Shown here: positions 1 to 64,000 of the stretch, one piece after another | How positions within the stretch are numbered: the first letter of the stretch is position 1 | Layout: each line of letters opens with the position of its first letter | Program-made: the position numbers and the translations under genes | NCBI RefSeq assembly: GCF_037094465.1 | Contig: NZ_CP146609.1 | Location: forward strand, 62,001 to 126,000 | Direction of reading: 5' to 3' | DNA: 64,000 nt | Origin: Pseudodesulfovibrio sp. 5S69 | GTDB lineage: Bacteria; Desulfobacterota; Desulfovibrionia; Desulfovibrionales; Desulfovibrionaceae | Notes under the pieces: generated by a model | Seen by the model: the letters and a program-made list of their open reading frames with translations, nothing else | What the model was told of the DNA's origin: nothing | Database searches by the model: none

Positions 1-590
1 TTCCAGTCCCCGTACCCGACCTTGCCCTCGAACCCGGCGTTCCAGGCCAGGCCGAGCCAGTCCTCGGGGTCGTAGAGCTGGACCACGCGGTCTTCGAGCA
101 GGGCCATGTTCACGTCCTTGACCTTGCTGATGGTCCCGATGGCCAGTCCCTTGGCCATGGCCAGGCTGTCGATGGACAGGACTCCGGCCGTGTCCGTGGC
201 CGTGGTGATGACCGACTGACCGCCCATGATGCGCGCACAGCGGTCGGCGAGTTCGTTGGCCCCGCCCAGGTGGCCCGAGAGCAGGCTGATGGCGAACAGC
301 CCGGTCTGGTCCATGCAGACCACGGCCGGATCGGTTTCCTTGGATTGCAGGTGGGACGCGATGCAGCGGACCACGATGCCCGCGGCGGCCACGAAGATGT
401 GCCCGTCAAAGGCGTTGAAGGTGGCCGAGATCAGGTGCTTGAGGGACTCGAAGGAGATGGCGTCCTCCGCCTCGAGATTCTTGGAGGCGTAGAGCGTGCC
501 CGGCAGCCTGGCGGCCAACCGCTTGCCCACGGCCAGTCCCTGCGAGGTCAGTGCGTATATGGCGATTTTCTTGGCTGGCATTGCTATCAT
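1..590 (-). CDS. cbiG: Cobalt-precorrin-5A hydrolase CbiG, N-terminal part (runs off the left edge)
   Basis: CbiG opens the delta-lactone ring of cobalt-precorrin-5A and releases acetaldehyde in the anaerobic cobalamin pathway. About 196 codons are visible, read from an ATG at 590 (a second in-frame ATG at 581 gives MPAKKIAIYALT). The N-terminal domain is typical: a GHIFVAAAGIVVR segment, then the family signature LLSGHLGGANELAD followed by TTATDTAG. The C-terminal domain lies outside the window, so a fusion to another cobalamin enzyme cannot be excluded. No strong Shine-Dalgarno precedes either start, so the exact start is uncertain. It lies downstream of hemL on the same strand, behind the hemL terminator. 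Confidence 0.85.
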   Translation of the reverse strand, partial: MIAMPAKKIAIYALTSQGLAVGKRLAARLPGTLYASKNLEAEDAISFESLKHLISATFNAFDGHIFVAAAGIVVRCIASHLQSKETDPAVVCMDQTGLFAISLLSGHLGGANELADRCARIMGGQSVITTATDTAGVLSIDSLAMAKGLAIGTISKVKDVNMALLEDRVVQLYDPEDWLGLAWNAGFEGKVGYGDW

Positions 591-671
591 CTACCAGCAA
601 CCGACCACCGGGGGAAGAAAAAAACGGCACGAGGTGGGGTGTTTTTTCCCGCTTCGGCGCACGGTCGACGG

Positions 672-706
672 AAAACGGGCCGGGAACCCGAAGGATCCCC
701 GGCCCG
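672..706 (-). terminator. Rho-independent terminator after hemL
   Basis: On the minus strand the arms CGGGCCGGG and CCCGGCCCG form a 9-bp GC stem around a short loop containing TCCTTCGGGTT, and TTTT follows directly. It starts about 25 nt past the hemL stop and separates hemL from cbiG. Confidence 0.8.
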
Positions 707-731
707 GTGCGTTCGCAAGATCGGCGCGGAC

Positions 732-1991
732 CTAGAATTCCACGGCGCGCGCGGCCGCGAGGGTCTTCGCGAAGTCCTCGTCCGAGTGGGCGAAGGAGGT
801 GAAGGCGCACTCGAAGCCCGCCGGGGCCAGGTAGATGCCCCGGGCCATCATCTGCTTCCAGTAGGCCGCGAAGGTCGCCTGGTCGCACTGCCCGGACTCG
901 ATCATGTTGGTCACGGGCCTGTCCGAGAAATACAGGGTGAAGGCCGAGCCCGCCTGGGCCACGTAGACCGGCTTGCCCTTGCCTTCCAGGATCGCGGCCA
1001 GCTCGTCGGTCAGCGCCTTGGTCTTCGCCTCCAGGGAGGCGTAGTCGCACTCTTGAAGGCGCTTGAGGGTGGCCAGCCCGGCGGCCATGGCCACGGGGTT
1101 GCCGGACAGGGTGCCCGCCTGGAACACGCCGCCCACCGGGGCCATGTGCTCCATGATCTCGCGCTTGCCGCCGTAACAGCCCACCGGGAACCCGCCGCCG
1201 ATGATCTTGCCCAGCGTGGTCAGGTCCGGGGTGATGGAGTAGCGTTCCTGGGCCCCGCCGGGGGCCAGCCTGAAGCCGGTGATGACCTCGTCGAAGATGA
1301 GCACCGCGCCGTATTGTGTACACAGGTCGCGCAGCCCCTGGAGGAACCCTTCCTTCGGCAGGACCAGGCCCATGTTGCCCGCGCAGGGCTCGACGATGAC
1401 GCAGGCGATCTCGTCGCCGGACTGCTCGAAATGCTGCTTCACGGCGTCCAGGTCGTTGTACTGGGCCAGCAGGGTGTGGCTGATGACCTCCTCGGGCACG
1501 CCCGGAGTGCCGGGCACGGTGCCCGCCGCCGACCCGGCCGCGGCCAGGAAGGCGTCGGCGTGGCCGTGGTAGTTGCCGATGAACTTCACGAACTTGTTGC
1601 GCCCGGTGTAGCCGCGCGCCAGGCGCAGGGCGGACATGGTCGCCTCGGTGCCGGACGAGACCATGCGCATCATCTCCATGGACGGGATGAGCTTCTGGAT
1701 CTCCTCGGCCAGCAGGACCTCGCCCAGGCAGGGCGCGCCGTAGCTGGACCCGTGGTCCACGGCCGCGTGGGCGGCCGCGTTCACGGCCGGGTCCTGGTGC
1801 CCCAGGAGCATGGGTCCCCAGGAGAAGACGTAGTCCACGTATTCCCGGCCCTCCACGTCGAAGAGGTGCGCCCCCTTGGCGTTTTCGATGAAGACCGGCT
1901 CGGACTGAACATACTTGCAGGCGCGCAGCGGCGAGTTGACGCCGCCGGGCATGAGGGTCTGGGCCTTGGCGAAAAGGGATTTCGAATCCAT
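732..1991 (-). CDS. hemL: Glutamate-1-semialdehyde 2,1-aminomutase
   Basis: HemL isomerises glutamate-1-semialdehyde to 5-aminolevulinate, the first tetrapyrrole precursor in the C5 pathway, using pyridoxal phosphate in the cytoplasm. The 419-residue protein has normal family length. Visible features are [11 protein letters not shown] near the N terminus, [15 protein letters not shown] (about 112-126), GNYHGHAD (about 139-146), the FDEVITGFR motif (233-241) and the PLP lysine K262 in [12 protein letters not shown]. The start at 1991 has an AAGGAAG Shine-Dalgarno. The longer open frame upstream is the shadow of the preceding gene. It lies 11 nt after the siroheme decarboxylase subunit gene, so the two are probably co-transcribed, and it ends in a clear terminator. 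Confidence 0.96.
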
Positions 1992-2002
1992 GTCGTGCTT
2001 CC

Positions 2003-2479
2003 TTACTTGAAATAGACCATGGAGGTCTTCTTGAGTTCCTTGAGCGACTTGAGCGTGCAGTGGTCGTCGATGCCCACGGCCTTTTCGAGCTCGGCCACCA
2101 CCTCGTCGGTCTGGCCGGGCCGCTCGCCGTGGATCATGGTGTAGAAATTGTAGGTCCACTCCGGGTAGGTGCGCCGGACGTAGCAGTGGGATATCTCGGG
2201 CCGGGCGGAGAAGAGGGCGCCGACTTCCTCGCTGCGCTCCTCGGGCACCCGCCAGGCGACCATGGCGTTGTGGCCGTAGCCCGCCTTCTGGTGGCGCAGG
2301 GTGGCCCCGAAACGGCGGATGATCCGCCGCTCCTTGAGGTCGCGGATGAGCCCGATGACCGTGTCCTCGTCCACGCCCACGGCGTCGGCTATGGTTTTGA
2401 ACGGCTGCTCGGTGTCCGGCAGGTCCCCGCCCGCCAGGGCGAGTATCCTCTCCTCGGTTTCGCTGAATTGTATTGCCAT
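2003..2479 (-). CDS. Siroheme decarboxylase subunit (AhbA/AhbB type, Lrp/AsnC fold)
   Basis: The protein has 158 residues with an N-terminal winged helix like Lrp/AsnC regulators ([14 protein letters not shown], then [19 protein letters not shown]) and a C-terminal RAM-like domain. The sequence [21 protein letters not shown] fits the siroheme decarboxylase family, whose AhbA/AhbB subunits convert siroheme to 12,18-didecarboxysiroheme in the alternative haem pathway of sulfate reducers. I cannot say which of the two paralogous subunits it is. The position directly before hemL supports an enzymatic rather than regulatory role. The ATG at 2479 is chosen because GGAAGGT lies upstream and the family normally starts here. 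The second subunit is not in this window. Confidence 0.85.
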
Positions 2480-2610
2480 GGGGGGTCTATACCTTCCGCC
2501 GCCCCCGGATGCAACCGGCGCGGGCCGTTTTCGGCGCGCCCCGCCCTTGCCACCGCCGCGCGCGCCACGTATGCTGTCGGACTGGATAACCCATCGAAGG
2601 AGACCTCTTA

Positions 2611-3603
2611 ATGAAGATAGCCGTACTGGGCGCGGGCGCATGGGGCACCACCCTGGCCGACATGCTCGCCAAAAACGGACGGGAGACCACCCTGTGGGCG
2701 CGCGAGCCCGAGGTGGCCGCCGACATCCGCCAATATCGGGAGAACCGGGTCTTCCTGCCCGGCGTGACCCTGTCCGAAGCCCTCAAGGTCGAATCCGACC
2801 CGGAGACCGCCTTTGCCGGGGCCGACTACTTCCTGGTGGTCATCCCCAGCCAGTTCATCCGCCCGGCCCTGGCCGGATTCCGCGACCTGCTCCCGGAGCG
2901 GCCGGTGATCGTCAACGCCTCCAAAGGCATCGAGCTGTCTTCCCTGGCCCCGGTGTCCCGCGTGGTCGCCGAGGCGCTTCAGGGCAAGGCCCCCCGCTAC
3001 GCGGCCCTGTCCGGCCCGTCGTTCGCGGCCGAGGTCTCCAAGGACATGCCCACCTCCGTGTCGCTCGGCTGCGAGGACCTCGATCTGGGCCGCGAGCTCC
3101 AGGAGGCCTTCTCCACCCCGTATTTCCGCGTCTACTACACCCCGGATTTCCGCGGCGTGGAGCTGGGCGGCGCGGTCAAGAACGTCATCGCCATCGCGGC
3201 GGGCATCGCCGACGGGCTGGGCTTCGGCCACGACGCCAGGGCGGCCCTGATCACGCGCGGCCTGGCCGAGCTGAGCCGGTTGGGCGAGGCCATGGGCGGC
3301 CAGGAACGGACCTTCATGGGGCTGTCCGGCATGGGCGACCTGGTCCTGACCTGCACCGGCGACCTGTCCCGCAACCGCCAGGTGGGCCTGAAGCTCGGCC
3401 GGGGCCAAACCCTGGACGATATCATCGGCGAGATGAAGGCCGTGGCCGAGGGCGTCAAGACCACCCAGTCCCTGCACGACCTGGCCGCCAAGCTCGAAGT
3501 GGAGTTGCCCATCACCGAACAGGTCTATAAGATACTCTATGAAGGCAAGGATCCGGCCCGTGCGACCACGGACCTGATGAGCCGGGATTTGAAGGATGAA
3601 TAA
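2611..3603 (+). CDS. gpsA: NAD(P)-dependent glycerol-3-phosphate dehydrogenase
   Basis: GpsA reduces dihydroxyacetone phosphate to sn-glycerol-3-phosphate for phospholipid synthesis. The 330-residue length is typical. The N-terminal Rossmann fold shows GAGAWGTTLADMLA (residues 7-20). The substrate domain shows NASKGIE, the catalytic-lysine motif GGAVKNVIAIAAG and the GLSGMGDLVLTC segment. An AAGGAGA Shine-Dalgarno precedes the ATG by about 8 nt. It is transcribed divergently from the siroheme decarboxylase gene. The small lipoprotein gene starts 13 nt after its stop, so the two are likely co-transcribed. Confidence 0.96.
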   Translation: MKIAVLGAGAWGTTLADMLAKNGRETTLWAREPEVAADIRQYRENRVFLPGVTLSEALKVESDPETAFAGADYFLVVIPSQFIRPALAGFRDLLPERPVIVNASKGIELSSLAPVSRVVAEALQGKAPRYAALSGPSFAAEVSKDMPTSVSLGCEDLDLGRELQEAFSTPYFRVYYTPDFRGVELGGAVKNVIAIAAGIADGLGFGHDARAALITRGLAELSRLGEAMGGQERTFMGLSGMGDLVLTCTGDLSRNRQVGLKLGRGQTLDDIIGEMKAVAEGVKTTQSLHDLAAKLEVELPITEQVYKILYEGKDPARATTDLMSRDLKDE

Positions 3604-3616
3604 CCGGGGAGCCGCC

Positions 3617-3895
3617 ATGCGGAGCATTGTTACCGCCACCATTTTGGCCACGTTGTTCGCGGCCGCCCTGCTCATGGGCGGCTGCTCCAAGCCCTGGACC
3701 CACCCGGACTACACGGGCGCGACCCTGGACCGCATGTTCAAGAACGACTCGGTCCAGTGCGAGGTCGTGGCGGGCGAGAAGTACCCCCTGGACAAGCACA
3801 AGCAGAACAGGGAATTCCTCATGTGCATGGCCGACAAGGGCTGGAACTACCACCCGGACGGCGAGGGCATCACCTTCCAGACCAAGCCGCGCTAG
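3617..3895 (+). CDS. Small putative lipoprotein, function unknown
   Basis: This is a 92-residue protein with a positively charged start (MRSIV), a hydrophobic stretch and a lipobox-like AALLMGGC ending at about Cys22, so it is probably a lipoprotein. The mature part has two cysteines (VQCEVVAG and FLMCMADKGW) that could form a disulfide. The end of the mature part, CMADKGWNYHPD, resembles small surface-exposed lipoproteins seen in other proteobacteria. An earlier in-frame ATG at 3596 overlaps gpsA. The start at 3617 is preferred because GGGGAG lies 6 nt before it. No function can be assigned. Confidence 0.75.
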   Translation: MRSIVTATILATLFAAALLMGGCSKPWTHPDYTGATLDRMFKNDSVQCEVVAGEKYPLDKHKQNREFLMCMADKGWNYHPDGEGITFQTKPR

Positions 3896-3907
3896 GCGGG
3901 GGCCGCC

Positions 3908-5404
3908 ATGGCTGACGGTCCGGTTCTCGTACTCGGCTCCACGGGCTACGTGGGCGGGCGGCTGGTGCCGCAGTTGCTGGCGCGCGGCCACCGCGTGCGG
4001 GCCGCCGGGCGCAGCGTGGAGAAAATCCGCGCCCGCTCCTGGGGCGACAAGGTGGAGGCCGTGCGCGCGGACATGCACGACCCGGAGAGCCTGAAACAGG
4101 CGGCCGAGGGGTGCTGCGCCGCCTTCTACCTGGTCCACTCCATGACCCACCCCGGCCGCGACTTCGCGGAGCAGGAACGCGACGCGGCCTACAACATGGT
4201 CCTGGCCGCCGGGCACGCAAACCTTCCGAGGATCATCTACCTGGGCGGCCTGGGCGAGGACCGCGCGGACCAGCCCCTGTCCAAGCACCTGCGCTCGCGG
4301 GCCGAGGTCGGCCGCATCCTGGCGCTCGGCACGGCCAAGGTGACCACCCTGCGCGCGGCCCAGATCATCGGCTCGGGCTCGTCGTCCTTCGAGCTGGTCC
4401 GCTACCTGGCCGACCGGCTGCCGTTCATGATCACCCCGGCCTGGGTGCGCACCCGGACCCAGCCCATCGCCATCCGCAACGTCCTCGGATACCTTGCCGG
4501 GTGCCTGGAAAACGAGGCCACGGCCGGGCTGACCCTCGACATCGGCGGGCCGGACGTCATGTCCTACACGGAACTTTTCCGCCTCTACGCCGAGGTCGCG
4601 GACATCCCCCGGCGACGGCTGCTGCCCCTGCCCTTCGTCACCCCCCGGCTGTCCTCCTTCTGGGTATCCCTGATCACCCCGGTGCCCATGGCCCTGTCCC
4701 GCGCGCTGATCGAGGGGTTGCGCAACGAAGTGGTCTGCCGGGACAACCGCATCCGCGAACTCGTGCCCCAGGAGTTGCTCTCCTGCCGCGAGGCCATCCG
4801 CCGCGCCCTGGAAAAGACCGAACAGCAGGCCGTGGAGACCTGCCTGTTCGACGTGGGCTCGGCCTGCATGCCCGAGTGGGCCTCGACCGACGACCCGCTC
4901 TACGCGGGCGGCACCCGGTTCGAGATGGGCTACAAGGCCCGGCTCCAGGGCGACCCGGACAAGGTATGGGAACAGGTGGCCCGTATCGGCGGGGAACAGG
5001 GCTGGTATTTCGGCGACCCGCTGTGGCGGCTGCGCGGCTTCATCGACCGGCTCCTGGCCGGACCGGGCATGAAGCGGGGCCGCCCGCACGGCGACGCGCC
5101 CCCGCGCGTGGGCGACGCCCTGGACTTCTGGCGGGTGCTCGCTTCGGACCAGGGGCGGCGGCTCCTGCTCCTGGCCGAGATGCGCCTGCCCGGCGAGGCC
5201 CTCCTGGAATTCAGGATGGACGCCCGGTGGGGGAACGCGGTGGACCTGTCCATGACCGCCAAGTTCCTGCCGCGCGGGCTGACCGGCATCCTCTACTGGT
5301 ACGCCATGTACCCCTTCCACGTGATCCTCTTCAGGAACATCATCGAAAACATCTCCGACCTGGCGGGCACCACCCTGTACGAGCCCGCCCGGAGGGTGCG
5401 CTAG
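3908..5404 (+). CDS. SDR-type NAD(P)-binding protein with C-terminal DUF2867 domain
   Basis: The 498-residue protein has two parts. Residues 1 to about 300 form an atypical short-chain dehydrogenase/NmrA-like fold with a GSTGYVGGRLVPQLL dinucleotide-binding loop near the N terminus and a YLVHSM segment. Residues from about 320 to the end match the DUF2867 family (FEMGYKARLQGDPDKVWEQVARIGG), which ends in a YPFHVILFRNII amphipathic segment. Such fusions are widespread in bacteria and their substrate is unknown. It sits 12 nt after the lipoprotein gene, and cbiD starts 2 nt after its stop, so it belongs to the same transcript. That placement does not by itself prove a cobalamin role. Confidence 0.85.
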   Translation: MADGPVLVLGSTGYVGGRLVPQLLARGHRVRAAGRSVEKIRARSWGDKVEAVRADMHDPESLKQAAEGCCAAFYLVHSMTHPGRDFAEQERDAAYNMVLAAGHANLPRIIYLGGLGEDRADQPLSKHLRSRAEVGRILALGTAKVTTLRAAQIIGSGSSSFELVRYLADRLPFMITPAWVRTRTQPIAIRNVLGYLAGCLENEATAGLTLDIGGPDVMSYTELFRLYAEVADIPRRRLLPLPFVTPRLSSFWVSLITPVPMALSRALIEGLRNEVVCRDNRIRELVPQELLSCREAIRRALEKTEQQAVETCLFDVGSACMPEWASTDDPLYAGGTRFEMGYKARLQGDPDKVWEQVARIGGEQGWYFGDPLWRLRGFIDRLLAGPGMKRGRPHGDAPPRVGDALDFWRVLASDQGRRLLLLAEMRLPGEALLEFRMDARWGNAVDLSMTAKFLPRGLTGILYWYAMYPFHVILFRNIIENISDLAGTTLYEPARRVR

Positions 5405-5406
5405 CC

Positions 5407-6483
5407 GTGACCAAGCCGCTGAGAACGGGCCGGACCACCGGCTCCTGCGCCTCGGCCGCGGCCATGGCCGGGGTGCGCTTGCTGCTCACGGGCGAGCGTT
5501 CGGAGACCGTGGATGTCCCCCTGCCGCCGGGCGGCACGCTGACCGTGCCCGTCGAGCGCATTGAGCCCCTAAACGGCGGGGTGCGCGTGACCGTGGTCAA
5601 GGACGGTGGCGACGACCCGGACGTGACCCACGGCCACGACATCCAGGCCGTGGTCCGTCTGGAACCCGGCGAAACCGCCCCGCCCATAGTCAGCCTCGAC
5701 GGCGGCCGGGGCGTGGGCCGCGTCACCCTGCCCGGCCTGCCCGTGGCCGTGGGCGAGCCCGCCATCAACCCGGAACCGCGCAAGCAGATCGAGGCGGCGG
5801 TCCGCCGGGCCGCCGAGGGATTTGCGGGGCGCATCGAGGTGACCATCGAGGTCCCCGAGGGCGAAGCCATCGCCAAGGCGACCATGAATCCGCGCCTGGG
5901 CATTGTCGGCGGCATCTCCATCCTCGGCACCCAGGGCATCGTCAAGCCGTACTCCCACGACTCCTGGAAGGCGACCATCGAGGAGGGGCTGAGCGTGGCC
6001 CGCGCCCAGGGGCTCGACCGCGCGGTCTTCACCACGGGGCGGCGCAGCGAGCGGTTCTACCTGGAGAGCCGCCCCGGCACCCCGGAGACCGCCCTGATCC
6101 AGGCCGCCGACTTCTTCGCCTTCTCCATGCGGGCCGCCGCCCGGCACGGATTCCGCGAGGTCGTCTGGGCCGTGTTCTTCGGCAAGCTGGTCAAGCAGGC
6201 CCAGGGGCTGGAATACACCCACGCCCGGACCCACCCCGTGGATTTCGGCCTGCTGGCCGCGCGCTGCCTGGAGGCCGGGGTCGATCCGGCGCGCGTCCCG
6301 GCGGTGCGCGCGGCCAACACCGCGGTCCAGGCGCTGGCCTCGCTGGAGGGCGATCCGGCCCGTGACAACGTGCTCAAGTTGCTGGTACAGAAAGCCGCAG
6401 GGCATGCCGAAAGGTATGCAGGCAGGACTTGTTCGGTTTCCTATGCGGTGTTCGACTTCGACGGCCGCGCCCTTGGAGACTAG
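5407..6483 (+). CDS. cbiD: Cobalt-precorrin-5B C1-methyltransferase
   Basis: CbiD methylates C1 of the corrin ring in the anaerobic cobalamin pathway. The family hallmarks are visible: RTGRTTGSCASAAAMAG at the N terminus, NPEPRKQIEAAV, then NPRLGIVGGISILGTQGIVKPYS and TTGRRSE. The 358-residue length is normal. The frame starts with GTG at 5407, which is the only reasonable initiator before RTGRTTGSC, and lies 2 nt after the preceding stop, suggesting translational coupling. Confidence 0.95.
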   Translation: MTKPLRTGRTTGSCASAAAMAGVRLLLTGERSETVDVPLPPGGTLTVPVERIEPLNGGVRVTVVKDGGDDPDVTHGHDIQAVVRLEPGETAPPIVSLDGGRGVGRVTLPGLPVAVGEPAINPEPRKQIEAAVRRAAEGFAGRIEVTIEVPEGEAIAKATMNPRLGIVGGISILGTQGIVKPYSHDSWKATIEEGLSVARAQGLDRAVFTTGRRSERFYLESRPGTPETALIQAADFFAFSMRAAARHGFREVVWAVFFGKLVKQAQGLEYTHARTHPVDFGLLAARCLEAGVDPARVPAVRAANTAVQALASLEGDPARDNVLKLLVQKAAGHAERYAGRTCSVSYAVFDFDGRALGD

Positions 6484-6547
6484 GCCCGGCGCACCACTTG
6501 CGTTACATGCGCCCGGCCGAAACTGAAAACTGGATGAAGGGGCGCAT

Positions 6548-7387
6548 ATGCCGGTTCTTTCCGTCGTGATCCCGAGCCATGACTATGGCCGGTTCAGCGA
6601 CAGGCTCTTCGGTTCCCTCGCGGCGCAGACCGCAGGGCTACATGACGTGGAAATCATTTTCGTGGACGACGCGAGCGGCGACGACTCCGTGGACCGGGCC
6701 GAGAAATGGGCGGAGCGGCTCGACTGCGAGCGGTTCGTCCTGGAGCGGCTGGAGCGCGTGGGCAGGCCCGGCCCGGTGCGCAACCACGGCCTGGCCCTGG
6801 CCAGGGGACGCTACCTGTTCAGTATGGACCCGGACGACGCCCTGCTGCCGGACTTCATGGCCCGGTGCATCCGGGCCCTGGACGACAACCCCGGCGTCTC
6901 CGGGGTCTATCCGGACTACTTCGAGTGCACCCCCGGGGAGCGGCGCGAGACGCGGCTGCCCGACTTCAACCAGGGGCTGCTGCGCATGCAGAACATCCTG
7001 CCGCCGCCGACCGTGTACCGCCGCGAGGTGTGGGACGCGGGCGCGCGCTACCCGGCCAACACCGACTACGAGGACTGGGATTACTGGGTGCAGTGCGTGG
7101 CCGCCGGAGCGCGGTTCCTGCACATCCCGGCCCCCCTCTACGAGTACCACTTCCACGGGGACAACTTCTCCTACCAGGCGAGGGAGCACGACGGCCCGGC
7201 CAAGGCGGCCATCGTCCTGAACAACCCCGGATTCTTCCATCCCGTGGTCGTGCAGTGGGCCGAGGATCTCGGACGCGGCCGCCTCTACGCCCAGCCCTTC
7301 ACCCGAGGCCACATCCCCAGCCCCGACGACGTTCGTGAACTGCTCAAGACCATCGAGGGCAAGGTCCTGACCGTCTCGGGGCTCTAG
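6548..7387 (+). CDS. Family 2 glycosyltransferase
   Basis: The 279-residue protein has a GT-A fold. VVIPSHDYGRFSDRLFGSL at the N terminus is followed by IIFVDDASGDDSVD (nucleotide binding) and the DxD-like motif FSMDPDDALLPDF, then TDYEDWDYWVQC in the acceptor region. It has no membrane segment and so is probably cytoplasmic. The donor and acceptor are unknown. AAGGGGC lies before the ATG. It is convergent with the aldolase gene downstream, and no polysaccharide cluster is nearby. Confidence 0.88.
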   Translation: MPVLSVVIPSHDYGRFSDRLFGSLAAQTAGLHDVEIIFVDDASGDDSVDRAEKWAERLDCERFVLERLERVGRPGPVRNHGLALARGRYLFSMDPDDALLPDFMARCIRALDDNPGVSGVYPDYFECTPGERRETRLPDFNQGLLRMQNILPPPTVYRREVWDAGARYPANTDYEDWDYWVQCVAAGARFLHIPAPLYEYHFHGDNFSYQAREHDGPAKAAIVLNNPGFFHPVVVQWAEDLGRGRLYAQPFTRGHIPSPDDVRELLKTIEGKVLTVSGL

Positions 7388-7412
7388 CGCACGGCACCCC
7401 GGCCGCACCCCC

Positions 7413-7437
7413 AAAAAAAGCCGCCCCGGAGGGCGGC
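7413..7437 (-). terminator. Rho-independent terminator of the aldolase gene
   Basis: On the minus strand GCCGCC and GGCGGC form a stem around CTCCGG, and seven T residues follow. On the plus strand the same hairpin has only A residues before it and no T tract after it, so it mainly serves the minus-strand gene. Confidence 0.85.
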
Positions 7438-7453
7438 CTCGCCTTGGACCTTT

Positions 7454-8104
7454 CTATTCGCCTTTCTGGAAGGCCTCCCAGTCGGCCAGGAATTTCGCCA
7501 GGCCCTGGTCGGTCAGGGGGTGGTGCATGAGCTGGGTGATCGTGGAGTACGGCAGGGTGATGACGTCCGCGCCGATCAGCCCGGCCTCAAGCACGTGCAG
7601 GGGGTGGCGCACCGAGGCGACCAGGATCTTGGTGCCGAAGGCGTAGTTGTCGAACAGGGTCCGCATCTGGTCCACGCCCTCCATGCCGGACTGGCTCAGG
7701 CCGTCCAGCCTGCCCACGAAGGGCGAGACGTAGGTGGCCCCGAGCTTGGCCGCCAGCAGGGCCTGGGTGGGCGAGAAGACCAGGGTCACGTTGGTCTTGA
7801 TGCCCCGTTCGGTCAACTCGCGGAGGGCCTTGAGCCCCTCAGGGATCATCGGGATCTTGACCACCACGTTGGTGCCGAAGGAGACCAGGTCCTTGGCCTC
7901 CTTGATCATCTCCTCGTGGCTGGTGCCGATGACCTCCAGGGAGACCGGGCCGTCCACCATCTCGCAGATGAGCGCGGCCTGCTTGCGCCAGTCGCCGCCC
8001 TCGCGGGACATGAGCGTCGGGTTGGTGGTCACGCCGTCGAGCAGGCCGAGTTCACCCACTTCGCGGATCTGGTCCAGGTTGGCGGTATCGAGAAAGAATT
8101 GCAT
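7454..8104 (-). CDS. Transaldolase-like protein / fructose-6-phosphate aldolase family
   Basis: At 216 residues this is the short form of the transaldolase family (TalC/FSA type). Motifs are MQFFLDTANLDQIRE, VTTNPTLMS and the Schiff-base lysine K83 in VVVKIPM, with SPFVGRLDG and VASVRHPLHV later. Members are either transaldolases linking the pentose phosphate and glycolytic pools or fructose-6-phosphate aldolases, and the sequence alone does not decide. The ATG at 8104 is preceded by AGGAGG. The 5' region (8105-8253) is AT-rich and shared with the divergent cbiET gene. Confidence 0.93.
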   Translation of the reverse strand: MQFFLDTANLDQIREVGELGLLDGVTTNPTLMSREGGDWRKQAALICEMVDGPVSLEVIGTSHEEMIKEAKDLVSFGTNVVVKIPMIPEGLKALRELTERGIKTNVTLVFSPTQALLAAKLGATYVSPFVGRLDGLSQSGMEGVDQMRTLFDNYAFGTKILVASVRHPLHVLEAGLIGADVITLPYSTITQLMHHPLTDQGLAKFLADWEAFQKGE

Positions 8105-8253
8105 GGTTCCTCCTAAGTAGTGGGGGGCAGGACGCTCCGAAGTTTGCACGGGTGTGATAACATAAACAAAATAAAGTGGAAACCTCCCGCAAACGTTTTC
8201 GCCGAACGCGCATTGTCCTTCCCCCCCGGCCCGGTTTCGTTTACATTGGCTCA

Positions 8254-9498
8254 ATGACCAAGATGGAACCCGTTCGCATCATCGGGCTGCCGCCCGGCTC
8301 CCTCGTCCCTTCCGGCTCTGCGGCCGCGGCCCTGGCCGAGGCCGACCTCGTGGTCGGCGGCAAGCGCCTGCTCGCGGCCTGCCCGGACACGCTGATCCCG
8401 GAGAGCGCCCACCGGCTGGCCATCGCCGGGCCGCTCAAGCCGATCATCGAGGCCGTGCGCAAGAACGCCCGCAAGGGGCGGAAGGTGGTGGTCCTGGCCG
8501 ACGGCGATCCGCTCTTCTTCGGCATCGGCAAACGGCTGGGCGACGAACTGGGCCGGGAGAACCTGGTCGTGGAGCCGAGCCTGTCGACCATCCAACTGGC
8601 CGCGGCCCGGCTGGCCCTGCCGTGGCAGGACATGGACTTCGTCTCCCTGCACGGGCGCGACGACTTTTCCCCGCTCTACGCGGCCCTGGTCCGCGCGGAC
8701 CTGATCGCGGTCTTCACCGACGCCGTGAACTCGCCCGCCGAGGTGGCCCGCGCACTGCTCGAACGCGGCGCGGACTGCTTTTCCATGACCGTGCTCGAAA
8801 ACCTGGGCGCGCCGGACGAGCGGATCCGCCCCCTGGCCCTGTGGGAGACCTGGGGCATGGAGTTTTCACCGCTCAACCTGGTGGTTCTGGAGCGCCAGTA
8901 TCCGCCGGAGATCAGTCTGTCCCTGGGCATCCCGGACCATTTCTACCTGCACCAGAAGAACTTGATCACCAAGCTGCCCGTGCGCGCGGCCGGACTGGCC
9001 CACCTGGGCGTGGCCCCGGACTCCACGGTCTGGGACCTGGGCGCGGGCTGCGGGTCCGTGGCCATCGAGGCCTCGCACCTGGCGCGCCGGGGACGGGTCT
9101 TCGCGGTGGAGCGCAACAAGACCCGGGCGGCCATGATCCGCGAGAACATCCGGCGCACCGGAGCGTGGCTGGTGGACGTGGTCCTCGGCGACATGCCGGG
9201 GGCCCTGGACGGACTGCCCGAACCGGACCGCATCTTCATCGGCGGCGGGCTGGGCGGGGAATCCAACCAGGACACCGCCCTGCTCGAAAGCGCCTGCCGC
9301 CAGCTTGCGCCGCGCGGCCGGGTGGTGGTCCACTGCATCCTCCTCGACTCCCTGCACGCGGCCAAGGACCACTTCCAGTCCCTGGGCTGGCACTTCGGCG
9401 TGACCCAACTCCAGGCCTCGGCCACGGATTCCCTGGCCGGAGACCTGCGCTTCAAGGCGCAGAACCCGGTCTTCGTGCTCTGGGCCGAAAAGCCCTAG
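8254..9498 (+). CDS. cbiET: Precorrin-6Y C5,15-methyltransferase (decarboxylating), CbiE-CbiT fusion
   Basis: This is a bifunctional corrin enzyme of 414 residues. Residues 1 to about 205 form a class III SAM methyltransferase (CbiE), with VLADGDPLFFGIG and SLSTIQLAAARL. Residues from about 215 form a class I methyltransferase (CbiT), with LITKLPVRAAGLAHLG and the SAM motif WDLGAGCGSVAIEAS followed by FAVERN. It methylates C5 and C15 and decarboxylates the C12 acetate. The ATG at 8254 is used, and an ATG at 8263 is also possible. Its stop overlaps the stop of the convergent downstream gene within a CTAG sequence. Confidence 0.95.
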   Translation: MTKMEPVRIIGLPPGSLVPSGSAAAALAEADLVVGGKRLLAACPDTLIPESAHRLAIAGPLKPIIEAVRKNARKGRKVVVLADGDPLFFGIGKRLGDELGRENLVVEPSLSTIQLAAARLALPWQDMDFVSLHGRDDFSPLYAALVRADLIAVFTDAVNSPAEVARALLERGADCFSMTVLENLGAPDERIRPLALWETWGMEFSPLNLVVLERQYPPEISLSLGIPDHFYLHQKNLITKLPVRAAGLAHLGVAPDSTVWDLGAGCGSVAIEASHLARRGRVFAVERNKTRAAMIRENIRRTGAWLVDVVLGDMPGALDGLPEPDRIFIGGGLGGESNQDTALLESACRQLAPRGRVVVHCILLDSLHAAKDHFQSLGWHFGVTQLQASATDSLAGDLRFKAQNPVFVLWAEKP

Positions 9499-10301
9499 CG
9501 GGCCACCCCGCCCGAGTCCATCAGAAGCATGCGGACCTGGGGGCAATACTTCATCACCAGCCGGTCGTAGGTCCCGTCCCTGCGGATGGCCGCGAGCCCC
9601 GCGTTGAAGCGGGCCAGGAGCTCCCGCGCGCCGGGGTAGTTCTTGGATACCATGAGGTGCTGCGGGTTGAGATTCCAGGGAGTGGGCGTGGAGCCGAAGA
9701 GATCGGCCCGGCTGGGGAAGATCCGGTTGATCAGGGTCCAGCCGACCAGTTCGTCCTCGGCGAAGAAGGCGGCGCGCAGCTCCCACAGCCGGCGCACCCC
9801 CGAGGCCTCGCCCGGCGCGTAGTCCACGGTCAGCCCCTTTTCCTTGAAGATTTCCTCGTAGTAATGGCCCGAGGTCCCGGCGATGATGTAGCCGCGCAAG
9901 GCGTCCAGGGAGGTGTAGTCGAATTCGTCGAACCGCCCCTTGAGGTAGAAGAAGACGTTGCGGCAGACCCAGATGGATTCGCTGAACCAGGCGTAGCCCG
10001 CGCGCTTTTCCGTGCGGGCGTAGGGGTAGGCCGCGAAGGCGTCGCCCTCCCGGACCATCATCGCGCTACGCCGCCAGGGGCGGTACAGGACCTTGGTCTC
10101 CAGCCCGGCCTCGGCAAAGGCGGCCTGGACGATCTCGGTCAGCAGGCCGGGCCGCGCCCCCTTGGTCAGGACATAGGGCGGGTACTCGTCGGTCACGAGA
10201 ACGACCGGGCCCGCGGCCCGGACCGGGACGGATCCGAGGAGGGGGAGGGTCAGGCTCAGGCAGGCGAGAATGAAGACGGAGATTCTGGACATGCTGCACA
10301 T
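9495..10301 (-). CDS. Family 3 extracellular solute-binding protein
   Basis: The 268-residue protein has a signal peptide (hydrophobic VFILACLSLTLPLLG, then cleavage near VRAAG). The mature domain resembles amino-acid binding proteins of ABC systems: VLVTDEYPPYVL, TEIVQAAFAEAGLETKVLYRPWRRS, and a variable C-terminal half. No permease or ATPase gene is adjacent, so it may be an orphan receptor. The ATG at 10301 is preferred because GGGGAG lies 7 nt upstream. MSRIS at 10292 is an alternative. The ligand is unknown. Confidence 0.85.
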   Translation of the reverse strand: MCSMSRISVFILACLSLTLPLLGSVPVRAAGPVVLVTDEYPPYVLTKGARPGLLTEIVQAAFAEAGLETKVLYRPWRRSAMMVREGDAFAAYPYARTEKRAGYAWFSESIWVCRNVFFYLKGRFDEFDYTSLDALRGYIIAGTSGHYYEEIFKEKGLTVDYAPGEASGVRRLWELRAAFFAEDELVGWTLINRIFPSRADLFGSTPTPWNLNPQHLMVSKNYPGARELLARFNAGLAAIRRDGTYDRLVMKYCPQVRMLLMDSGGVAR

Positions 10302-10393
10302 TAGCACGCTCCCCCGCCGTTTGCCTCTCCTTTTTTGCCCCGGCCCGCAGCTATGGGTGGCACACGCGGAGCGCATGTATTACCCTGCTCAAC

Positions 10394-11695
10394 ATGCCCG
10401 AAGCCCGCACCCCGCCCAGCCTGCGCCGCACCCCGTCGCGCCCGGTCCGCGCCCTGGTTTCCTGGGCCCTGTACGACTGGGCCAACTCCGGGTTCGCGGC
10501 CCTGGTCCAGACCTTCGTGTTCGCCGCCTATTTCGCCCGGGCCGTGGCCGAGAACGAGACCCTGGGCACGGCCTGGTGGGGCAACATGATGGGCGTGGCC
10601 GGGCTGGTCATCGGTCTGGGCGGGCCCCTGCTCGGGGCCGTGGCCGACCGCGCCGGACGGCGCAAGCCCTGGCTGGCGGCCTTCACCGGCCTGTGCATCG
10701 CGGCCACCGGGCTGCTCTGGTTCGTCCGGCCGGACCCGGCCTGGACCTGGCCCGCCCTGCTCCTGGCCGGGGCCGGTACCCTGGGCAGCGAATACGCCAT
10801 GATCTTTTATAACGCCATGCTCCCGGATCTGGCCGACAAGGCGCGCATCGGCCGCTGGTCGGGCTGGGGCTGGGGGCTGGGCTACGCGGGCGGGCTGGTC
10901 CTGCTGCTCATCGCGCTCTACGGCCTGGTCCAGCCGCCGGGCTGGTTCGGGGTGCCGCGCACGGACGCCCTGAACGTGCGCGCGGTCATGCCCCTGACCG
11001 CCCTGTGGTATCTGCTCTTCTGCCTGCCGCTCTTCCTGTTCACCCCGGACGCGCCGAGCGCGCGCATCCCGCTTGGACGCGCGGTGGCCGAGGGCGCGGC
11101 CCAGTTGCGCCGCTCGCTCAGAGACCTGCGCGGCCACCGGCCCATCGCCCTGTTCCTGCTGGCACGCATGTTCTACAACGACGGCCTGACCACCATGTTC
11201 GCCTTCGGCGGCATTTACGCGGCCGGGGCCTTCGGCATGACCCCGAGCGAGGTCATCGTCTTCGGCATCGGCCTGAACGTGACCGCCGGGCTCGGCGCGG
11301 CCTCCTTCGCCTGGCTGGACGACCGGCTGGGGCCCCGCCTGACCATTCTCCTGTCCCTGGTCGGGCTGACCGTGCCGGGCGCGGCCATCCTGTTGGTGAA
11401 AAGCAAGACCCTGTTCTGGATTTTCGGGCTGGCAATCGGTATATTCGTAGGACCGGTCCAGGCCTCGAGCCGGTCCTGGCTGGCCCACGCCGCCCCGGAG
11501 GCGGTGCGCACCGAGATGTTCGGGCTCATGGCCCTGTCCGGCAAGCTGACCTCGTTCCTCGGGCCGTTTCTGGTGGGCTGGCTGACCCTGGCCACCGGCA
11601 GCCAGCGGCTGGGCATGTCCGCCGTGGTCGGCCTCTTCGTCCTCGGCCTGGCCGGCATGCTCTTCGTGCCCGCCGCAAACCGCAATCAGGAGTAA
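10394..11695 (+). CDS. MFS transporter, UMF1 (Atg22-like) family
   Basis: The 433-residue inner-membrane protein has about 12 hydrophobic segments. The N-terminal signature WALYDWANSGFAALVQTFVF is characteristic of the UMF1/vacuole effluxer-like family, followed by GPLLGAVADRAGRRKPW. The substrate is unknown for most members. It is transcribed divergently from the solute-binding protein gene. The AMMECR1 gene starts 3 nt after its stop, so the two are probably one transcript. Confidence 0.9.
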   Translation: MPEARTPPSLRRTPSRPVRALVSWALYDWANSGFAALVQTFVFAAYFARAVAENETLGTAWWGNMMGVAGLVIGLGGPLLGAVADRAGRRKPWLAAFTGLCIAATGLLWFVRPDPAWTWPALLLAGAGTLGSEYAMIFYNAMLPDLADKARIGRWSGWGWGLGYAGGLVLLLIALYGLVQPPGWFGVPRTDALNVRAVMPLTALWYLLFCLPLFLFTPDAPSARIPLGRAVAEGAAQLRRSLRDLRGHRPIALFLLARMFYNDGLTTMFAFGGIYAAGAFGMTPSEVIVFGIGLNVTAGLGAASFAWLDDRLGPRLTILLSLVGLTVPGAAILLVKSKTLFWIFGLAIGIFVGPVQASSRSWLAHAAPEAVRTEMFGLMALSGKLTSFLGPFLVGWLTLATGSQRLGMSAVVGLFVLGLAGMLFVPAANRNQE

Positions 11696-11698
11696 ATC

Positions 11699-12256
11699 AT
11701 GTCCGACTTCCGCTTCGAGTTGACCGACGGGGAAAAGCAATATCTCAAGGACCTGGTGGTCCGGTCCATATCGTCGGGCCTGGGCATCGGCGACGGCGAG
11801 ACCCGGCCGCCCGAGCCGCCCACGGACAAGCTGCGCGAGCACCTGGGCGCCTTCGTCACCCTCAAGCTCGGCGGCAACCTGCGCGGCTGCATCGGCAACG
11901 TCCAGGGGTCGGGGCCGCTCTACCAAACGATCTGGGACATGGCCCTGTCCGCGGCCTTCCGCGACCCGCGCTTCCCGCCGCTGACCGAGGAGGAATTCCG
12001 CCGCGTCGAGTACGAGATCTCCATCCTCAGCCCCGTCGAGCCGTGCCCGGACCCGAGCCTGATCGAGGTCGGCCGCCACGGGCTGATCATGAGCGCCCAC
12101 GGCCGCTCCGGCCTGCTCCTGCCCCAGGTCCCGGTGGAATGGCACTGGGACCGCGAGACCTTCCTGGGCCAGACCTGCTACAAGGCCGGCCTGCCGCGCG
12201 ACGCCTGGAAGGATCCGGACACGAACATCTTCTGGTTCGAGGCGGAGGTATTCTGA
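11699..12256 (+). CDS. AMMECR1-domain protein (AmmeMemoRadiSam protein A-like)
   Basis: The 185-residue protein carries the AMMECR1 signature LRGCIGNVQG (residues about 61-70), followed by AAFRDPRFPPLTEEEF and a C-terminal part with LLLPQVPVEWHWDRETFLGQTCYKAGL. In many prokaryotes this family is encoded with MEMO and radical SAM partners, but neither is in this window. A conserved cysteine in the motif suggests an enzymatic role that is unproven. Confidence 0.93.
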   Translation: MSDFRFELTDGEKQYLKDLVVRSISSGLGIGDGETRPPEPPTDKLREHLGAFVTLKLGGNLRGCIGNVQGSGPLYQTIWDMALSAAFRDPRFPPLTEEEFRRVEYEISILSPVEPCPDPSLIEVGRHGLIMSAHGRSGLLLPQVPVEWHWDRETFLGQTCYKAGLPRDAWKDPDTNIFWFEAEVF

Positions 12257-12382
12257 CGGTTGAAGGGGGATAAATCTCCTATCGACAGTGGTACTTATTA
12301 TCGTGTATAGATTTCTTCCATGAAAGGTTGTCCGGCGATTCCGCCGGACAACCGCACAGACCGCCCGCAGGCAAGGTATTCC

Positions 12383-13081
12383 ATGGCCGAGAAGCCCGAA
12401 AAGGAAACCGACAACATGATCGTCCCGGCCGAGACCAGGGTGTTGAAGATGCCGGGCGTGCAGTTGCGCATTTCCTTGGGCAAGAACGTGGTCATCCGGG
12501 TACCGGGCGCGGACCACTCCTACCGGGGCCGCATCGTGGGCTTCGACCCCTACGAGTACCTCATCGTCTCGGTCCGCCTGCCCGGCCGCATCCGCAGCCA
12601 GTTGGCCCTGGGCGGACAGATCATCGTCAAGTACATCCACCAGGGCACGGTCTACGGGTTCAAGACCACGGCGTACAACACGGTCACCTGCCCCACCTCG
12701 CTGGTCTTCTTCGCCTACCCGTCGGTCATAGAGAAGGTGGAACTGAGGCGGGATACCCGGACCCCGTGCAACATCGACGGCAGCCTCCAGGCCGAGGACG
12801 CCGAGTACGAGTGCCTGATCGTCAACATCAGCGCCACGGGCTGCAAGGCCACGGTCCGCGCCGGGGCGCGGGACCCCATCGCCCGGCTCGAGGTGGGCGA
12901 CACCCTGATGGCCATCGTCAACCTGGGGACCGAGGGCACGCTCAAGCTGCCCATCGTGGTCCGAAACATCCAACGGGAACAGGGCCTGCACATCATCGGG
13001 GCCATGTTCCTCGATCTGAACGAAGTCGAAGAGGAACGTATCGGAAAGTATCTGGCGAGAATGCGCAGACTGACCCGCTAA
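12383..13081 (+). CDS. PilZ-domain c-di-GMP binding protein (YcgR-like architecture)
   Basis: The 232-residue protein has an N-terminal beta-barrel like YcgR/FlgZ (GVQLRISLGKNVVIRV, GRIVGFDPYEYLIVSVRLPG) and a C-terminal PilZ domain. The PilZ domain carries the c-di-GMP contact motifs RRDTR (RxxxR) and NISATGC (N/DxSxxG). Such proteins link c-di-GMP to motility or secretion. The ATG at 12383 has AAGG 6 nt upstream. A longer frame from 12320 has no ribosome-binding site. A weak promoter-like pair TCGACA-N16-TGTATA lies at 12282-12309. An HD-GYP gene follows 16 nt downstream. Confidence 0.88.
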   Translation: MAEKPEKETDNMIVPAETRVLKMPGVQLRISLGKNVVIRVPGADHSYRGRIVGFDPYEYLIVSVRLPGRIRSQLALGGQIIVKYIHQGTVYGFKTTAYNTVTCPTSLVFFAYPSVIEKVELRRDTRTPCNIDGSLQAEDAEYECLIVNISATGCKATVRAGARDPIARLEVGDTLMAIVNLGTEGTLKLPIVVRNIQREQGLHIIGAMFLDLNEVEEERIGKYLARMRRLTR

Positions 13082-13097
13082 CCCACCGGACGCCGAC

Positions 13098-14300
13098 ATG
13101 ATAAAGAAAATCCCCATCGAAGCTCTGAAACCAGGCATGGAAGTGGTTCAGGTCCCCGGAGAGCTCTGGCAGCACCTGCCCTATCTGTACACCGACCCCG
13201 GCATCATCGAATCCGAGGCGGAGGTGGCCCGCCTGCTGGAGCTGGGCTACAGGGAGGTCTTCGTGACCACGGAGGAGCCGGATGGGCTGTCCGACGAGGC
13301 CCACCTGGACCGGCTCATCTCCGGCAGCCAGGTCAACCGCGAAAAGCCCGTGCGCACCCCGTTCGACCAGGCCATTTCCTCGGCCATGGTTACCTACGAG
13401 GACGCCATGGTCCACGCCATGCAGATCGTCCAGGACGCCAAGCTCGGGCGCAAGATGGACTACGCCACCTCGTTCAAGACGGCCAGTTCCATAGTGGAGT
13501 CGGCCGTGTCCAACCCCGACACCCTGGTCTGCCTGGCCAAGCTGTCCGAATTCGACGACTACACCTACACGCACTGCATCAACGTGGCCGCCATCAGCGT
13601 GGTCTTCGGCGAATTCATCGGCATGACCCGCGAGGAATTGATCCTGCTCGGCGTGGCCGGAATGATGCACGACCTGGGCAAGACCACGGTACCGGCACGG
13701 ATCATCAACAAGCCCGGCCCCCTGACCGGGCCCGAGCGCGACGAGGTCCGCCGCCACCCCGGGTACGGCTGCGACATCCTGCGGCGCAACGGCGACATCC
13801 CGGATCGCGTCCTCAAGGCCGTCATGCACCACCATGAGCGGTACAACGGCTCGGGCTATCCCGGCGGCCTGTCCCGAAAGGGCATCCCGGCGTTTGCCCG
13901 CATCCTCTGCCTGGCCGACGTGTACGACGCCCTGACCTCGGACCGCTGCTACAAGAACGCCATCCTGCCCAACAAGGCGCTCGGCATCATGTACGGCATG
14001 CGCGACCAGGACTTCGACCCCACCGAGGTCCAGTTGTTCATCAAGTGCCTGGGCATCTTCCCGGCGGGCAGCTTCGTGCGCCTGAACACCGGCCAGTACG
14101 CCCTGGTCTTCGAGACCAACTCGCGCGAGCCGCTGAACCCGAAGATCCGGATCATTATGGACGAGGAGATGAAGCCCATCCACACCAGGGACGTGGACCT
14201 GACCGCTCAGCCCAAGGGCGCCGGGGCCATCGAGATACTGGAATGCGCCGACCCCTCGGTCTACCGCAAGAACCTTATGAACTACCTGACCAGGAACTGA
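13098..14300 (+). CDS. HD-GYP domain c-di-GMP phosphodiesterase
   Basis: The 400-residue protein has an N-terminal DUF3391-like region (MIKKIPIEALKPGMEVV) and a central HD-GYP domain. Metal-site motifs are intact: H159 in YTHCINVA, the HD pair H191-D192 in MMHDLGK, and HHERYNGSGYPGG at 244-256 carrying the GYP triplet. The RILCLADVYDALTSDR helix follows. This predicts hydrolysis of c-di-GMP to pGpG or GMP. It is probably co-transcribed with the PilZ gene before it and the small membrane protein after it, making a c-di-GMP effector and hydrolase unit. Confidence 0.94.
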   Translation: MIKKIPIEALKPGMEVVQVPGELWQHLPYLYTDPGIIESEAEVARLLELGYREVFVTTEEPDGLSDEAHLDRLISGSQVNREKPVRTPFDQAISSAMVTYEDAMVHAMQIVQDAKLGRKMDYATSFKTASSIVESAVSNPDTLVCLAKLSEFDDYTYTHCINVAAISVVFGEFIGMTREELILLGVAGMMHDLGKTTVPARIINKPGPLTGPERDEVRRHPGYGCDILRRNGDIPDRVLKAVMHHHERYNGSGYPGGLSRKGIPAFARILCLADVYDALTSDRCYKNAILPNKALGIMYGMRDQDFDPTEVQLFIKCLGIFPAGSFVRLNTGQYALVFETNSREPLNPKIRIIMDEEMKPIHTRDVDLTAQPKGAGAIEILECADPSVYRKNLMNYLTRN

Positions 14301-14322
14301 CCCGCTCCGCCGGAGACCCTCG

Positions 14323-14766
14323 ATGCTGGACATGAACATTTGGCTTGGCGTGATCGTGCTGACGGTCCTGCTCTACGGTTTCAAATGGTGGCTCGGACGC
14401 AGTCGGAAGGTGAAGGTCTACCGGATCTCGCCCCAGTCGCTGAAGCGGGCCAAGGAGGTGGTCGTCGGCGTCCTGCCCATGGTGGAGGACGGCGAGAACT
14501 TCCCCCTGGACGAGCGGCGGCTCGCCTACTCCAAGGAAGACGTCAAGAGCGCGGCCAAGATCATGGCCTATTATTTCTGGAAAAAGCGCAGGCACGACGA
14601 GCTGTCCAGGGTCAAGCACTGCTTCGTGTCCCTGGCCCGGTTCCAGGACTCCGGGCTGGACCTGGAGGCCCAGGAGCGGCGGGCCTCCCGCGAACGCACC
14701 CGGCTGGAGCGCGAACTCAACTACTACATGACCCACTCGCCCTTCAACGCCCGGCGCGGCGCCTAG
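14323..14766 (+). CDS. Small membrane-anchored protein of unknown function
   Basis: The 147-residue protein has one N-terminal membrane segment (IWLGVIVLTVLLYGFKWWL, residues about 6-24) followed by a basic, helical cytoplasmic part with a charged C-terminal coiled region (LEAQERRASRERTRLEREL). I do not recognise the family. It lies 22 nt after the HD-GYP gene and is probably in its operon. Confidence 0.75.
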   Translation: MLDMNIWLGVIVLTVLLYGFKWWLGRSRKVKVYRISPQSLKRAKEVVVGVLPMVEDGENFPLDERRLAYSKEDVKSAAKIMAYYFWKKRRHDELSRVKHCFVSLARFQDSGLDLEAQERRASRERTRLERELNYYMTHSPFNARRGA

Positions 14767-14770
14767 GCGG

Positions 14771-15043
14771 TCAGTCCCCTTCCGGCCCGGCCTTGCGGAT
14801 TTCGGCGAAGCGCGCCTTCAGCCTCCCCAGGATGTGGTCGTAGCCCTCGGGCGTATGCGGAATCAGGCAGTTGGTGCAGTCCTTGACCCCGGAGTCGAGG
14901 ATCACGTAATTGCCGCCGCACTCCTCGAAGAAGTAGAGCGGGCAGAAGCAGAACAGGCAGTTGAACCGTTCCGGCCGCTTGGTCTTGTGGCAGGGGAAGT
15001 ACTCGCAGTCCGTATTGCTGAAAAAGCGGTAGCTGTTTTTCAT
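14771..15043 (-). CDS. Cysteine-rich small-domain protein (PF04071-like)
   Basis: The 90-residue protein starts with NSYRFFSNTDCEYFPCHK, the recognisable start of a small Cys-rich domain. Eight cysteines are visible (13, 18, 29, 32, 34, 42, 56, 59), suggesting zinc or Fe-S binding. In other organisms this domain occurs alone or attached to corrinoid-related proteins, but the function is unknown. The start at 15043 lies 1 nt past the stop of the preceding DUF4389 gene, and no Shine-Dalgarno is visible, so translation is probably coupled. Confidence 0.85.
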   Translation of the reverse strand: MKNSYRFFSNTDCEYFPCHKTKRPERFNCLFCFCPLYFFEECGGNYVILDSGVKDCTNCLIPHTPEGYDHILGRLKARFAEIRKAGPEGD

Positions 15044-15044
15044 G

Positions 15045-15362
15045 TCAGCGGAACTGTACCTGCTTGGCGGGCGGCTCGCAATCCTCGTCCGAGGGGAATT
15101 CGGCAAAGGGGAAGGGCCGCCGGTTGTCGTTCAGGGTGGCGTAGCGCATGATCCGGTAGCCGTACTGGGACAGCCCGTTGCACAGCCGCCTGAGCGGCTC
15201 GCTGCGCTTCTTGGCCACGAGCAGGTAGGCGTACTGAAACAGGGTGGCCACCTCGATGATCAGGGTCAGGACCTCGAAGAAAATGAGGCAGACCAGGGTG
15301 ACGATGAGGCGCTTCAGGATCTCGCCCCGGTTCACGGTGGTCGTGCGCGTTTCCGTGGACAT
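15045..15362 (-). CDS. DUF4389 membrane protein
   Basis: The 105-residue protein has one long hydrophobic segment (LIVTLVCLIFFEVLTLIIEVATLFQYAYLL split across residues about 18-47), followed by LCNGLSQYGYRIMRYATLN, which is typical of the DUF4389 family. The ATG at 15362 has GGAGGG upstream. It is transcribed divergently from the MscS gene and coupled to the Cys-rich protein gene downstream. Function unknown. Confidence 0.85.
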   Translation of the reverse strand: MSTETRTTTVNRGEILKRLIVTLVCLIFFEVLTLIIEVATLFQYAYLLVAKKRSEPLRRLCNGLSQYGYRIMRYATLNDNRRPFPFAEFPSDEDCEPPAKQVQFR

Positions 15363-15529
15363 GGGATACCCTCCGGGTTGGTGTTTACTCGTATCCAGCC
15401 TACCCCATCCCTGCCCTCCTGTACAACCGCTCCGGCACGGGCCTTTCCGAGCCGGCCGTGCGCCTCCCTTTTCAAAACCCCGGTTTGTCCGTAGGCTATG
15501 GGCGCAAACCAAACCGGGAAAGGAGCCCC

Positions 15530-16426
15530 ATGATCGAAAACGTGAACCTGGTCGTGTATATTTCAGGCATCACCCTGCTGGCCCTGGTGGCCTACCTCTG
15601 GCTGCACATCAGGGTGACCTCCTTCAGGGAAAGCCGCGTCCGGCGCATCAAACACCTGCTCAAGGACCCCGAGACCAGGGCGGCCATGCCCACCGAGGTC
15701 CTGTCCGACAAGGAGGAGCGGCAGGACCGGCGCGACATCATCAAGGGCGTCCAATCGCGGTTCACCATCATCCGCCGGGCGCTGATCCTCTGTGTGTTCG
15801 CGGCCTGGGGCGTGGCCCTGACCTTCCCGTTTATCGGCAAGCTGCCGAGCACCATGCTGTCCATCCTCATCGCCGTGACCACGGCCGTGGTCGGCATCGC
15901 AGCCCGCCCCCTGGTGGAGAACATGATCTCCGGCATCGTCATCAGCTTCTCCAAGCAGCTGCGCGTGGGCGACACCCTGATGATGGACGGCCAGTACGGC
16001 ACGGTGGAGGACATCTCCATCACCCACACGAAGATCAAGACCTGGGACTGGAAGCGCTACGTCATCCCCAACAGCCGCATGCTCAACAAGGAATTCGTCA
16101 ACCTGACCCTGAACGACTCCTTGCTGTGGGCCTACCTCGAGTTCTCGGTCTCCTACGAAGCGGACCTGGAGGAAGTCAGCGAAATCGCCACGCGGGTGGC
16201 CGGGCAAAGCCAGCACCACAACGCCCAGGAGCCGCCGCAGTTCTGGGTCATGCGCATGGACAAGGAGTGCGTGACCTGCTGGGTGGCCGCCTGGGCGGAT
16301 TCCCCGGCCGAGGCCTGGAACCTCAAGAGCGACATCGCCGTCCGCCTCATCCGCGAATTCCGCGAACGCGGCATCCCCACGCACATGAACCAGGTCCACC
16401 TGAACCGCGGCCCGGCCACGGCCTGA
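15530..16426 (+). CDS. Small-conductance mechanosensitive channel (MscS family)
   Basis: The 298-residue inner-membrane protein has three hydrophobic segments (residues about 7-28, 80-105 and 110-135). The pore-lining helix AVVGIAARPLVENMISGIVI is followed by the beta-domain signature VGDTLMMDGQYGTVEDISI and VIPNSRMLNKEFVNLT. It should act as an osmotic-shock relief channel. The ATG at 15530 has AAAGGAG upstream and the longer frame is rejected. Confidence 0.93.
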   Translation: MIENVNLVVYISGITLLALVAYLWLHIRVTSFRESRVRRIKHLLKDPETRAAMPTEVLSDKEERQDRRDIIKGVQSRFTIIRRALILCVFAAWGVALTFPFIGKLPSTMLSILIAVTTAVVGIAARPLVENMISGIVISFSKQLRVGDTLMMDGQYGTVEDISITHTKIKTWDWKRYVIPNSRMLNKEFVNLTLNDSLLWAYLEFSVSYEADLEEVSEIATRVAGQSQHHNAQEPPQFWVMRMDKECVTCWVAAWADSPAEAWNLKSDIAVRLIREFRERGIPTHMNQVHLNRGPATA

Positions 16427-16587
16427 CCCGCGGCCCGCAAACCGCCCGGCGCGGCGCCTTGGCGTTCGCCTCTGGACATTTAGTCCACTTTCCCGCACAG
16501 TTCTGCCGACAACATGCGTTCAATCGTTCAGCGTAGCGACGATAGGCGCGCGCTCTACGGTGCGGTCTGAAAAGGATAACGGTAGTC

Positions 16588-18702
16588 ATGCGTTTCAACA
16601 ATCTGTCGGTCAAAATCCGGCTCTCCATCTGTTTTTCCCTCCTGTCCCTGATCTTCATCGGATTCGCGATCATCCAGAACCAGGCGGTGGACGACCTGTC
16701 CAGGCTTGAGCAAACCGAGACCGAGGCCGCGGACGAGATGTCCGCCCTGCTCGAAATCGATACCCGGCTGGAATCCGTCAACGGCTATTTTTCCCGCGCC
16801 CTGCTCCGGCAGAACGCTGCGGAAGCGGAGAAAAGGGTGGCCGACATACGCTCGCGGGCCGAGGAGGACCTCGGCCTGATTGAGAACCTGGGCGGCCAGC
16901 TGGGCATGGAGGAGAACGTGGACCAATTCGCCAAGGCCTACAACAACCTCCTCGACCTCATGGGCAAGGACCTGCTCGCCATGCTGAACGACTACGGCAC
17001 CAGCCGACTGCGGCTGGCGTCCATGAGCGACCGCATGGACAAGTATTATCAGACGGCCATGGCCCAGATGGACGCCCTCCAGGCCAGCCTGAAGGAGCGC
17101 ATCGCCCTGCAGCAGGCCGGATTCCGGCAGACGCGGGACGAGCTGCTGCGGACCACGGCCGTCCTCACCGCCGCGTGCGTACTCGCCTCGATCCTCTTGT
17201 CCGTGTTCATCGCACTGGGCATCTCGCGCCCGGCCAAAAAGGCCCTGACCTTCGCCAGGGAGATCGCCAAAGGAAATTTTCAGGCCCGGCTCGACGTCCG
17301 CCAGAAGGACGAGATCGGGCAGTTGTGCGCGTCCCTGGTCGGCATCACCGACGTGCTCAAGGACATGTCCCGCCGGTTCGAGGAGACCGCCGAGGCCATC
17401 GTGGTCGGCAGACTGCGGACCACGGCTCCGGCCGAAGGACTTGAGGGAGAGTACGCCCGCATCCTGGACCGGAGCAACGAGATCGCCGAGGCCCTGGTCC
17501 GCTACCTGGACACCATCCCGCTGCCGCTCTTGACCGTCGACAAGGAGCTCAACGTCCTGTTCCTGAATGAGACGGGCCGGACTCTGGGCGGGTTCGAGGA
17601 CCACAAGGCCTACCGCGCGGTCCGCTGCCACGAGATCTTCAAAACCTCGGACTGCCGCACCGAGAACTGCGCCTGCACCACCAGCATGCGCTCGGGCGAG
17701 ATGGAGACCTCGGAGACCGACGCCCACCCGCGGGATATGGATCTGGACATCCGGTACACGGGCAAGCCCATCCTCGACGCCAAGGGAAACGTGGTCGGCG
17801 CGGTGGAGATCGTGGTGGACCAGACCGAGATCATGACCATGCAGCGCAGGAACGCCCAACTGGCCCAGCAGGCGGCCGACATCTCCCGCATCCTGGCCGA
17901 TTCGTCCTCGGCCCTCGGGGTGCAGGTGGAACAGGCCAGCCGGGGCAGCCAGGTCCAGAACGAACGGACCGCCGAGACGGCCGCGGCCATGGAGGAGATG
18001 AACGCCACGGTCCTGGAAGTGGCCCGCAACGCCGGACGGGCGGCCGAGAACACCAGCCAGACCCGGCTCAAGGCAGGTGAGGGCGCGGAGGTGGTCAACC
18101 TGGTGGTCAAGGCCATCCGCGAGGTGCAGGCCCACGCCGACCGGCTCAAGGCGGACATGACCGGCCTGGGCGAACAGACGGACTCCATCGGAACCATCAT
18201 CGAGGTCATCTCGGACATCGCGGACCAGACCAACCTGCTGGCGCTCAACGCGGCCATCGAGGCCGCCCGCGCGGGCGAGGCGGGCCGGGGCTTCGCCGTG
18301 GTGGCCGACGAGGTCCGCAAGCTGGCCGAAAAGACCATGGCCGCCACCACCGAGGTGAACAACGCCATCCACGCCATCCAGGAGGCCGGACGGAGGAACA
18401 TCGCCTCCACGGACACGGCGGCCCTTGCCGTGGGCGAGAGCACCAAGCTGGCCGACCGGGCCCTGGCCGTGCTCGACGAGATCGTGGCCTACTCGGACGA
18501 TTCCTCGGAGCAGGTCCAGTCCATTGCCGCGGCCTCGGAACAGCAGTCCGCCTCGGCCGAGGAGATCAACCGGGCCACCGAGGACATCAGCCGGGTCTCC
18601 GGCGAGACCAGCCAGTCCATGATCAAGGCCGCCGATTCCGTAAACGACCTGCAACGCATGGTCATCGAACTGGACAATCTCATCCAACGGATGGCTGCCT
18701 GA
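16588..18702 (+). CDS. Methyl-accepting chemotaxis protein with Cys-containing PAS domain
   Basis: The 704-residue chemoreceptor has TM1 at about 12-29, a helical periplasmic sensor at 30-188, TM2 at 190-213 and a HAMP domain to about 265. A cytoplasmic PAS-like domain follows at about 305-415, then the signalling domain with hairpin tip at about 540-590 ([37 protein letters not shown]). The PAS domain has four cysteines at 347, 356, 361 and 363, which could bind a metal or cofactor. No CheB/CheR pentapeptide tether is visible. GGATAA lies before the ATG. No chemotaxis genes adjoin it. Confidence 0.95.
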
Positions 18703-18712
18703 CCGCAAGACA

Positions 18713-18741
18713 AAAAACCCCGCCGACAACGGTGGGGTTTT
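18713..18741. terminator. Bidirectional terminator between the chemoreceptor and yjbQ-type genes
   Basis: ACCCCGCC and GGTGGGGT form an 8-bp stem (one G-T pair) around GACAAC. A residues flank the left side and TTTT the right, so it can end the plus-strand chemoreceptor transcript and the convergent minus-strand operon. Confidence 0.8.
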
Positions 18742-18778
18742 CTGCGCCCTCCGCCAGGGCTCCGGCACCCTGCCTTTC

Positions 18779-19174
18779 CTATGCGCCCAACCACTTCACC
18801 CACAGCTTGCGGGTGCGCGGCCCGTCGAACTCGCAGAAGTAGATCTTCTGCCAGGTGCCGAGCAGGATGTCCCCGCCCTCGACGATGACCATCTGGTCGC
18901 AGCCGAACAGGGAGGACTTGATGTGCGCGTCGGAGTTGCCCTCGGCGTGGTGGTAGTCGCCCCGGTGCGGGACCAGCTTCCGCAGGTTGACGACCATGTC
19001 GCGGACCACGTCCGGATCGGCGCCTTCATTGACGGTCACGGCCCCGGTGGTGTGTGGGCAGTAGAGAAGCAACGCACCGTCGGACCAGCCGTTCTCGCGG
19101 ATGGCACGGCGCACGGCCGGGGTGACGTCCAGCAACTCCTCACGGTCATGGGTGCGGATTTCCAGCGTTTCCAT
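18779..19174 (-). CDS. YjbQ family protein (secondary thiamine-phosphate synthase family)
   Basis: The 131-residue protein shows the family signature LLYCPHTTGAVTVNEGADPDV, then HRGDYHHAEGNSDAHIKSSLFG and GTWQKIYFCEFDGPR. The histidines suggest metal binding. Some members have weak thiamine phosphate synthase activity, but the physiological role is unclear. The ATG at 19174 has AGGGAG upstream. It is the last gene of the exonuclease-cbiF-yjbQ transcript. Confidence 0.93.
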   Translation of the reverse strand: METLEIRTHDREELLDVTPAVRRAIRENGWSDGALLLYCPHTTGAVTVNEGADPDVVRDMVVNLRKLVPHRGDYHHAEGNSDAHIKSSLFGCDQMVIVEGGDILLGTWQKIYFCEFDGPRTRKLWVKWLGA

Positions 19175-19191
19175 GGCGTATCTCCCTGCGG

Positions 19192-19953
19192 CTAGGCGCG
19201 ATACATGTGCTTGAAATTCTCGTCGTACAGCAGCGAGCGGGCCTTGCCCGCGTCTTCGCGGCCCTGGCCGGGCAGGACCAGGAACACGGTCTGGCGGGTG
19301 AAGCCGCTTTCGCGCGCGGCCTGCGCCAGCTCGGCCAGCTCGGTCTCCACGACCTGCTCGTCCGGCCAGCCCACCCGGTAGGCCATGACCACCAGGGTGG
19401 CCCCGGCCAGACCGCCGGCCAGCAGCTCCCGCTGCACGCCTTCGGGGTCGCCCGCCGAAAGATAGATGCACATGGCCGAGCCGTGGGCCGCGAGCTTGCG
19501 CAGCCCCTCGCCCTCGGGCACCGGGGTCTTGCCCTCAAGCCTCGTGAAGATCAGCGTCTGGGTCACCTCGGGCACGGTGTACGACCGCCTGGCCGCCGCC
19601 GCGGCCGCGAACCCGGCGGTCACGCCCGGCACCACCTCGTAGGAGATCCCGACCGCGTCCATGAGCGCCATCTGCTCGCGGATGGCCCCGTACAGCGACG
19701 GGTCGCCGGTGTGCACGCGGGCGACCGTCCCGCCCGAGGCCACGGTCTCGGCCATGAGCGCGTGGGTCTCCTCCAGGCTCATGGGCGCGGAATCGGCCAC
19801 CTGCGCCCCGGCCTTGGCCCCGGCCACCACCTCGGCGGGCACCAGGGACCCGGCATAGAGCACCAGGTCGGCCTCGCCGATCAGCCGCCGACCCTTGACG
19901 GTCAGCAGCTCAGGATCGCCCGGCCCGGCGCCGATGAAATACACGTCCGCCAT
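19192..19953 (-). CDS. cbiF: Cobalt-precorrin-4 C11-methyltransferase
   Basis: The 253-residue class III SAM methyltransferase of corrin synthesis has VYFIGAGPGDPELLTVKG at the N terminus, VARVHTGDPSLYGAIREQM and the YEVVPGVTAGFAAAAAA segment. The family is called CbiF in the anaerobic and CobM in the aerobic pathway. The anaerobic genes around it favour CbiF. Its ATG overlaps the exonuclease stop by 1 nt (TGATG), so translation is coupled. Confidence 0.94.
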   Translation of the reverse strand: MADVYFIGAGPGDPELLTVKGRRLIGEADLVLYAGSLVPAEVVAGAKAGAQVADSAPMSLEETHALMAETVASGGTVARVHTGDPSLYGAIREQMALMDAVGISYEVVPGVTAGFAAAAAARRSYTVPEVTQTLIFTRLEGKTPVPEGEGLRKLAAHGSAMCIYLSAGDPEGVQRELLAGGLAGATLVVMAYRVGWPDEQVVETELAELAQAARESGFTRQTVFLVLPGQGREDAGKARSLLYDENFKHMYRA

Positions 19954-20489
19954 CACAGCACCTTGCTCATGAAGCCGGGGTTGAGCCGCAGCCCGTTGAC
20001 CGCGATGAGCGCGCACGCCTCGGCGTCCGAGGCCGCGTTGTGGTGGTTCAATTCAATGCCCAGGTGCTCGCACACGCTCGGCAATTTGTTCGAGGCCAGC
20101 TCCCACGTCTTGCGGGCCAACTGCACGGTGCACAGGAACGGCTGTTCCGGCGCGATACGGCCCGATTCCCGGCAGCAGGTGTGCAGCACCGACTTGTCGA
20201 AGGCCGCGTTGTGCGCCACCAAGAAATCCGCGCCCTGGAAGTAGCCCTCCAGTTCGGGCCACAGGTCGCCGAAACTCGGCTCGTCGCACACATCCGACCA
20301 GTGGATGCCGTGCACGCGCACGCAAAACGGATTGAACCGGGCCCTGGGCGGACGGATCAGGCGGTAGTCCCGGGCCACGATCTCGCCCCGGTCCACCACC
20401 ACAATGCCCAAAGCGCACGCCGAATCCCGCTTGGGATCCGCCGTCTCGAAATCAATCGCCACAAACCGCACGTCGTCCAATGTGGGCAT
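19953..20489 (-). CDS. 3'-5' exonuclease, DnaQ-like (DEDD)
   Basis: The 178-residue protein shows exonuclease motif I in FVAIDFETADPKRDSACALG (D-x-E), motif II in FLVAHNAAFDKSVL and motif III in HNAASDAEACALIAV (H and D). It fits stand-alone DnaQ-type exonucleases or polymerase III epsilon-like proteins acting on DNA or RNA ends. The ATG at 20489 lies 5 nt after the GGAGGC end of the intergenic repeat at 20495-20600, which supplies its ribosome-binding site. A longer frame through the repeat is an artefact. Confidence 0.88.
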   Translation of the reverse strand: MPTLDDVRFVAIDFETADPKRDSACALGIVVVDRGEIVARDYRLIRPPRARFNPFCVRVHGIHWSDVCDEPSFGDLWPELEGYFQGADFLVAHNAAFDKSVLHTCCRESGRIAPEQPFLCTVQLARKTWELASNKLPSVCEHLGIELNHHNAASDAEACALIAVNGLRLNPGFMSKVL

Positions 20490-20494
20490 AAAGC

Positions 20495-20600
20495 GCCTCC
20501 GGCGGCCGGGAAGGGAAGGAAAACCCTTTGAAAGGGTTCTTCCTTCCCTTCCGGACTCCATCCCTCCTTTCCAAACTTTTTATCGCCGCCTTCGGCGGGG
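20495..20600 (-). repeat. Intergenic repeat copy A, exonuclease leader
   Basis: Reading on the minus strand: CCGCCGAAGGCGGC, the AAAAAGTTTGG block, a purine-rich stretch, a long hairpin with arms GGAAGGGAAGGAA and TTCCTTCCCTTCC around ACCCTTTCAAAGGGT, then GGCCGCCGGAGGC. GGAGG serves as Shine-Dalgarno for the gene starting at 20489. Confidence 0.88.
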
Positions 20601-20670
20601 AGGGTTACGGGGATGGGTTACGTCTTATCAGGTTGCTACAAAACATCTTTCAAACCGCTCCCGCACGCAC

Positions 20671-20745
20671 CCGCGAAGCGGCGCCAAAAAGCTCGGAGGG
20701 GATCCAGGGCAACCCTTTCAAGGGTTCCCCCTGGCCGCCGGAGGC
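20671..20745 (+). repeat. Intergenic repeat copy B, at the purN 3' end
   Basis: This copy has the opposite orientation to copy A: CGCGAAGCGGCG, CAAAAAGCTCGG, hairpin CCAGGG..CCCTGG around AACCCTTTCAAGGGTT, then GGCCGCCGGAGGC abutting the purN stop codon (TCA on the plus strand at 20747-20749). With copy A it forms a tail-to-tail pair filling the purN-exonuclease gap. Confidence 0.85.
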
Positions 20746-20746
20746 A

Positions 20747-21451
20747 TCAAAAACCTTCTTCCAGCGGCGGCCAGACCAGGGCCTGGGTGTCCACGTCCAC
20801 GTCGGCCGTGGGTTGCATGGCCAGATTTCGGCTGGCCGGTTTGAGGTGCACGAACCGGCCGCGCTGCTCCAGGCGTCCTTCGGCCAGCCATTGCAGGGCC
20901 TGGGGGTAAATGCGGTGTTCCAGCTTGAGGATGCGCGCGCCGAGCGCGTCGCCGCCCTCCCCCGGCTGGCACGGCACGGCGGCCTGCATGATGACCGGGC
21001 CGTGGTCCATCTGTTCATCCACGAAATGCACGGTGCAGCCGGAGATCTTGACCCCGTAGTCCGCGGCGTCGGCCTGGCCGTGCACGCCGGGGAAGCTCGG
21101 CAGCAGGGCCGGGTGAATGTTGACCACGCGCCCCCGGAACGGTTCGAGGAAGACCGGGGTGACGATGCGCATGAACCCGGCCATGACCACCGCGCCCGTC
21201 TCGTTCACGCCCGATTCGCGGATAGCCCGGACCATCTCCTCGTCGAAGGCCTCGCGTGACGGGAATTCCGTGTGCAGCAGTACGCGGGTGGGAATGTGGT
21301 GGTTGCGCGCCCGGATCAGACCGTGGGAGTCTTCCCTGTTGGACACGACCACCTTGATCTCGGCGTCGAGCATGCCCGCTTCGATGCGGTCGATGATGGA
21401 TTGCAGGTTGGACCCGCCCCCGGACACGAGGACGGCGATGGGCATTGCCAT
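20747..21451 (-). CDS. purN: Phosphoribosylglycinamide formyltransferase
   Basis: PurN transfers a formyl group from 10-formyl-THF to GAR in purine synthesis. Motifs are IAVLVSGGGSNLQSIID at the N terminus, MRIVTPVFL, the catalytic-histidine stretch VVNIHPALLPSFPGVHG, and GCTVHFVDEQMDHGPVI. The protein has 234 residues, slightly longer than usual because of a C-terminal tail (LKPASRNLAMQPTADVDV). AGGGAG lies before the ATG at 21451. An ATG 6 nt later is also possible. Confidence 0.94.
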   Translation of the reverse strand: MAMPIAVLVSGGGSNLQSIIDRIEAGMLDAEIKVVVSNREDSHGLIRARNHHIPTRVLLHTEFPSREAFDEEMVRAIRESGVNETGAVVMAGFMRIVTPVFLEPFRGRVVNIHPALLPSFPGVHGQADAADYGVKISGCTVHFVDEQMDHGPVIMQAAVPCQPGEGGDALGARILKLEHRIYPQALQWLAEGRLEQRGRFVHLKPASRNLAMQPTADVDVDTQALVWPPLEEGF

Positions 21452-21554
21452 GGGTGCTCCCTTGAATGGTTGAAAAAGGCGGGGGTCGCCCCGTCCCCGA
21501 ACTTGGCCCAAAGCGCGCCCTTTTTCAAGGGCGTATTTCCGTTCCGGGCCTGCA

Positions 21555-21583
21555 TTGCCTTTTCGGAAGGCGCTCCGTATATT
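21555..21583 (+). promoter_or_regulatory. Sigma-70-type promoter of the solute-binding protein gene
   Basis: TTGCCT (21555-21560), a 17-nt spacer and TATATT (21578-21583) make a good match. Transcription would start near 21590, about 30 nt before the ATG at 21620. Confidence 0.65.
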
Positions 21584-21619
21584 GTGTCGAATCAAGCCTA
21601 TTACCCAAGGGATAAACCC

Positions 21620-22360
21620 ATGTATCGGCTGTGCACGCTGCTCATCCTGTTCCTGTTGCTCGGTCCCGGTCCGGCCGGAGCCGCGGACGTGCGCGTCATC
21701 ACCGAGAACAACCCGCCCCTGAACTTTGCCGGGACGGGCGGGCCCTCCGGCCTGGCCACCGACCTGTTCCTGCTCATGGCAGGCCGGGCCGGGCTCAAGG
21801 TGGCTCGCAAGGACATCCAGGTCTGGCCGAGGGCGCGCGGGTACCGGGAGATACAGGAGAAGAGCGACGTCATCCTCTATGCCATGGCCAGGACCGCCGC
21901 GCGCGAAAAGCTGTTCCGCTGGATCGGCCCGATCATGCCCCTGCACACCAGCCTCTTCGCCCTGAAATCCCGAGGCATCGTCATCAAGGACCCGGTCAAG
22001 GGGGCCTGGGAATATCGGTACGGGACCATCCGGTCCAGCGCCTCGGAACAGGAGCTCATCCGCCTGGGCGTGCCCCCGCACCGGCTGGAATCGGTCCACG
22101 ACCGCACCCTGAACATCCGCAAACTCCTCCTGGGGCACATCGACATCATGGTGGCCAACGAACCGGCCACCTTCTACTCCATCCGCCGGATGGACCTGAA
22201 CCCGGACGACTTCGAACCCGTCTACCGGCTGATGAGCTCCAACCTCTACTACGCCGCCAGCCGGGACCTGGACCCGGCCCTTGTGCTCCGTCTCCAGTCC
22301 GCCCTGGACGGACTCAAGGCCGACGGCACCGCCGCGCGGATCATCGAAAGCTACCGCTAG
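21620..22360 (+). CDS. Family 3 extracellular solute-binding protein (second, short)
   Basis: The 246-residue protein has a clear signal peptide (YRLCTLLILFLLLGPGPAGA, cleavage near GAADV). The mature domain starts VRVITENNPPLNF and shows GLATDLFLLMAGRAGL and IMVANEPATFYSIRRM, the pattern of amino-acid type binding proteins. No permease or ATPase is adjacent. The start is set by the signal peptide and by AAGG before the ATG. It is divergent from purN and has its own promoter. Confidence 0.85.
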   Translation: MYRLCTLLILFLLLGPGPAGAADVRVITENNPPLNFAGTGGPSGLATDLFLLMAGRAGLKVARKDIQVWPRARGYREIQEKSDVILYAMARTAAREKLFRWIGPIMPLHTSLFALKSRGIVIKDPVKGAWEYRYGTIRSSASEQELIRLGVPPHRLESVHDRTLNIRKLLLGHIDIMVANEPATFYSIRRMDLNPDDFEPVYRLMSSNLYYAASRDLDPALVLRLQSALDGLKADGTAARIIESYR

Positions 22361-22530
22361 CCCCACCCGACCCGCCGGTATTTTTTCGGCGTTCCATGCG
22401 ATATTCGCCACCGGACGGTGGCATGGACATCCGGGATATGGTATAGAATGACATTATCAATAAAAGAGCGGCGTTTTCGACGGCGCGACGCCCGGCGCGG
22501 ACGCTCCTCGCATATCCAAGGAGAACATCG

Positions 22531-22860
22531 ATGGCAGGCAAATTCGAACGCAAGCAGGCAAAGGACGAGCAGTGGATGTTCAACCTCAAGGCGGGCAACG
22601 GCCAGGTCATCCTGACCAGCGAGCTCTACACCACCAAGGCGGCCTGCAACAACGGCATCGCCAGCGTGCAGGCCAACAGCCCGCTCGACGAGCGCTACGA
22701 ACGCAAGGAGTCCAAGAGAGGCGAGCCCTATTTCGTGCTCAAGGCCGCGAACCACCAGATCATCGGCAAGAGCGAGATGTATTCCTCCAACGCGGCCATG
22801 GAGAACGGCATCGAGTCGGTCAAGACCAACGGCTCGACCGAGGTCATCGAGGACGTCTAG
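22531..22860 (+). CDS. YegP family protein with two DUF1508 repeats
   Basis: The 109-residue protein consists of two repeats of about 45 residues: FNLKAGNGQVILTSELYTTKAA... and FVLKAANHQIIGKSEMYSSNAA..., each with the GNGQVI/NHQIIGKSE pattern and ending in NGIASV or NGIESV. This is the YegP (UPF0339) architecture. The function is unknown. AAGGAG precedes the ATG. Transcription likely ends at the strong hairpin 20 nt after the stop. Confidence 0.92.
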   Translation: MAGKFERKQAKDEQWMFNLKAGNGQVILTSELYTTKAACNNGIASVQANSPLDERYERKESKRGEPYFVLKAANHQIIGKSEMYSSNAAMENGIESVKTNGSTEVIEDV

Positions 22861-22877
22861 CCCTGGTCCCGGCAACG

Positions 22878-22917
22878 AAAAAGGCCCGGTGCGCAATCCT
22901 GCGCGCCGGGCCTTTTT
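22878..22917. terminator. Bidirectional terminator between yegP and cobA-hemD
   Basis: AAGGCCCGGTGCGCA and TGCGCGCCGGGCCTT pair around ATCC to give a 15-bp stem with one imperfect pair. A residues precede it and TTTTTT follows, so it can act on both convergent transcripts. Confidence 0.88.
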
Positions 22918-22935
22918 TCGTATCTTGATGCGGGC

Positions 22936-24453
22936 CTATTTTGCGGCCGTCGCGTCCTGGATGAGTGCGTCCACCAGGCCGGGGATGGTGTAGTCCTCGG
23001 GCTCGATGGCCGGGGTCAGGCCGAATTTGCGGACCGTATCCGAGGTGACCGGGCCGATGGAGGCGATCTTCACGTCCGGATAATTTTTGAAGGCGTCCGC
23101 CGGGACCAGTTCGAAGAAGTTCTCCACCGTGCTCGACGAGGTGAAGGTCACGTAGCGGATGTCGCCCGCGCCGAGCGCTTCCATGATCTCGTCGCCCGAG
23201 GCCTGGCCCAGCCGGGTCTCGTAGACCGGCAGGACCGTGACCTTGCAGCCCGCCGCCTTGAGCTCGCGGGGCAGGACCTCTCTGGCCACCTTGGCGCGGG
23301 GGATGAGCACGTCCGAACCGGCGATGCCGCGTTCGAGCAGTCCCTTGACCACGTGCTCGGCCACGTATTTCTCGGGGATGAAGTCCGGCTCGATGCCCCG
23401 GGCGCGCAGTTCGTCCGCCGTGGCCGGGCCGATGGCCGCGATCTGCATGCCGCCGAAGATGCGTGCGTCCAGGCCGATGGCCCGAAGCTGTTGCCAGAAA
23501 TGCTTGACGCCGTTGACCGAGGTGAACACCACCCACTGGTACCGGGCCAGTTGCAGGATGGCGGTCTCGACCTCGGCATAGTCGTCGAGCGGCTCCACCG
23601 AGATGGTCGGGAACTCGCGCACGCACGCGCCCTGCTCGCGCAGGACGCCCACCAGGCCCGAGGCCTGCTCGCGAGCGCGGGTGACGATCACGCCCCGGCC
23701 GAGCATGGGCTTCTTCTCGAACCAGCCGAGCTTGTCGTGCAGGCTGCACACGCCGCCCACGATGATGATGGACGGGGCCTTCCACTGCCGGGCCTCGGCC
23801 TCTTCGGCCACGTGCTCCAGGTCGGACACAAACGAGGTCTGGTTGCAGCGCGTGCCCCAGCGCACCAAGGCAACCGGGGTATCGGCGGCGCGGCCGTTGT
23901 CCATGAGATTTTTGGCGATCATGGGCAGATTGCCCACGCCCATATAAAAGACCAGGGTGGAGGTGGACTGCCCGTACACGGCCCAGTTGTGGCCGGACTC
24001 GGATTTGGTCGGGTCCTCGTGCCCGGTGATGAAGCAGACGCTGGTGGTGTGGTCGCGGTGGGTCACCGGGATGCCCGCGTACGCGGCGGCGGCCACGCCC
24101 GCGGTGATGCCGGGCACCACCTCGAAGTCGATGCCCGCCTCAACGAGTTCCTCGCCTTCCTCCCCGCCGCGCCCGAACACGTACGGGTCGCCGCCCTTGA
24201 GGCGGCAGATGACCTTGCCGGACTTGGCCTTTTCGACGATCAGGCCGTTGATCTGGTCCTGGGGCAGGGTGTGGTCGCCGCCCTTCTTGCCCACGTACAG
24301 GATTTCGCAGTCCGGCTTGCACCACTTCAGAAATTCGGCGTTGGCCAGATAGTCGTAGATCATCACGTCGCACGACTCGATGATCTCCTTGGCCCGCAGG
24401 GTGAGCATGCCCGGATCGCCCGGCCCGGCTCCGACGAGAAATACGTTTGCCAT
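22936..24453 (-). CDS. cobA-hemD: Uroporphyrinogen-III C-methyltransferase / uroporphyrinogen-III synthase fusion
   Basis: The 505-residue bifunctional enzyme makes uroporphyrinogen III and methylates it to precorrin-2, the branch point to siroheme, haem (Ahb route) and cobalamin. Residues 1 to about 245 are the SAM methyltransferase: VFLVGAGPGDPGMLTLRA, KGGDPYVFGRGGEE and VVPGITAGVAAAAYAGIPVTHR. The rest is HemD: VIVTRAREQASGLVG, FTSVNGV and FTSSSTVENFFEL. The ATG at 24453 lies 7 nt after the GGAGGC end of an intergenic repeat. Confidence 0.96.
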   Translation of the reverse strand: MANVFLVGAGPGDPGMLTLRAKEIIESCDVMIYDYLANAEFLKWCKPDCEILYVGKKGGDHTLPQDQINGLIVEKAKSGKVICRLKGGDPYVFGRGGEEGEELVEAGIDFEVVPGITAGVAAAAYAGIPVTHRDHTTSVCFITGHEDPTKSESGHNWAVYGQSTSTLVFYMGVGNLPMIAKNLMDNGRAADTPVALVRWGTRCNQTSFVSDLEHVAEEAEARQWKAPSIIIVGGVCSLHDKLGWFEKKPMLGRGVIVTRAREQASGLVGVLREQGACVREFPTISVEPLDDYAEVETAILQLARYQWVVFTSVNGVKHFWQQLRAIGLDARIFGGMQIAAIGPATADELRARGIEPDFIPEKYVAEHVVKGLLERGIAGSDVLIPRAKVAREVLPRELKAAGCKVTVLPVYETRLGQASGDEIMEALGAGDIRYVTFTSSSTVENFFELVPADAFKNYPDVKIASIGPVTSDTVRKFGLTPAIEPEDYTIPGLVDALIQDATAAK

Positions 24454-24460
24454 AAGATTT

Positions 24461-24527
24461 GCCTCCGGCGGCCAGGGAACCTTTTGAAAAAGGTTCCCTG
24501 GACCCTCCAAAACTTTTTATCGCGGCG
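24461..24527 (-). repeat. Intergenic repeat copy C, cobA-hemD leader
   Basis: On the minus strand: GCGATAAAAAGTTTTGGAGG, hairpin CCAGGGAACCTTTT / AAAAGGTTCCCTGG, then CCGCCGGAGGC, which supplies the Shine-Dalgarno of the gene starting at 24453. The 5' GC hairpin seen in other copies is altered here (CTGCGCCGCG). Confidence 0.87.
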
Positions 24528-24593
24528 CAGGCCGGTCGTGCGGAATCGTTACCGCTGCATGCGCCGATTGGGGCCTGTTCTTTGCCCTGGATG

Positions 24594-27260
24594 TTACCCC
24601 ATCACCGACTCAAGGCGCGCCTTGAGCTGGGTCAGCTTGGTCTTTTCCTCTTCCATTTCGGCGAGCTTCTTCTTCTCGCCCTCGACCACCTCGGCCGGGG
24701 CGTTGTTCACGAAGCCGGGGTTCTTGAGCTTGCCGGCCACGCCCTTCATGGTCTTTTCGAGCTTGCCCAGGTTCTTGTCCAGGCGGGCCAGTTCGGCGTC
24801 GAAGTCGACCACGCCTTCCAGCGGCACGGACAGCTCGTTGCCCTGGACCACGGCCGCGCCCGAGGCCTTGGGAGCCTTGACGTCCGGGCCGATGGTCACG
24901 TTGTCGATGCGGGCCAGGGCCTGGATCAAGCCGAGGTTGGCCTCCAGCACGGCCTTGTCCGCGTCGCTCACGGTCCGGATCAGCAGGTCGAGCTTCTTGG
25001 CCGGTTCGATGAGCAGTTCGGTGCGGATGTTCCGAGTGCCGGAGACCACGCCCATGAACAGCTCCATCTCGGCCACGGCCTCGTCGTCCAGGCAGTCCGG
25101 CCGCTTCTCGGGGAACGGCAGGGTGGCGATATCCTCGCTGCGCTCATCGCCCGCGGGCCTCGGCAGGACGTTCCAGATCTCCTGGGTGATGAACGGGGTC
25201 ACCGGGTGGAGCAGGATCATGGTCTCGGACAGCACGGTCCACAACACGCGCTGGGTGGCGGCCTTGGCCTGCTCGTCTTCACCATAGAGCGCGGGTTTGA
25301 TCATCTCCAGGTACCAGTCGCAGAACTCGGACCAGATGAACTTGTAGAGCGTCTGGGCGATCTCGTTGAAGCGGTACTCCTCGGTGGCCCGGGCGATGGC
25401 TTCCTTGACCTCCTCCAGCCGATGGAGAATCCAACGGTTGGCCAGGTCGTCGGCCGCGTGCACGTCCGCGTCCGGAATCTCGTCGGGCAGGTTCATCATG
25501 GCGAACCGCGTGGCGTTCCAGACCTTGTTCATAAAATGCTTGTAGCCCTCGATGCGCTGCTCCGAGAGCTTGATGTCCCGGCCCATGGCCGCGAAGCTGG
25601 TCAGGGTGAAGCGCAGGGCGTCGGCCCCGTACTTCCCGATCATGTCCAGCGGGTCGATGACGTTGCCCGTGGACTTGGACATCTTTTTGCCCTGCTCGTC
25701 GCGCACCAGGGCGTGGATGTAGACGTGCCTGAACGGAATCTCCTCCATGAACTGGAGGCCCATCATCATCATGCGCGCCACCCAGAAGAACAGGATGTCG
25801 AAGCCGGTGACCAGGCAGGAGGTCGGGTAGTACTTGGCCAGCTCTTTCGTGTCGTCGGGCCAGCCCATGGTCGAGAACGGCCACAGGGCCGAGGAGAACC
25901 AGGTGTCCAGCACGTCCTCGTCCTGGACCAGCCTGGAGGAGCCGCACTTGGTGCACTTGGTCGGATCTTCCTTGGCCACGATGAGCTCGCCGCACTCCTC
26001 GCAGGTCCAGGCCGGGATGCGGTGGCCCCACCAGATCTGGCGGGAGATGCACCAGTCGCGGATCTCGTCCAGCCACTGGTAGTAGGTCTTGGTCCAGTGC
26101 TCCGGGAAGATCTGGGTTTCGGCCGGCACGGCGGCGCGGGCCTTTTCGGCCAGCGGCTTCATGGACACGAACCACTGGGTCGAAACGTGGGGCTCAATGG
26201 TCGATTTGCAGCGGTAGCAGACGCCCACCGAGTGGTCGTGGTCCACGATCTCGCCGAGCAGCCCTTCGGCTTCCAGGTCTTCGAGGACCACCTTGCGCGC
26301 CTCGGTCACGGACAGGCCCCGGTACTTCTCGGGCGCGTTCTCGTTGACGATGCCCTGCTCGTCCAGGATGGAGATGACCTCCAGGTTGTGCCTGCGGCCG
26401 ATCTCCCAGTCGTTCATGTCGTGGGCCGGGGTGACCTTGAGGCAGCCGGTGCCGAACTCCACGTCCACGTAGGAATCGCCGATGATCGGCAGTTCGCGGC
26501 CGACCAGGGGCAGGATGGCGGTCTTGCCGATGTACTTGTTGAACCGCTCGTCTTCCGGGTTCACGGCAATGGCCGAGTCGGCCAGCATGGTCTCGGGCCG
26601 GGTGGTGGCCACGATCAGATGGCCGGAGCCGTCGGCCAGGGGATATTTGACGTGGTGCAGCTTGCCCGGCTTGGCCTCGTGTTCGACCTCGTCGTCGGCC
26701 AGGGCGGTGTGGCAGCGGTTGCACCAGTTGATGATGTAGTCGCCCTTGTAGATCAGTCCCTGCTCGAACAGGGAGACGAAGACCTCGCGCACGGCCTTGG
26801 CCCGCTGCTCGTCAAAGGTGAAACACTCGCGGGTCCAGTCCACGGAAGCGCCCATGCGCCGGATCTGGCTGAGGATGTGGTCGCCCTTCTCCTTTTTCCA
26901 CTCCCAGACGCGCTCGATGAACTTTTCGCGCCCCAGGTCGTCGCGGGTCAACCCCTCTTCCTTCAACTGCCGTTCGACCACGTTCTGGGTGGCGATGCCC
27001 GCGTGGTCCGTGCCCGGCACCCACAGGACGTTCTTGCCCTGCTGGCGGTTGAAGCGGCAGAGGATGTCCTGGAGCGTCAGGTTCAGGGCGTGGCCCATGT
27101 GCAGGACGCCGGTGACGTTGGGCGGCGGGATGACGATGGAATAGGCGTCGCCCGGACCGTCGGGGTCCGGGGTGAAGGTCTCGCTCTGTTCCCAGTGGGT
27201 CTCCCACTTCTCTTCCACATCCCACGGTTCGTAGGCTTTGGCTAACTCTTTCCGGGCCAT
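24594..27260 (-). CDS. valS: Valyl-tRNA synthetase
   Basis: The 888-residue class I aminoacyl-tRNA synthetase charges tRNA-Val. Motifs are PPPNVTGVLHMGHALN (HIGH motif as HMGH, residues 54-57), WVPGTDHAGIATQ (61-85 region), the editing domain from about 180, and KKMSKSTGNVIDP (KMSKS at about 524). A C-terminal coiled-coil arm follows (LARLDKNLGKLEKTMKG, KKKLAEMEEEKTKL). A zinc-like CxxC pair occurs in the insert (TCEECGE, CTKCGSS). Its ATG at 27260 uses the GGAGGC of repeat copy D. Confidence 0.98.
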   Translation of the reverse strand: MARKELAKAYEPWDVEEKWETHWEQSETFTPDPDGPGDAYSIVIPPPNVTGVLHMGHALNLTLQDILCRFNRQQGKNVLWVPGTDHAGIATQNVVERQLKEEGLTRDDLGREKFIERVWEWKKEKGDHILSQIRRMGASVDWTRECFTFDEQRAKAVREVFVSLFEQGLIYKGDYIINWCNRCHTALADDEVEHEAKPGKLHHVKYPLADGSGHLIVATTRPETMLADSAIAVNPEDERFNKYIGKTAILPLVGRELPIIGDSYVDVEFGTGCLKVTPAHDMNDWEIGRRHNLEVISILDEQGIVNENAPEKYRGLSVTEARKVVLEDLEAEGLLGEIVDHDHSVGVCYRCKSTIEPHVSTQWFVSMKPLAEKARAAVPAETQIFPEHWTKTYYQWLDEIRDWCISRQIWWGHRIPAWTCEECGELIVAKEDPTKCTKCGSSRLVQDEDVLDTWFSSALWPFSTMGWPDDTKELAKYYPTSCLVTGFDILFFWVARMMMMGLQFMEEIPFRHVYIHALVRDEQGKKMSKSTGNVIDPLDMIGKYGADALRFTLTSFAAMGRDIKLSEQRIEGYKHFMNKVWNATRFAMMNLPDEIPDADVHAADDLANRWILHRLEEVKEAIARATEEYRFNEIAQTLYKFIWSEFCDWYLEMIKPALYGEDEQAKAATQRVLWTVLSETMILLHPVTPFITQEIWNVLPRPAGDERSEDIATLPFPEKRPDCLDDEAVAEMELFMGVVSGTRNIRTELLIEPAKKLDLLIRTVSDADKAVLEANLGLIQALARIDNVTIGPDVKAPKASGAAVVQGNELSVPLEGVVDFDAELARLDKNLGKLEKTMKGVAGKLKNPGFVNNAPAEVVEGEKKKLAEMEEEKTKLTQLKARLESVMG

Positions 27261-27266
27261 GTGTGT

Positions 27267-27376
27267 GCCTCCGGCGGCCGGGAAGAGGAGAGGAAACCCT
27301 TTGAAAGGGACTTTCCCTCTCCCTCCCCGGACCCCATCCCTCTTCCTTCCTAAACTTTTCGTGCCGCTTTCGGCGG
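27267..27376 (-). repeat. Intergenic repeat copy D, valS leader
   Basis: On the minus strand: TCCGCCGAAAGCGGCACG, AAAAGTTTAGG, a purine-rich stretch, an imperfect hairpin closed by CCGGGG and CTTCCCGG around TCCCTTTCAAAGGG, then GGCCGCCGGAGGC 6 nt before the valS ATG. Confidence 0.87.
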
Positions 27377-27508
27377 AGTCCGGATCTCTTGCGGGGGGTC
27401 TGGTTCTTATTGGGGCGGTGTCGAAAACACCGTAGTATCATTCCATTTTTCTTGCGGTCAACAGCCTCGCTTGATAGCGTCGGCCTACACTTGTCAAGAG
27501 CGCCGCAT

Positions 27509-28771
27509 ATGTCAAGCATACATATATATTGGGACGAATCGCACTTCTGGGGGCTGCTGGCCGTCCGGGCCCTGACGGCCTGGGGCGTGCCCCACCGGCT
27601 GGTGCGCGGCTCAGAAATAGCCGATGGCGCGCTCGCTGGCAAGTTCGGCGAAGTCCCGAAGGCGCTCTTCGTGCCCGGCGGCCGGGCCAAGGGCAAGGCC
27701 GACCGGCTGGGCGCGCGCGGCATGGACGCGATCCGCGACTACGTGCGCGGGGGCGGCACCTATCTCGGCTTCTGCGGCGGGGCCGGGCTGGCCCTGTCCA
27801 CCCCCTTCGGCCTGGGCCTCTCGCCCTGGACGCGCAAGGGATACCGCAACCGGCTGCATCACTTTCTCTCGGGCCACGTGCATGCGAGCCTGGACACGAC
27901 GAGCGACCTGGTCCCGGACGCCATGGACAGTGGTCTGCTCCCGGTCTGGTGGCCGGGCCGGTTCGATCCGGTGGACCCGTCGGTCCGGGTGCTGGCCCGC
28001 TACGGCAAGCCCGGCCCGGACTTCTGGGTGGCGGACCTCAACCTGGCCACCCTGCCCAAGGGGACCATGGCCGACTGGGAGACCCTGTACGGCGTGAACC
28101 TGAACCCGGACTTCATGGAGGGCTCGCCGGTGGTGGCGACCAACGGGTTCGGGCAGGGCCGGGTGATCCTGAGCTACGCCCACCTGGAGACTCCCGCCTC
28201 GGACCAGGCCAACCGCTGGTTTTCGCACATCCTCGGCCGGGTGCTCGGCGAGCCCGCATCCGCCGCGGCCGAGCGCGGCCCGGTCCCGGCCTGGGACGTG
28301 GCCGCCCGCCAGATCGTCTGGGAGGACGCGGTGCTCATCCGCGCCCGCCGGATCATGGAGGAGATCATCCGCACCGGGTCCGAGCACTTCCTGCTCTTCT
28401 GGCGCAACCCCTGGCTGCTCGGCTGGCGGCGCGGCATCCCCGGCGCGGGCGTGAACACCCTGTACTCGCTCATCTGCGAATCCCTAGCCGCCGAACCGAA
28501 CGACACCGCGCTACGCTTTTGGCAGGAACACCGCGACCGCTTCCGGGTGCTCATGGACCTGCTCGGCAACGGGCTGACCGGCTACCTCCTGGCCGAGCGG
28601 CTGGCCATGACCGTGTTCCACTCGGACTCGGGCGCGGTCTCCAAGGAGGGCCTCAGGGAGCAACGCCGGGCCCTGTTCGGCCTGCCCCCGGAACCGGGCG
28701 GCATCTACGCCGACCTGGCCGGACTGCTCGAAGAGCTGTACTGGCGGCTGTCCCTCCGGCAGGACACGTAA
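27509..28771 (+). CDS. Biotin-protein-ligase N-terminal-domain (BPL_N) protein
   Basis: The 420-residue protein has an N-terminal class I glutamine-amidotransferase-like fold: IHIYWDESHFWGLLAVRAL, ALFVPGGRAKGKAD, and YLGFCGGAGLALSTPFGLGL with the nucleophile-elbow cysteine. This matches the BPL_N family, which usually stands alone in bacteria without biotin ligase activity. The C-terminal part from about residue 270 is helical and I do not recognise it. The reaction is unknown. The Shine-Dalgarno is weak (AAGAG). It is divergent from valS. Confidence 0.8.
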   Translation: MSSIHIYWDESHFWGLLAVRALTAWGVPHRLVRGSEIADGALAGKFGEVPKALFVPGGRAKGKADRLGARGMDAIRDYVRGGGTYLGFCGGAGLALSTPFGLGLSPWTRKGYRNRLHHFLSGHVHASLDTTSDLVPDAMDSGLLPVWWPGRFDPVDPSVRVLARYGKPGPDFWVADLNLATLPKGTMADWETLYGVNLNPDFMEGSPVVATNGFGQGRVILSYAHLETPASDQANRWFSHILGRVLGEPASAAAERGPVPAWDVAARQIVWEDAVLIRARRIMEEIIRTGSEHFLLFWRNPWLLGWRRGIPGAGVNTLYSLICESLAAEPNDTALRFWQEHRDRFRVLMDLLGNGLTGYLLAERLAMTVFHSDSGAVSKEGLREQRRALFGLPPEPGGIYADLAGLLEELYWRLSLRQDT

Positions 28772-28802
28772 CTATTCCTGAAACTACCGTTTTTTCAACT
28801 AA

Positions 28803-28832
28803 TTGCCAGGCGGTTGACTGCTGTGGTACATT
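28803..28832 (+). promoter_or_regulatory. Possible sigma-70 promoter of the FapA gene
   Basis: TTGCCA, an 18-nt spacer and TACATT lie about 78 nt before the ATG at 28910. The match is moderate. Confidence 0.4.
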
Positions 28833-28909
28833 CCGCAAAGGGGTAATGCCGGACGGAGCGGCCCGACCGGCGGACCCGCCATTCCCTGCATCATGCAAAG
28901 CGGTGCGCC

Positions 28910-30811
28910 ATGACGGATGAAGAGACTCTGAAAACGTGTCCCGAAGCGATCTTCCGCTTCGCCATGTCCGAGGACGGCATGAAGCTGGGCGTCAACCGGT
29001 ACTTCCCGCCCAACGGCGGGGAAGAGCCGAGCGTGGCCCTGCTCAAGGCCCAGGTGGCCGCCTGCGGAGTCCGGTTGCCCGTGGACGAGGACGCCGCCAG
29101 GCGCATCGTGGAGGCGGTCAGGACCGGGGGCGATTTTCGGGGCATCACCCTGGTTCGGGGCATCCCGCCCCGCGAGCCGAGGGAGGCCACCCTGGCCGGT
29201 CTGGGGGACCTGGAGTTTCCCGTGTTCCCGGACGACCGGTTCCTGCGCTTCCGCCCCCCGGCCAAAGCCGCCGACGGCGAGACCATCGACGGTCGTCCGA
29301 TCCATCCCAGCGGCACCTTCACGCCCAAGCCCGTCAAGGTCGAAACCGGCGAGAACGTGGCCTGGGACGCGGCCGCCGAGGCATACTACTCCCTGGTCTG
29401 GGGCATGGCCCACATCCGGGACAACGTGGTCTCCGTGACCCCCGTGGCCCACATCACCCACGACGAAGTCGAGGTCGTGGGCACCATCTACCACAAGGAT
29501 TTCCGGGGCGAACGCATCACCGCCGAGCGCATCGAGAAGCAACTGCGGGACATGGGCGTGCTCATCCCCGTGGACCTGGAGGCGCTGGCCGCCAAGCTCA
29601 GGCAGGCGGCGGACATGAACATGCCCCTGCCCAACCAGGTCCTGGTCAAGGGCGCCCACCCGGTGCCGGGCCGCGACGGCTGGCTGGAATCCCTGGTGGC
29701 CACCCGCGAGGAGACCGGTACCGAGGACGCCGCGGGGCGCCTCGATTTCCGCGACCGGGGCGTCTATCCCATGGTCAATACCGGGCAGATCATCGGCAGG
29801 CTGCACCCGCCCACCGCGGGTGAGGGCGGCATCGACATCTACGGCAAGACCATCCCGGCCCACGCGGGCAGGGAGCTCAGGATACACCTGGGCGAAAACG
29901 TCCTGCCGCAGAACGACGGGGTGACGTACACCTCCAAGGCGCAGGGCGTGGCGGTCATGGAGCAGAACACCCTGTCCGTGACCCAGTGCCTGGTGGTCCA
30001 GGGCAACGTGGACCTCAACTCGGGCAACGTGAAGGTCGAACACGGCTCGGTCAAGGTCCTGGGGTCGGTCCAGGCCGGGTTCTCGGTCTCGGCCCCGAAG
30101 CACGTCCTGGTGGAGGGCTCCATAGAGAGCGCCGCCGTGTACGCGGGCGGCCTGGTGGAGGTCAAGGGCGGCATCCTCATGCCCGACGGCGGCGAGATCG
30201 TCTGCGACGGCCGGGTCATCGCCAACTACGCCGTGGGCGCGCGCATCCGGGCCAGGCACGACGTGCTCATCGCCAACGAAATCCAAAATTCGGTCATCCG
30301 CACGGACGGCAGGCTCATCGCCCTGTCCGGCAAGGGCACGGTCCAGGGCGGCGTGATCCTGGCCCGCAAGGGCATCGAGGTCAACGAGCTCGGCTCCGAG
30401 CTGGGCGTGGCCACGACCGTGGGCATCATCGTCGAGGAGGCCGAGGACGAAAAGCTGCGCGAGGAACGCAGCCGGGTGGTCCAGGCCATCAAGAAGATCG
30501 ATGCCACGCTGGGCACCGAACCGCCCGAGGTCCTCCTGGCGCGCACCCCGGAGTCCAAGCGTCCGGCCCTGGCCGAGATCATCAAGCACCGCGAGGCCTT
30601 GGTCCAGCGGCGCGAGGCCCTCAGCGGCAAGATCCACCGGCTGCTGCTGCGCCACCAGGCGGAGATGCAGGGTGTGACCGTGAAGGTGAAGAAGTTCGTC
30701 CACCCCGGCACGATGATCACCTTCGGCAAGCACAGAAAAAAGGTCGAGAAACGGCTCGAAGCCTCGACCTTTTACTGGGATGAGGAAAAGCGCGACATCG
30801 TCTACCGCTAG
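28910..30811 (+). CDS. FapA family protein (DUF342)
   Basis: The 633-residue protein has an N-terminal region without clear similarity, then the DUF342 core, a beta-helix-like stretch rich in glycine and valine (VQGNVDLNSGNVKVEHGSVKVLGSVQAG, GLVEVKGGILMPDGGEIVCDG split over about 360-440). It ends in a coiled region (EDEKLREERSRVVQAIKKI). The family includes FapA-like polymer-assembly and flagellar-assembly proteins and is often linked to c-di-GMP or two-component signalling. The function here is open. Its stop overlaps that of convergent truA in CTAG. Confidence 0.85.
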   Translation: MTDEETLKTCPEAIFRFAMSEDGMKLGVNRYFPPNGGEEPSVALLKAQVAACGVRLPVDEDAARRIVEAVRTGGDFRGITLVRGIPPREPREATLAGLGDLEFPVFPDDRFLRFRPPAKAADGETIDGRPIHPSGTFTPKPVKVETGENVAWDAAAEAYYSLVWGMAHIRDNVVSVTPVAHITHDEVEVVGTIYHKDFRGERITAERIEKQLRDMGVLIPVDLEALAAKLRQAADMNMPLPNQVLVKGAHPVPGRDGWLESLVATREETGTEDAAGRLDFRDRGVYPMVNTGQIIGRLHPPTAGEGGIDIYGKTIPAHAGRELRIHLGENVLPQNDGVTYTSKAQGVAVMEQNTLSVTQCLVVQGNVDLNSGNVKVEHGSVKVLGSVQAGFSVSAPKHVLVEGSIESAAVYAGGLVEVKGGILMPDGGEIVCDGRVIANYAVGARIRARHDVLIANEIQNSVIRTDGRLIALSGKGTVQGGVILARKGIEVNELGSELGVATTVGIIVEEAEDEKLREERSRVVQAIKKIDATLGTEPPEVLLARTPESKRPALAEIIKHREALVQRREALSGKIHRLLLRHQAEMQGVTVKVKKFVHPGTMITFGKHRKKVEKRLEASTFYWDEEKRDIVYR

Positions 30812-31548
30812 TACGCCACCCGGACCAGGGTCAGCCCCTGAGGCGGCACCGTGGCCGGGGCCAGGGTGCGGTCGCCCGAAGCCAGTATGGCCCTGACCCC
30901 GTCGACCGAGAGTTTCCCCCGCCCGCAGGCCACCAGACAGCCCACCAGGTTACGGACCATCTGCTTGAGGAACCCGTCCGCCGTGAACCGCCAGACCGAC
31001 TCGTGCGCGGTCAGGCCCGCGTGGCGCGAGATGTCGACAATGGTCCGTACCGTGGAGCCCACGTCCGTGCCCACGTTTTGGAAAGCCGCGAAGTCGTGCT
31101 CGCCCATGAGCACACGGGCGGCCCCCTCCATGCGCGCGAAGTCCACGGGCCCACAATCCCAGACAAATCGGCGGCGCTGGGGCAGGCAGAACCCGCGCTC
31201 GTGCCACAGGCAATACTCGTAGGTCTTGGACCTTGCCCCGTACCGGGCGTGGAAGTCGTCGGCCACCGGGCCCGCGTCGAGTACGCGCACGTCGCGCGGC
31301 AGGATGGCGTTCAGGCTGCGCTGCCACGGAAATTCGGGCCGGTCGTCCGGGGTATCGAAATGGACCGTCTGGCCGAGGGCGTGGACCCCGGAGTCGGTCC
31401 GCCCCGAGCCGTGCACCCGGACCTCGCGCCCGAGGATGGTCGAAAGCGCCCGCTCCAGCTCGCCCTGCACGGTACGGTCGGCGGGCTGCACCTGCCAGCC
31501 GCAGAACTCGGTGCCCTCGTAGGCCACAACCATTCGGATACGCGTCAT
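30808..31548 (-). CDS. truA: tRNA pseudouridine(38-40) synthase
   Basis: TruA isomerises uridines 38-40 in the anticodon arm of many tRNAs. The 246-residue protein shows MVVAYEGTEFCGWQVQP, the catalytic-aspartate motif HGSGRTDSGVHALGQTVHF, and FLKQMVRNLVGCLVACGRG near the C terminus. The start at 31548 is fixed by the conserved N terminus (MTRIRMVVAYEG). It is separated from the motE-type gene upstream by a terminator. Confidence 0.96.
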   Translation of the reverse strand: MTRIRMVVAYEGTEFCGWQVQPADRTVQGELERALSTILGREVRVHGSGRTDSGVHALGQTVHFDTPDDRPEFPWQRSLNAILPRDVRVLDAGPVADDFHARYGARSKTYEYCLWHERGFCLPQRRRFVWDCGPVDFARMEGAARVLMGEHDFAAFQNVGTDVGSTVRTIVDISRHAGLTAHESVWRFTADGFLKQMVRNLVGCLVACGRGKLSVDGVRAILASGDRTLAPATVPPQGLTLVRVAY

Positions 31549-31626
31549 GGGCCTGCTATACGTGAAGCCGCCTCGCAGTTCAACGCCGCCAAGCGCCTCT
31601 CCACCCGCCCCCCTTCCGCTTCGGCC

Positions 31627-31659
31627 CAAAAAAAGGCGGGCGGTCCGAAGACCGCCCGC
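31627..31659 (-). terminator. Rho-independent terminator of the fliJ-motE transcript
   Basis: On the minus strand GGCGGGCGGTC and GACCGCCCGCC form a perfect 11-bp stem with a 4-nt TTCG loop, then seven T residues. It starts about 26 nt after the MotE-like gene stop. Confidence 0.92.
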
Positions 31660-31685
31660 CCGTGGGATTCGTTGTCGCGCCCGGC

Positions 31686-32393
31686 CTAGTTGCCGAAGGG
31701 GATCTGGAGCTTGGTCAGTTCCTCGGAGAGCTTGGCCGCCTTCTTGGATTCCACGAAGGAGAGGATCTCGCCCGCCTGCCTGCCGCGCATGCCGGACAGG
31801 ACCTTGACGGCCAGGGTGTCGTCCATGGACTGGAGGATTTCGGCGGCCTTCTTGGCCTTGGTGTTGGAGAGCATGTCGACCAACTGCTTGACGCGCTGAT
31901 CCTTGATCTGCTTGGCCTCGTCGAGCATGGACTTGATCTCGTCGTGGAGCTTCTGGACCTTGGTCGCCTCGGCCTTGATGGACGCCTCCATCTCCTTGAG
32001 GGTCCGCTCCTTGATGGCCAGTTCCTCCTCTTTCTTCTTCAGGGCCTTCCATTCGGCGGGCATATCCGCCTCGGTGCGCTTTTGCGCCGCGGCCTGGTCC
32101 TTGGCCGCCTCGGCCTGCGCCGCGCTGTTGGCCGCCGAGTTGGCCTTGTCGGCGATGGGCGTGGTGGACGCGGCGTTGGTCTGGGCCTCGGCGGTCTCGC
32201 CGGAGAGGACGTCGGGCAGCACGGTCTCGACCGCCTTGAGCGTCAGGGAATCGACGCTCAACAGGCCGAACACGGCGAGCTTGAGCAGGGCCAGGAAAAC
32301 GAGGCTGAGAAGAACCTTAGTGATCGTGAGGCTCGAACCGGATCGTTGCCATTTCGTCGTTTTCCTTTTCTTCGCGGGCGTTTTCTTGGTCAT
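31686..32393 (-). CDS. MotE-like flagellar coiled-coil protein
   Basis: The 235-residue protein has a basic N-terminal cytoplasmic tail, one membrane segment (LTITKVLLSLVFLALLKLAV, residues about 21-40), an alanine-rich linker and a long coiled coil (KALKKKEEELAIKERTLKEMEAS...). It ends in an MgtE-N/FliG-like helical domain (DMLSNTKAKKAAEILQSMDDTLAV..GRQAGEILSFVE). This is the MotE architecture, which acts as a MotC-associated chaperone in some bacteria. It overlaps fliJ by 77 nt in a different frame. Confidence 0.85.
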   Translation of the reverse strand: MTKKTPAKKRKTTKWQRSGSSLTITKVLLSLVFLALLKLAVFGLLSVDSLTLKAVETVLPDVLSGETAEAQTNAASTTPIADKANSAANSAAQAEAAKDQAAAQKRTEADMPAEWKALKKKEEELAIKERTLKEMEASIKAEATKVQKLHDEIKSMLDEAKQIKDQRVKQLVDMLSNTKAKKAAEILQSMDDTLAVKVLSGMRGRQAGEILSFVESKKAAKLSEELTKLQIPFGN

Positions 32394-32757
32394 GGTGCCT
32401 CTTGGCTTGCGTTTGCTTGAGCTTTTCCAGGAGCTTCTTGTCCTTGGACCGTTCCACGGCCTCCGTGCGGCATCTTTGCAATTTGAGTTCCAAATTGTTC
32501 AGCTCCACCCTGGCCACGGAGATGTCCTGGGACAGTGCGTCCCGGTACTGCCGCCACAACCACATGTCGTTGGCCGAGGTGCGCGACTCGGCCTCGGCGG
32601 CCATATGGGCCGCGAGCCGGGCCTCGAGACCGGCCAGCTTCTCGGCCTGAGCGTCGCGGGCCGCCCGGGCCCGGGCGAGGGCGCCCTTGGCCTGCTCCTC
32701 CAGTTGCTCGCGGTAATCGAGCACCTTGTCGAGCTTGAAATGGAACGGTCTGGGCAT
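32317..32757 (-). CDS. fliJ: Flagellar export protein FliJ
   Basis: The 146-residue, almost wholly helical protein begins FHFKLDKVLDYREQLEEQAKG, which is typical of FliJ, the stalk that links the FliI ATPase to the export gate. The rest is an antiparallel coiled coil (ELNNLELKLQRCRTEAVE). No strong Shine-Dalgarno is seen. The long 77-nt overlap with the MotE-like gene suggests translational coupling. The C-terminal residues from about 110 lie in the overlap. Confidence 0.85.
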   Translation of the reverse strand: MPRPFHFKLDKVLDYREQLEEQAKGALARARAARDAQAEKLAGLEARLAAHMAAEAESRTSANDMWLWRQYRDALSQDISVARVELNNLELKLQRCRTEAVERSKDKKLLEKLKQTQAKRHHDQENAREEKENDEMATIRFEPHDH

Positions 32758-32802
32758 GGCGTGCGCTTGTCTTGACGGCTGTTTGACGCGGTCCGGCGCG
32801 GC

Positions 32803-32976
32803 CTAGCCTTCGGCCCCGGCGGGCCTGCCCGCCATGCCGCAGTAGCCGGTGCCCTTTTCGCGGTCCACCCAGCGCCACATCATGCACTGGGCCACCTGGC
32901 ACATCTTCATCTTGTCGTCGTGGGTCATGAGCAGGGGACAGAACAGGAATTTGGCGTCATCCACGTGAACGAGCAT
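32803..32976 (-). CDS. 57-residue cysteine-containing protein, function unknown
   Basis: A small gene is read from ATG at 32976 with an AAGGAG Shine-Dalgarno 7 nt upstream. The product starts MLVHVDDAKFLFCPLLM and has cysteines at 13, 26, 31 and 46 (CPLL, CQVAQCMMWRW, GYCGM) with an acidic-glycine tail. The spacing C-x12-C-x4-C-x14-C could hold a metal or Fe-S cluster. It has no signal peptide. Third-position GC bias and the start context support a real gene. It lies 45 nt before fliJ. Confidence 0.75.
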   Translation of the reverse strand: MLVHVDDAKFLFCPLLMTHDDKMKMCQVAQCMMWRWVDREKGTGYCGMAGRPAGAEG

Positions 32977-33000
32977 ACGGCTTCTCCTTGCGGCAAAATG

Positions 33001-33031
33001 AAAACGGCGCGCCGAACCGTCGGCGCGCCGT
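33001..33031 (-). terminator. Terminator of the gene at 33059-34357
   Basis: ACGGCGCGCCGA and TCGGCGCGCCGT form a perfect 12-bp stem with a 4-nt loop. On the minus strand TTTTCATTTT follows. It lies 28 nt past the stop of the periplasmic protein gene and 28 nt before the 57-residue gene. Confidence 0.82.
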
Positions 33032-33058
33032 CAATATAACGTGTATCACGACCGCTGG

Positions 33059-34357
33059 CTAGCTGCCGGGCACGGCCTCGTGCTGGGCCACTTCCAGCGC
33101 CTGGTCGGACTGCCCGGTCTGCGGGGCCAGGGCCACGGGCTCGGGGGCCTCGTCGCCCAGAGTGACCAGGGTCTCCATGCCGAGCATGGACTTGAGCTTT
33201 TCCAAAGCCAGCACCGAGCGGCGGTCCTTCTCGTCCAGGACCTCGGCGTAGCCGCCGTCACGGATGACCTTGGCGTAGTCGCTGTCCTGAAGCTTGGGGT
33301 TGTCCTTGAAGCGACGCTCGAAGTTGCGGGCGTACTCCTGGATCAGGGTGTTCATCCGCGCGTCCGGCATGGTCAAAACGCTCTTGAGGCCGTCGGCCAG
33401 GTACTCGGGGGTCAGGTCCCGGGACTCGACCACCTTGGAGAAACTGCGCACGTAGCGCAAGGTGCCGTCATAGATGTGCGAACGCTGGACCACGTTCATG
33501 CCCGCCCAACCGGCTTTGAGCCACTTGAACAGGAAGACCGTGCTGCGCGGCGCGGCCGCATCCTGCTCCACGAAGACCTGGACCGAGCCCGAGGCGTAGG
33601 TGTAGGTGTCCATCCAGCCGATCAGACCCCGGTTGAGGCCTTCCTGCCCGGAGTAGAAGTAATCCCAACGGGTGTCGTCCAGGATGGCGCCCTTGCGGCC
33701 CACGTCGGACTTGCCGTCCTGCTGGGACACGGAGATGAGCACGTTCTTGCCCTGGAATTTGGTCAGGATCATCAGCCGGTTCAGGTCATAACCGTAATAC
33801 GCCTCGGCAAAGGAGTCTGGCGTGGTCATCTCGTACTCGCGGCCGCGAACGACCACGGGCTTGTCCGCGGTCAGGCCGGGCAGTTCCTCCCACAATCCCC
33901 TGGTCCTCGACAGGAACTCGCTGCCCTTGTGCCAGCCGGACATGCGCAGGACCGCCGGGCAGAGCAGGTAGTTGGGGATATCGGGGTTGTAGAACAATTC
34001 GAGGATACGCGTCAGGTCCGTGGACACGTCGCGGCGCAGACAGATGCCCCGGCCGCCGAACCGCTTGGCCGGTTCGATGTCCTTGGGGTCCGCGTCCACG
34101 TTGACCACGAAGTCGAGCATGGGCTGGATCTCGGCCACGGAGAGCGGCTTGGAACGGTCCTCGAGCACACTGAAGAGATGGGAGATGCCCTTTTCCACAT
34201 CTCCGGCCAGCGGCGCGGGTTTGGGAGAAAGGTTCACTTCCATGAGGCCCTTGGGCTCATCCTCGGCCAGGGCGGGCATGGCGAACAGGCACAGCGCAAG
34301 CAGCGCCAGCACAAAAGCCCACCTACCCCGATTACGGGGCTGTTTTTTACTTTCCAT
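33059..34357 (-). CDS. Putative periplasmic protein of unknown function
   Basis: The 432-residue protein has a signal peptide (basic start, WAFVLALLALCLFAMPALA, then cleavage near ALAED). The mature part has no repeat or catalytic motif that I recognise. Notable pieces are RFGGRGICLRRDVSTDLTR, the LMILTKFQGKNVLISVSQQ strand and QVFVEQDAAAPRSTVFLFKWLKAGW. It is a single-gene transcript ending in a strong terminator, next to the flagellar genes but separated from them. Confidence 0.75.
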   Translation of the reverse strand: MESKKQPRNRGRWAFVLALLALCLFAMPALAEDEPKGLMEVNLSPKPAPLAGDVEKGISHLFSVLEDRSKPLSVAEIQPMLDFVVNVDADPKDIEPAKRFGGRGICLRRDVSTDLTRILELFYNPDIPNYLLCPAVLRMSGWHKGSEFLSRTRGLWEELPGLTADKPVVVRGREYEMTTPDSFAEAYYGYDLNRLMILTKFQGKNVLISVSQQDGKSDVGRKGAILDDTRWDYFYSGQEGLNRGLIGWMDTYTYASGSVQVFVEQDAAAPRSTVFLFKWLKAGWAGMNVVQRSHIYDGTLRYVRSFSKVVESRDLTPEYLADGLKSVLTMPDARMNTLIQEYARNFERRFKDNPKLQDSDYAKVIRDGGYAEVLDEKDRRSVLALEKLKSMLGMETLVTLGDEAPEPVALAPQTGQSDQALEVAQHEAVPGS

Positions 34358-34490
34358 AAGTTTTTAGAGAGGTTGTTATTCGTTTGCACCCGCCGGACAG
34401 CGGGCCATTTTGTTCATCCTTACATCTATTCTATGTAGTAACGTTCACCCGGTTTGGCAAGGCGCAACCGCCGGGCCGAAATCGCCCGGA

Positions 34491-35678
34491 TCAATCCGCC
34501 GAATTGGTTGGTTTTTTCTTGAACCCCAACAGTCCCACGCGGGTCACGGCCTTGCCGCCGAACTTGCGCCGGACCTCGTCCACGGCCTTGTCCAACTCGC
34601 TGGTGGCCTCTTTCCGGGCCGGGGCCTCCTCGAACAGGGTGACCTGCCGGGCGCGGGCTTCGAAATTGGATACCCCCACCCCGATGAGCCGCACCGAGCG
34701 GGGCAACTTCAACTGGTCGAGCAGCCCGCAGGCCGTCTCGAAGATCACCCCGGTGTTGTCCGTCCGCGCGTCCAGGCTCTTCGACCGGGTGATCTGGCTG
34801 AAATCCGAATACTTGATTTTCAGGGTCACGGTCCGTCCCTTGTACCCGTGGCGGCGCAGGTCCTCGCCCACCCGCTCGGCCTGGGCCAGGAGCCACTTCC
34901 TGAGCAGAGCCCGGTCCGTGGTGTCCTCGCGGAAGGTGTTCTCCGCGCTGCAACTCTTGGCCGCCTCATGCGGCGTGACCGGCGTGGGGTCGATGCCGCG
35001 CGCCCGGTCATAGAGCGCCGCGCCGTACTTGCCCAGCCGTTCCTCCCAGTACTCGCCGGGCTTGAGCAGGAGGTCGCCGCAGGTCCGCACGCCGAGCCGC
35101 TTGAGCACGTCCAGCAGCTTGGCGCCCACCCCCGGAATCCTGCCCACGGGCAGGCTGCGCAAAAACTCCGCGACTTCCTCGTGGCGGACGATGTACATGC
35201 CGTCCGGCTTGTCCATGTCCGAGGCGATCTTGGCCAGGAAACGCACCGGGGCCGCGCCCACGGAACAGGTCAGCCCGGTGACCTCCTTGACCCGCGCCTT
35301 GATCCGCCGCCCGACCTCGTCGATGGGCCCGAACAACCGTTCCAGCCCGGTCCCGTCCAGATAGGCCTCGTCCACGCTGGCCTGCTCCACCGTGGGCGAA
35401 AACTCCCGGAGCACACCCATGACCTGGACCGAAAGCTCCTTGTACCGCCCCATGCGGCCCGGCACCATGACGATCTCCGGGCACAGCTTGCGCGCCTTGA
35501 CCACGGACATGGCCGACCGCACCCCGTACTTGCGCACCTCGTAGCTGGCCGCCGAGACCACGCTGCGGTCCGACGTCCCGCCCACGGCCACCGGCTTGCC
35601 CCTCAGCTCGGGGTTGTCCATCTGCTCCACGGACGCGAAAAACGCGTCCATGTCGATATGTAGAATCCAGGTGCGCAT
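34491..35678 (-). CDS. dinB: DNA polymerase IV
   Basis: The 395-residue Y-family translesion polymerase shows the catalytic motifs HIDMDAFFASVEQ (D-x-D) and ASVDEAYLD (D-E). The helix-hairpin-helix region has PVGRIPGVGAKLLDVLKRLGV and the little-finger domain follows. An in-frame ATG at 35684 is an equally possible start. Neither has a clear Shine-Dalgarno. Repeat copy E lies about 60 nt upstream in the leader. No LexA box was recognised. Confidence 0.95.
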   Translation of the reverse strand: MRTWILHIDMDAFFASVEQMDNPELRGKPVAVGGTSDRSVVSAASYEVRKYGVRSAMSVVKARKLCPEIVMVPGRMGRYKELSVQVMGVLREFSPTVEQASVDEAYLDGTGLERLFGPIDEVGRRIKARVKEVTGLTCSVGAAPVRFLAKIASDMDKPDGMYIVRHEEVAEFLRSLPVGRIPGVGAKLLDVLKRLGVRTCGDLLLKPGEYWEERLGKYGAALYDRARGIDPTPVTPHEAAKSCSAENTFREDTTDRALLRKWLLAQAERVGEDLRRHGYKGRTVTLKIKYSDFSQITRSKSLDARTDNTGVIFETACGLLDQLKLPRSVRLIGVGVSNFEARARQVTLFEEAPARKEATSELDKAVDEVRRKFGGKAVTRVGLLGFKKKPTNSAD

Positions 35679-35741
35679 CCCCATAATTTTACCCGGTCCC
35701 GCCCTGCCCTGCAAGGGGATGCCTCCGGGGTGCCCCGGGAT

Positions 35742-35828
35742 GCCTCCGGCGGCCAGAGGGGGAACGTTTTGATAAAGTTCCCCCCTCTGGACTCCCCCTT
35801 CCAAACTTTTTATCGCCGCTTCGCGGGG
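35742..35828 (-). repeat. Intergenic repeat copy E, upstream of dinB
   Basis: On the minus strand: CGCGAAGCGGCG, AAAAAGTTTGG, hairpin CCAGAGGGGG / CCCCCTCTGG, then GGCCGCCGGAGGC. The end motif CCGGAGGCATCCC is repeated once more about 20 nt nearer to dinB (35717-35729), so this copy has a duplicated tail and is not directly at the start codon. Confidence 0.82.
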
Positions 35829-36041
35829 CGGGTCACAAAAAAAATCTCCGACACAACATTGAGTCGAAGGTTCCTCCCATTCTCTTTGGAGCGATTCGGG
35901 TGCGTCAGCACCCGACAGCGGCTCTCCGCGCGCGGGATAGGCTTTGATTCGCCCCGTCCTGGGGCTCACCCCTTCGGGGCGTTGCGGAAAGACCGCAACG
36001 TCCAAATCCGTTGTCCTGCGGATTTGTCGAGAGTGGGTCAG

Positions 36042-36121
36042 CTGTGCATTTTTCGAGGGTTCGCCTGACCGCAGCGTACCCCTGTACGTGAGGATCAGGC
36101 GGACCCTCGAAAAATGTGCAG
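36042..36121. repeat. Long inverted repeat (28-nt arms) at the cobB 3' end
   Basis: The left arm 36042-36069 and right arm 36094-36121 pair over 27 of 28 positions. The apex holds a second stem CGTAC/GTACG. Three pairs are G-T only when the plus strand is the RNA. It ends 30 nt before the cobB stop side. No T tract follows, so a simple terminator is unlikely. Confidence 0.85.
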
Positions 36122-36151
36122 ATGGCCCGCTATCGGAAACCGCCTATCGCG

Positions 36152-37531
36152 CTAGTTCTTCTGGCACACAGTAACGAAAGCCTTCGCTATATCCGGATTA
36201 GAACCAAAATGAAGGTGTACATACGACCCCAAGGTATTCCAGGTAACAAAACCCTCCGGCGTATCGAGAGGGCCCTTGCGTCCAGCCAGATCGTAAACCG
36301 GATGGAGATTTTCAGAGGGGGACTCCTGGATCGAGGAGTAGTGGAACTCGTGGCCGCGCGCGGTGGTCCCGGCCGGGCCGAGACTGGTGGCCTCGCGGAC
36401 CGTGACCTCGCGGTAGCCCAGGGCGCGGAACTTCTCGCCCATCTCGGCGCGCACCGGGTAGACCCCGGACATGGCGTAGCGGCCCCGGCCGGTGACGATG
36501 TCGTTCATGAGCAGCATGAACCCGCCGCACTCGGCGTAGACCGGCCGGCCGGACTCGCAGAACTCCTTGATCTCGCGGCGGATGCGGGTGTTCTGGCCGA
36601 GTTCGAAGGCATACAGCTCGGGGTAGCCGCCGCCGAGATACAGGCCGTCCAGGTGCTCGGGCAGGCGCGTGTCGCTCAAGGGGGAAAATTCGATGAGCCG
36701 CGCGCCCGCCTCGCGCAGGAGACGGAGGTTCTCCTCGTAGTAGAAGCAGAACGCGTTGTCCCTGGCCAGGCCGATGGTCACCTTGGGGAGCTGGGGCACA
36801 GGCTCGAACGGGGCCACGGCCTCCACCTCGGGCACGGAGGCCAGGAGCGCGTCCGGGTCCAGCCCGGTCTCCACCCAGTCGGCCAGCCGCTGATAGCGGG
36901 ACAGGTCCGGGCCGTCCTGGTCCGGAGTAACCAGGCCGAGATGGCGCGAGGGGGTGCTGATGTCCTCGTCGCGGCCGAGGCAGCCGATGACCGGCACGTC
37001 GGGCACCAGGGTCATGGCCTCGCGCAGCAGTTCGGCGTGGCCCGGGCTGCCCACACGGTTGAAGATCACCCCGGCGATGGTCACCTCGGGGTCGAAGTCC
37101 GCGTACCCGGTGACCAATGCCGCGGCGGACCGGGCCATGGACCGGGCGTCCACCACAAGGATGACGGGCAGGCCGAGAATCTTGGCCATCTGGGCCGTGG
37201 ACCCGGCGTCGCCGGTGCCGGAGATGCCGTCGAACAGCCCCATGACCCCTTCGATCACGGCCACGTCGCTGTCCGCAGCATAGCGGTTGAAGATGTCCAG
37301 ATTGGCGGGCTCGTCGAGCATCCAGCCGTCGAGGTTGTGGCTGGGCACGGGATGCCCGTCGCGCGCGCAGGCCAGGGCGTGGTGGCCGGGGTCGATGAAG
37401 TCCGGGCCGCACTTGAAGGGCTGGACCCGGATCCCCCGGCGGGCCAGGGAGGCCATCAGGCCCAGCGAGATGGAGGTCTTGCCGCACCCGCTGTGCGTTC
37501 CGGCGATGACGAATGCCCTGACCGTGCCCAT
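36152..37531 (-). CDS. cobB: Cobyrinate a,c-diamide synthase
   Basis: CobB/CbiA amidates the a and c acetate side chains of cobyrinate with ATP and glutamine. The 459-residue protein has an N-terminal ATPase domain with Walker-A-like GTHSGCGKTSISLGLMA and FKCGPDFIDPGHH. The C-terminal class I amidotransferase domain has GLYLGGGYPELYA and the nucleophile cysteine in YAECGGFMLL. The order favours the anaerobic enzyme (CbiA), but the names are used interchangeably. It starts 13 nt after the TPR gene, so the two are co-transcribed. Confidence 0.95.
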   Translation of the reverse strand: MGTVRAFVIAGTHSGCGKTSISLGLMASLARRGIRVQPFKCGPDFIDPGHHALACARDGHPVPSHNLDGWMLDEPANLDIFNRYAADSDVAVIEGVMGLFDGISGTGDAGSTAQMAKILGLPVILVVDARSMARSAAALVTGYADFDPEVTIAGVIFNRVGSPGHAELLREAMTLVPDVPVIGCLGRDEDISTPSRHLGLVTPDQDGPDLSRYQRLADWVETGLDPDALLASVPEVEAVAPFEPVPQLPKVTIGLARDNAFCFYYEENLRLLREAGARLIEFSPLSDTRLPEHLDGLYLGGGYPELYAFELGQNTRIRREIKEFCESGRPVYAECGGFMLLMNDIVTGRGRYAMSGVYPVRAEMGEKFRALGYREVTVREATSLGPAGTTARGHEFHYSSIQESPSENLHPVYDLAGRKGPLDTPEGFVTWNTLGSYVHLHFGSNPDIAKAFVTVCQKN

Positions 37532-37544
37532 GCGCCCTCCCGGC

Positions 37545-38279
37545 CTAGACCAGGCCCTTCCTGGTCAGGTGTTCCATCATCTTGCGCCCTTCCTCGTGCA
37601 GCGGATCCAGGTCCAGGCACTTGGCCACGGCCTCGGCGCAGGCGGCCCAGTCCTGGCGCTCGTACTGGGCGCGGGCCAGGTTGTACCACAGGTTCTCGTC
37701 GTCGTTCGACAGTTCCAGGGCGCGGCGGTAGTAGTCCACGGCCTGGCCGAAGAGCTTCTTCTTGCGCAGGGCGATGCCGTACTCGTTGAACAGGTGCTTG
37801 TGGTCGTCGGAAAAAGCGGTGTCCAGACCGAGGATGCGGTCAAAGACCTTCCTGGCCTTGTCCTCCTCGTCGCGGGCCAGGAGGCACAGGCCGATGCCGA
37901 AGTTGGCGCGCACGTTCTGCTCGTCCAGGTTCAGGGCGTTGGCGTACTCGTACTCGGCCGTGAAATTCTCGCCCCGCTTGCGGAACTTGTCCCCCCGAGC
38001 CACGGATTTCTGAACCATGCGCAGGTTGCCGACCACCTCCTTGAAGAGCTGGGGCATGGGCAGGTAATCGGCCAGCAACTCGTCCTTGGTGATCCTCTCC
38101 ACCGGCCCGAAGGGCACGTGCTTGTTGTTCAGCCCCTGGAGCTCTATGTTGTCGCCCTCCACTTCCCTGGCGTAGTACAGGGCCGTCTGCTTGACCCGAC
38201 GGGCCGTGGTGCCCGTGCCGATCTTGGCCATGCGTTCGATGGAAAAGACGCCCTCGATCAATCCTTGCTCGCTCATCAT
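37545..38279 (-). CDS. Tetratricopeptide-repeat protein
   Basis: The 244-residue protein has an N-terminal segment (GVFSIERMAKIGTGTTARRVKQTALYYA) of unknown type and three to four TPR units from about 115: ENFTAEYEYANALNLDEQN, KARKVFDRILGLDTA, QAVDYYRRALELSNDDENLW and ACAEAVAKCLDLDPLHEEG. TPRs mediate protein contacts. The role is unknown. Two consecutive ATG codons (38279 and 38276) are possible starts. It precedes cobB by 13 nt. Confidence 0.85.
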   Translation of the reverse strand: MMSEQGLIEGVFSIERMAKIGTGTTARRVKQTALYYAREVEGDNIELQGLNNKHVPFGPVERITKDELLADYLPMPQLFKEVVGNLRMVQKSVARGDKFRKRGENFTAEYEYANALNLDEQNVRANFGIGLCLLARDEEDKARKVFDRILGLDTAFSDDHKHLFNEYGIALRKKKLFGQAVDYYRRALELSNDDENLWYNLARAQYERQDWAACAEAVAKCLDLDPLHEEGRKMMEHLTRKGLV

Positions 38280-38388
38280 TGTCTCGCTGTGGTCCGCTCG
38301 TTTCGGTCCGATGCCTCGGAGGTTGCTGGAAAAGTCGACCGCATACTCCGGTTGACGATACACCGGATCGGGCCCGATAGGAAGCGTT

Positions 38389-39735
38389 CTAGCCTGTCGG
38401 CGGCTTTGCAGGCGGGGCCGAGCGCAGAACCAGGTAGCCCGCAACGCCCGCTATCAGGGACGCGCCGAGCACGGCGGTCTTGGCTCCGGCCAGCAGGCCC
38501 GGCGCGTGCCCGAAAGCCAGGGTGGCGATGAACAGGGACATGGTGAAACCGATGCCGCCGAGCAGCCCGGCCCCGACGAAATGCCGGAGCGTCACGCCGC
38601 GCGGGTAGCCTTCGGAGAAGCGGATGATGAACAGGACCATGAGCACGATGCCCACGGGCTTGCCAAGGACCAGTCCGAGGGCCGTGCCCAAGGCCGCCGG
38701 AGCCGCCTGGGCCGGGATGCCGCCGCTCAAGCTCACGCCCGCGTTGGCCAGGGCGAAGACCGGCATGACCACGAAGTCCACCAGGGGATGCAGGCCGTGT
38801 TCGAGGCGTTGCAGCGGGGTCTGGGCACGGGTGGTGATGTGCTGCATGGAGAGCAGGGCCGAGTGCATGTCCCGGTTGGTCAAAACCGACTCGTCCGGCC
38901 CGGCCGCCTTGCGATAGTCCTCAAGCAGGCGCCCCGCGTTGATCGAGTAGGCCGCGGCGTCGCACCGGGTGCGGGCCGGGATGGCGAAGGCCATGAGCAC
39001 GCCCGCCACCGTGGAGTGGACCCCGGACTTGAGCACGAAGAACCACAGCAGGCAGCCCGCCAGGGCATAGAAGACCGGGGTGCGCACGCCCATGCGGTTG
39101 GCCGCGAAGGCCAAGGCCAGGCAGACCGCGCCCAGGCCGAGCATGGCAAACGAGATGTCCGCGGTATAGAACAGGGCGATGACCAGGATGGAGCCGATGT
39201 CGTCGACGATGGCCACGGCGGTCAGGAATATCTTGATCTGGTAGGGTACCCGGTCGCCGAGCAGGGCCAGGATGCCCAGGGCGAAGGCGATGTCCGTGGC
39301 CATGGGGATGCCCCAGCCCGCGAGGGACGGCTCGCCCCGGTTGACCAGGGCGAAGAGGGTCGCGGGCACGACCATGCCGCCGATGGCCGCGGCGATGGGC
39401 AGCACGGCCTGGCTGCGCGAGGAGAGCTCTCCCACCAGGAATTCGCGCTTGATCTCCAGACCGACCACGAAGAAGAACAGGGCCATGAGCCCGTCGTTGA
39501 CCCACAGGATGACCGGCTTGGACAGGGCGGCCGCGCCGAAGCCCACAGTGAACTCGGTCCCCCACAGGGCGTCGTAGGAATCGGCCCACGGGGAGTTGGC
39601 CCAGGCGAGCGCGGCCAGGGCGCCGACGATGAGCAGGATGCCGCTGGTGGATTTGGATCGGAAGAACTCCTGGAACGGCATGAGCACCTGTTCGATGGGC
39701 TCCACCCCGCAGGCCATGAAATCGCGTATCGCCAT
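38389..39735 (-). CDS. nhaA: Na+/H+ antiporter NhaA
   Basis: NhaA exchanges sodium for protons in the inner membrane. The 448-residue protein has about 12 hydrophobic segments and the family motifs VGLEIKREFLVGELS, WGIPMATDIAFALGILALLG and AVAIVDDIGSILVIALFY with the ion-binding aspartate pair. The C-terminal segment FVGAGLLGGIGFTMSLFIATLAF is also typical. It stands between the GGDEF/EAL gene and the TPR gene on the same strand. Confidence 0.96.
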   Translation of the reverse strand: MAIRDFMACGVEPIEQVLMPFQEFFRSKSTSGILLIVGALAALAWANSPWADSYDALWGTEFTVGFGAAALSKPVILWVNDGLMALFFFVVGLEIKREFLVGELSSRSQAVLPIAAAIGGMVVPATLFALVNRGEPSLAGWGIPMATDIAFALGILALLGDRVPYQIKIFLTAVAIVDDIGSILVIALFYTADISFAMLGLGAVCLALAFAANRMGVRTPVFYALAGCLLWFFVLKSGVHSTVAGVLMAFAIPARTRCDAAAYSINAGRLLEDYRKAAGPDESVLTNRDMHSALLSMQHITTRAQTPLQRLEHGLHPLVDFVVMPVFALANAGVSLSGGIPAQAAPAALGTALGLVLGKPVGIVLMVLFIIRFSEGYPRGVTLRHFVGAGLLGGIGFTMSLFIATLAFGHAPGLLAGAKTAVLGASLIAGVAGYLVLRSAPPAKPPTG

Positions 39736-39763
39736 GGTGTAACTCCGTTTTTTCGTCCGCGCG

Positions 39764-42337
39764 TCAACCGCGCCGCTGTCCCTCCAGGAGGTGGTCCACC
39801 TCGGACACGGTCAGCGGCTTGTAGAAGAAATAGCCCTGCACGAAGCGGCACCCTTCCCGCTCCAGGAAGCCGAGCTGGCCCGAGGTCTCCACGCCCTCGG
39901 CCACGATCTTGAGCCCCATGGACTCGCCCAGGGAGAAGACCGTGCGCACGATGGCCTGGCTGTCCGGGTCCTCGTCCACGGCAATGATGAAGGAGCGGTC
40001 CACCTTGACCACGTCGATGGGGAACCGTTGCAGGTAGGACAGAGAGGAATAGCCCGTGCCGAAGTCGTCGATGCAGATGCGGATGCCGAGATCCTTGAGC
40101 TGCTGGAGGATCTCCTCGGCCACCGAGGGGTTGTCCATGAGCGCGGACTCGGTGATCTCGATGTTCAGGGAGTCGGCGGACAGCCCCGAATCCTCCAGGG
40201 CGCGGGAAATCTGCCCGGCCAGCATGGACTGGCCGAAGTGCTTGCCCGAAATGTTGATGTTCACGGTCAGCTCGCTGCCCTTGGTCACCCCGGCCAGGGT
40301 CTGCCAGCGCCGCACCTGGGCGCAGGCCTCCTCCAGGACGAGGTTGTCGATGGCGTAGATCAGGCCGGTGTCCTCGGCCAGGGAGATAAAGTCTCCGGGG
40401 CCGATGATGCCGTGCTCCGGGTGACGCCAGCGGACCAGGGCCTCGAACCCGCAGACCTGCCGGGTGTCCAACTGGACGATGGGCTGGTAGACCACCTCGA
40501 ACTCGCGCAGGTCCACGGCGCGCCGCAGGTCGGTCTCCAACTCCATGAGCTGGAGCGCCTGGTCGTGCATCTTGCGGTTGAAGACCTTGAAGCGCGACTT
40601 GCCGAGCTCCTTGGCCCGGTACATGGCCGTGTCCGCGTCGCGCAACAGGGCCTCGGGCCGGTCGTAGCCGTCGGTCTTGAGCACAATGCCCAGGGAAGCC
40701 GAGGTGAACACCTCGTTGCCGCCGATGGTGAACGGCTGGCGCACGCCCTCAAGGATGCGCCGGGCAATGGCGATGGCGTCCTTGGGCGCCGAAATCTCTT
40801 CCTGCAGGATGGCGAACTCGTCGCCGCCGAACCGGGCGATGGTGTCCACGGACCGGCCGCACTGCTCCAGCACGCGGGCCACCCCGCGCAGGAGCTCGTC
40901 CCCCGCGTCGTGGCCGAGCGAGTCGTTGACCACCTTGAAGCGGTCCAGGTCCATGTACAGGACCGCGAACATGTGCTTGCGCCGCCGGGAGCGCTCCATG
41001 GCCATGCGCAGGTGGTCCAGGAACAGGGCCCGGTTGGGCAGTCCGGTGAGCGGGTCGTGGAAGGCCTGGCGCTTGAGCTGGTCCTCGGCCTTCTTGCGCA
41101 TGGTGATGTCCTCGATGGACCCCTCGAAGCAAACGATGTTGCCGTTCTCGTCCACGATCTTACGCGCGTTCTCCGCGACCCAGATGATCCGGCCGTCGCG
41201 CTTGCGCATCTTGGACACGAAATTCTTGACCTCGTTGCGCTCCTCGATGAGGCGCAGGAACTCCTTGCGCCGGTCCGGGTCCACGTACATCTGGGTGCCG
41301 ATGTCGTAGACGGAGCTCATCAGGTCCTCGGGCGACTTGTAGCCGAGGATGCGCGCCAGCGCCGGGTTGGTGTCCTGAAACCGGCCCGAGTAGGAGGACT
41401 GGTAGATACCCTCCACCGCGTTTTCGAAGATGGTCCGGTACTTCTTCTCGGCCTTGCGCAGGGCGTCGCCGATGACCTTACGCTCGGCGATCTCGATCTT
41501 GAGCTGGGTGTTGGTGCGCATCAACTCGCTGGTGCGCTCCTCGACCTTCTGCTTGAGGGCGTCGCGGGCCTCCTGCAGCTCGCGGGTCTTCTTCCGGACC
41601 CGGTCCTCCAGGCTGCCGACCAGCTCGGAAATCTGGCCGGTCATGGCCTCCATGGCCTTGGCCAACTGGCCCACCTCGTCGGTGGAGTGGATCTCCGGCA
41701 CCTTGCCGAAGTCCTTGACCGCCACCCGGCCCGCGTACTCGGTCAACTGGCGGAGCGGCTGGGAGATGTTGACCACGAACAGGAAGACGAGCAGCAGGCT
41801 GACCCCGAACAGGATGAGCATGACCACCTGCTGTTCGAGCACGGCCTCGTGGATGTTCCGGTCGATGACCGCGTAGTCCATGCCGATGTGCACGTCCCCG
41901 GCCAGGCCGGACAGGATGGGGCTCGACACGTGCAGGTAGCGCTTACCGTCCAGGACCACGTCACGCAGGATGTGTTCCTCGCGGGTCTCCACCTTGGGGG
42001 TTTCGGCCACCAGGCGCATGATCCGGTCGGGGATGAACGGCACGAAGGTGTGGGCCAGGACGTTGCCGTTCTCGTCGGCCACGAGCACGTAGGAGACCGC
42101 GTTGATGCCCAGGTACTGGTCGATGCGGCCCTGGAGCGCACCCGCGTCCTGGCTCAGGATGGTGGAGATGTCGGACTCGGCCACGGACCGGGCCAGGGCC
42201 AGGGCCTTGGACTCGTATTCGCGGGTCATCTCGCGCCGGAGCTTGTTGGAGAAGGTCATTGAGGTGACCACCGCGATCATGCCGAAAATCACGACCATGA
42301 ACAGCAGCGGCTTGACGAACAGCTTGGGCGCTTTCAT
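39764..42337 (-). CDS. HAMP-PAS-GGDEF-EAL c-di-GMP signalling protein
   Basis: The 857-residue membrane protein has TM1 at about 7-27, a periplasmic sensor at 30-165, TM2 at 171-190, HAMP to about 240, a coiled coil, PAS at about 297-415, GGDEF at 425-590 and EAL at 605-850. The GGDEF motif (504-508) and I-site RSVD (495-498) are intact. The EAL catalytic set (E632 in FEALVRW, DDFGTGYSSL, K778 in VKVDRS, EGVET) is also intact, so both activities are possible. Its ATG overlaps the stop of the preceding binding-protein gene (ATGA). Confidence 0.95.
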   Translation of the reverse strand: MKAPKLFVKPLLFMVVIFGMIAVVTSMTFSNKLRREMTREYESKALALARSVAESDISTILSQDAGALQGRIDQYLGINAVSYVLVADENGNVLAHTFVPFIPDRIMRLVAETPKVETREEHILRDVVLDGKRYLHVSSPILSGLAGDVHIGMDYAVIDRNIHEAVLEQQVVMLILFGVSLLLVFLFVVNISQPLRQLTEYAGRVAVKDFGKVPEIHSTDEVGQLAKAMEAMTGQISELVGSLEDRVRKKTRELQEARDALKQKVEERTSELMRTNTQLKIEIAERKVIGDALRKAEKKYRTIFENAVEGIYQSSYSGRFQDTNPALARILGYKSPEDLMSSVYDIGTQMYVDPDRRKEFLRLIEERNEVKNFVSKMRKRDGRIIWVAENARKIVDENGNIVCFEGSIEDITMRKKAEDQLKRQAFHDPLTGLPNRALFLDHLRMAMERSRRRKHMFAVLYMDLDRFKVVNDSLGHDAGDELLRGVARVLEQCGRSVDTIARFGGDEFAILQEEISAPKDAIAIARRILEGVRQPFTIGGNEVFTSASLGIVLKTDGYDRPEALLRDADTAMYRAKELGKSRFKVFNRKMHDQALQLMELETDLRRAVDLREFEVVYQPIVQLDTRQVCGFEALVRWRHPEHGIIGPGDFISLAEDTGLIYAIDNLVLEEACAQVRRWQTLAGVTKGSELTVNINISGKHFGQSMLAGQISRALEDSGLSADSLNIEITESALMDNPSVAEEILQQLKDLGIRICIDDFGTGYSSLSYLQRFPIDVVKVDRSFIIAVDEDPDSQAIVRTVFSLGESMGLKIVAEGVETSGQLGFLEREGCRFVQGYFFYKPLTVSEVDHLLEGQRRG

Positions 42338-43578
42338 CGCCGCCACCTTTCCCAACTGTCGACGGGCCGGAACCGCCCGTCCCGCACGGTGGTCAGGTAG
42401 ACCGCGTCGAGCCCCTGGTGCCGGTTCGGACCGAAATGCGCGTCCACCCCGATGCCCAGGTCGAAGTCATGGATGGACTCCATGACCTCGGGGATGCGTT
42501 CTCTGGACGGGGCGTCGCCCATGCGCCGGACCATCTCGCCCAGGAGCATGCCGTTCAGGAACCCCTCGAAGCTGACGAAGCTGTAGCGGCGCGGGGAATA
42601 CTCCTCCCCGCCCGAGGGCATGATGCCCCCCTCGTAGTTGCCCATGATCTCGCGGTAGAGACGCACGCCGGGCAGTCCGGTCTCCTCGTAGCTCGGGACC
42701 ACCTGGGACTGGATCAGGTCGGTGGTGTAGTCCCGGCCCGTGCGCTCGCTCTCGGCCTTGAGCAGGTCGAGCATCTTGTCGCTGTCCGTGAAGGACAGCC
42801 CGGCGATGGGCAGGTCGCACCCGGCGTTGCGGGCGTCGCGGATGAAGGCCGCCTGGGAAGCGTAGGTCCCGACCACGATGATGACGTCCGCACCCGCGTC
42901 CATGAGGTGCCGGGCCTCGACGGAAAAGTCCTGCCCGAAGGAGGCTCCCCGGTGGTAGGCGGCCTCGGACACGATGTGCAGCCCGTGCACGGCCAGGGCG
43001 CGGCGCACGCCGTCCCAGCCGGTGCGCCCGTAGGCGTCGGACTGGTAGAAGACCCCGATGCGTCCGCGGCCCACGGCCAGCAGATGATCCACCAGGACCC
43101 TGGTCTCGTCGAAATAGGAAGCCCGCAGGTTGAAGACGTACTTGCCGAAGGGCTCGCCGCGCAGGGGCTGTGCCCCGGTGAAGGGGAAGAGCATGTAGAT
43201 GTGCCGGTCCGCGAATTTCTGGAGCAGGGGGAGGACGTGGGTGGCCGTGGGCGTGCCCACGTAGGCGGCCAGGGCGAAGACGTTGTCCCGGACGATGAAG
43301 TTGACCGTGTTCTGGAAGCTGGGACCGGGGTTGTACCCGTCGTTGGCCGGCTCGACCCGGATGGTCCAGCCGCCCTCTCCCACCCGCTCGTTGTAGTAGT
43401 CCAGGTAGGCCATGAGCCCGCGGTAATATTCGATGCCCAGTTCCCCGTTGGCGCCGGTGAAGGCGGCGGACATGCCGAAGACCAGCTCCCGCTCCCCCTG
43501 TGCCCTGGCCGGCGCCGGACCGAGCAACAGGGTAAAGAGCAGCGCGAGCAGCACGGCACCGGGCAATATTGTCCTCAT
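42334..43578 (-). CDS. Type 1 periplasmic binding protein (ABC Leu/Ile/Val-type family)
   Basis: The 414-residue protein has a signal peptide (AVLLALLFTLLLGPAPARA) and the Peripla_BP_6 fold: VFGMSAAFTGANGELGIEYYRGL, VRDNVFALAAYVGTPT, VDHLLAVGRGRIGVFYQSDAYG and ADVIIVVGTYASQAAFIRDAR. The ligand is unknown. No permease or ATPase is nearby. Its stop overlaps the start of the GGDEF/EAL gene, which suggests it feeds ligand information to that protein. An alternative GTG start lies at 43587. Confidence 0.88.
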   Translation of the reverse strand: MRTILPGAVLLALLFTLLLGPAPARAQGERELVFGMSAAFTGANGELGIEYYRGLMAYLDYYNERVGEGGWTIRVEPANDGYNPGPSFQNTVNFIVRDNVFALAAYVGTPTATHVLPLLQKFADRHIYMLFPFTGAQPLRGEPFGKYVFNLRASYFDETRVLVDHLLAVGRGRIGVFYQSDAYGRTGWDGVRRALAVHGLHIVSEAAYHRGASFGQDFSVEARHLMDAGADVIIVVGTYASQAAFIRDARNAGCDLPIAGLSFTDSDKMLDLLKAESERTGRDYTTDLIQSQVVPSYEETGLPGVRLYREIMGNYEGGIMPSGGEEYSPRRYSFVSFEGFLNGMLLGEMVRRMGDAPSRERIPEVMESIHDFDLGIGVDAHFGPNRHQGLDAVYLTTVRDGRFRPVDSWERWRR

Positions 43579-43700
43579 TTTATCCACGGTTGAGTCATGC
43601 CATCCCTGAAAAAAAAGTGCAACCGCCGGGCGGAGTTCTCCGGCTTGTGCACAATGGTCGCGGGGCGGGCTGGAAGCGGGGAAATCCGGGGGAGCCGCGC

Positions 43701-44180
43701 CTAGAACACGTCGACGAATTCACAGCGCAGCCCGCCCTGGCCGTCCACGTGGACCAGGGCCAGGGAACCGCTTTCGCCCAGGGAGCCGGGATTGACCAAC
43801 CGGACGCCGTCGACCACGGACCAATCGCGGGCATGGGTGTGGCCGTAGCAGACCAGGTCGTAGCCCGGTCCGAACGCCCGGGCCACCTGGACCGGCACCT
43901 GGGAGCGCGGCCCCCAGCCGTGGGTCACGCCCACGTTGAGCGGCCCGACCTGGGCGGTGAGCATGGGCTCCAGCCGCTCGGCCAGCTCCGGGTCCCAGTC
44001 GCAGTTGCCGCGCACGCAAAGGAAATTGTCGTGCCGCAGGAAATAGGCCCAGGCGGCCGCGGAGGTGATGTCTCCGCAGTGAATGAGCGCGTCGGACGGG
44101 CCGAGCCAGCGATCGTAGACGGCGTCGAGCCAGGAGGGCGGCGTACCCATATGGGTGTCCGAAATGACGGCGATCTGCAT
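43701..44180 (-). CDS. YfcE-type metallophosphoesterase
   Basis: The 159-residue protein carries the complete calcineurin-like metal site: SDTHMG (D-x-H), IHCGDIT, VRGNCDWD, VTHGWG and CYGHTHARDW, then NPGSLGESG. It is probably a phosphodiesterase of the YfcE/MJ0936 type with unknown natural substrate. It follows mlaA by 20 nt and is likely the last gene of the mla operon. Confidence 0.93.
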   Translation of the reverse strand: MQIAVISDTHMGTPPSWLDAVYDRWLGPSDALIHCGDITSAAAWAYFLRHDNFLCVRGNCDWDPELAERLEPMLTAQVGPLNVGVTHGWGPRSQVPVQVARAFGPGYDLVCYGHTHARDWSVVDGVRLVNPGSLGESGSLALVHVDGQGGLRCEFVDVF

Positions 44181-44200
44181 GGGGACGGAAAGGGGTGTGC

Positions 44201-45040
44201 CTATTCGGCGACCTTCTTGGCGCGGAAGCGGATGTAGGCGTCGCGGACCGCGGCGTACTTGTCCACCGCCCCGTCGGTCAGGGTCTCGTACTCGTTGCCT
44301 TCAAGCTGCAGGGAGAGCTCGTTCAGGTTCTTGTAGGCACGGATGCCCAGGAACTCAAGGAAGGTGAACCGGCCGTAGGTCAGTGGATCGCAGTAGGCGT
44401 CCGCCACCCAGCCCACGGTGCCCCGGATGGAGCTGGGGCCGATGAACGGCCAGACGAGATATATACCGGGGCCGAACCCGGCCTTGCCCAGGGTCTGGTC
44501 GAAACCGTCGGCCGTGGGCCGCTCGGGCTCCCAGTTCTTGGGCATGCCGCCGGTGACGTCGCCCAGGCCGAGCACGCCGAACGAGGTGTTGGCCACGAAC
44601 TTGGAGGTCTCCATGTAGGCGGCGTCCCACTTGCCGGTCAACAGGTCGTTGAGGAACCGGACCGGGAAGAGCAGGTTGGTGAAAAAGTTGGAAACCCAGG
44701 TGCGGGGCCGGGGCGGGACCACCCAGGCATACCCTCGGGCCATGGGCCGGAACACGCCCCGATAGAGGGAGTCGTTGATCTGGAACCAGAACCGGTTCCA
44801 GCCGGACAAGGGGTCGCTGACCAGGGGCTGGTCGCTGTACTGGGCGTCGAACTCGTCGAAGTCATCGGCGGCGGCGGGAGCGGTGGAGGGGACGGCGGCC
44901 GGCTCGCCGCCGAACTGGGCCACGCGGACCGGTTCGGCCGGGGCTTCGGCAGCGAAACAGACCCCCGACGCCCCCAGCAGGAGCGCGGCGGTCAGCACCA
45001 TGGTCAGCAGGCGAAAGCCCTCTTTTTCTCCGTTCATCAC
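44201..45040 (-). CDS. mlaA: MlaA (VacJ) family outer-membrane lipid-asymmetry protein
   Basis: MlaA removes mislocalised phospholipids from the outer leaflet of the outer membrane. The 279-residue protein has a signal peptide (LLTMVLTAALLLGASGVCFA) and the family core: DPLSGWNRFWFQINDSLYRGVFRPMARGY, FFTNLLFPVRFLNDLLTG and GFGPGIYLVWPFIGPSSIRGTVG. Unlike the E. coli lipoprotein there is no clean lipobox (SGVC lacks a small residue before Cys). Its ATG overlaps the mlaC stop by 4 nt. Confidence 0.93.
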   Translation of the reverse strand: MMNGEKEGFRLLTMVLTAALLLGASGVCFAAEAPAEPVRVAQFGGEPAAVPSTAPAAADDFDEFDAQYSDQPLVSDPLSGWNRFWFQINDSLYRGVFRPMARGYAWVVPPRPRTWVSNFFTNLLFPVRFLNDLLTGKWDAAYMETSKFVANTSFGVLGLGDVTGGMPKNWEPERPTADGFDQTLGKAGFGPGIYLVWPFIGPSSIRGTVGWVADAYCDPLTYGRFTFLEFLGIRAYKNLNELSLQLEGNEYETLTDGAVDKYAAVRDAYIRFRAKKVAE

Positions 45041-45669
45041 GATGCCGGTTCTTCCTCTTTGCCCTGGTCGATCTGTTCGATACGATCCTGGATCGTTTTC
45101 AGCAAATCCTCGCCGGTCCCCTTGTTCAGGACCTCGGCAAACTGGCTGCGATAATTCATCACCAGGCTCACGCCTTCGGCGACGACATCATAAATCATCC
45201 ATTTTCCTTGAACGATTTTCAAACGGAATTCAACTACTATTTTTTTGTCTTTGTCAATGATTTCCGTCTGGACCTTTGCGTTGTTGCCGGAAATCTCCTC
45301 GTGCGTGTAGCTCACGTTCTGTCCGCCATAAGCGGGGATGCGCTTCAGATAGGAGCGCTCCAGGAGCTTGACAAAGGCGTCCGTGAGCCGTTTGTGCAGG
45401 TCCGGGGACATGTCCAGCCAGGGCCGGCCCACGGCGTATTTGGTGACCAGGTCGAAGTCGATGTACTGCTCGGCCACCTCGCGCAGACGGCTGATGGCCT
45501 CGTCATGCCGGGACGGGTCCTGCATGGCCGGATCGGACAGCATCTTGACGATCTGGTCCACGCCTTCGCGCACCCGGTCGGTGGGGGACTGCCCGGCCAC
45601 GGCGGCGAAAGCGCCGACGGCCATGAGGCAGCTCAGAACAAGGGCCAATGTGATTCGTTTACAAAACAT
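45037..45669 (-). CDS. mlaC: MlaC family periplasmic phospholipid-binding protein
   Basis: The 210-residue protein has a signal peptide (LALVLSCLMAVGAFA) and the Ttg2D/MlaC core: HDEAISRLREVAEQYIDFDLVTKYAVGRPW, RLTDAFVKLLERSYLKRI, KWMIYDVVAEGVSLVMNYRSQFAEVL. It ferries phospholipids across the periplasm between MlaA and the MlaD ring. It is within the mlaEFDCA operon, 31 nt after mlaD. Confidence 0.94.
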   Translation of the reverse strand: MFCKRITLALVLSCLMAVGAFAAVAGQSPTDRVREGVDQIVKMLSDPAMQDPSRHDEAISRLREVAEQYIDFDLVTKYAVGRPWLDMSPDLHKRLTDAFVKLLERSYLKRIPAYGGQNVSYTHEEISGNNAKVQTEIIDKDKKIVVEFRLKIVQGKWMIYDVVAEGVSLVMNYRSQFAEVLNKGTGEDLLKTIQDRIEQIDQGKEEEPAS

Positions 45670-45700
45670 AAGATTCCTATCCCTGGTGAGCCGTCGGTCT

Positions 45701-46147
45701 CTATACAGAGCCGAAGGCGAACTTGCTGATCAGGTCCTCGAGATCGACGGCGGGCAGGGTGTTGAACAGGGTATCGCCCGGCTTGACCGGGTCGCCGACC
45801 CCGCCCGGCGCGATCTTCACGTACTTGTCGCCGATCAGGCCGTTGGTCTTGATTGCGGCGATGGCGTCGTCCGTAAGCTGCACTTCCTTGAGCAGCATCA
45901 TGGTGACCGAGGCCACGCCTTTCTTCTGGTCCAGGCCGATATGGCTGACAAAGCCGATGTCCACACCGAACATCTGCACCGGGGCGTTGACCTTCAGCCC
46001 CGAGATATCGGTGAAATTCGCCTTGATCTCGTAATACTTGTCCGAAAAGAGCTGCACGTTGCCCAGCTTGACGCTCATGTAGACAACGGCCAGCAGCCCC
46101 ATGATCACGAAGATTCCTACAGCGGTCTCTTTCTTTATTTTGAACAT
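45701..46147 (-). CDS. mlaD: MlaD family MCE-domain protein
   Basis: The 148-residue protein has one N-terminal membrane anchor (ETAVGIFVIMGLLAVVYMSV, residues about 7-26) and one MCE domain (YEIKANFTDISGLKVNAPVQMFGVDIGFV, LIGDKYVKIAPG). It forms the periplasmic hexameric ring of the lipid transporter. It overlaps mlaF by 13 nt. Confidence 0.95.
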   Translation of the reverse strand: MFKIKKETAVGIFVIMGLLAVVYMSVKLGNVQLFSDKYYEIKANFTDISGLKVNAPVQMFGVDIGFVSHIGLDQKKGVASVTMMLLKEVQLTDDAIAAIKTNGLIGDKYVKIAPGGVGDPVKPGDTLFNTLPAVDLEDLISKFAFGSV

Positions 46148-46995
46148 CGGTCGTCCTTCCGGATGGTGATTTTTTCGCCCAGGGCCTTGGTGCAGTCGAT
46201 GCGCAGCATGGCCGGATCGATGGGCGGCATGGTCAGCCTCGGGGCGTCCCGCTCCTCGGCCTTACGGTCCAGGAACCGGCGCAGATACGGGTCCGTGGTC
46301 TTCTCCAACTCCTCGATGGTCCCCTGGTACAGGCAGCGGTGCTCGCCCAGGATGACCACGAAATCGGCCAGCCCGCGCATGCTCGCCAGGTCGTGGGTGA
46401 CCACGACCATGGTCATGTCGAAGTGGCACATCATCTCCAGCAGGAGCTGGTCCAGCTCGGCCGAGAGCACCGGGTCCAGCCCGGAAGTCGGCTCGTCGCA
46501 GAAGAGCACCTGCGGGTCCATGACCAGGGCCCGCGCCAATCCGGCCCGCTTGCGCATACCGCCGGACAGCTCGTTGGGAAACAGCTCCAGGGCGTGGCCC
46601 AGGCCGACCAGTTCGAGCCGGTCCTGGACGATGCGCATGACCTCCGGCTCCTTGAGCCGGGTGTGCTCGCGCAGGGGCAGGGCCACGTTGTCCTTGAGCC
46701 TGAGCGACCCGAGGAGCGCGCCGTCCTGGAAGAGCACGCCCGTGCGCTGGCGCATGCAATGCGCCTGCCTGGCCGTCATCCCGCCCAGGTCGTGGCCGCC
46801 CATCAGGATGCGGCCGCCCATGGGCTGGTGCAGCCCCAGAATGTGCCGGAGCACGGTGGACTTGCCGCAACCCGAGCCGCCCACGATCATGGACAACTGG
46901 CCGCCGGGAAATTCGATGTTCAGATCCTTGACCACGGGCGTGGCGCCGTACCCCACGGTCAGGTCTTCCAGTCGTATGCTCGGTGCCGTGCTCAC
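46135..46995 (-). CDS. mlaF: MlaF family ABC transporter ATP-binding protein
   Basis: The 286-residue ATPase shows Walker A GGSGCGKSTVLRH, the Q-loop QDGALLGSL, signature ELSGGMRKRAGLARAL, Walker B VLFCDEPTSGLDPV and the H-loop in VVVTHDLASM. It starts with GTG at 46995, preceded by GGAGAGAGG. It drives phospholipid transport with MlaE. It begins 9 nt after mlaE. Confidence 0.95.
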   Translation of the reverse strand: MSTAPSIRLEDLTVGYGATPVVKDLNIEFPGGQLSMIVGGSGCGKSTVLRHILGLHQPMGGRILMGGHDLGGMTARQAHCMRQRTGVLFQDGALLGSLRLKDNVALPLREHTRLKEPEVMRIVQDRLELVGLGHALELFPNELSGGMRKRAGLARALVMDPQVLFCDEPTSGLDPVLSAELDQLLLEMMCHFDMTMVVVTHDLASMRGLADFVVILGEHRCLYQGTIEELEKTTDPYLRRFLDRKAEERDAPRLTMPPIDPAMLRIDCTKALGEKITIRKDDRCSK

Positions 46996-47004
46996 GCCTC
47001 TCTC

Positions 47005-47808
47005 CTACCACAACAACGACGTCAGTACGTAATCCGCCGCCAGGATGACGACGCAGGACTTGACCACCGCGCTGGTGGTGGACTGGCTGACGCCCTCGGG
47101 ACCGGCATGTCCGGACCGAAGGTGGGTGTAATACCCCTCGAAACAGCAGATGGTGCAGACCAGCACACCGAAGACGATGGCCTTGACGAACCCGCCCTCG
47201 ATGTCGTCCCAATCCAGCGAACCGGACACCCGCGACCAGTACACGCCCGCGTTGGCCCCGAGCAGCTTCACGCCCGTCAGCCAGCCGCCCCACAGGGCGA
47301 TGAGGTTGAAGAACGCGGTCAACAGGGGGAAGCTGATCAGGCAGGCGGCCATCTTCGGGGCCACCATGTAACGCATGGGATTGACGTCCATGATGGTCAG
47401 GGCGTCGATCTGCTCGGAGATGCGCATGACCCCGATCTCGGCGGTCATGGCCGATCCGGCCCGGCCCGTGAGCATGATCGCGGTCAGCACCGGGGCCAGC
47501 TCGCGGACCATGGACAAGGCCACGCCCGTACCCAGAAACCCGTCCGCGCCGAACACGGACAGGGCGTAATAGAGCTGCATGCCCATGACCATGCCCGTGA
47601 ACAGCCCGATCAGGGCGATCACCGACACCGACTGCACACCGATGAAATATATCTGGCGGACGATCTTGGGGAATTGCCCCAGACCCGCGAAGATAAGCCG
47701 CAGGGAATCAAGGAGGAAGAGGGTCAGGCTCCCGATTTCGTCTACGATCTCGCGACAGATCCCGCATGGGAACAGAGGCATGGCTGTTCCGCGTGTTTTC
47801 TCCGTCAT
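47005..47808 (-). CDS. mlaE: MlaE family ABC transporter permease
   Basis: The 267-residue inner-membrane protein has five hydrophobic segments and the MlaE core: IYFIGVQSVSVIALIGLFTGMVMGMQLYYAL, VRELAPVLTAIMLTGRAGSAMTAEIG, MRISEQIDALTIMDVNP. It is the first gene of the mla operon. The ATG at 47808 has GGGGAG upstream and the operon promoter lies about 106 nt before it. Confidence 0.95.
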   Translation of the reverse strand: MTEKTRGTAMPLFPCGICREIVDEIGSLTLFLLDSLRLIFAGLGQFPKIVRQIYFIGVQSVSVIALIGLFTGMVMGMQLYYALSVFGADGFLGTGVALSMVRELAPVLTAIMLTGRAGSAMTAEIGVMRISEQIDALTIMDVNPMRYMVAPKMAACLISFPLLTAFFNLIALWGGWLTGVKLLGANAGVYWSRVSGSLDWDDIEGGFVKAIVFGVLVCTICCFEGYYTHLRSGHAGPEGVSQSTTSAVVKSCVVILAADYVLTSLLW

Positions 47809-47913
47809 ATGATTGGCTCCCCGCCCTTGGACGGCGATCCGCGCCGTCCCGACGAACGCCCCCGCCGTCAACAAACGACGGGCCGCGCATCATCCAATTT
47901 GGAATCTTTACCG

Positions 47914-47942
47914 AATATAGACATAAACGGCAAGACCGTTAA
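47914..47942 (-). promoter_or_regulatory. Sigma-70-type promoter of the mla operon
   Basis: On the minus strand TTAACG (47942-47937), a 17-nt spacer and TATATT (47919-47914) lie in an AT-rich stretch upstream of mlaE. This is the only AT-rich patch between the HD gene and mlaE. Confidence 0.6.
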
Positions 47943-47988
47943 AATAATTTACTATGGGAATCGGCAAGGTGCCCCCGGCCGAAGAAAC

Positions 47989-48603
47989 TCAGTCCTCTTC
48001 GGACTTGCCGTTCTTGCGCGCCCACCAGTCCCGGTCGGGGCCGAGAAACCACCACTCCTTGTGGTCGGTCTTCATGACGGTCTCGGCCAGCTCCCGGCCC
48101 CACTGCGTACGCACGCGCTTGACCGCGTCCCCCAGCCACTGCCCGGCGTACTTGTTGCCGTGGTCCAGTTCTTCCTTCAGGTTCATGATGAAGTCCAGCT
48201 GGTCCGCGTCCTGGGCGAGCTTGGCCTCCAGGGTCTCGGTCTCCTCCAGCTCCTTCCAGTAGCCGAGAATCTCCTCGCCCAGGCCCGTGCCCTCGGTGGC
48301 GTGCTCGAGCACCTTCGTGCGCTCGGACTTGTTGTAGATGTGGGCCACGTAGTTGAAGTCCCCGGTGCGCGCCTCATGCAGGTCGTGGAACAGGCACATG
48401 TACGTGGTCCGGGCCACGTCCGCCCCGGCCATCAGGGCTAGTACATGGCCGATGACCGCCGTGCGGAACGAATGCTCGGCCACGTTCTCCGAACCGGTGC
48501 CCAGGAACTGATACCCGGTCCTCGGCGTCTTGCGCAACATGCCGCACTCGTTCAAAAAGTCCACTATGCGGGTCATCCTGCCGCGCGCTTTCATATCTGC
48601 CAT
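47989..48603 (-). CDS. HD-domain hydrolase (YfbR-like)
   Basis: The 204-residue protein carries a short HD domain: ENVAEHSFRTAVIGHVLAL (H-x...H), CLFHDLHEARTGD (H-D) and AQDADQLDFIMN (D). YfbR-type members are 5'-deoxynucleotidases. The C-terminal part (KEWWFLGPDRDWWARKNG) is typical for this group. The start at 48603 lies 6 nt after the GGAGGC of repeat copy F. It precedes the mla operon on the same strand. Confidence 0.9.
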   Translation of the reverse strand: MADMKARGRMTRIVDFLNECGMLRKTPRTGYQFLGTGSENVAEHSFRTAVIGHVLALMAGADVARTTYMCLFHDLHEARTGDFNYVAHIYNKSERTKVLEHATEGTGLGEEILGYWKELEETETLEAKLAQDADQLDFIMNLKEELDHGNKYAGQWLGDAVKRVRTQWGRELAETVMKTDHKEWWFLGPDRDWWARKNGKSEED

Positions 48604-48609
48604 GGGTGT

Positions 48610-48718
48610 GCCTCCGGCGGCCGGGGAAGGGAGAGGGAAACCCTTTGAAAGGGCTTTCCTCTCCTTCTCGGACTCCATCCCTCTCCCTTCCTGAACTTTC
48701 TGTGCCGCCTTCGGCGGA
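48610..48718 (-). repeat. Intergenic repeat copy F, HD-hydrolase leader
   Basis: On the minus strand: TCCGCCGAAGGCGGCAC, GAAAGTTCAGG, a purine stretch GGGAGAGGGATGG, an imperfect hairpin with arms AAGGAGAGGAAA and TTTCCCTCTCCCTT around GCCCTTTCAAAGGG, then GGCCGCCGGAGGC before the ATG at 48603. Confidence 0.87.
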
Positions 48719-48760
48719 GCGGGATGCGGATGGGGGGTCGGTATATTTCTTAAATACTAG

Positions 48761-49942
48761 TTAACTGCGGTAGTCCGCGTTGATGGAAATGTATTCGCGG
48801 GTCAGGTCGCTGGCCAGGAGCATGGAGGAGCCCGGACCGTCGCCCACGTCGATGTGGATGACGATGTCCCGCTCCTTCATGATCGGGTTCAGCAGGTCGT
48901 CCATGTTGCCCGGTTCCGGGGTGCCGTTGCGGAAGACCAGCACGCCGCCGATCTTGAGGACCAGGTCCTCGGCCTTGAAGTCCGCGCCCGAGTAGCCCGC
49001 CGCGCAGATGATCCGGCCCCAGTTGGGGTCCGAGCCGAACAGCGCGGTCTTGACCAGGGGCGAGTTGCCCACGGCCCGGGCCACCTTCTCGGCGTCCGCG
49101 TCGCTCTTCGCGCCCGAGACCTCGATGAAGGCCACCTTGGTGCCGCCCTCGGCGTCCATGACGATCTTGTAGGCCAGCTCCTCCAGCACGGAGAGCAGGT
49201 GCTTGCGCAGCAGCACGTAGTCGTCCTCGGACTCGATGGCCACGCCCGACTCGCCGTTGGCCAGGGCCATGACGCAGTCGTTGGTGGACATGTCGCCGTC
49301 CACGGTGACCCGGTTGATGGTCAGGTTCACGCAGTCGGCCAGCATGGTCTGCCAGGCCTCGGCCGAGATATCCGCGTCGCAGGCCACGAAGCAGAGCATG
49401 GTGGCCATCTTCGGCGAGATCATGCCCGCGCCCTTGCACATGCCGAGCAGGCGGACCTCGCCGCCCTTGAGCTCAAAGGACGCCTCGGCCAGCTTGGGCA
49501 TCGTGTCCGTGGTCATGATCGCGCGGGCCGTGTCCTCGGGGCCGGCGGTGGCCAGGCTCTCCCTGAGGGCGGGCATGACGTCGGCCCATTTTTGCATGTC
49601 GAACTGCGCGCCGATGACCCCGGTGGAGGCGGGCAGCAGCTCGTCGGCCGGGACGTCGAGCGCCCGGGCCGCCAGGTTCAGGGTCTCGCGACAGTTGGCG
49701 CGGCCCTGGTCGCCGGTGCAGGCGTTGGCCTGGCCCGAGTTGCCCAGGAAGCCGGACATCTTCCGGCCGTCCGCCAGCATCTCCATGCACTGCAGCACGG
49801 GCGCGGCCTTGAACTTGTTGGTCGTGAACACCCCGGCGGCCACGGCCGGAGTCCGGCTGACAATGGCCCCCAGGTCGAGTTTGCCGGCTTTTTTGAACGA
49901 CGCCGCGGCCGCGGCGAAGCTGTATCCAACGGGTATCTTCAT
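48761..49942 (-). CDS. argJ: Bifunctional ornithine acetyltransferase / N-acetylglutamate synthase
   Basis: ArgJ recycles the acetyl group in arginine synthesis. The 393-residue precursor shows LGNSGQANACTGDQG, the oxyanion motif STGVIGAQ (about 106-113) and the self-cleavage site GAGMISPKMATML with nucleophile T181. The C terminus ends in ISINADYRS as in the family. GGAGAA lies before the ATG at 49942. Repeat copy F follows its stop. Confidence 0.97.
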   Translation of the reverse strand: MKIPVGYSFAAAAASFKKAGKLDLGAIVSRTPAVAAGVFTTNKFKAAPVLQCMEMLADGRKMSGFLGNSGQANACTGDQGRANCRETLNLAARALDVPADELLPASTGVIGAQFDMQKWADVMPALRESLATAGPEDTARAIMTTDTMPKLAEASFELKGGEVRLLGMCKGAGMISPKMATMLCFVACDADISAEAWQTMLADCVNLTINRVTVDGDMSTNDCVMALANGESGVAIESEDDYVLLRKHLLSVLEELAYKIVMDAEGGTKVAFIEVSGAKSDADAEKVARAVGNSPLVKTALFGSDPNWGRIICAAGYSGADFKAEDLVLKIGGVLVFRNGTPEPGNMDDLLNPIMKERDIVIHIDVGDGPGSSMLLASDLTREYISINADYRS

Positions 49943-50041
49943 CGGGTTCTCCGGATGCTGTTTTCGAATCGACCACAGCCATAACGCAGAGTCGGCCCGC
50001 TGAAAAGAGGGAAGTGGTTGCCTCGCCCCGCGAGCGGGCGT

Positions 50042-50788
50042 ATGCCTGTCGCCATGGACCCGCTCACCCTCGCGCTGATATTCCTCACGTTCTTCTTCGC
50101 CGCCTTCCTCAAGGGTACGGCCGGGCTCGGCTTCGCCACCACCTGCCTGGGCATCATGGCCGCCTACCTGGACATGCGCGTGGCCATCCCCCTGGTGATC
50201 ATCCCGTCCCTGCTGTCCAACACCCTGGTCATGATCGACGCGGGCGGCTTCCTGCCCATCCTGCGCCGTTTCAAATTCATGTTCCTGGCGGCCCTGCCCG
50301 GCCTGGCGCTCGGCCTGTGGCTGCTGGGCGGCAGCTCCTCGGCCACGCCCCGCCTGGTCCTGGGCGCGGCCATGATCCTCTATGGCGGCGGGGGGTTGTG
50401 GGGCGGCACCCTGCGCCTGACCCAGCGCCCGCTCCTGGACTGCGCCGTGGGCGTGGTCACCGGCACGATCAACGGGCTGACCGGCTCACAGATCATGCCC
50501 ATCCTGCCCTATCTCATGGCCCTGCCCATCTCCAAGGACGAACTCGTCCAGGCCATCAACACCTCCTTCACCCTGTCCTCGATCATCATGCTCGTGGGCC
50601 TGAACAAGCTGGGGCTCGTGTCCGGGGAGCTGGTCGCCGTCTCCGTCGTGGGGCTGGCCCCCGTGTTCCTGGGCATCTACATCGGCAGCAAGGTGCGGCG
50701 CAGGCTGCCCGAGGCCGCCTTCCGCAAGATCGTCTTCGCCCTTATCGGCCTCCTCGGCGTCGGGCTGGTCGTGCGCGCCTTCCTGTAG
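50042..50788 (+). CDS. TSUP (TauE/SafE) family membrane permease
   Basis: The 248-residue protein has about eight hydrophobic segments and two related halves, each starting with a G/T-rich helix (FLKGTAGLGFATTCLGIMAAYLD and TGTINGLTGSQIMPILPYLMALP split over the two halves). The family exports or imports sulfite, sulfonates or other organosulfur anions. The start is uncertain: ATG at 50042 or 50054, or TTG at 50018, which has the best Shine-Dalgarno (AGAGGGAAG). It is divergent from argJ. Confidence 0.88.
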   Translation: MPVAMDPLTLALIFLTFFFAAFLKGTAGLGFATTCLGIMAAYLDMRVAIPLVIIPSLLSNTLVMIDAGGFLPILRRFKFMFLAALPGLALGLWLLGGSSSATPRLVLGAAMILYGGGGLWGGTLRLTQRPLLDCAVGVVTGTINGLTGSQIMPILPYLMALPISKDELVQAINTSFTLSSIIMLVGLNKLGLVSGELVAVSVVGLAPVFLGIYIGSKVRRRLPEAAFRKIVFALIGLLGVGLVVRAFL

Positions 50789-50854
50789 GCCTTGCCTTCC
50801 GGCCCGGAACCGGCCTATTCTGGGTGCAAATCGGATATCCAAGGAGTTCCCGCC

Positions 50855-51331
50855 ATGCGCACCACGTCCCTTCGCCTGATCGCGGCCGTCCTGGCCGTGG
50901 CCGTCTTCAGCCTGCCCGCCCTGGCCGGGCGCAAGCTCTTCGTGTCGAACGGACAGACCGTGTACGTGCCCATCTACTCCCATGTCTACCAGGGCCCCAA
51001 GGGGAAGCCGTACAAACTGTCCGCCCTGCTCTCCATCCGCAACGTGGACCAGAAGCACGCCATCACCGTGACCTCGGTGAAGTACTACGACAACAACGGA
51101 AACCTGGTGAAGGACCACTGCACCGACCCCATATCCATCCCGCCCATGGGCACCCGCGAGGTCTACGTGTCCGAGCGCGACCAGTCCGGCGGCTCCGGGG
51201 CCAACTTCACGGTCAAGTGGCAGGCCGAAAACGACGCCGCCGTGCCCGTGATCCAGGCGGTCATGATCGGGACCGCCTCCGGACAGGGCATCTCCTTTGT
51301 CTGCGACGGCGTGGTCATTGAAGAGAACTGA
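50855..51331 (+). CDS. DUF3124 family secreted protein
   Basis: The 158-residue protein has a signal peptide (LRLIAAVLAVAVFSLPALA, cleavage near ALAGR). The mature part shows VYVPIYSHVYQGPKGKPYKLSALLSIRN, KYYDNNGNLVKDH, PPMGTREVYVSERDQSGGSGANFTVKW, which is the DUF3124 pattern, a beta-sandwich-like domain of unknown role. AAGGAG precedes the ATG. Confidence 0.88.
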   Translation: MRTTSLRLIAAVLAVAVFSLPALAGRKLFVSNGQTVYVPIYSHVYQGPKGKPYKLSALLSIRNVDQKHAITVTSVKYYDNNGNLVKDHCTDPISIPPMGTREVYVSERDQSGGSGANFTVKWQAENDAAVPVIQAVMIGTASGQGISFVCDGVVIEEN

Positions 51332-51471
51332 CGGCAAACGGCCCGCATGGGCCGCCCGTCCGCAATCCGCGCGCAATCCGCCTCCCTCCCGCCCGCACGG
51401 TTCCGCCCCGACCCCGTGACGGGAGCCGCACAAGCCGGCCCGCAGGCCGCCGCGAGAAAAAGACCGAAAGC

Positions 51472-52656
51472 ATGAAATCCAGCGTATTCACCAGCCTGTT
51501 CATCTCCACCGTGGTCGTCATGCTCGGCATCGGGGTCATCGCCCCGATTCTGCCCCTGTACGCCCACGGCATGGGCGCTTCGGGCGTTCAGATCGGCGCC
51601 ATCTTTTCCGGGTTCGCCCTGTCGCGCCTCTTCCTGGCCCCCCTGGTGGGCCGGTTCGCCGACCAGCACCGAAAAAAACGCATCCTCATGGCGGGGCTCG
51701 CGCTGTTCATCGCCATCTCCCTGGCCTATGTCTCGGCCGACTCGCCCACCCTGCTGCTGCTCATCCGCCTGGTCCAGGGCGGCGCGAGCGTGCTGGTCAC
51801 GCCCGTGGCCCAGTCCTACGTGGGCGACATTACCCCGGTGGGCCAGGAAGGCCGCATCGGCAACCTGTATTTCATGTCCATGTTCATGGGCATGGCCGGG
51901 GGCCCCTACCTGGGCGGCTGGCTGTGCGACCACTACGGCATGGCCGCGCCCTTCTATGCCATGAGCGTCCTGTCGTTCCTCGCCCTGCTGCTGATCCTGT
52001 TCCTGGTGCCCGACGCCCCGGCCACCGCGCCCCGGTCCGGGAAGTCTCCGTCCGGGTTCAAGGGGCTGCTGCCCATCTTCCGCGACCGCCCCATGTGGGG
52101 AGTCATGACCTACTTCGCCACGCGCGGCTTCTACCGCTGGGGCTTCAACTCCTTTTTCCCCATGCTGGCGGTCAAGGTCAGCGGAGCCAGCGTCACCGGG
52201 GTCGGGGTCGTCCTGTCGAGCTACATGCTCGCCGGTTCCCTGGTCCAGTATCCCTGCGGCCTGCTCGTGGACCGGTTCCCCCGCCACCGGGTCGCCTTCG
52301 TGCTCTGGGGCGGCGTCCTGGCCGCCCTGTCCATGTGCGCCATCGCCTACTGCCGGACCATGGTCATGTTTTTCCTGCTCTCCCTGGCCATGGGGCTGCT
52401 CAGCTCGGTGTCCCGCGCCGCCTGCATCGCCATCCAGACCGAGCGGGGCCGCATCCACGGCATGGGCGCGGCCGCCGGGGCGTTCACCTCCTCCATGAGC
52501 CTGGGCCAGGTCGCCGGCCCCCTGGCGCTGGGCCTGATCGTGGACTGGTCCGCCATCCCCACGGCCTTCATCGTGGCCGGCCTGATCGGCCTTGCCGGCG
52601 CGCTGGCCGCGGCCTATCTGCTGCGGCAGAACGGAGGCGGACAGACGGCCTCATGA
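51472..52656 (+). CDS. Major facilitator superfamily transporter
   Basis: The 394-residue inner-membrane protein has about 12 hydrophobic segments. The family signature after the second helix, LVGRFADQHRKKRILMAGLAL, and VQGGASVLVTPVAQSYVGDITP place it among drug-efflux-like MFS proteins. The substrate is unknown. No strong Shine-Dalgarno is seen. A bidirectional terminator lies just after its stop. Confidence 0.9.
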   Translation: MKSSVFTSLFISTVVVMLGIGVIAPILPLYAHGMGASGVQIGAIFSGFALSRLFLAPLVGRFADQHRKKRILMAGLALFIAISLAYVSADSPTLLLLIRLVQGGASVLVTPVAQSYVGDITPVGQEGRIGNLYFMSMFMGMAGGPYLGGWLCDHYGMAAPFYAMSVLSFLALLLILFLVPDAPATAPRSGKSPSGFKGLLPIFRDRPMWGVMTYFATRGFYRWGFNSFFPMLAVKVSGASVTGVGVVLSSYMLAGSLVQYPCGLLVDRFPRHRVAFVLWGGVLAALSMCAIAYCRTMVMFFLLSLAMGLLSSVSRAACIAIQTERGRIHGMGAAAGAFTSSMSLGQVAGPLALGLIVDWSAIPTAFIVAGLIGLAGALAAAYLLRQNGGGQTAS

Positions 52657-52681
52657 CCACGTCCGCCGAAACAAAGCGAAA

Positions 52682-52726
52682 AAAATCCCGCGACCACAGC
52701 CTTCGGGCGTGCGGTCGCGGGATTTT
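52682..52726. terminator. Bidirectional terminator after the MFS gene
   Basis: AAAATCCCGCGACC and GGTCGCGGGATTTT form a perfect 14-bp stem. The 17-nt loop itself can form GCC/GGC. A runs on the left and T run on the right allow both convergent genes to end here. Confidence 0.9.
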
Positions 52727-52764
52727 CGCTTCCGGCGCGATGCATTGCTGCCGAATTCGGCCCT

Positions 52765-53118
52765 CTAGGCCTCCAGCTCCTTCATCAGCCACTCCTTGAT
52801 GGGCGGGGTCAGTTCAAGGATGCCCTTGATGCCCTTGATGTCGTCGAGCAGTTGCCGGGCCAGGTCCTCGGGAATCTTCTTGGAACAGAGCACGGTCGAA
52901 CCGTAGTTGTTCATGCGCATGAGCACCACCTTGGGCTCGGCCCAGGTGTCGAGGGCGAAATACACCGAATATTCGCCGGACGTGGTCACCGGCGACCGCA
53001 TGGCGTCGCGGTAGTTGTTGTTGCCCCATTCCAGGTACAGGGTGACGGCATCCTCGTGGATCATGTCCCAGTTCACTTCGTTCAGCCACTGCTTGCAGGC
53101 GTTGGTGTCGTCGCTCAT
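52765..53118 (-). CDS. Conserved small protein, function unknown
   Basis: The 117-residue acidic protein begins NACKQWLNEVNWDMIHEDAVTLYLEWGNNNYRDA and ends IKGILELTPPIKEWLMKELEA. It has no signal peptide, membrane segment or known motif. It reminds me of a conserved hypothetical family in Desulfovibrio genomes, but I could not check this. A strong ribosome-binding site (GGAGGG) and a near-consensus promoter point to high expression. Confidence 0.8.
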   Translation of the reverse strand: MSDDTNACKQWLNEVNWDMIHEDAVTLYLEWGNNNYRDAMRSPVTTSGEYSVYFALDTWAEPKVVLMRMNNYGSTVLCSKKIPEDLARQLLDDIKGIKGILELTPPIKEWLMKELEA

Positions 53119-53152
53119 ATTCCCTCCAAAAGGTATTTATTCCATTTTTTTG

Positions 53153-53181
53153 ATAATAGGTCTCATCTGGAATTCTGTCCA
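53153..53181 (-). promoter_or_regulatory. Near-consensus sigma-70 promoter of the 117-residue protein gene
   Basis: On the minus strand TGGACA (53181-53176), a 17-nt spacer and TATTAT (53158-53153). Transcription would start about 28 nt before the ATG at 53118. Confidence 0.7.
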
Positions 53182-53190
53182 CCCCCGCGG

Positions 53191-53613
53191 TCACGGGTCG
53201 ATGCCGTTCTCCCGGTTCAGCCGGACCACCCAGGCCAGGACCGCGAACCCGGCCAGGAGCATCAGCGCCGCCAGCTCCCGGTCCCACAGGGCCCAGACCG
53301 CGAGCCCGGCCGCCAGCACCGTGAACGCCAGCCGCGACCACTTCACCCGGTTCCACGGCGCGGCCGACCAGTTCTTCTCCCACTCCACGCCGCCGCGCAC
53401 GAACCGGAACCACCGGTTGTCCGGCGGCGTGTCCAGCCTCAGCTCGAAAAAACCCACCCCCAGCAGGATCAGCGAGGCGGCCAGCATCAGGTAGCCGTGC
53501 GAAAACAAGGCCAGGCCGAACAGGACCAGGGCCGCGCAATGCAGGCTCCAGTTCCACGGCTGCCGGTGCCTGGACACCGCGAGCGCGAACAATGACGACG
53601 GCGTGACGACCAT
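53191..53613 (-). CDS. Small integral membrane protein, unknown
   Basis: The 140-residue protein has four hydrophobic segments in two pairs ([29 protein letters not shown] and [36 protein letters not shown], each split by a polar turn) with a soluble middle ([22 protein letters not shown]). The ATG at 53613 has GGGAGGGAG upstream. The earlier in-frame start is less likely. No family recognised. Confidence 0.75.
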
Positions 53614-53700
53614 GCTCCCTCCCCCCGGACCATACAAACGACCCCGCCGTCATTGCAACCCATTACGGGTTTTTGTAGAACCATGGCACGGAGGAACAAC

Positions 53701-54186
53701 ATGGATACCTATCTCATCTCGCGGGCCGTGGCCGAAGTGGGCGAATGCCTGCGCGTCGAAAACCGCTTCCTGGCCACCGCCGAGTCCTGCACCGGCGGCC
53801 TGCTCGCCAGCACCCTGACCGACACCCCCGGCAGCTCCGAATGGTTCGCCGGGGCCGTGGTCGCCTACTCCAATGCGGTCAAAAACAAACTCCTCGGCGT
53901 GCCCGCCGAAACCCTGGAAGCACACGGCGCGGTCTCCGAACCGGTCGTCCTGGCCATGGCCCAAGGCGTGCTCAAGACCATCGGCGCGGACGTGTCCGTG
54001 GCCATCTCCGGCATCGCCGGTCCCTCGGGCGGCACCCCGGAAAAGCCGGTCGGCACCGTCTGGATCGCCTGGGCTTGGCCCGGCGGCTCCCGCGCCAAGC
54101 TGTACAACTTCCAGGGCACCCGCGACCAGGTCAAAAGCCAGACCGTCATGGCCGCCATCAACGGACTGCTCGGCGTGACCAAGTAG
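53701..54186 (+). CDS. pncC: CinA C-terminal-domain nicotinamide-nucleotide amidase
   Basis: PncC hydrolyses NMN to nicotinic acid mononucleotide and ammonia, recycling pyridine nucleotides. The 161-residue stand-alone CinA C-terminal domain shows [24 protein letters not shown] (catalytic serine/threonine region), [17 protein letters not shown] and [28 protein letters not shown] precedes the ATG at 53701. It is divergent from the membrane protein gene. Confidence 0.94.
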
Positions 54187-54381
54187 CGCTGGTGGGGGAT
54201 GGCTTGGGGGGAGGCCTCCAGCGGCCCCTTCGGGGAGACCAGGGCGCTGCCCTGGACCCGGCAGGGAGCAAGACCCCCTGCACCCCCATGTTCGCTTCGC
54301 TCAGGTTCGTGCGGCAAGGAAGGCTGGCAAGGGACGCCTTCCGCCGTGCCGGTTGGCGATTTCGGGCGGAAAAAACGGATG

Positions 54382-54421
54382 AAACGGCGTGCCTCTTCTC
54401 GTGAAGGAGCACGCCGTTTTT
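54382..54421 (+). terminator. Rho-independent terminator downstream of pncC
   Basis: AAACGGCGTGC and GCACGCCGTTT form an 11-bp stem. The loop contains a nested CTTC/GAAG. TTTTT follows on the plus strand. It lies about 195 nt after the pncC stop. Confidence 0.8.
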
Positions 54422-54552
54422 CCCGCTCGAAATCGCGGGTTGTTTTTAGAGAAGGCGGAAAGCGGAAAGAACCACTTTTTTAGCAGCCGCAAGAAAACGC
54501 CGCCAAACCGATTGAATACGTTCAGCCCGACCTCGCCTGCGGCGTTGGCAAC

Positions 54553-54619
54553 CGTCCCGAAGGGATCGCGCCGGGCGGCCCTCCGAGGCCCGTGGCCGTC
54601 CGGCGCGATCCCTTCGGGA
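54553..54619. repeat. Perfect 21-bp inverted repeat extended to 27 bp
   Basis: Positions 54553-54573 and 54599-54619 are exact inverted complements (outer part GTCCCGAAGGGATCGCG). GCGGCC and GGCCGT continue the stem inwards with one G-T pair. The 13-nt loop contains CCT/AGG. Confidence 0.92.
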
Positions 54620-54685
54620 CACCGCCTGGCCGTGCACACTCCGTCCCCACGCGGAACAGACCGCTCCGCGCGAACGCACGCCTCT

Positions 54686-54797
54686 GCCGAAGGCACACAA
54701 AAGGTTTGGGAGATTCTTAAGAACCTTTTTCCCAAAAGGTTCTTAAGCCGCCGGAGGCATGTCTTTCACGCCCGCCCGGCGAGGGCCTGCCGGAGGC
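54686..54797 (+). repeat. Intergenic repeat copy G, at the rnhA 3' end
   Basis: Reads CCGAAGGCACACAAAAGGTTTG, then hairpin CTTAAGAACCTTTT / AAAAGGTTCTTAAG, CCGCCGGAGGC, a GC hairpin GCCCGCCCGGCGAGGGC and a second CCGGAGGC. It lies in the opposite sense to rnhA, right after its stop, and is closely similar to copy I. Confidence 0.82.
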
Positions 54798-54802
54798 TTC
54801 TC

Positions 54803-55288
54803 CTACTCCATGCCTTCGTCGACCAGCAAATCCCGGCTGGAGGCGGCGCCTCGGGCGAGGTCGTCGACGCGTTCGTTGAGCAGGTGTCCGGCGTGTCCCT
54901 TGACCCAATGGAAGGTGACGTCGTGTTCTTCGATGAGGGGCATGAGGCGTCGCCAGAGGTCCTGGTTCTTGACCGGTTTCTTGGCCGCGGTTTTCCAGCC
55001 GTTGCGCTGCCAGTTCTTGAGCCAGCGCTGGGTGATGGCCTGCTGGACGTATTTGGAGTCGGTCCAGAGGTCCACGGTGCAGGGGCGGGTGAGGGAGGAC
55101 AGGCCGACGATGACGGCGAGCAGTTCCATGCGGTTGTTGGTGGTCCGCTTGTAGCCCTGGGCGAGTTCCTTGTAGTTGTCGGCGTGTTCGCCCTTGTATT
55201 CGCCGTGAATGAGGACCGCGCCGTAGCCGCCGGGGCCGGGGTTGCCCAGGCAGGAACCGTCCGTATACATGGTCACGCGATCACTCAC
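54803..55288 (-). CDS. rnhA: Ribonuclease HI
   Basis: RNase HI cleaves RNA in RNA-DNA hybrids. The 161-residue protein has the four catalytic acids: D in [18 protein letters not shown] in [16 protein letters not shown] in [12 protein letters not shown] and D in [11 protein letters not shown], with [16 protein letters not shown] [12 protein letters not shown] before it. The start at 55288 overlaps the stop of the preceding gene by 8 nt. Confidence 0.97.
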
Positions 55289-55796
55289 TCTTGTTCTCCT
55301 TGTTCAATGAATCGAGTTTCTTGAGGATTTCCACCAAGACCTCCTGGATGGCCAGGGGCCAGTCGCCCTCCTTGAAGGACGGGAGCAGGAACGTGGTCTT
55401 GAGGGACTGGATGAATTCCGGGCCGAACGCGGTGCGCAGGAGCGGCGGGAAGCGCAGCTCCGCCGCGTCGATGGCCGGAGCCAGACCGATGTACAGGGTC
55501 TTGTCGTCCAGTTCGGGGACCACGAAGTCGCCGCCGTAGACCTGGATCTTGCAGTTGAGCCCCCACTTGTCGCGCAGGGTCTGGGTGAAGGAGACGATCA
55601 TCTTCTTCTGGTCCCTGGTCAGGGAGCCGGTCTCGTCGTACACGGCGCTCTGCTGGTTGAGGACCTCGACCACGTGCTCGTTGTTCTTCATGAACGCCCA
55701 GATGACGGCGGCGAAGACCAGGATGAGCGCCAGGGAGCGGATGACCTTTTCCCGGGGCGAGGAACCGTACACTCGGGGGATGTTGATGCGGCGCAT
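55281..55796 (-). CDS. Membrane-anchored protein of unknown function
   Basis: The 171-residue protein has one membrane segment ([19 protein letters not shown], residues about 18-36) followed by a soluble domain with [50 protein letters not shown]. The last part has a weak resemblance to TPM-type domains, not enough for a call. It is upstream of and overlaps rnhA. Confidence 0.72.
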
Positions 55797-55897
55797 TTCT
55801 GCTCTCTATCGTGCGGGGGGATTTCAGGCAAGGGCCAAGCGTACACGCGGGTTCGGGCCGATGGCTGCAGCGCGGCACTCGAACCCGGATCGGCGCC

Positions 55898-57127
55898 CTA
55901 GCCTTCGCCGCGCAGGGCCTGGATGGGGTCCAGGGATGCGGCCTGCCGGGCGGGCTTGAGGCCGAAGACCAGGCCCACGGCCTGAGACCCGACCAGGGCC
56001 ATGAAGAACGCCTTCCAGGAGAACTGGATGGTCAGGATGTCCAGGCGCGAAAGAAACTGGCCGAGCCCCAGGCCGAGGAACAGGCCGAGCACCCCGCCGA
56101 GCATGGTCAGAGCGCAGGCCTCGACCAGGAATTGCAGCATGATGGCGGAATTGCGCGCGCCCATGGCCTTTTTCAAACCGATCTCCTCGGCCCGCTCCGA
56201 GACCGAGATGGAGAAGAGGTTGGCCAGGACGAACCCGCCCACGAGCACGGCGATGCCCGCGGTCACGCCCAGGAAGACGGTCAGGCCGCCCTTGAAGAAC
56301 GCCAGGAACTTGAGGATCTCGTCGGCGGTGACGATGGAGAAGTCGTCGTCCTCCTCGGGCGCGAGGTGGTGCAGGTGCCGGAGCAGGGAGCGCAGGTTCT
56401 CGGTGTGCGCGGGCATGTAGTCCGGCTCCACGAACTTGACGCGCAGGGCGCGGAAGTACTTGCGGTCCATGTTGTAGCGCTGGACCAGGGTGGACAGGGG
56501 GATGATGATGCGGTTGTCCACGTCGCCGCCCCCGCCCGAAGTCACGCCGCGGTAGGAGAGCTTGCCGACCACCTGGAACGGAATACCCGAGATGTACAGG
56601 ACCCGACCCACGGGCGACTCGCCGCCGAACAGTTCGCGGGACGGCGTTTCGCCCAGCAGGGCGACCTTGGCCCCGACGCGCTCGTCCTCGGCCGACAGGT
56701 CGCGGCCCTCGCTCAGCGGCCAGTTCCAGGCCTTGGAATAGCCCTGGGTCGTGCCGACGATGACCACGTCTTGGTAGGTGCGGTTGCCCGCCCGGACCGT
56801 CTGCCCGTACTTGGCCCGCATGGGCAGCACCTGGTACGCGCCGGGCAGAGAATCCCGGATGCGCGCGGCGTCCTCGCGGCTGAGCGTCAGGGTGCGCATG
56901 CCCACGGCCCGTTTCCGGAAGTTGCCGCCGAAGACCAGGGCCGCGTCCGGGCCGAACATGTCGACCATGTCCACGGCCATGCGGTTGGCCCCGTCCACGG
57001 CCGTGACGATCAGGGTCAGCGAGGCGATGCCGAAGGCCACGCCCAAGACCACGAAGATGGAACGCAGCTTGAAGGCCCAGACAGCCTCCAAGCCCATGCC
57101 CGCCACTCTCGCCAAGGTCCGTATCAT
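55898..57127 (-). CDS. MacB-type ABC transporter permease (separate subunit)
   Basis: The 409-residue protein has an N-terminal membrane helix (VWAFKLRSIFVVLGVAFGIASLTLIV), a long MacB_PCD-like periplasmic domain (about 40-270) and three C-terminal helices forming the FtsX domain (GGLTVFLGVTAGIAVLVGGFVLANLFSISVSER, EIGLKKAMGARNSAIMLQFLVEA, then SWKAFFMALVGSQAVGLVFGL). It pairs with the ATPase gene 290 nt upstream. Its ATG at 57127 follows the GGAGGC of repeat copy H by 8 nt. Confidence 0.9.
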   Translation of the reverse strand: MIRTLARVAGMGLEAVWAFKLRSIFVVLGVAFGIASLTLIVTAVDGANRMAVDMVDMFGPDAALVFGGNFRKRAVGMRTLTLSREDAARIRDSLPGAYQVLPMRAKYGQTVRAGNRTYQDVVIVGTTQGYSKAWNWPLSEGRDLSAEDERVGAKVALLGETPSRELFGGESPVGRVLYISGIPFQVVGKLSYRGVTSGGGGDVDNRIIIPLSTLVQRYNMDRKYFRALRVKFVEPDYMPAHTENLRSLLRHLHHLAPEEDDDFSIVTADEILKFLAFFKGGLTVFLGVTAGIAVLVGGFVLANLFSISVSERAEEIGLKKAMGARNSAIMLQFLVEACALTMLGGVLGLFLGLGLGQFLSRLDILTIQFSWKAFFMALVGSQAVGLVFGLKPARQAASLDPIQALRGEG

Positions 57128-57135
57128 CGCGTTTC

Positions 57136-57196
57136 GCCTCCGGCGGCCCCCCATCCCCTCTCACCCTCCTCAACTTTTCAGCGCCGCTTCGCGGGG
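57136..57196 (-). repeat. Intergenic repeat copy H (short), permease leader
   Basis: On the minus strand: CCGCGAAGCGGCG, TGAAAAGTTGAGGAGGG, a purine stretch and GGCCGCCGGAGGC before the permease ATG. The central covarying hairpin is absent, which makes this the shortest copy. Confidence 0.8.
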
Positions 57197-57305
57197 AGGG
57201 TGAGCCGGGTTCCGTCTGTTTCTCGTTACAATTCTAATAACTTATCAAAATTCCTGCCTGGGAATCCGTGTTCCCCATCTCCGCCCTTCGCTTCCGCACG
57301 CCCCT

Positions 57306-57404
57306 GCCGTAGGCACCCAAAAAGTTTTGGAGATTCTCAAGAACCTTTTCCAAAAGGTTCTTGAGCCGCCGGAGGCGCCCGCCCGGCGAGGGCCCGCCGG
57401 AGGC
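57306..57404 (+). repeat. Intergenic repeat copy I, at the ATPase gene 3' end
   Basis: Reads GCCGTAGGCACCCAAAAAGTTTTGG, hairpin CTCAAGAACCTTTT / AAAAGGTTCTTGAG, CCGCCGGAGGC, a GC hairpin and a second CCGGAGGC. It is the counterpart of copy G and points into the 3' end of the exporter ATPase gene. Confidence 0.82.
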
Positions 57405-57417
57405 ATTCTTTCCTTTT

Positions 57418-58119
57418 CTACACCTTCACTTCCTCGGCGATGCGCCCGTCGTGCAGGCGGATGATGCGGTCGGCCTCGCGGGCCACGTCCTCGTCGTGGG
57501 TGACCAGGACGATGGTCTGCCCGGCCCCGTGCACGTCGTGGAAGAGCTTCATGATCTCGCCGGAGGTGGTGGAGTCGAGCTGCCCGGTGGGCTCGTCGGC
57601 CAGGAGGATCTGCGGGTCGTTGAGCAGGGCGCGGGCCATGGCCACGCGCTGCTGCTGCCCGCCCGACAGGCGCGAGGGCTTGAAGTGCATGCGGTCGGCC
57701 AGCCCGACGCGCTCCAGGAGATTCTCCGCGCGGGCGGTCAGCTCGGAGCGCGGCTTGCCGGAGTAGAGGCCGGGCAGGATGACGTTCTCGAACGCGGTGG
57801 CGTAGGAGATCAGGTAGAAGGACTGGAACACGAAGCCCAGCGCCCGGTTGCGCAGGTCGGACTGCTGGTCGTCGTCGAGGTTGGAGGCGTCGCGGCCGAG
57901 CAGGCGGTAGACGCCGGCGGTCGGCCGGTCGAGCAGGCCGATGATGTGCAGCAGGGTGGACTTGCCCGAGCCGGACGTGCCCTGCAGGGCGATGAATTCG
58001 CCGGGGGCCACGTCCAGGGTGATGCCCTTGAGGACCTCGATGCCGGGCCCGGGCTCGTCGCCCTTGCCCTGGAGGAAGGTCTTGGTGATTTCTTGAAGGG
58101 AGATGGCCGGCTGGGTCAT
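57418..58119 (-). CDS. MacB-type ABC transporter ATP-binding protein
   Basis: The 233-residue ATPase shows Walker A LQGTSGSGKSTLLHIIGLLD, Q-loop VFQSFYLISY, signature LSGGQQQRVAMARALL, Walker B ILLADEPTGQLDS and THDEDVAREADRIIRLHDG. This is the LolD/MacB/FtsE class working with FtsX-like permeases. Its ATG overlaps the MacA stop (TGATG). Repeat copies I and H separate it from the permease gene. Confidence 0.94.
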   Translation of the reverse strand: MTQPAISLQEITKTFLQGKGDEPGPGIEVLKGITLDVAPGEFIALQGTSGSGKSTLLHIIGLLDRPTAGVYRLLGRDASNLDDDQQSDLRNRALGFVFQSFYLISYATAFENVILPGLYSGKPRSELTARAENLLERVGLADRMHFKPSRLSGGQQQRVAMARALLNDPQILLADEPTGQLDSTTSGEIMKLFHDVHGAGQTIVLVTHDEDVAREADRIIRLHDGRIAEEVKV

Positions 58120-59207
58120 CACAGCCCCTTCTTGCCGACCTTGGCGCCGGGCAGGACGAGCTGGGTGGCGACCACGTCGCCCTCGGACAGCCCCTTGAGG
58201 ACCTCGGAGCGCTCCAAGCCGGTCAGGCCGAGTTCGGGGGTGACCTCCTCGGGCTGCTTTTCGGGGTCGGTCACGCGGAAGCAGACCTGGCGGTCCTTGA
58301 CCCACTTGAGCGCGTTGTTGGGCACGGTCAGCACGTCGTCCTTGGTCTGGACGACGATCTTACACTGGGTGGTCATCTCGGGCCGCAGGAAGTCGGCCTG
58401 CTCGCGGGTGACCTTGACCAGGGTGCGGTAGTAGACGATGTTGTCGCGGATCTCGGGCTCGGGGTAGATGCGGTCCACCGTGCCCTTGAAGACCTTGTCG
58501 CGGTAGGCGTCCACGGTATAGCGCACGGGCAGGCCGGGCTTGACGCGGCCCACGTCGGTCTCGTCCACGTAAATCCACATCTCGAGCTTTTCGGGGTTGA
58601 GCACGGTGATCAGGTTGGACACGGACAGGCCGGAGACGATGGTCTCGCCCTCCTGGGCGGCTACCTGGCTGACCACGCCGTCGATGGGCGAGTAGATGCT
58701 GGTGTAGGAGAGCTGGACCTTGAGGGTGTCGAGGAAGGCCTTGGCCGCGGCCACGCTGTAGCGGGCCATCTCCGTGTCCTGGGTGGCCACGTCCAGGGAA
58801 TCCTGGGCCTCAAGCCGCTTCTGGACCAGGGTCCGCTTGCGGGGCAGGTTCTTTTCCATGTATTCGAGCTTGGCTTGGGCCAGGTCGAGGTTGGCCTTGG
58901 CCTCGGCGATGCGCGCCTTGAGCTCGCGGGCGTCTATCTTGGCGATGAGGTCGCCCTTTTTGACGTGGTCCCCGACCTTGACGGGCACGGATTCGAGTAC
59001 GCCGGTGGCCTGGGCCCCGATCTTGACCTGGGCGCCCACCTGGGCCTTGACGATGCCGGTGGCCTCCAGAACCTTGGACACGCTGCCGCGCGTGACCTTG
59101 GCGGTCTTGAGGACCTTGATCCTGTCCCCGGACTGGCCCGCGGTGAAGTACCAGACGCCGCCCCCGGTCAGGAGCACGGCGATGAGGATGAATATGAGCT
59201 TTTTCAT
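58119..59207 (-). CDS. MacA/HlyD family periplasmic adaptor protein
   Basis: The 362-residue adaptor has an N-terminal membrane anchor (LIFILIAVLLTGGGVWYF), a lipoyl/biotin-like half (GIVKAQVGAQVKIGAQATGVLESVPVKVGDHVKKGDLIAKID), a coiled-coil hairpin (ARIAEAKANLDLAQAKLEYMEKN), the second half (IDGVVSQVAAQEGETIVSGL) and a beta-barrel. It forms a tripartite or export complex with the downstream ATPase and permease. Its ATG overlaps the stop of the preceding small gene (ATGA). Confidence 0.94.
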   Translation of the reverse strand: MKKLIFILIAVLLTGGGVWYFTAGQSGDRIKVLKTAKVTRGSVSKVLEATGIVKAQVGAQVKIGAQATGVLESVPVKVGDHVKKGDLIAKIDARELKARIAEAKANLDLAQAKLEYMEKNLPRKRTLVQKRLEAQDSLDVATQDTEMARYSVAAAKAFLDTLKVQLSYTSIYSPIDGVVSQVAAQEGETIVSGLSVSNLITVLNPEKLEMWIYVDETDVGRVKPGLPVRYTVDAYRDKVFKGTVDRIYPEPEIRDNIVYYRTLVKVTREQADFLRPEMTTQCKIVVQTKDDVLTVPNNALKWVKDRQVCFRVTDPEKQPEEVTPELGLTGLERSEVLKGLSEGDVVATQLVLPGAKVGKKGL

Positions 59208-59639
59208 GTCTGCTTGTCTTTTTCCTGTTGGATTTCCCGGCGCAGCACGGCGGAGAAATCGGCGGGTTTGAACGGCTTGCGGCCCGTCAGCACGTCGCGG
59301 AACGTCACGTCCCTACAGGCGGGGCCGCAGCCGTCCGGGAGTCGGCCGCCCTGACAATATAGCGACTCGGGCGGATAATTTCTACATAAAGCGGGCCGGG
59401 TGTCGCGGCTGGTGCCCAGATTGCCGCCGTCGGGGCAGGCGCGGTCGAAGAACGGGAAGCCGGCGGCGTTGCGCCCGGCCATGCGGAACCGGCCGTGTTC
59501 CGGGGCCTCGGCCGCGAACCTTCCGGACCGGAAGACGCGGCACGGGACGAGGGAGCGGAAGTGGCGGAAAAGCCCGATCGGGGGATGGCCCCGCTCACGC
59601 CCCGCGGCTCCTGATTATGCCCGATACGGTCGCGCTCAT
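59204..59639 (-). pseudogene. Frameshifted small Cys-rich gene upstream of macA
   Basis: A strong start (GGAGG, 7 nt, ATG at 59639) opens a frame MSATVSGIIRSRG that stops at once. Removing one G from the GGGG run (plus-strand CCCC at 59600-59603) gives one open frame to 59204 of about 144 residues. The downstream frame has high third-position GC and begins GHPPIGLFRHFRSLVPCRVF. As given, only the last 92 codons from ATG at 59482 are open (FFDRACPDGGNLG..ALCRNYPPESLYCQGGRLPDGCG). It has several cysteines and no known family. It overlaps macA by 4 nt. Confidence 0.7.
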
Positions 59640-59696
59640 GGTTTTTCCTCCGGCTTTTCTTGACCTGTCCCGGCAATATGCCTACTTGTGGTCATT

Positions 59697-60767
59697 ATGA
59701 ATTGGGATTGGGACAAATTACAAAAGCAGCAACAGGGGCGCCCCGGCGGCAAGCCGCCGAGCTTCGACGATTTCCAGGACCAGCTCGACAAACTGAAGCG
59801 GTTCAAGCTACCCGGCTGGAAACTCGTCATTCCTCTCTTCATCCTCCTCTGGATCGCCAGCGGGTTCTACATCGTCGAACCCGACGAGGTCGGCGTGGTC
59901 AAGCAGTTCGGCAAGTTCAACCGCATCACCACGGCGGGCCCGAACTACCACATTCCCTACCCGGTGGAAAGCGTGCTCACCCCCAAGGTGACCCAGATCC
60001 GGCGGGTGGAATTCGGCTTCCGGTCCGTGGGCAGGCCCATCACCCAGAGCTTCCAGCAGGGCGTCAGCCGCGAGGTCAAGGAGGAATCCCTGATGCTCAC
60101 GGGCGACGAGAACATCGTCTCGGTCCAGTTCATCGTCCAGTACATGATCAAGGACGCCGAGAACTACCTGTTCAACGTCAACGATCCGGAGCAGACCCTG
60201 GCCCACGCGGGCGAGGCGGCCATGCGCGAAGTCATCGGCAACGGCAAGATCGACGACGCCCTGACCACCGGCAAGCAGGAGATCCAGGTCCAGACCCGCG
60301 AACTGATGCAGCGCATCCTGGACAACTACCACAGCGGGCTGTCCGTGGTCGCCGTGCAGATGCAGAACGTGCATCCGCCGGACGAGGTCATCGAGGCCTT
60401 CAAGGACGTGGCATCCGCCCGCGAGGACAAGAGCCGCTACATCAACGAGGCCGAGGCCTACCAGCGCGACATCCTGCCCAAGGCACGCGGCGAGGCCTCG
60501 CGCATCACCAACGCGGCCCAGGCCTACAAGGAGACCAAGGTCCGCGGGGCCGAGGGCGACGCCGCCCGGTTCCTGTCCGTGCTCAAGGAGTACGACAAGG
60601 CCAAGGACATCACCCGCAAGCGCCTCTACCTGGAGACCATGGAGGCCATCCTTTCCAATCCCGATGCGGATAAGCTGATCATGTCCGACGACGCCCTGAA
60701 GCAATCCGTACCCTACCTCCCCCTGGACAAGCAGCTCCGCCGGGCTGCCCCCAAGGAAGGGAAATAA
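59697..60767 (+). CDS. hflK: FtsH-associated membrane protein HflK
   Basis: The 356-residue SPFH-family protein has a Gly-rich cytoplasmic start (NWDWDKLQKQQQGRPGGKPP), one membrane segment (WKLVIPLFILLWIASGFYIV) and the prohibitin-like domain (EVGVVKQFGKFNRITTAGPNYHIPYPVE). A long coiled coil with KARGEASRITNAAQAYKE follows. HflK and HflC modulate the FtsH protease. The ATG at 59697 lacks a clear Shine-Dalgarno, and a GTG 9 nt earlier is possible. hflC follows 12 nt after its stop. Confidence 0.95.
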   Translation: MNWDWDKLQKQQQGRPGGKPPSFDDFQDQLDKLKRFKLPGWKLVIPLFILLWIASGFYIVEPDEVGVVKQFGKFNRITTAGPNYHIPYPVESVLTPKVTQIRRVEFGFRSVGRPITQSFQQGVSREVKEESLMLTGDENIVSVQFIVQYMIKDAENYLFNVNDPEQTLAHAGEAAMREVIGNGKIDDALTTGKQEIQVQTRELMQRILDNYHSGLSVVAVQMQNVHPPDEVIEAFKDVASAREDKSRYINEAEAYQRDILPKARGEASRITNAAQAYKETKVRGAEGDAARFLSVLKEYDKAKDITRKRLYLETMEAILSNPDADKLIMSDDALKQSVPYLPLDKQLRRAAPKEGK

Positions 60768-60779
60768 GGGGGACATGAC

Positions 60780-61628
60780 ATGAAAAAATCGACCATCATC
60801 ATAGCCGTTGTCATCATCCTGGGGGCCTTTGTCCTGACCTCCGCGGCCTTCACCGTGGACCAGACCCAGCAGGCCATCGTCATCCAGCTCGGCCGCCCGG
60901 TGAGCGACAAGCTCGGACCGGGCCTGCACTTCAAGCTGCCGCTGGTCCAGAACGTGGTCTTCTTCGACGCCCGCATCCTGGACTTCGACGCCAAGCCTGA
61001 AGAGATCACCACCACGGACAAGAAGTACATGAACGTGGACTCCTACACCAAGTGGCGGATCACCGACCCCCTGACCTTCTACACCAAGGTGCGCACCATC
61101 CAGGGCGCCCGAGCCCGGCTGGACGACATCGTCCGCTCGCAGCTTAGGGTGGCGCTGGGCCGCTACACCCTGATCGAGGTGGTCTCGCACAAGCGCCAGG
61201 AGATCATGGACGCGGTGACCAAACGCTCCCGCGAGCTGCTCCTGCCCTACGGCATCGAGGTCCTGGACGTGCGCATCAAACGCACGGACCTGCCCGCCGA
61301 GAACGCCCGGTCCATCTACGGCCGCATGAAGGCCGAGCGCGAGCGCCAGGCCAAGCAGTACCGCTCCGAAGGCCAGGAGGCCTCGGCCAAGATCAAGGCC
61401 AACGCCGACAAGGAACGGGCCATCATCCTGGCCGACGCCCGCAAGCAGGCCGAGATCATCCGGGGCGAGGGCGACGCCCAGGCCACCAAGATCTACGCCG
61501 AGTCACTGGGGCAAAATCCCGACTTCTACGACTTCATCCGGAGCCTGGACGCCTACAAGCGCGGTTTCGAGAAGAATACCCGCTTCATACTGACGCCCAA
61601 GAGCCCCTTCCTGAAACATCTGCAATAG
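60780..61628 (+). CDS. hflC: FtsH-associated membrane protein HflC
   Basis: The 282-residue SPFH-family protein has an N-terminal membrane segment (TIIIAVVIILGAFVLTSAAF) and the domain QAIVIQLGRPVSDKLGPGLHFKLPLVQNVVFFDARILDFD. The C-terminal coiled coil carries RMKAERERQAKQYRSEGQEASAKIKANADKE and ends in the typical DFYDFIRSLDAYKRGF. It acts with HflK. AAGGGGGA lies before the ATG. Confidence 0.95.
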   Translation: MKKSTIIIAVVIILGAFVLTSAAFTVDQTQQAIVIQLGRPVSDKLGPGLHFKLPLVQNVVFFDARILDFDAKPEEITTTDKKYMNVDSYTKWRITDPLTFYTKVRTIQGARARLDDIVRSQLRVALGRYTLIEVVSHKRQEIMDAVTKRSRELLLPYGIEVLDVRIKRTDLPAENARSIYGRMKAERERQAKQYRSEGQEASAKIKANADKERAIILADARKQAEIIRGEGDAQATKIYAESLGQNPDFYDFIRSLDAYKRGFEKNTRFILTPKSPFLKHLQ

Positions 61629-61650
61629 AAAAACACCTATGTCTCGAATG

Positions 61651-61687
61651 AGGATGTGGTCACACAAGGGCCACATCCTTTTTCTTT
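61651..61687 (+). terminator. Rho-independent terminator after hflC
   Basis: AGGATGTGG and CCACATCCT form a 9-bp stem with a loop of about 11 nt, followed by TTTTTCTTTT. It lies 23 nt past the hflC stop. Confidence 0.88.
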
Positions 61688-61725
61688 TGCCAAAAATAAC
61701 CTTAAACGATATCATTGACATTATC

Positions 61726-61810
61726 GGGAGATTCTCCCAAAGTCGCCAGGAGTTTTTCCCGGCAAAGCGAAGTTGACAGAACCTATCGTTTGGTTCGGGG
61801 GATTACCCCC
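61726..61810. promoter_or_regulatory. Two related palindromes upstream of the S24 regulator gene
   Basis: GGGAG-ATT-CTCCC (61726-61738) and GGGGG-ATTA-CCCCC (61797-61810) share the pattern G5-ATT(A)-C5 and lie 71 nt apart. A TATAAT at 61819-61824 follows the second. They are candidate operators for an autoregulating repressor. No convincing -35 element was found. Confidence 0.4.
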
Positions 61811-61904
61811 TTGAAAAATATAATGGCGAGCATACAGGGATTGCCATATTCCGATTATAAGGACAGGCCCCCTTCATGCCGCCATCACTTGTTAAGGAGC
61901 GACT

Positions 61905-62627
61905 ATGCCCAAGAAAAAACGGAGATGTGACGAAGCGCAGCTCAAGTGGTTCGAGGAAGCACTTGAACGCATCAAGAAAGCGACCGGGGCCCGCACCCAG
62001 GTCCAGCTAGCCGAAGTGCTCGACGTTCGTCAGTCGAGTATTTCGGACGCCAAGCGCCGATGCTCTATCCCCGCTGACTGGTTTTTGAAACTGTACCGCA
62101 GCCACGGGCTGGACCCGGACTGGCTGTCCGAGGGCGTGGAGCCCGTGTACATCAACGCCGACAAGGCCAAGGTCCCGGCCGACACCCTGCTGCGCGAGAC
62201 CCCGGCCCCCTACGGCCGCATGAACTCGCGCGGACGGCTCGTGCCGGTCTCCACCATGGCCGGCGCGGACAAGGACGCCGCCGACTGGGAGCCCAAGTCC
62301 ATCGAGGAACTGTCCGTGCCCGAGTCCTTTTGCCGCCCCAAGCTGCTGGTGGTCAAGGTCGACTCCGCGAGCATGGACCCGGTCATCACCCGCGGCGCCT
62401 TCGTCGGCATCGACCGAGACCAGAGCGAGCACCCGGACGGCGACCTGTGCGCGGTCCACTTCCCGCACCAGGGGCTGACCATCCGCCGGGTCTTCCACCA
62501 GGGAGACACCTTCCTGCTCAAGGCGGACAACGACCAGTACTCCGACCTGACCATTCCGGCCGAAGAGATGAACGACCGCACCGTGGGCCGGGTCATCTGG
62601 GTCCTGCAGAACCTCGCCCCCATGTAG
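61905..62627 (+). CDS. CI/LexA-like regulator: helix-turn-helix plus S24-type domain
   Basis: The 240-residue protein has an N-terminal CI-type helix-turn-helix (QVQLAEVLDVRQSSISDAKRR, residues about 32-52) and a C-terminal S24-like domain (VVKVDSASMDPVITRG, LTIRRVFHQGDTFLLKADND). The serine position (S156) is kept, but the place of the catalytic lysine in LexA (VKR) is arginine (TIRRV, R194). No clear Ala-Gly cleavage site is seen, so it may be a non-cleaving regulator. No phage genes are nearby. AAGGAG precedes the ATG. Confidence 0.88.
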   Translation: MPKKKRRCDEAQLKWFEEALERIKKATGARTQVQLAEVLDVRQSSISDAKRRCSIPADWFLKLYRSHGLDPDWLSEGVEPVYINADKAKVPADTLLRETPAPYGRMNSRGRLVPVSTMAGADKDAADWEPKSIEELSVPESFCRPKLLVVKVDSASMDPVITRGAFVGIDRDQSEHPDGDLCAVHFPHQGLTIRRVFHQGDTFLLKADNDQYSDLTIPAEEMNDRTVGRVIWVLQNLAPM

Positions 62628-62662
62628 GGCCCGCGAGGGTTTCGGCCGACACCGGAACGCAC

Positions 62663-62697
62663 AAAAGGGCCGTCCGCTCGCCGGACGGCCCTTTTTT
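62663..62697 (+). terminator. Terminator after the S24 regulator gene
   Basis: AAAAGGGCCGTCCG and CGGACGGCCCTTTT form a perfect 14-bp stem around CTCGC. TT follows to give a T6 run. Confidence 0.92.
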
Positions 62698-62779
62698 CGC
62701 GTCCGGCGCGCGCCGCTCCGGCCCGGAAAGGCGCATGAATACTTGACTTGGGGCCACCTGCGGCCCTACTCTCCGGGCC

Positions 62780-63667
62780 ATGAGTACCACCAAGAAGCCC
62801 ACCCCCGCGTCCCAGGCCAAGCCCGTTACCGCGCCCGACATCCTGGCCATGAAGGGCGGCGACAAGATCTGCTGCATGACCGCCTACGACTACCCGTCCG
62901 CGCTCATCGCGGACCAGGCGGGCGTGGACCTCGTCCTGGTGGGCGACTCCCTGGCCATGGTCGTGCTCGGCCGCCCGGACACCCTGTCCGTGACCGTGGA
63001 CGAGATGGTGCACCACACCAGGGCCGCGGCCCGGGGCGTCAAGCGCGCCCTGCTCGTCGGCGACATGCCGTTCATGTCCTTCGCCACCGTGGACCGGGCG
63101 CTCGAAACGGCCCACCGGCTCATGGGCGAGGGCGGGGCCAGGGCGGTCAAGCTCGAAGGCGGCCAAACCGTGGTCCCGCAGATCACCGCCCTGACCGAGG
63201 CCGGGGTGCCGGTCATGGCCCACGTGGGCCTGACCCCGCAGCACGTGGCCAAGTTCGGCGGGTTCAAGGCCCAGGGCAAGTCCGCCGAGGCCACCCGCGT
63301 GCTCATCGAGGACGCCCAGGCCGTGGAGGACGCGGGCGCCTTCTGCGTGGTCCTGGAGGCCATCCCGGTGGAGGCCGCCCAGCTCATCACCGAGGCCGTG
63401 AACATCCCGACCATCGGCATCGGCGCGGGCAACGTGACCGACGGCCAGGTCCTGGTCTACCACGACGCGCTGGGCCTGTTCGACCGCTTCACCCCCAAGT
63501 TCGTGCGCCGCTTCGCCGAGTTGGGCGAGGCCTCGCGCCAGGCCGTGGAGCGATACTGCGCCGAGGTCCGCAAGACCACCTTCCCGGGCGACAAGAACAC
63601 CTTCTACATGCCCGAGGCCGAACTGGCCCAGGTCCGCAAGATCAAGGTCAAACCCAAGAAGAAGTAG
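62780..63667 (+). CDS. panB: 3-methyl-2-oxobutanoate hydroxymethyltransferase
   Basis: PanB adds a hydroxymethyl group from methylene-THF to ketoisovalerate in pantothenate synthesis. The 295-residue protein shows MLTAYDYPSA-like MTAYDYPSALIADQAGVDLVLVGDS, the DMPFMSF motif, KLEGGQTVVPQITALTEAGVPVMAHVGLTPQH and IGIGAGNVTDGQVLVYHDALGL. The N-terminal 15 residues are a Lys/Pro-rich extension. The next gene starts immediately after its stop. Confidence 0.97.
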   Translation: MSTTKKPTPASQAKPVTAPDILAMKGGDKICCMTAYDYPSALIADQAGVDLVLVGDSLAMVVLGRPDTLSVTVDEMVHHTRAAARGVKRALLVGDMPFMSFATVDRALETAHRLMGEGGARAVKLEGGQTVVPQITALTEAGVPVMAHVGLTPQHVAKFGGFKAQGKSAEATRVLIEDAQAVEDAGAFCVVLEAIPVEAAQLITEAVNIPTIGIGAGNVTDGQVLVYHDALGLFDRFTPKFVRRFAELGEASRQAVERYCAEVRKTTFPGDKNTFYMPEAELAQVRKIKVKPKKK

Positions 63668-64000
63668 ATGCACCTCGACCTCTCCTGGCCGGTGCTCTGG
63701 AGCGGCCTGTTCTGGCCGCTCATCAGGCTGACCTTCTATATCTCCGTGGCCCTGATGGTGGGCATCCTCATCGAGTCCCTGCGCTGGACCCGCTACGCGG
63801 CCAAGCTGGCCGACCCCCTGGCCCGGCGCGCCCGGCTCAAGGACATCTCCGCGGCCAGCTTCACCATGGCCTTCTTCTCCGGGATCACGGCCAACACCAT
63901 GCTCGCCGACGCCCATGAAAGGGGCGAACTGTCGGACCGTGAACTGGTCCTGTCCAACCTGTTCAACTCCCTGCCCACCTACTTCCTGCACCTGCCGACC
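63668..64000 (+). CDS. Inner-membrane protein, nucleoside-recognition (Gate-domain) family, partial
   Basis: The frame opens directly after the panB stop with ATGCACCTCGACCTC and runs off the right edge (111 codons). It has a hydrophobic N-terminal helix (WPLIRLTFYISVALMVGILI) and MAFFSGITANTMLADAHERGELSDRELVLSNLFNSLPTYFLH, which resembles nucleoside-recognition-domain proteins of the spore-maturation (SpmA/B-like) type. The rest of the gene is outside the window. Confidence 0.72.
   Translation, partial: MHLDLSWPVLWSGLFWPLIRLTFYISVALMVGILIESLRWTRYAAKLADPLARRARLKDISAASFTMAFFSGITANTMLADAHERGELSDRELVLSNLFNSLPTYFLHLPT

Follow-up and report, generated by a model that had tools for sequence, protein, structure and literature searches.

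A dispersed intergenic repeat with a predicted intrastrand triple-helix core at gene edges in Pseudodesulfovibrio sp. 5S69

The window, the whole stretch of 64,000 nucleotides of Pseudodesulfovibrio sp. 5S69 that was analyzed (contig NZ_CP146609.1, positions 62,001 to 126,000), bears nine copies of an intergenic repeat, designated A to I, all of which were located where an earlier note on this DNA had placed them. Strands are given here as those carrying GCCTCC. Copy A (20495..20581, plus strand) is composed of a core (20495-20507), a purine arm starting at 20508, a hairpin extending to 20554, a mirror third segment at about 20555-20572, and a AAACTTTTT tail (20573-20581), the segment ends being hand counts from the sequence; on the minus strand, its GGAGGC is situated 5 nt before the ATG of an exonuclease gene (RNase_T). 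Copy B (20671..20745, minus strand) has its GCCTCC end 1 nt past the stop of a minus-strand formyl-transferase gene and forms an outward-facing pair with copy A. Copy C (24461..24527, plus strand), with the short arm AGGGAACC and the third segment ACCCTCC, leaves 7 nt between GGAGGC and the ATG of cobA-hemD (TP_methylase and HEM4), a distance read directly from the sequence, as the gene caller misplaces some starts and put this one 52 nt away. Copy D (27267..27376, plus strand) has a long arm, with 6 nt separating its GGAGGC from the valS ATG, while copy E (35742..35828, plus strand), with arm AGAGGGGGAA and third segment ACTCCCCCTTCC (about 35791-35802), has no start codon at Shine-Dalgarno distance. 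Copy F (48610..48718, plus strand) has a long arm, read by eye because the script failed to parse it, and GGAGGC 6 nt before an HD-domain gene. Copies G (54686..54797) and I (57306..57404), both on the minus strand, are composite, the former comprising two GCCTCCGGC-type modules followed by a TTAAGAACC hairpin and the latter two cores followed by a TCAAGAACC hairpin. Copy H (57136..57196, plus strand) consists of the core and a third-like pyrimidine stretch, its GGAGGC preceding the ATG of a FtsX/MacB permease gene by 8 nt. The shared hairpin described earlier is present in most copies, copy H being without it, and the five genes behind a Shine-Dalgarno copy, together with the spacing of 5-8 nt, were as described. 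The remaining four (B, E, G, and I) do not place a Shine-Dalgarno before a gene.

When compared to the two close relatives G156 and G205, sites A, C, D, and F are conserved in both. In the orthologues of copy F, situated at the same place, the arm and the third segment were altered together. A related copy is present at site G in G156, and no core was found at sites H and I in either relative. The valS copy was followed further, with 12 loci read among 36 genomes with a match: the element is at the same place in G156, G205, G141, G077, and G075, truncated in G204, and absent in G206, G123, G152, G036, and G064. The five element-free loci carry GGAAGG before the start instead; here, then, the GGAGG of the element is a substitute and not conserved control. 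At valS and at the H/I sites, no clean empty site was found from which a target duplication could be read; the intergenic sequence is different throughout, which hides the precise junction.

Copies A-H each contain one exact match to the 11-base core GCCTCCGGCGG and copy I contains two (10 places); allowing at most one mismatch gives 19 places in the window, compared with 8.9 ± 3.1 in shuffles (largest 16). Across the whole genome, 116 exact GCCTCCGGCGGCC cores were collected, the reversed-pattern control giving none; 100 of these 116 were listed for the copy analyses below. The element has fixed ends, GCCTCCGGCGGCC and AAACTTTTT, and a median length from core to tail of 81 nt (49 copies). Its pattern was found in 22 of 199 genomes of the class, including our own, with controls at 0. 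In a phylum sample of 99 genomes, cores numbered 116 in our genome, 76 in G001, and 20 in G257, with a weak excess in G273 (8 against a control of 1) and counts near their own controls in the remaining genomes; core counts were high in some distant genomes. Clear gene-edge placement was not seen in Aminicenantes, where copies are few, contigs fragmentary, and the gene caller crude. No Rfam family reached its gathering cut-off in the window, the six weak matches seen in 20400-58000 at E values no higher than 0.5 all scoring below that level, and the element was absent from the titles and abstracts of the literature searched, mostly non-subscription papers.

The copies are placed at the edges of transcription units with the GCCTCC end facing the gene. 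Specifically, 41 of the 100 listed copies lie no more than 21 nt past a stop codon, 23 further copies lie behind a terminator-like hairpin and T-rich stretch, and 13 are followed by a start codon at a distance of 4-9 nt from GGAGGC; with one copy in both the stop and start groups, 76 of 100 are edge copies by these three criteria. A stop is faced by 67 and a start by 31 of 98 copies, the flanking genes converge for 41 of 97 copies and diverge for 3, and neighbouring copies are outward-facing in 14 cases and inward-facing in none. A fixed polarity at gene edges is evident in the sequence of this genome. The earlier note had proposed that the hairpin end supplies the Shine-Dalgarno of the next gene; the placement is as described for five window copies, and genome-wide it is indeed non-random, but as a general account the proposal is not supported, positions just past stops being commoner. 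The Shine-Dalgarno, found in roughly one of every eight copies, appears to be a side effect of the fixed GGAGGC end.

Regarding the structure itself, the arms differ between copies yet remain complementary, as had been observed, with z = 14.0 over length-matched swaps (80 copies, all genomes read, 55 distinct arms), a value inflated by the parser, which retained a copy only if its 3' arm matched at least in part. Additionally, on its 3' side the hairpin is followed by a pyrimidine stretch that matches the 5' purine arm as its parallel complement and varies with that arm among copies, which is the triad code that an intrastrand DNA triplex would follow. Read along the GGAGGC strand, the element presents the third purine segment first, then the purine arm, a loop, and the pyrimidine arm (class I; G.GC, A.AT, and T.AT triads); on the opposite strand the order is purine arm, pyrimidine arm, and pyrimidine third segment (class III). 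In length-matched permutations, the parallel match between third segment and arm gave z = 8.0 for 44 long arms and 11.5 for 80 short arms, 2 of the 126 unique pairs, those with an arm of 4, falling outside the length classes, while the antiparallel control gave 0.1 and 3.5. Clustering of the long arms at edit distances 0/3/5/7 (n 44/37/24/12) left parallel z values of 8.0/7.7/5.3/3.1 against antiparallel values of 0.1/0.5/1.8/0.2; for the short arms at 0/3/5 (n 80/27/14), the values were 11.5/6.2/3.8 against 3.5/1.8/1.5. Parallel exceeded antiparallel in 38 of 44 long copies (lower in 2, tied in 4) and in 67 of 80 short copies (lower in 4, tied in 9). In long copies, a third-segment A stood opposite an arm A 43 times and opposite an arm G 8 times, a share reached by 4 of 300 permutations, in agreement with the T.AT triad predicted for the purine motif, and in 50 imperfect hairpins the third segment tracked the purine arm more closely in 29 cases and the pyrimidine arm more closely in 11, the two being equal in 10. 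The code is weak when the window is taken by itself, with parallel:antiparallel scores among the five parsed copies of 8:2 in E, the clearest of the window, 5:2 in A, 2:1 in C, 4:4 in D, and 2:3 in B, whose third segment fits poorly; F and H failed the parser, and G and I were outside the parsed set. Against a triplex count 15 of the 126 unique arm/third pairs, whose parallel score is no higher than 0 (several are evident misparses), a common exception, arm A opposite third C (44 cases), and the antiparallel signal of the unclustered short arms (z 3.5); moreover, arm and third could travel together in conversion between copies. Parser failures amounted to 27 of 100 own and 55 of 155 other copies (82 in total), including a SAR324/Desulfoluna variant. 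Copy number, covarying arms, a third segment following the arm, polar gene-edge placement, and orthologous persistence of several copies are all apparent from the sequences, and the element is probably a dispersed, REP-like intergenic DNA repeat with an intrastrand triple-helix core.

The reading of the earlier note, in which an RNA hairpin acts in cis to supply or hide the Shine-Dalgarno of the gene that follows, draws on the covarying arms and on the 13 copies at Shine-Dalgarno distance, five of them in the window; we regard it as very unlikely, as most copies face a stop, and the three-strand signal occurs both downstream (n 39, z 8.3) and upstream of genes (n 21, z 2.9), so that it belongs to neither RNA strand in particular and points to DNA over RNA. 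Besides, the start-side RNA would have the purine-motif order, and such triplexes reportedly do not form in RNA (PMC4666352). The proposed pairing of GCGGC with GCCGC was dropped as a general switch, GCCGC occurring in 33 of 76 readable tails of our genome and missing in 43. A cryptic terminator or attenuator would suit the stop-side copies with a hairpin in the sense strand; it is scarcely credible, however, as the hairpin is followed by a C-rich third segment and not by a T-run, as read from the sequences, and 23 of the 27 copies lying 25-125 nt past a stop follow a separate hairpin and T-rich stretch (under a loose, uncontrolled rule). A terminator role was rejected, many copies lying behind separate terminator-like hairpins.

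It is also conceivable, if improbable, that there is no third strand at all and that low-complexity, mirror-like purine runs and paralogue copying mimic a three-way match. When thirds were swapped among the 60 own copies with an arm of at least 9, a stem of at least 8 was still obtained in 34-38 of 60, against 48 of 60 with the own third, a fairly good match that follows from the arms being G/A runs; the pairs scoring 0 or less and the 12-14 clusters left by the widest clustering lean the same way. Composition, however, should aid the antiparallel arrangement equally, which is null for long arms, the parallel signal persists after clustering, and by reasoning, template copying cannot make a mirror. 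A rather more serious alternative, which we still consider unlikely, is a host-selected boundary element, whose triplex or H-DNA at unit ends would absorb supercoiling or halt polymerases and so prevent interference between neighbours. The three-criteria edge placement, the bias towards convergent genes, and the sites kept in both close relatives would all be expected of it, but the distribution is patchy in the phylum sample, the valS gene carries the element in some species of the genus and lacks it in others, and promoter or terminator activity was not seen for the E. coli PIT elements, according to PMC4666352.

REP, BIME, and REPIN sequences are short palindromic intergenic repeats, frequently in inverted pairs; our element is likewise short, intergenic, and palindromic, but has a third strand segment and a longer unit. 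MITEs are short, non-coding, and multi-copy, and so is the element, although its two fixed ends, as read from the sequence, are not mutual inverted repeats. The Y1/RAYT transposase (PF01797) was not found in our genome, the control being positive in 5 of 14, and RAYT mobilisation was rejected; with neither this family nor a clean empty site found, spread of the element is putative. The closest known kind is the potential intrastrand triplex (PIT) repeat, E. coli BoxC. According to Holder et al. 2015 (PMC4666352), BoxC/PIT/TM_ECO of E. coli and relatives is also a dispersed intergenic repeat with three same-strand stem segments under triad rules, occurring in both orientations, with some inverted pairs and copy numbers very different between related strains. 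There, TM_ECO is described as belonging to class II (Y-R-third), its copies being highly similar and its loops 3-6 nt long, whereas our element is class I (third-R-Y), with sequence-diverse copies that keep the code, two fixed ends, GCCTCCGGCGGCC and AAACTTTTT, and, as second loop, a paired top of 12-41 nt in the examples. The E. coli motif is reported to fold in vitro, while in vivo DMS footprinting, which counts against a triplex, did not support a stable one in TM_ECO (PMC4666352). The TM_ECO consensus CCCTCNCCC-N3-6-GGGNGAGGG-N3-GGGNGAGGG had no match in the window, nor, with up to 3 substitutions, in 72 stretches of our genome, window included (296,396 bp). The ITxF rule, which takes three consecutive same-strand segments, AAT/GGC/TAT triads, stems of 6-15 nt, at most one mismatch, and loops of 1-6 nt, was applied in our own coding, for class I only, to 125 nt of the GGAGGC strand per copy. 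With its published loops it recognised 3 of 100 own copies; with loop 2 of up to 45 nt, it recognised 64 of 100, leaving 36, and 4, 5, and 2 of 100 shuffled copies. The element differs from the known PIT repeats in its segment order and its varied sequences.

Under the triple-helix reading, the fold would form on transiently single-stranded DNA, either on the lagging strand or, at the ends of genes, in the wake of RNA polymerase, and selection would act on the fold; most likely it is in this folded form that the element would be recognised and would spread. The element would be tolerated at transcription-unit edges, and the Shine-Dalgarno copies would be a by-product of the fixed GGAGGC end. 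More tentatively, these copies may belong to a repeat family common to several bacterial phyla and defined by a triple-helix code instead of a sequence, in which arms drift and the third segment is corrected to match, although we place this at somewhat less than even. If true, it would be comparative evidence of selection for intrastrand DNA triplexes in bacteria, with a protein or replication step dedicated to recognising them at transcription-unit edges. Sequence-diverse copies that keep the three-strand match supply natural compensatory changes, a direct test of structure that the highly similar TM_ECO copies cannot offer, and the fixed polarity at gene ends in our genome gives a concrete place to seek the element's reader. 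Additionally, a degenerate copy beyond the nine of the earlier note was observed at 54214..54330 (end approximate; plus strand), with the core GCCTCCAGCGGC and situated about 27 nt past the stop of a CinA gene.

All nine copies that the earlier note had placed in the window were found at the sequence level, and the five genes it had named (those for an RNase_T exonuclease, cobA-hemD, valS, an HD-domain protein, and an FtsX/MacB permease) were confirmed, together with the GGAGG preceding their ATG codons, the GGAGGC-to-ATG distances being 5, 7, 6, 6, and 8 nt, respectively. The window has a G+C content of 65.8% and occupies positions 62001-126000 of a genome that is one contig of 4,161,161 bp, in which the 13-base core GCCTCCGGCGGCC gave 58 + 58 matches and the reversed pattern 0 + 0. 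From the listed core places, 100 copies were read with their flanks; the core-to-tail distance had a median of 81 nt in the 49 copies with a readable tail. An extra degenerate copy with a GCCCCTTCGGGG-type module was observed at 54214-54330, approximately 27 nt past a CinA gene, and was overlapped by a weak Rfam match to Clostridiales-2 below the gathering threshold. Upstream of copy E (35742), at 35702-35741, the end motif GGAGGCATCCC recurs (GGAGGCATCCCGGGGCACCCCGGAGGCATCCCC on the minus strand) as a partial tandem of the core, and a foldback unrelated in sequence to the repeat, with 52-nt arms, 77% complementary and spaced by 4 nt, is situated at 36028-36135.

When copies from this and other genomes were compared by eye, the pyrimidine run that separates the hairpin from AAACTTTTT (the third stretch) was seen to vary in step with the hairpin arms, as in the arm/third pairs AGAGGGGAAAC with ACTCCCCTTC, AGAGGGAAAAC with ACTCCCTTTC, AGGGGGG with ACCCCCC, AGAGAACC with ACTCTCC, and GGGGGAAGGGGAGGAAAAA with ACCCCCATCCCCTCCTTTT. 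The third stretch mirrors the 3′ arm, i.e., it is the parallel and not the antiparallel complement of the purine 5′ arm, a relation that is impossible by template copying and is required by third-strand pairing. Parsing, in which the third segment played no part, succeeded for 173 of 255 copies (73/100 from this genome and 100/155 from others) and yielded 126 unique arm/third pairs, 15 of them with a parallel score of zero or below, including several evident misparses. Within the window, copies A (~20.5 kb; 5:2 parallel to antiparallel), C (24461; 2:1), and E (8:2) favoured the parallel match, copy D (27267) tied at 4:4, and copy B favoured the antiparallel one at 2:3; no parse was obtained for copies F (48610) and H (57136), and the T that comes after the core placed G and I (57306) outside the set. 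The window scores being mixed, support for the finding comes from the family and not from the window alone.

In the permuted-pair test, the 44 long arms had a parallel z of 9.2 (antiparallel control 0.2) and the 80 short arms one of 15.8 (control 6.5). A stricter version, in which permutation was matched for length and each cluster contributed one representative, gave, for progressively wider clusters, parallel z values of 8.0, 7.7, 5.3, and 3.1 for long arms (n = 44, 37, 24, and 12; control 0.1, 0.5, 1.8, and 0.2) and of 11.5, 6.2, and 3.8 for short arms (n = 80, 27, and 14; control 3.5, 1.8, and 1.5). When the third stretch was slid without gaps as a control, the score peaked at offset 1 in long arms (0.676, against 0.521 and 0.590 at the neighbouring offsets) and at offset 0 in short arms (0.690, against 0.573 and 0.461). 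Among 50 imperfect hairpins, 29 had a third stretch that tracked the purine arm better, 11 one that tracked the pyrimidine arm better, and 10 one that tracked both equally (binomial p 0.006), a comparison made rough by indels. The claim that the arms differ yet stay complementary also held (z 14.0 in 80 copies), although this value is inflated because the parser demands a partly matching 3′ arm. In the copy at 57136-57196 and in another copy, L045, the hairpin or one arm is absent and the third segment is retained, which suggests slippage deletions between mirror segments.

In the long copies, arm G was matched by third C in 434 of 468 positions, and arm A by third T in 224, C in 45, and A in 44 of 316. 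Neither T opposite A nor C opposite G was reached by any of 300 permutations; third A, which stood opposite arm A 43 times and opposite G 8 times with the first third base excluded, was reached by 4 of 300. Read on the GGAGGC strand, this code corresponds to A.AT or T.AT and G.GC, which PMC4666352 gives as purine-motif triads; third C opposite arm A is an exception to it. Under our own coding of the class I rule of ITxF, a published definition of potential intrastrand triplex motifs, 3 of the 100 copies passed with loops of 1-6 nt and 64 with loop 2 extended to 45 nt (shuffles 4, 5, and 2), and among 60 copies with arms of at least 9, swapping third segments lowered the number with a stem of 8 or more from 48 to 34-38. 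The nearest described kind is the potential intrastrand triplex repeat. Its E. coli example, TM_ECO/BoxC, is described in PMC4666352 as class II, with highly similar copies, as folding in vitro with a stable triplex unsupported by in vivo footprinting, and as tied to instability. In contrast to TM_ECO/BoxC, the family described here has a different segment order, a sequence that varies under a retained code, a long paired loop, fixed ends, and, in this genome, polarity at gene edges. We class it as a variant of these repeats, whereas what it does and how it spreads are inferred.

With a codon-usage gene caller that puts some starts in the wrong place, 98 of 100 copies were intergenic, the GCCTCC end pointing toward a stop in 67 and toward a start in 31. 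Convergent gene pairs flanked 41 of 97 copies and divergent pairs 3, and a median of 316 nt separated the GCCTCC end from the far gene. By direct reading, 41 of 100 copies lay at most 21 nt past a stop, and a start followed GGAGGC by 4-9 nt in only 13 (one copy belonging to both groups), so the supply of a Shine-Dalgarno sequence, which the earlier note had proposed, is not supported as a general role. A hairpin with a T-rich stretch preceded 23 of the 27 copies lying 25-125 nt past a stop, by a loose rule applied without a control. Neighbouring copies within 800 bp were oriented outward in 14 cases, inward in none, and the same way in one, and the base preceding GCC was T in 67 of 100 copies. 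For arms of at least 9, stop-side copies (n = 39) gave a third-strand z of 8.3 and start-side copies (n = 21) one of 2.9, and per base the two groups scored equally (0.480 and 0.484). The two sides differ in which strand is transcribed, so this signal argues for DNA, instead of the RNA structure to which the covarying hairpins had been attributed.

Two related genomes, G156 and G205, matched ours at 89% and 87% across a 9 kb stretch. Copies A, C, D, and F sit at the same sites in both, the site of copy B is occupied by a different subtype, and that of copy G is occupied in G156; the core was not found at the sites of H and I in either genome, the comparison covering copies A-D and F-I. For copy F, the arm parts in the three genomes are GAGAGGGAAA, GGAGGAAAAA, and GGAGAGGAAA, and the third parts CTCTCCCTT, CCTCCTTTT, and CCTCTTACTT, respectively. 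Conversion between copies could account for part of such joint change at orthologous sites. Matches to valS were obtained in 36 genomes, and among the 12 loci read, a full copy was present in six (including our genome; one partly masked), a truncated copy in one, and none in five, the last carrying GGAAGG at Shine-Dalgarno distance.

The strict element pattern occurred in 22 of 199 genomes of the class, ours included. A scan of named genomes gave at least 101 stretches. Three Aminicenantes assemblies supplied 53 of those listed, and the sources of the rest include Pseudodesulfovibrio, Desulfoluna, SAR324, an Acidobacteriota MAG, and Ruminococcus. Several single matches, such as L063 (Bacteroidia) and L088 (Rokubacteria), show no hairpin and look like chance. 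Counts, which are of core matches and not of verified elements, were 546, 324, and 92 in Aminicenantes, 566 and 396 in Desulfoluna, 71 in the Acidobacteriota MAG, 59 in SAR324, and 2 and 2 in Ruminococcus, with reversed-core controls of 0-3 in the 15 genomes queried; most of a phylum sample of 99 genomes were at background. The SAR324, Desulfoluna, and some of the Aminicenantes copies form a variant with GCCTCCGGCGGCCCTGCCGGGGGC that lies outside the parsed set. A variant family in Desulfoluna, Aminicenantes, and SAR324 (L078, L092, L109, L112, L140, L089, L091, and L062) carries GCCTCCGGCGGCCCT(G)CCGGGGG together with an AAACTTT hairpin. Of 34 copies in one Aminicenantes assembly, 31 had T immediately before the core, and no clear gene-edge placement was found there. 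In one Aminicenantes MAG (L095, L110, L126, L136, L138, and L157), the repeat comes after another repeated sequence similar to CTCTATCAGAACTTTTTTTT, which makes for a longer unit there. Many of the copies listed for genome G210 start less than 100 bases into a contig, as though assemblies tend to break at the repeat.
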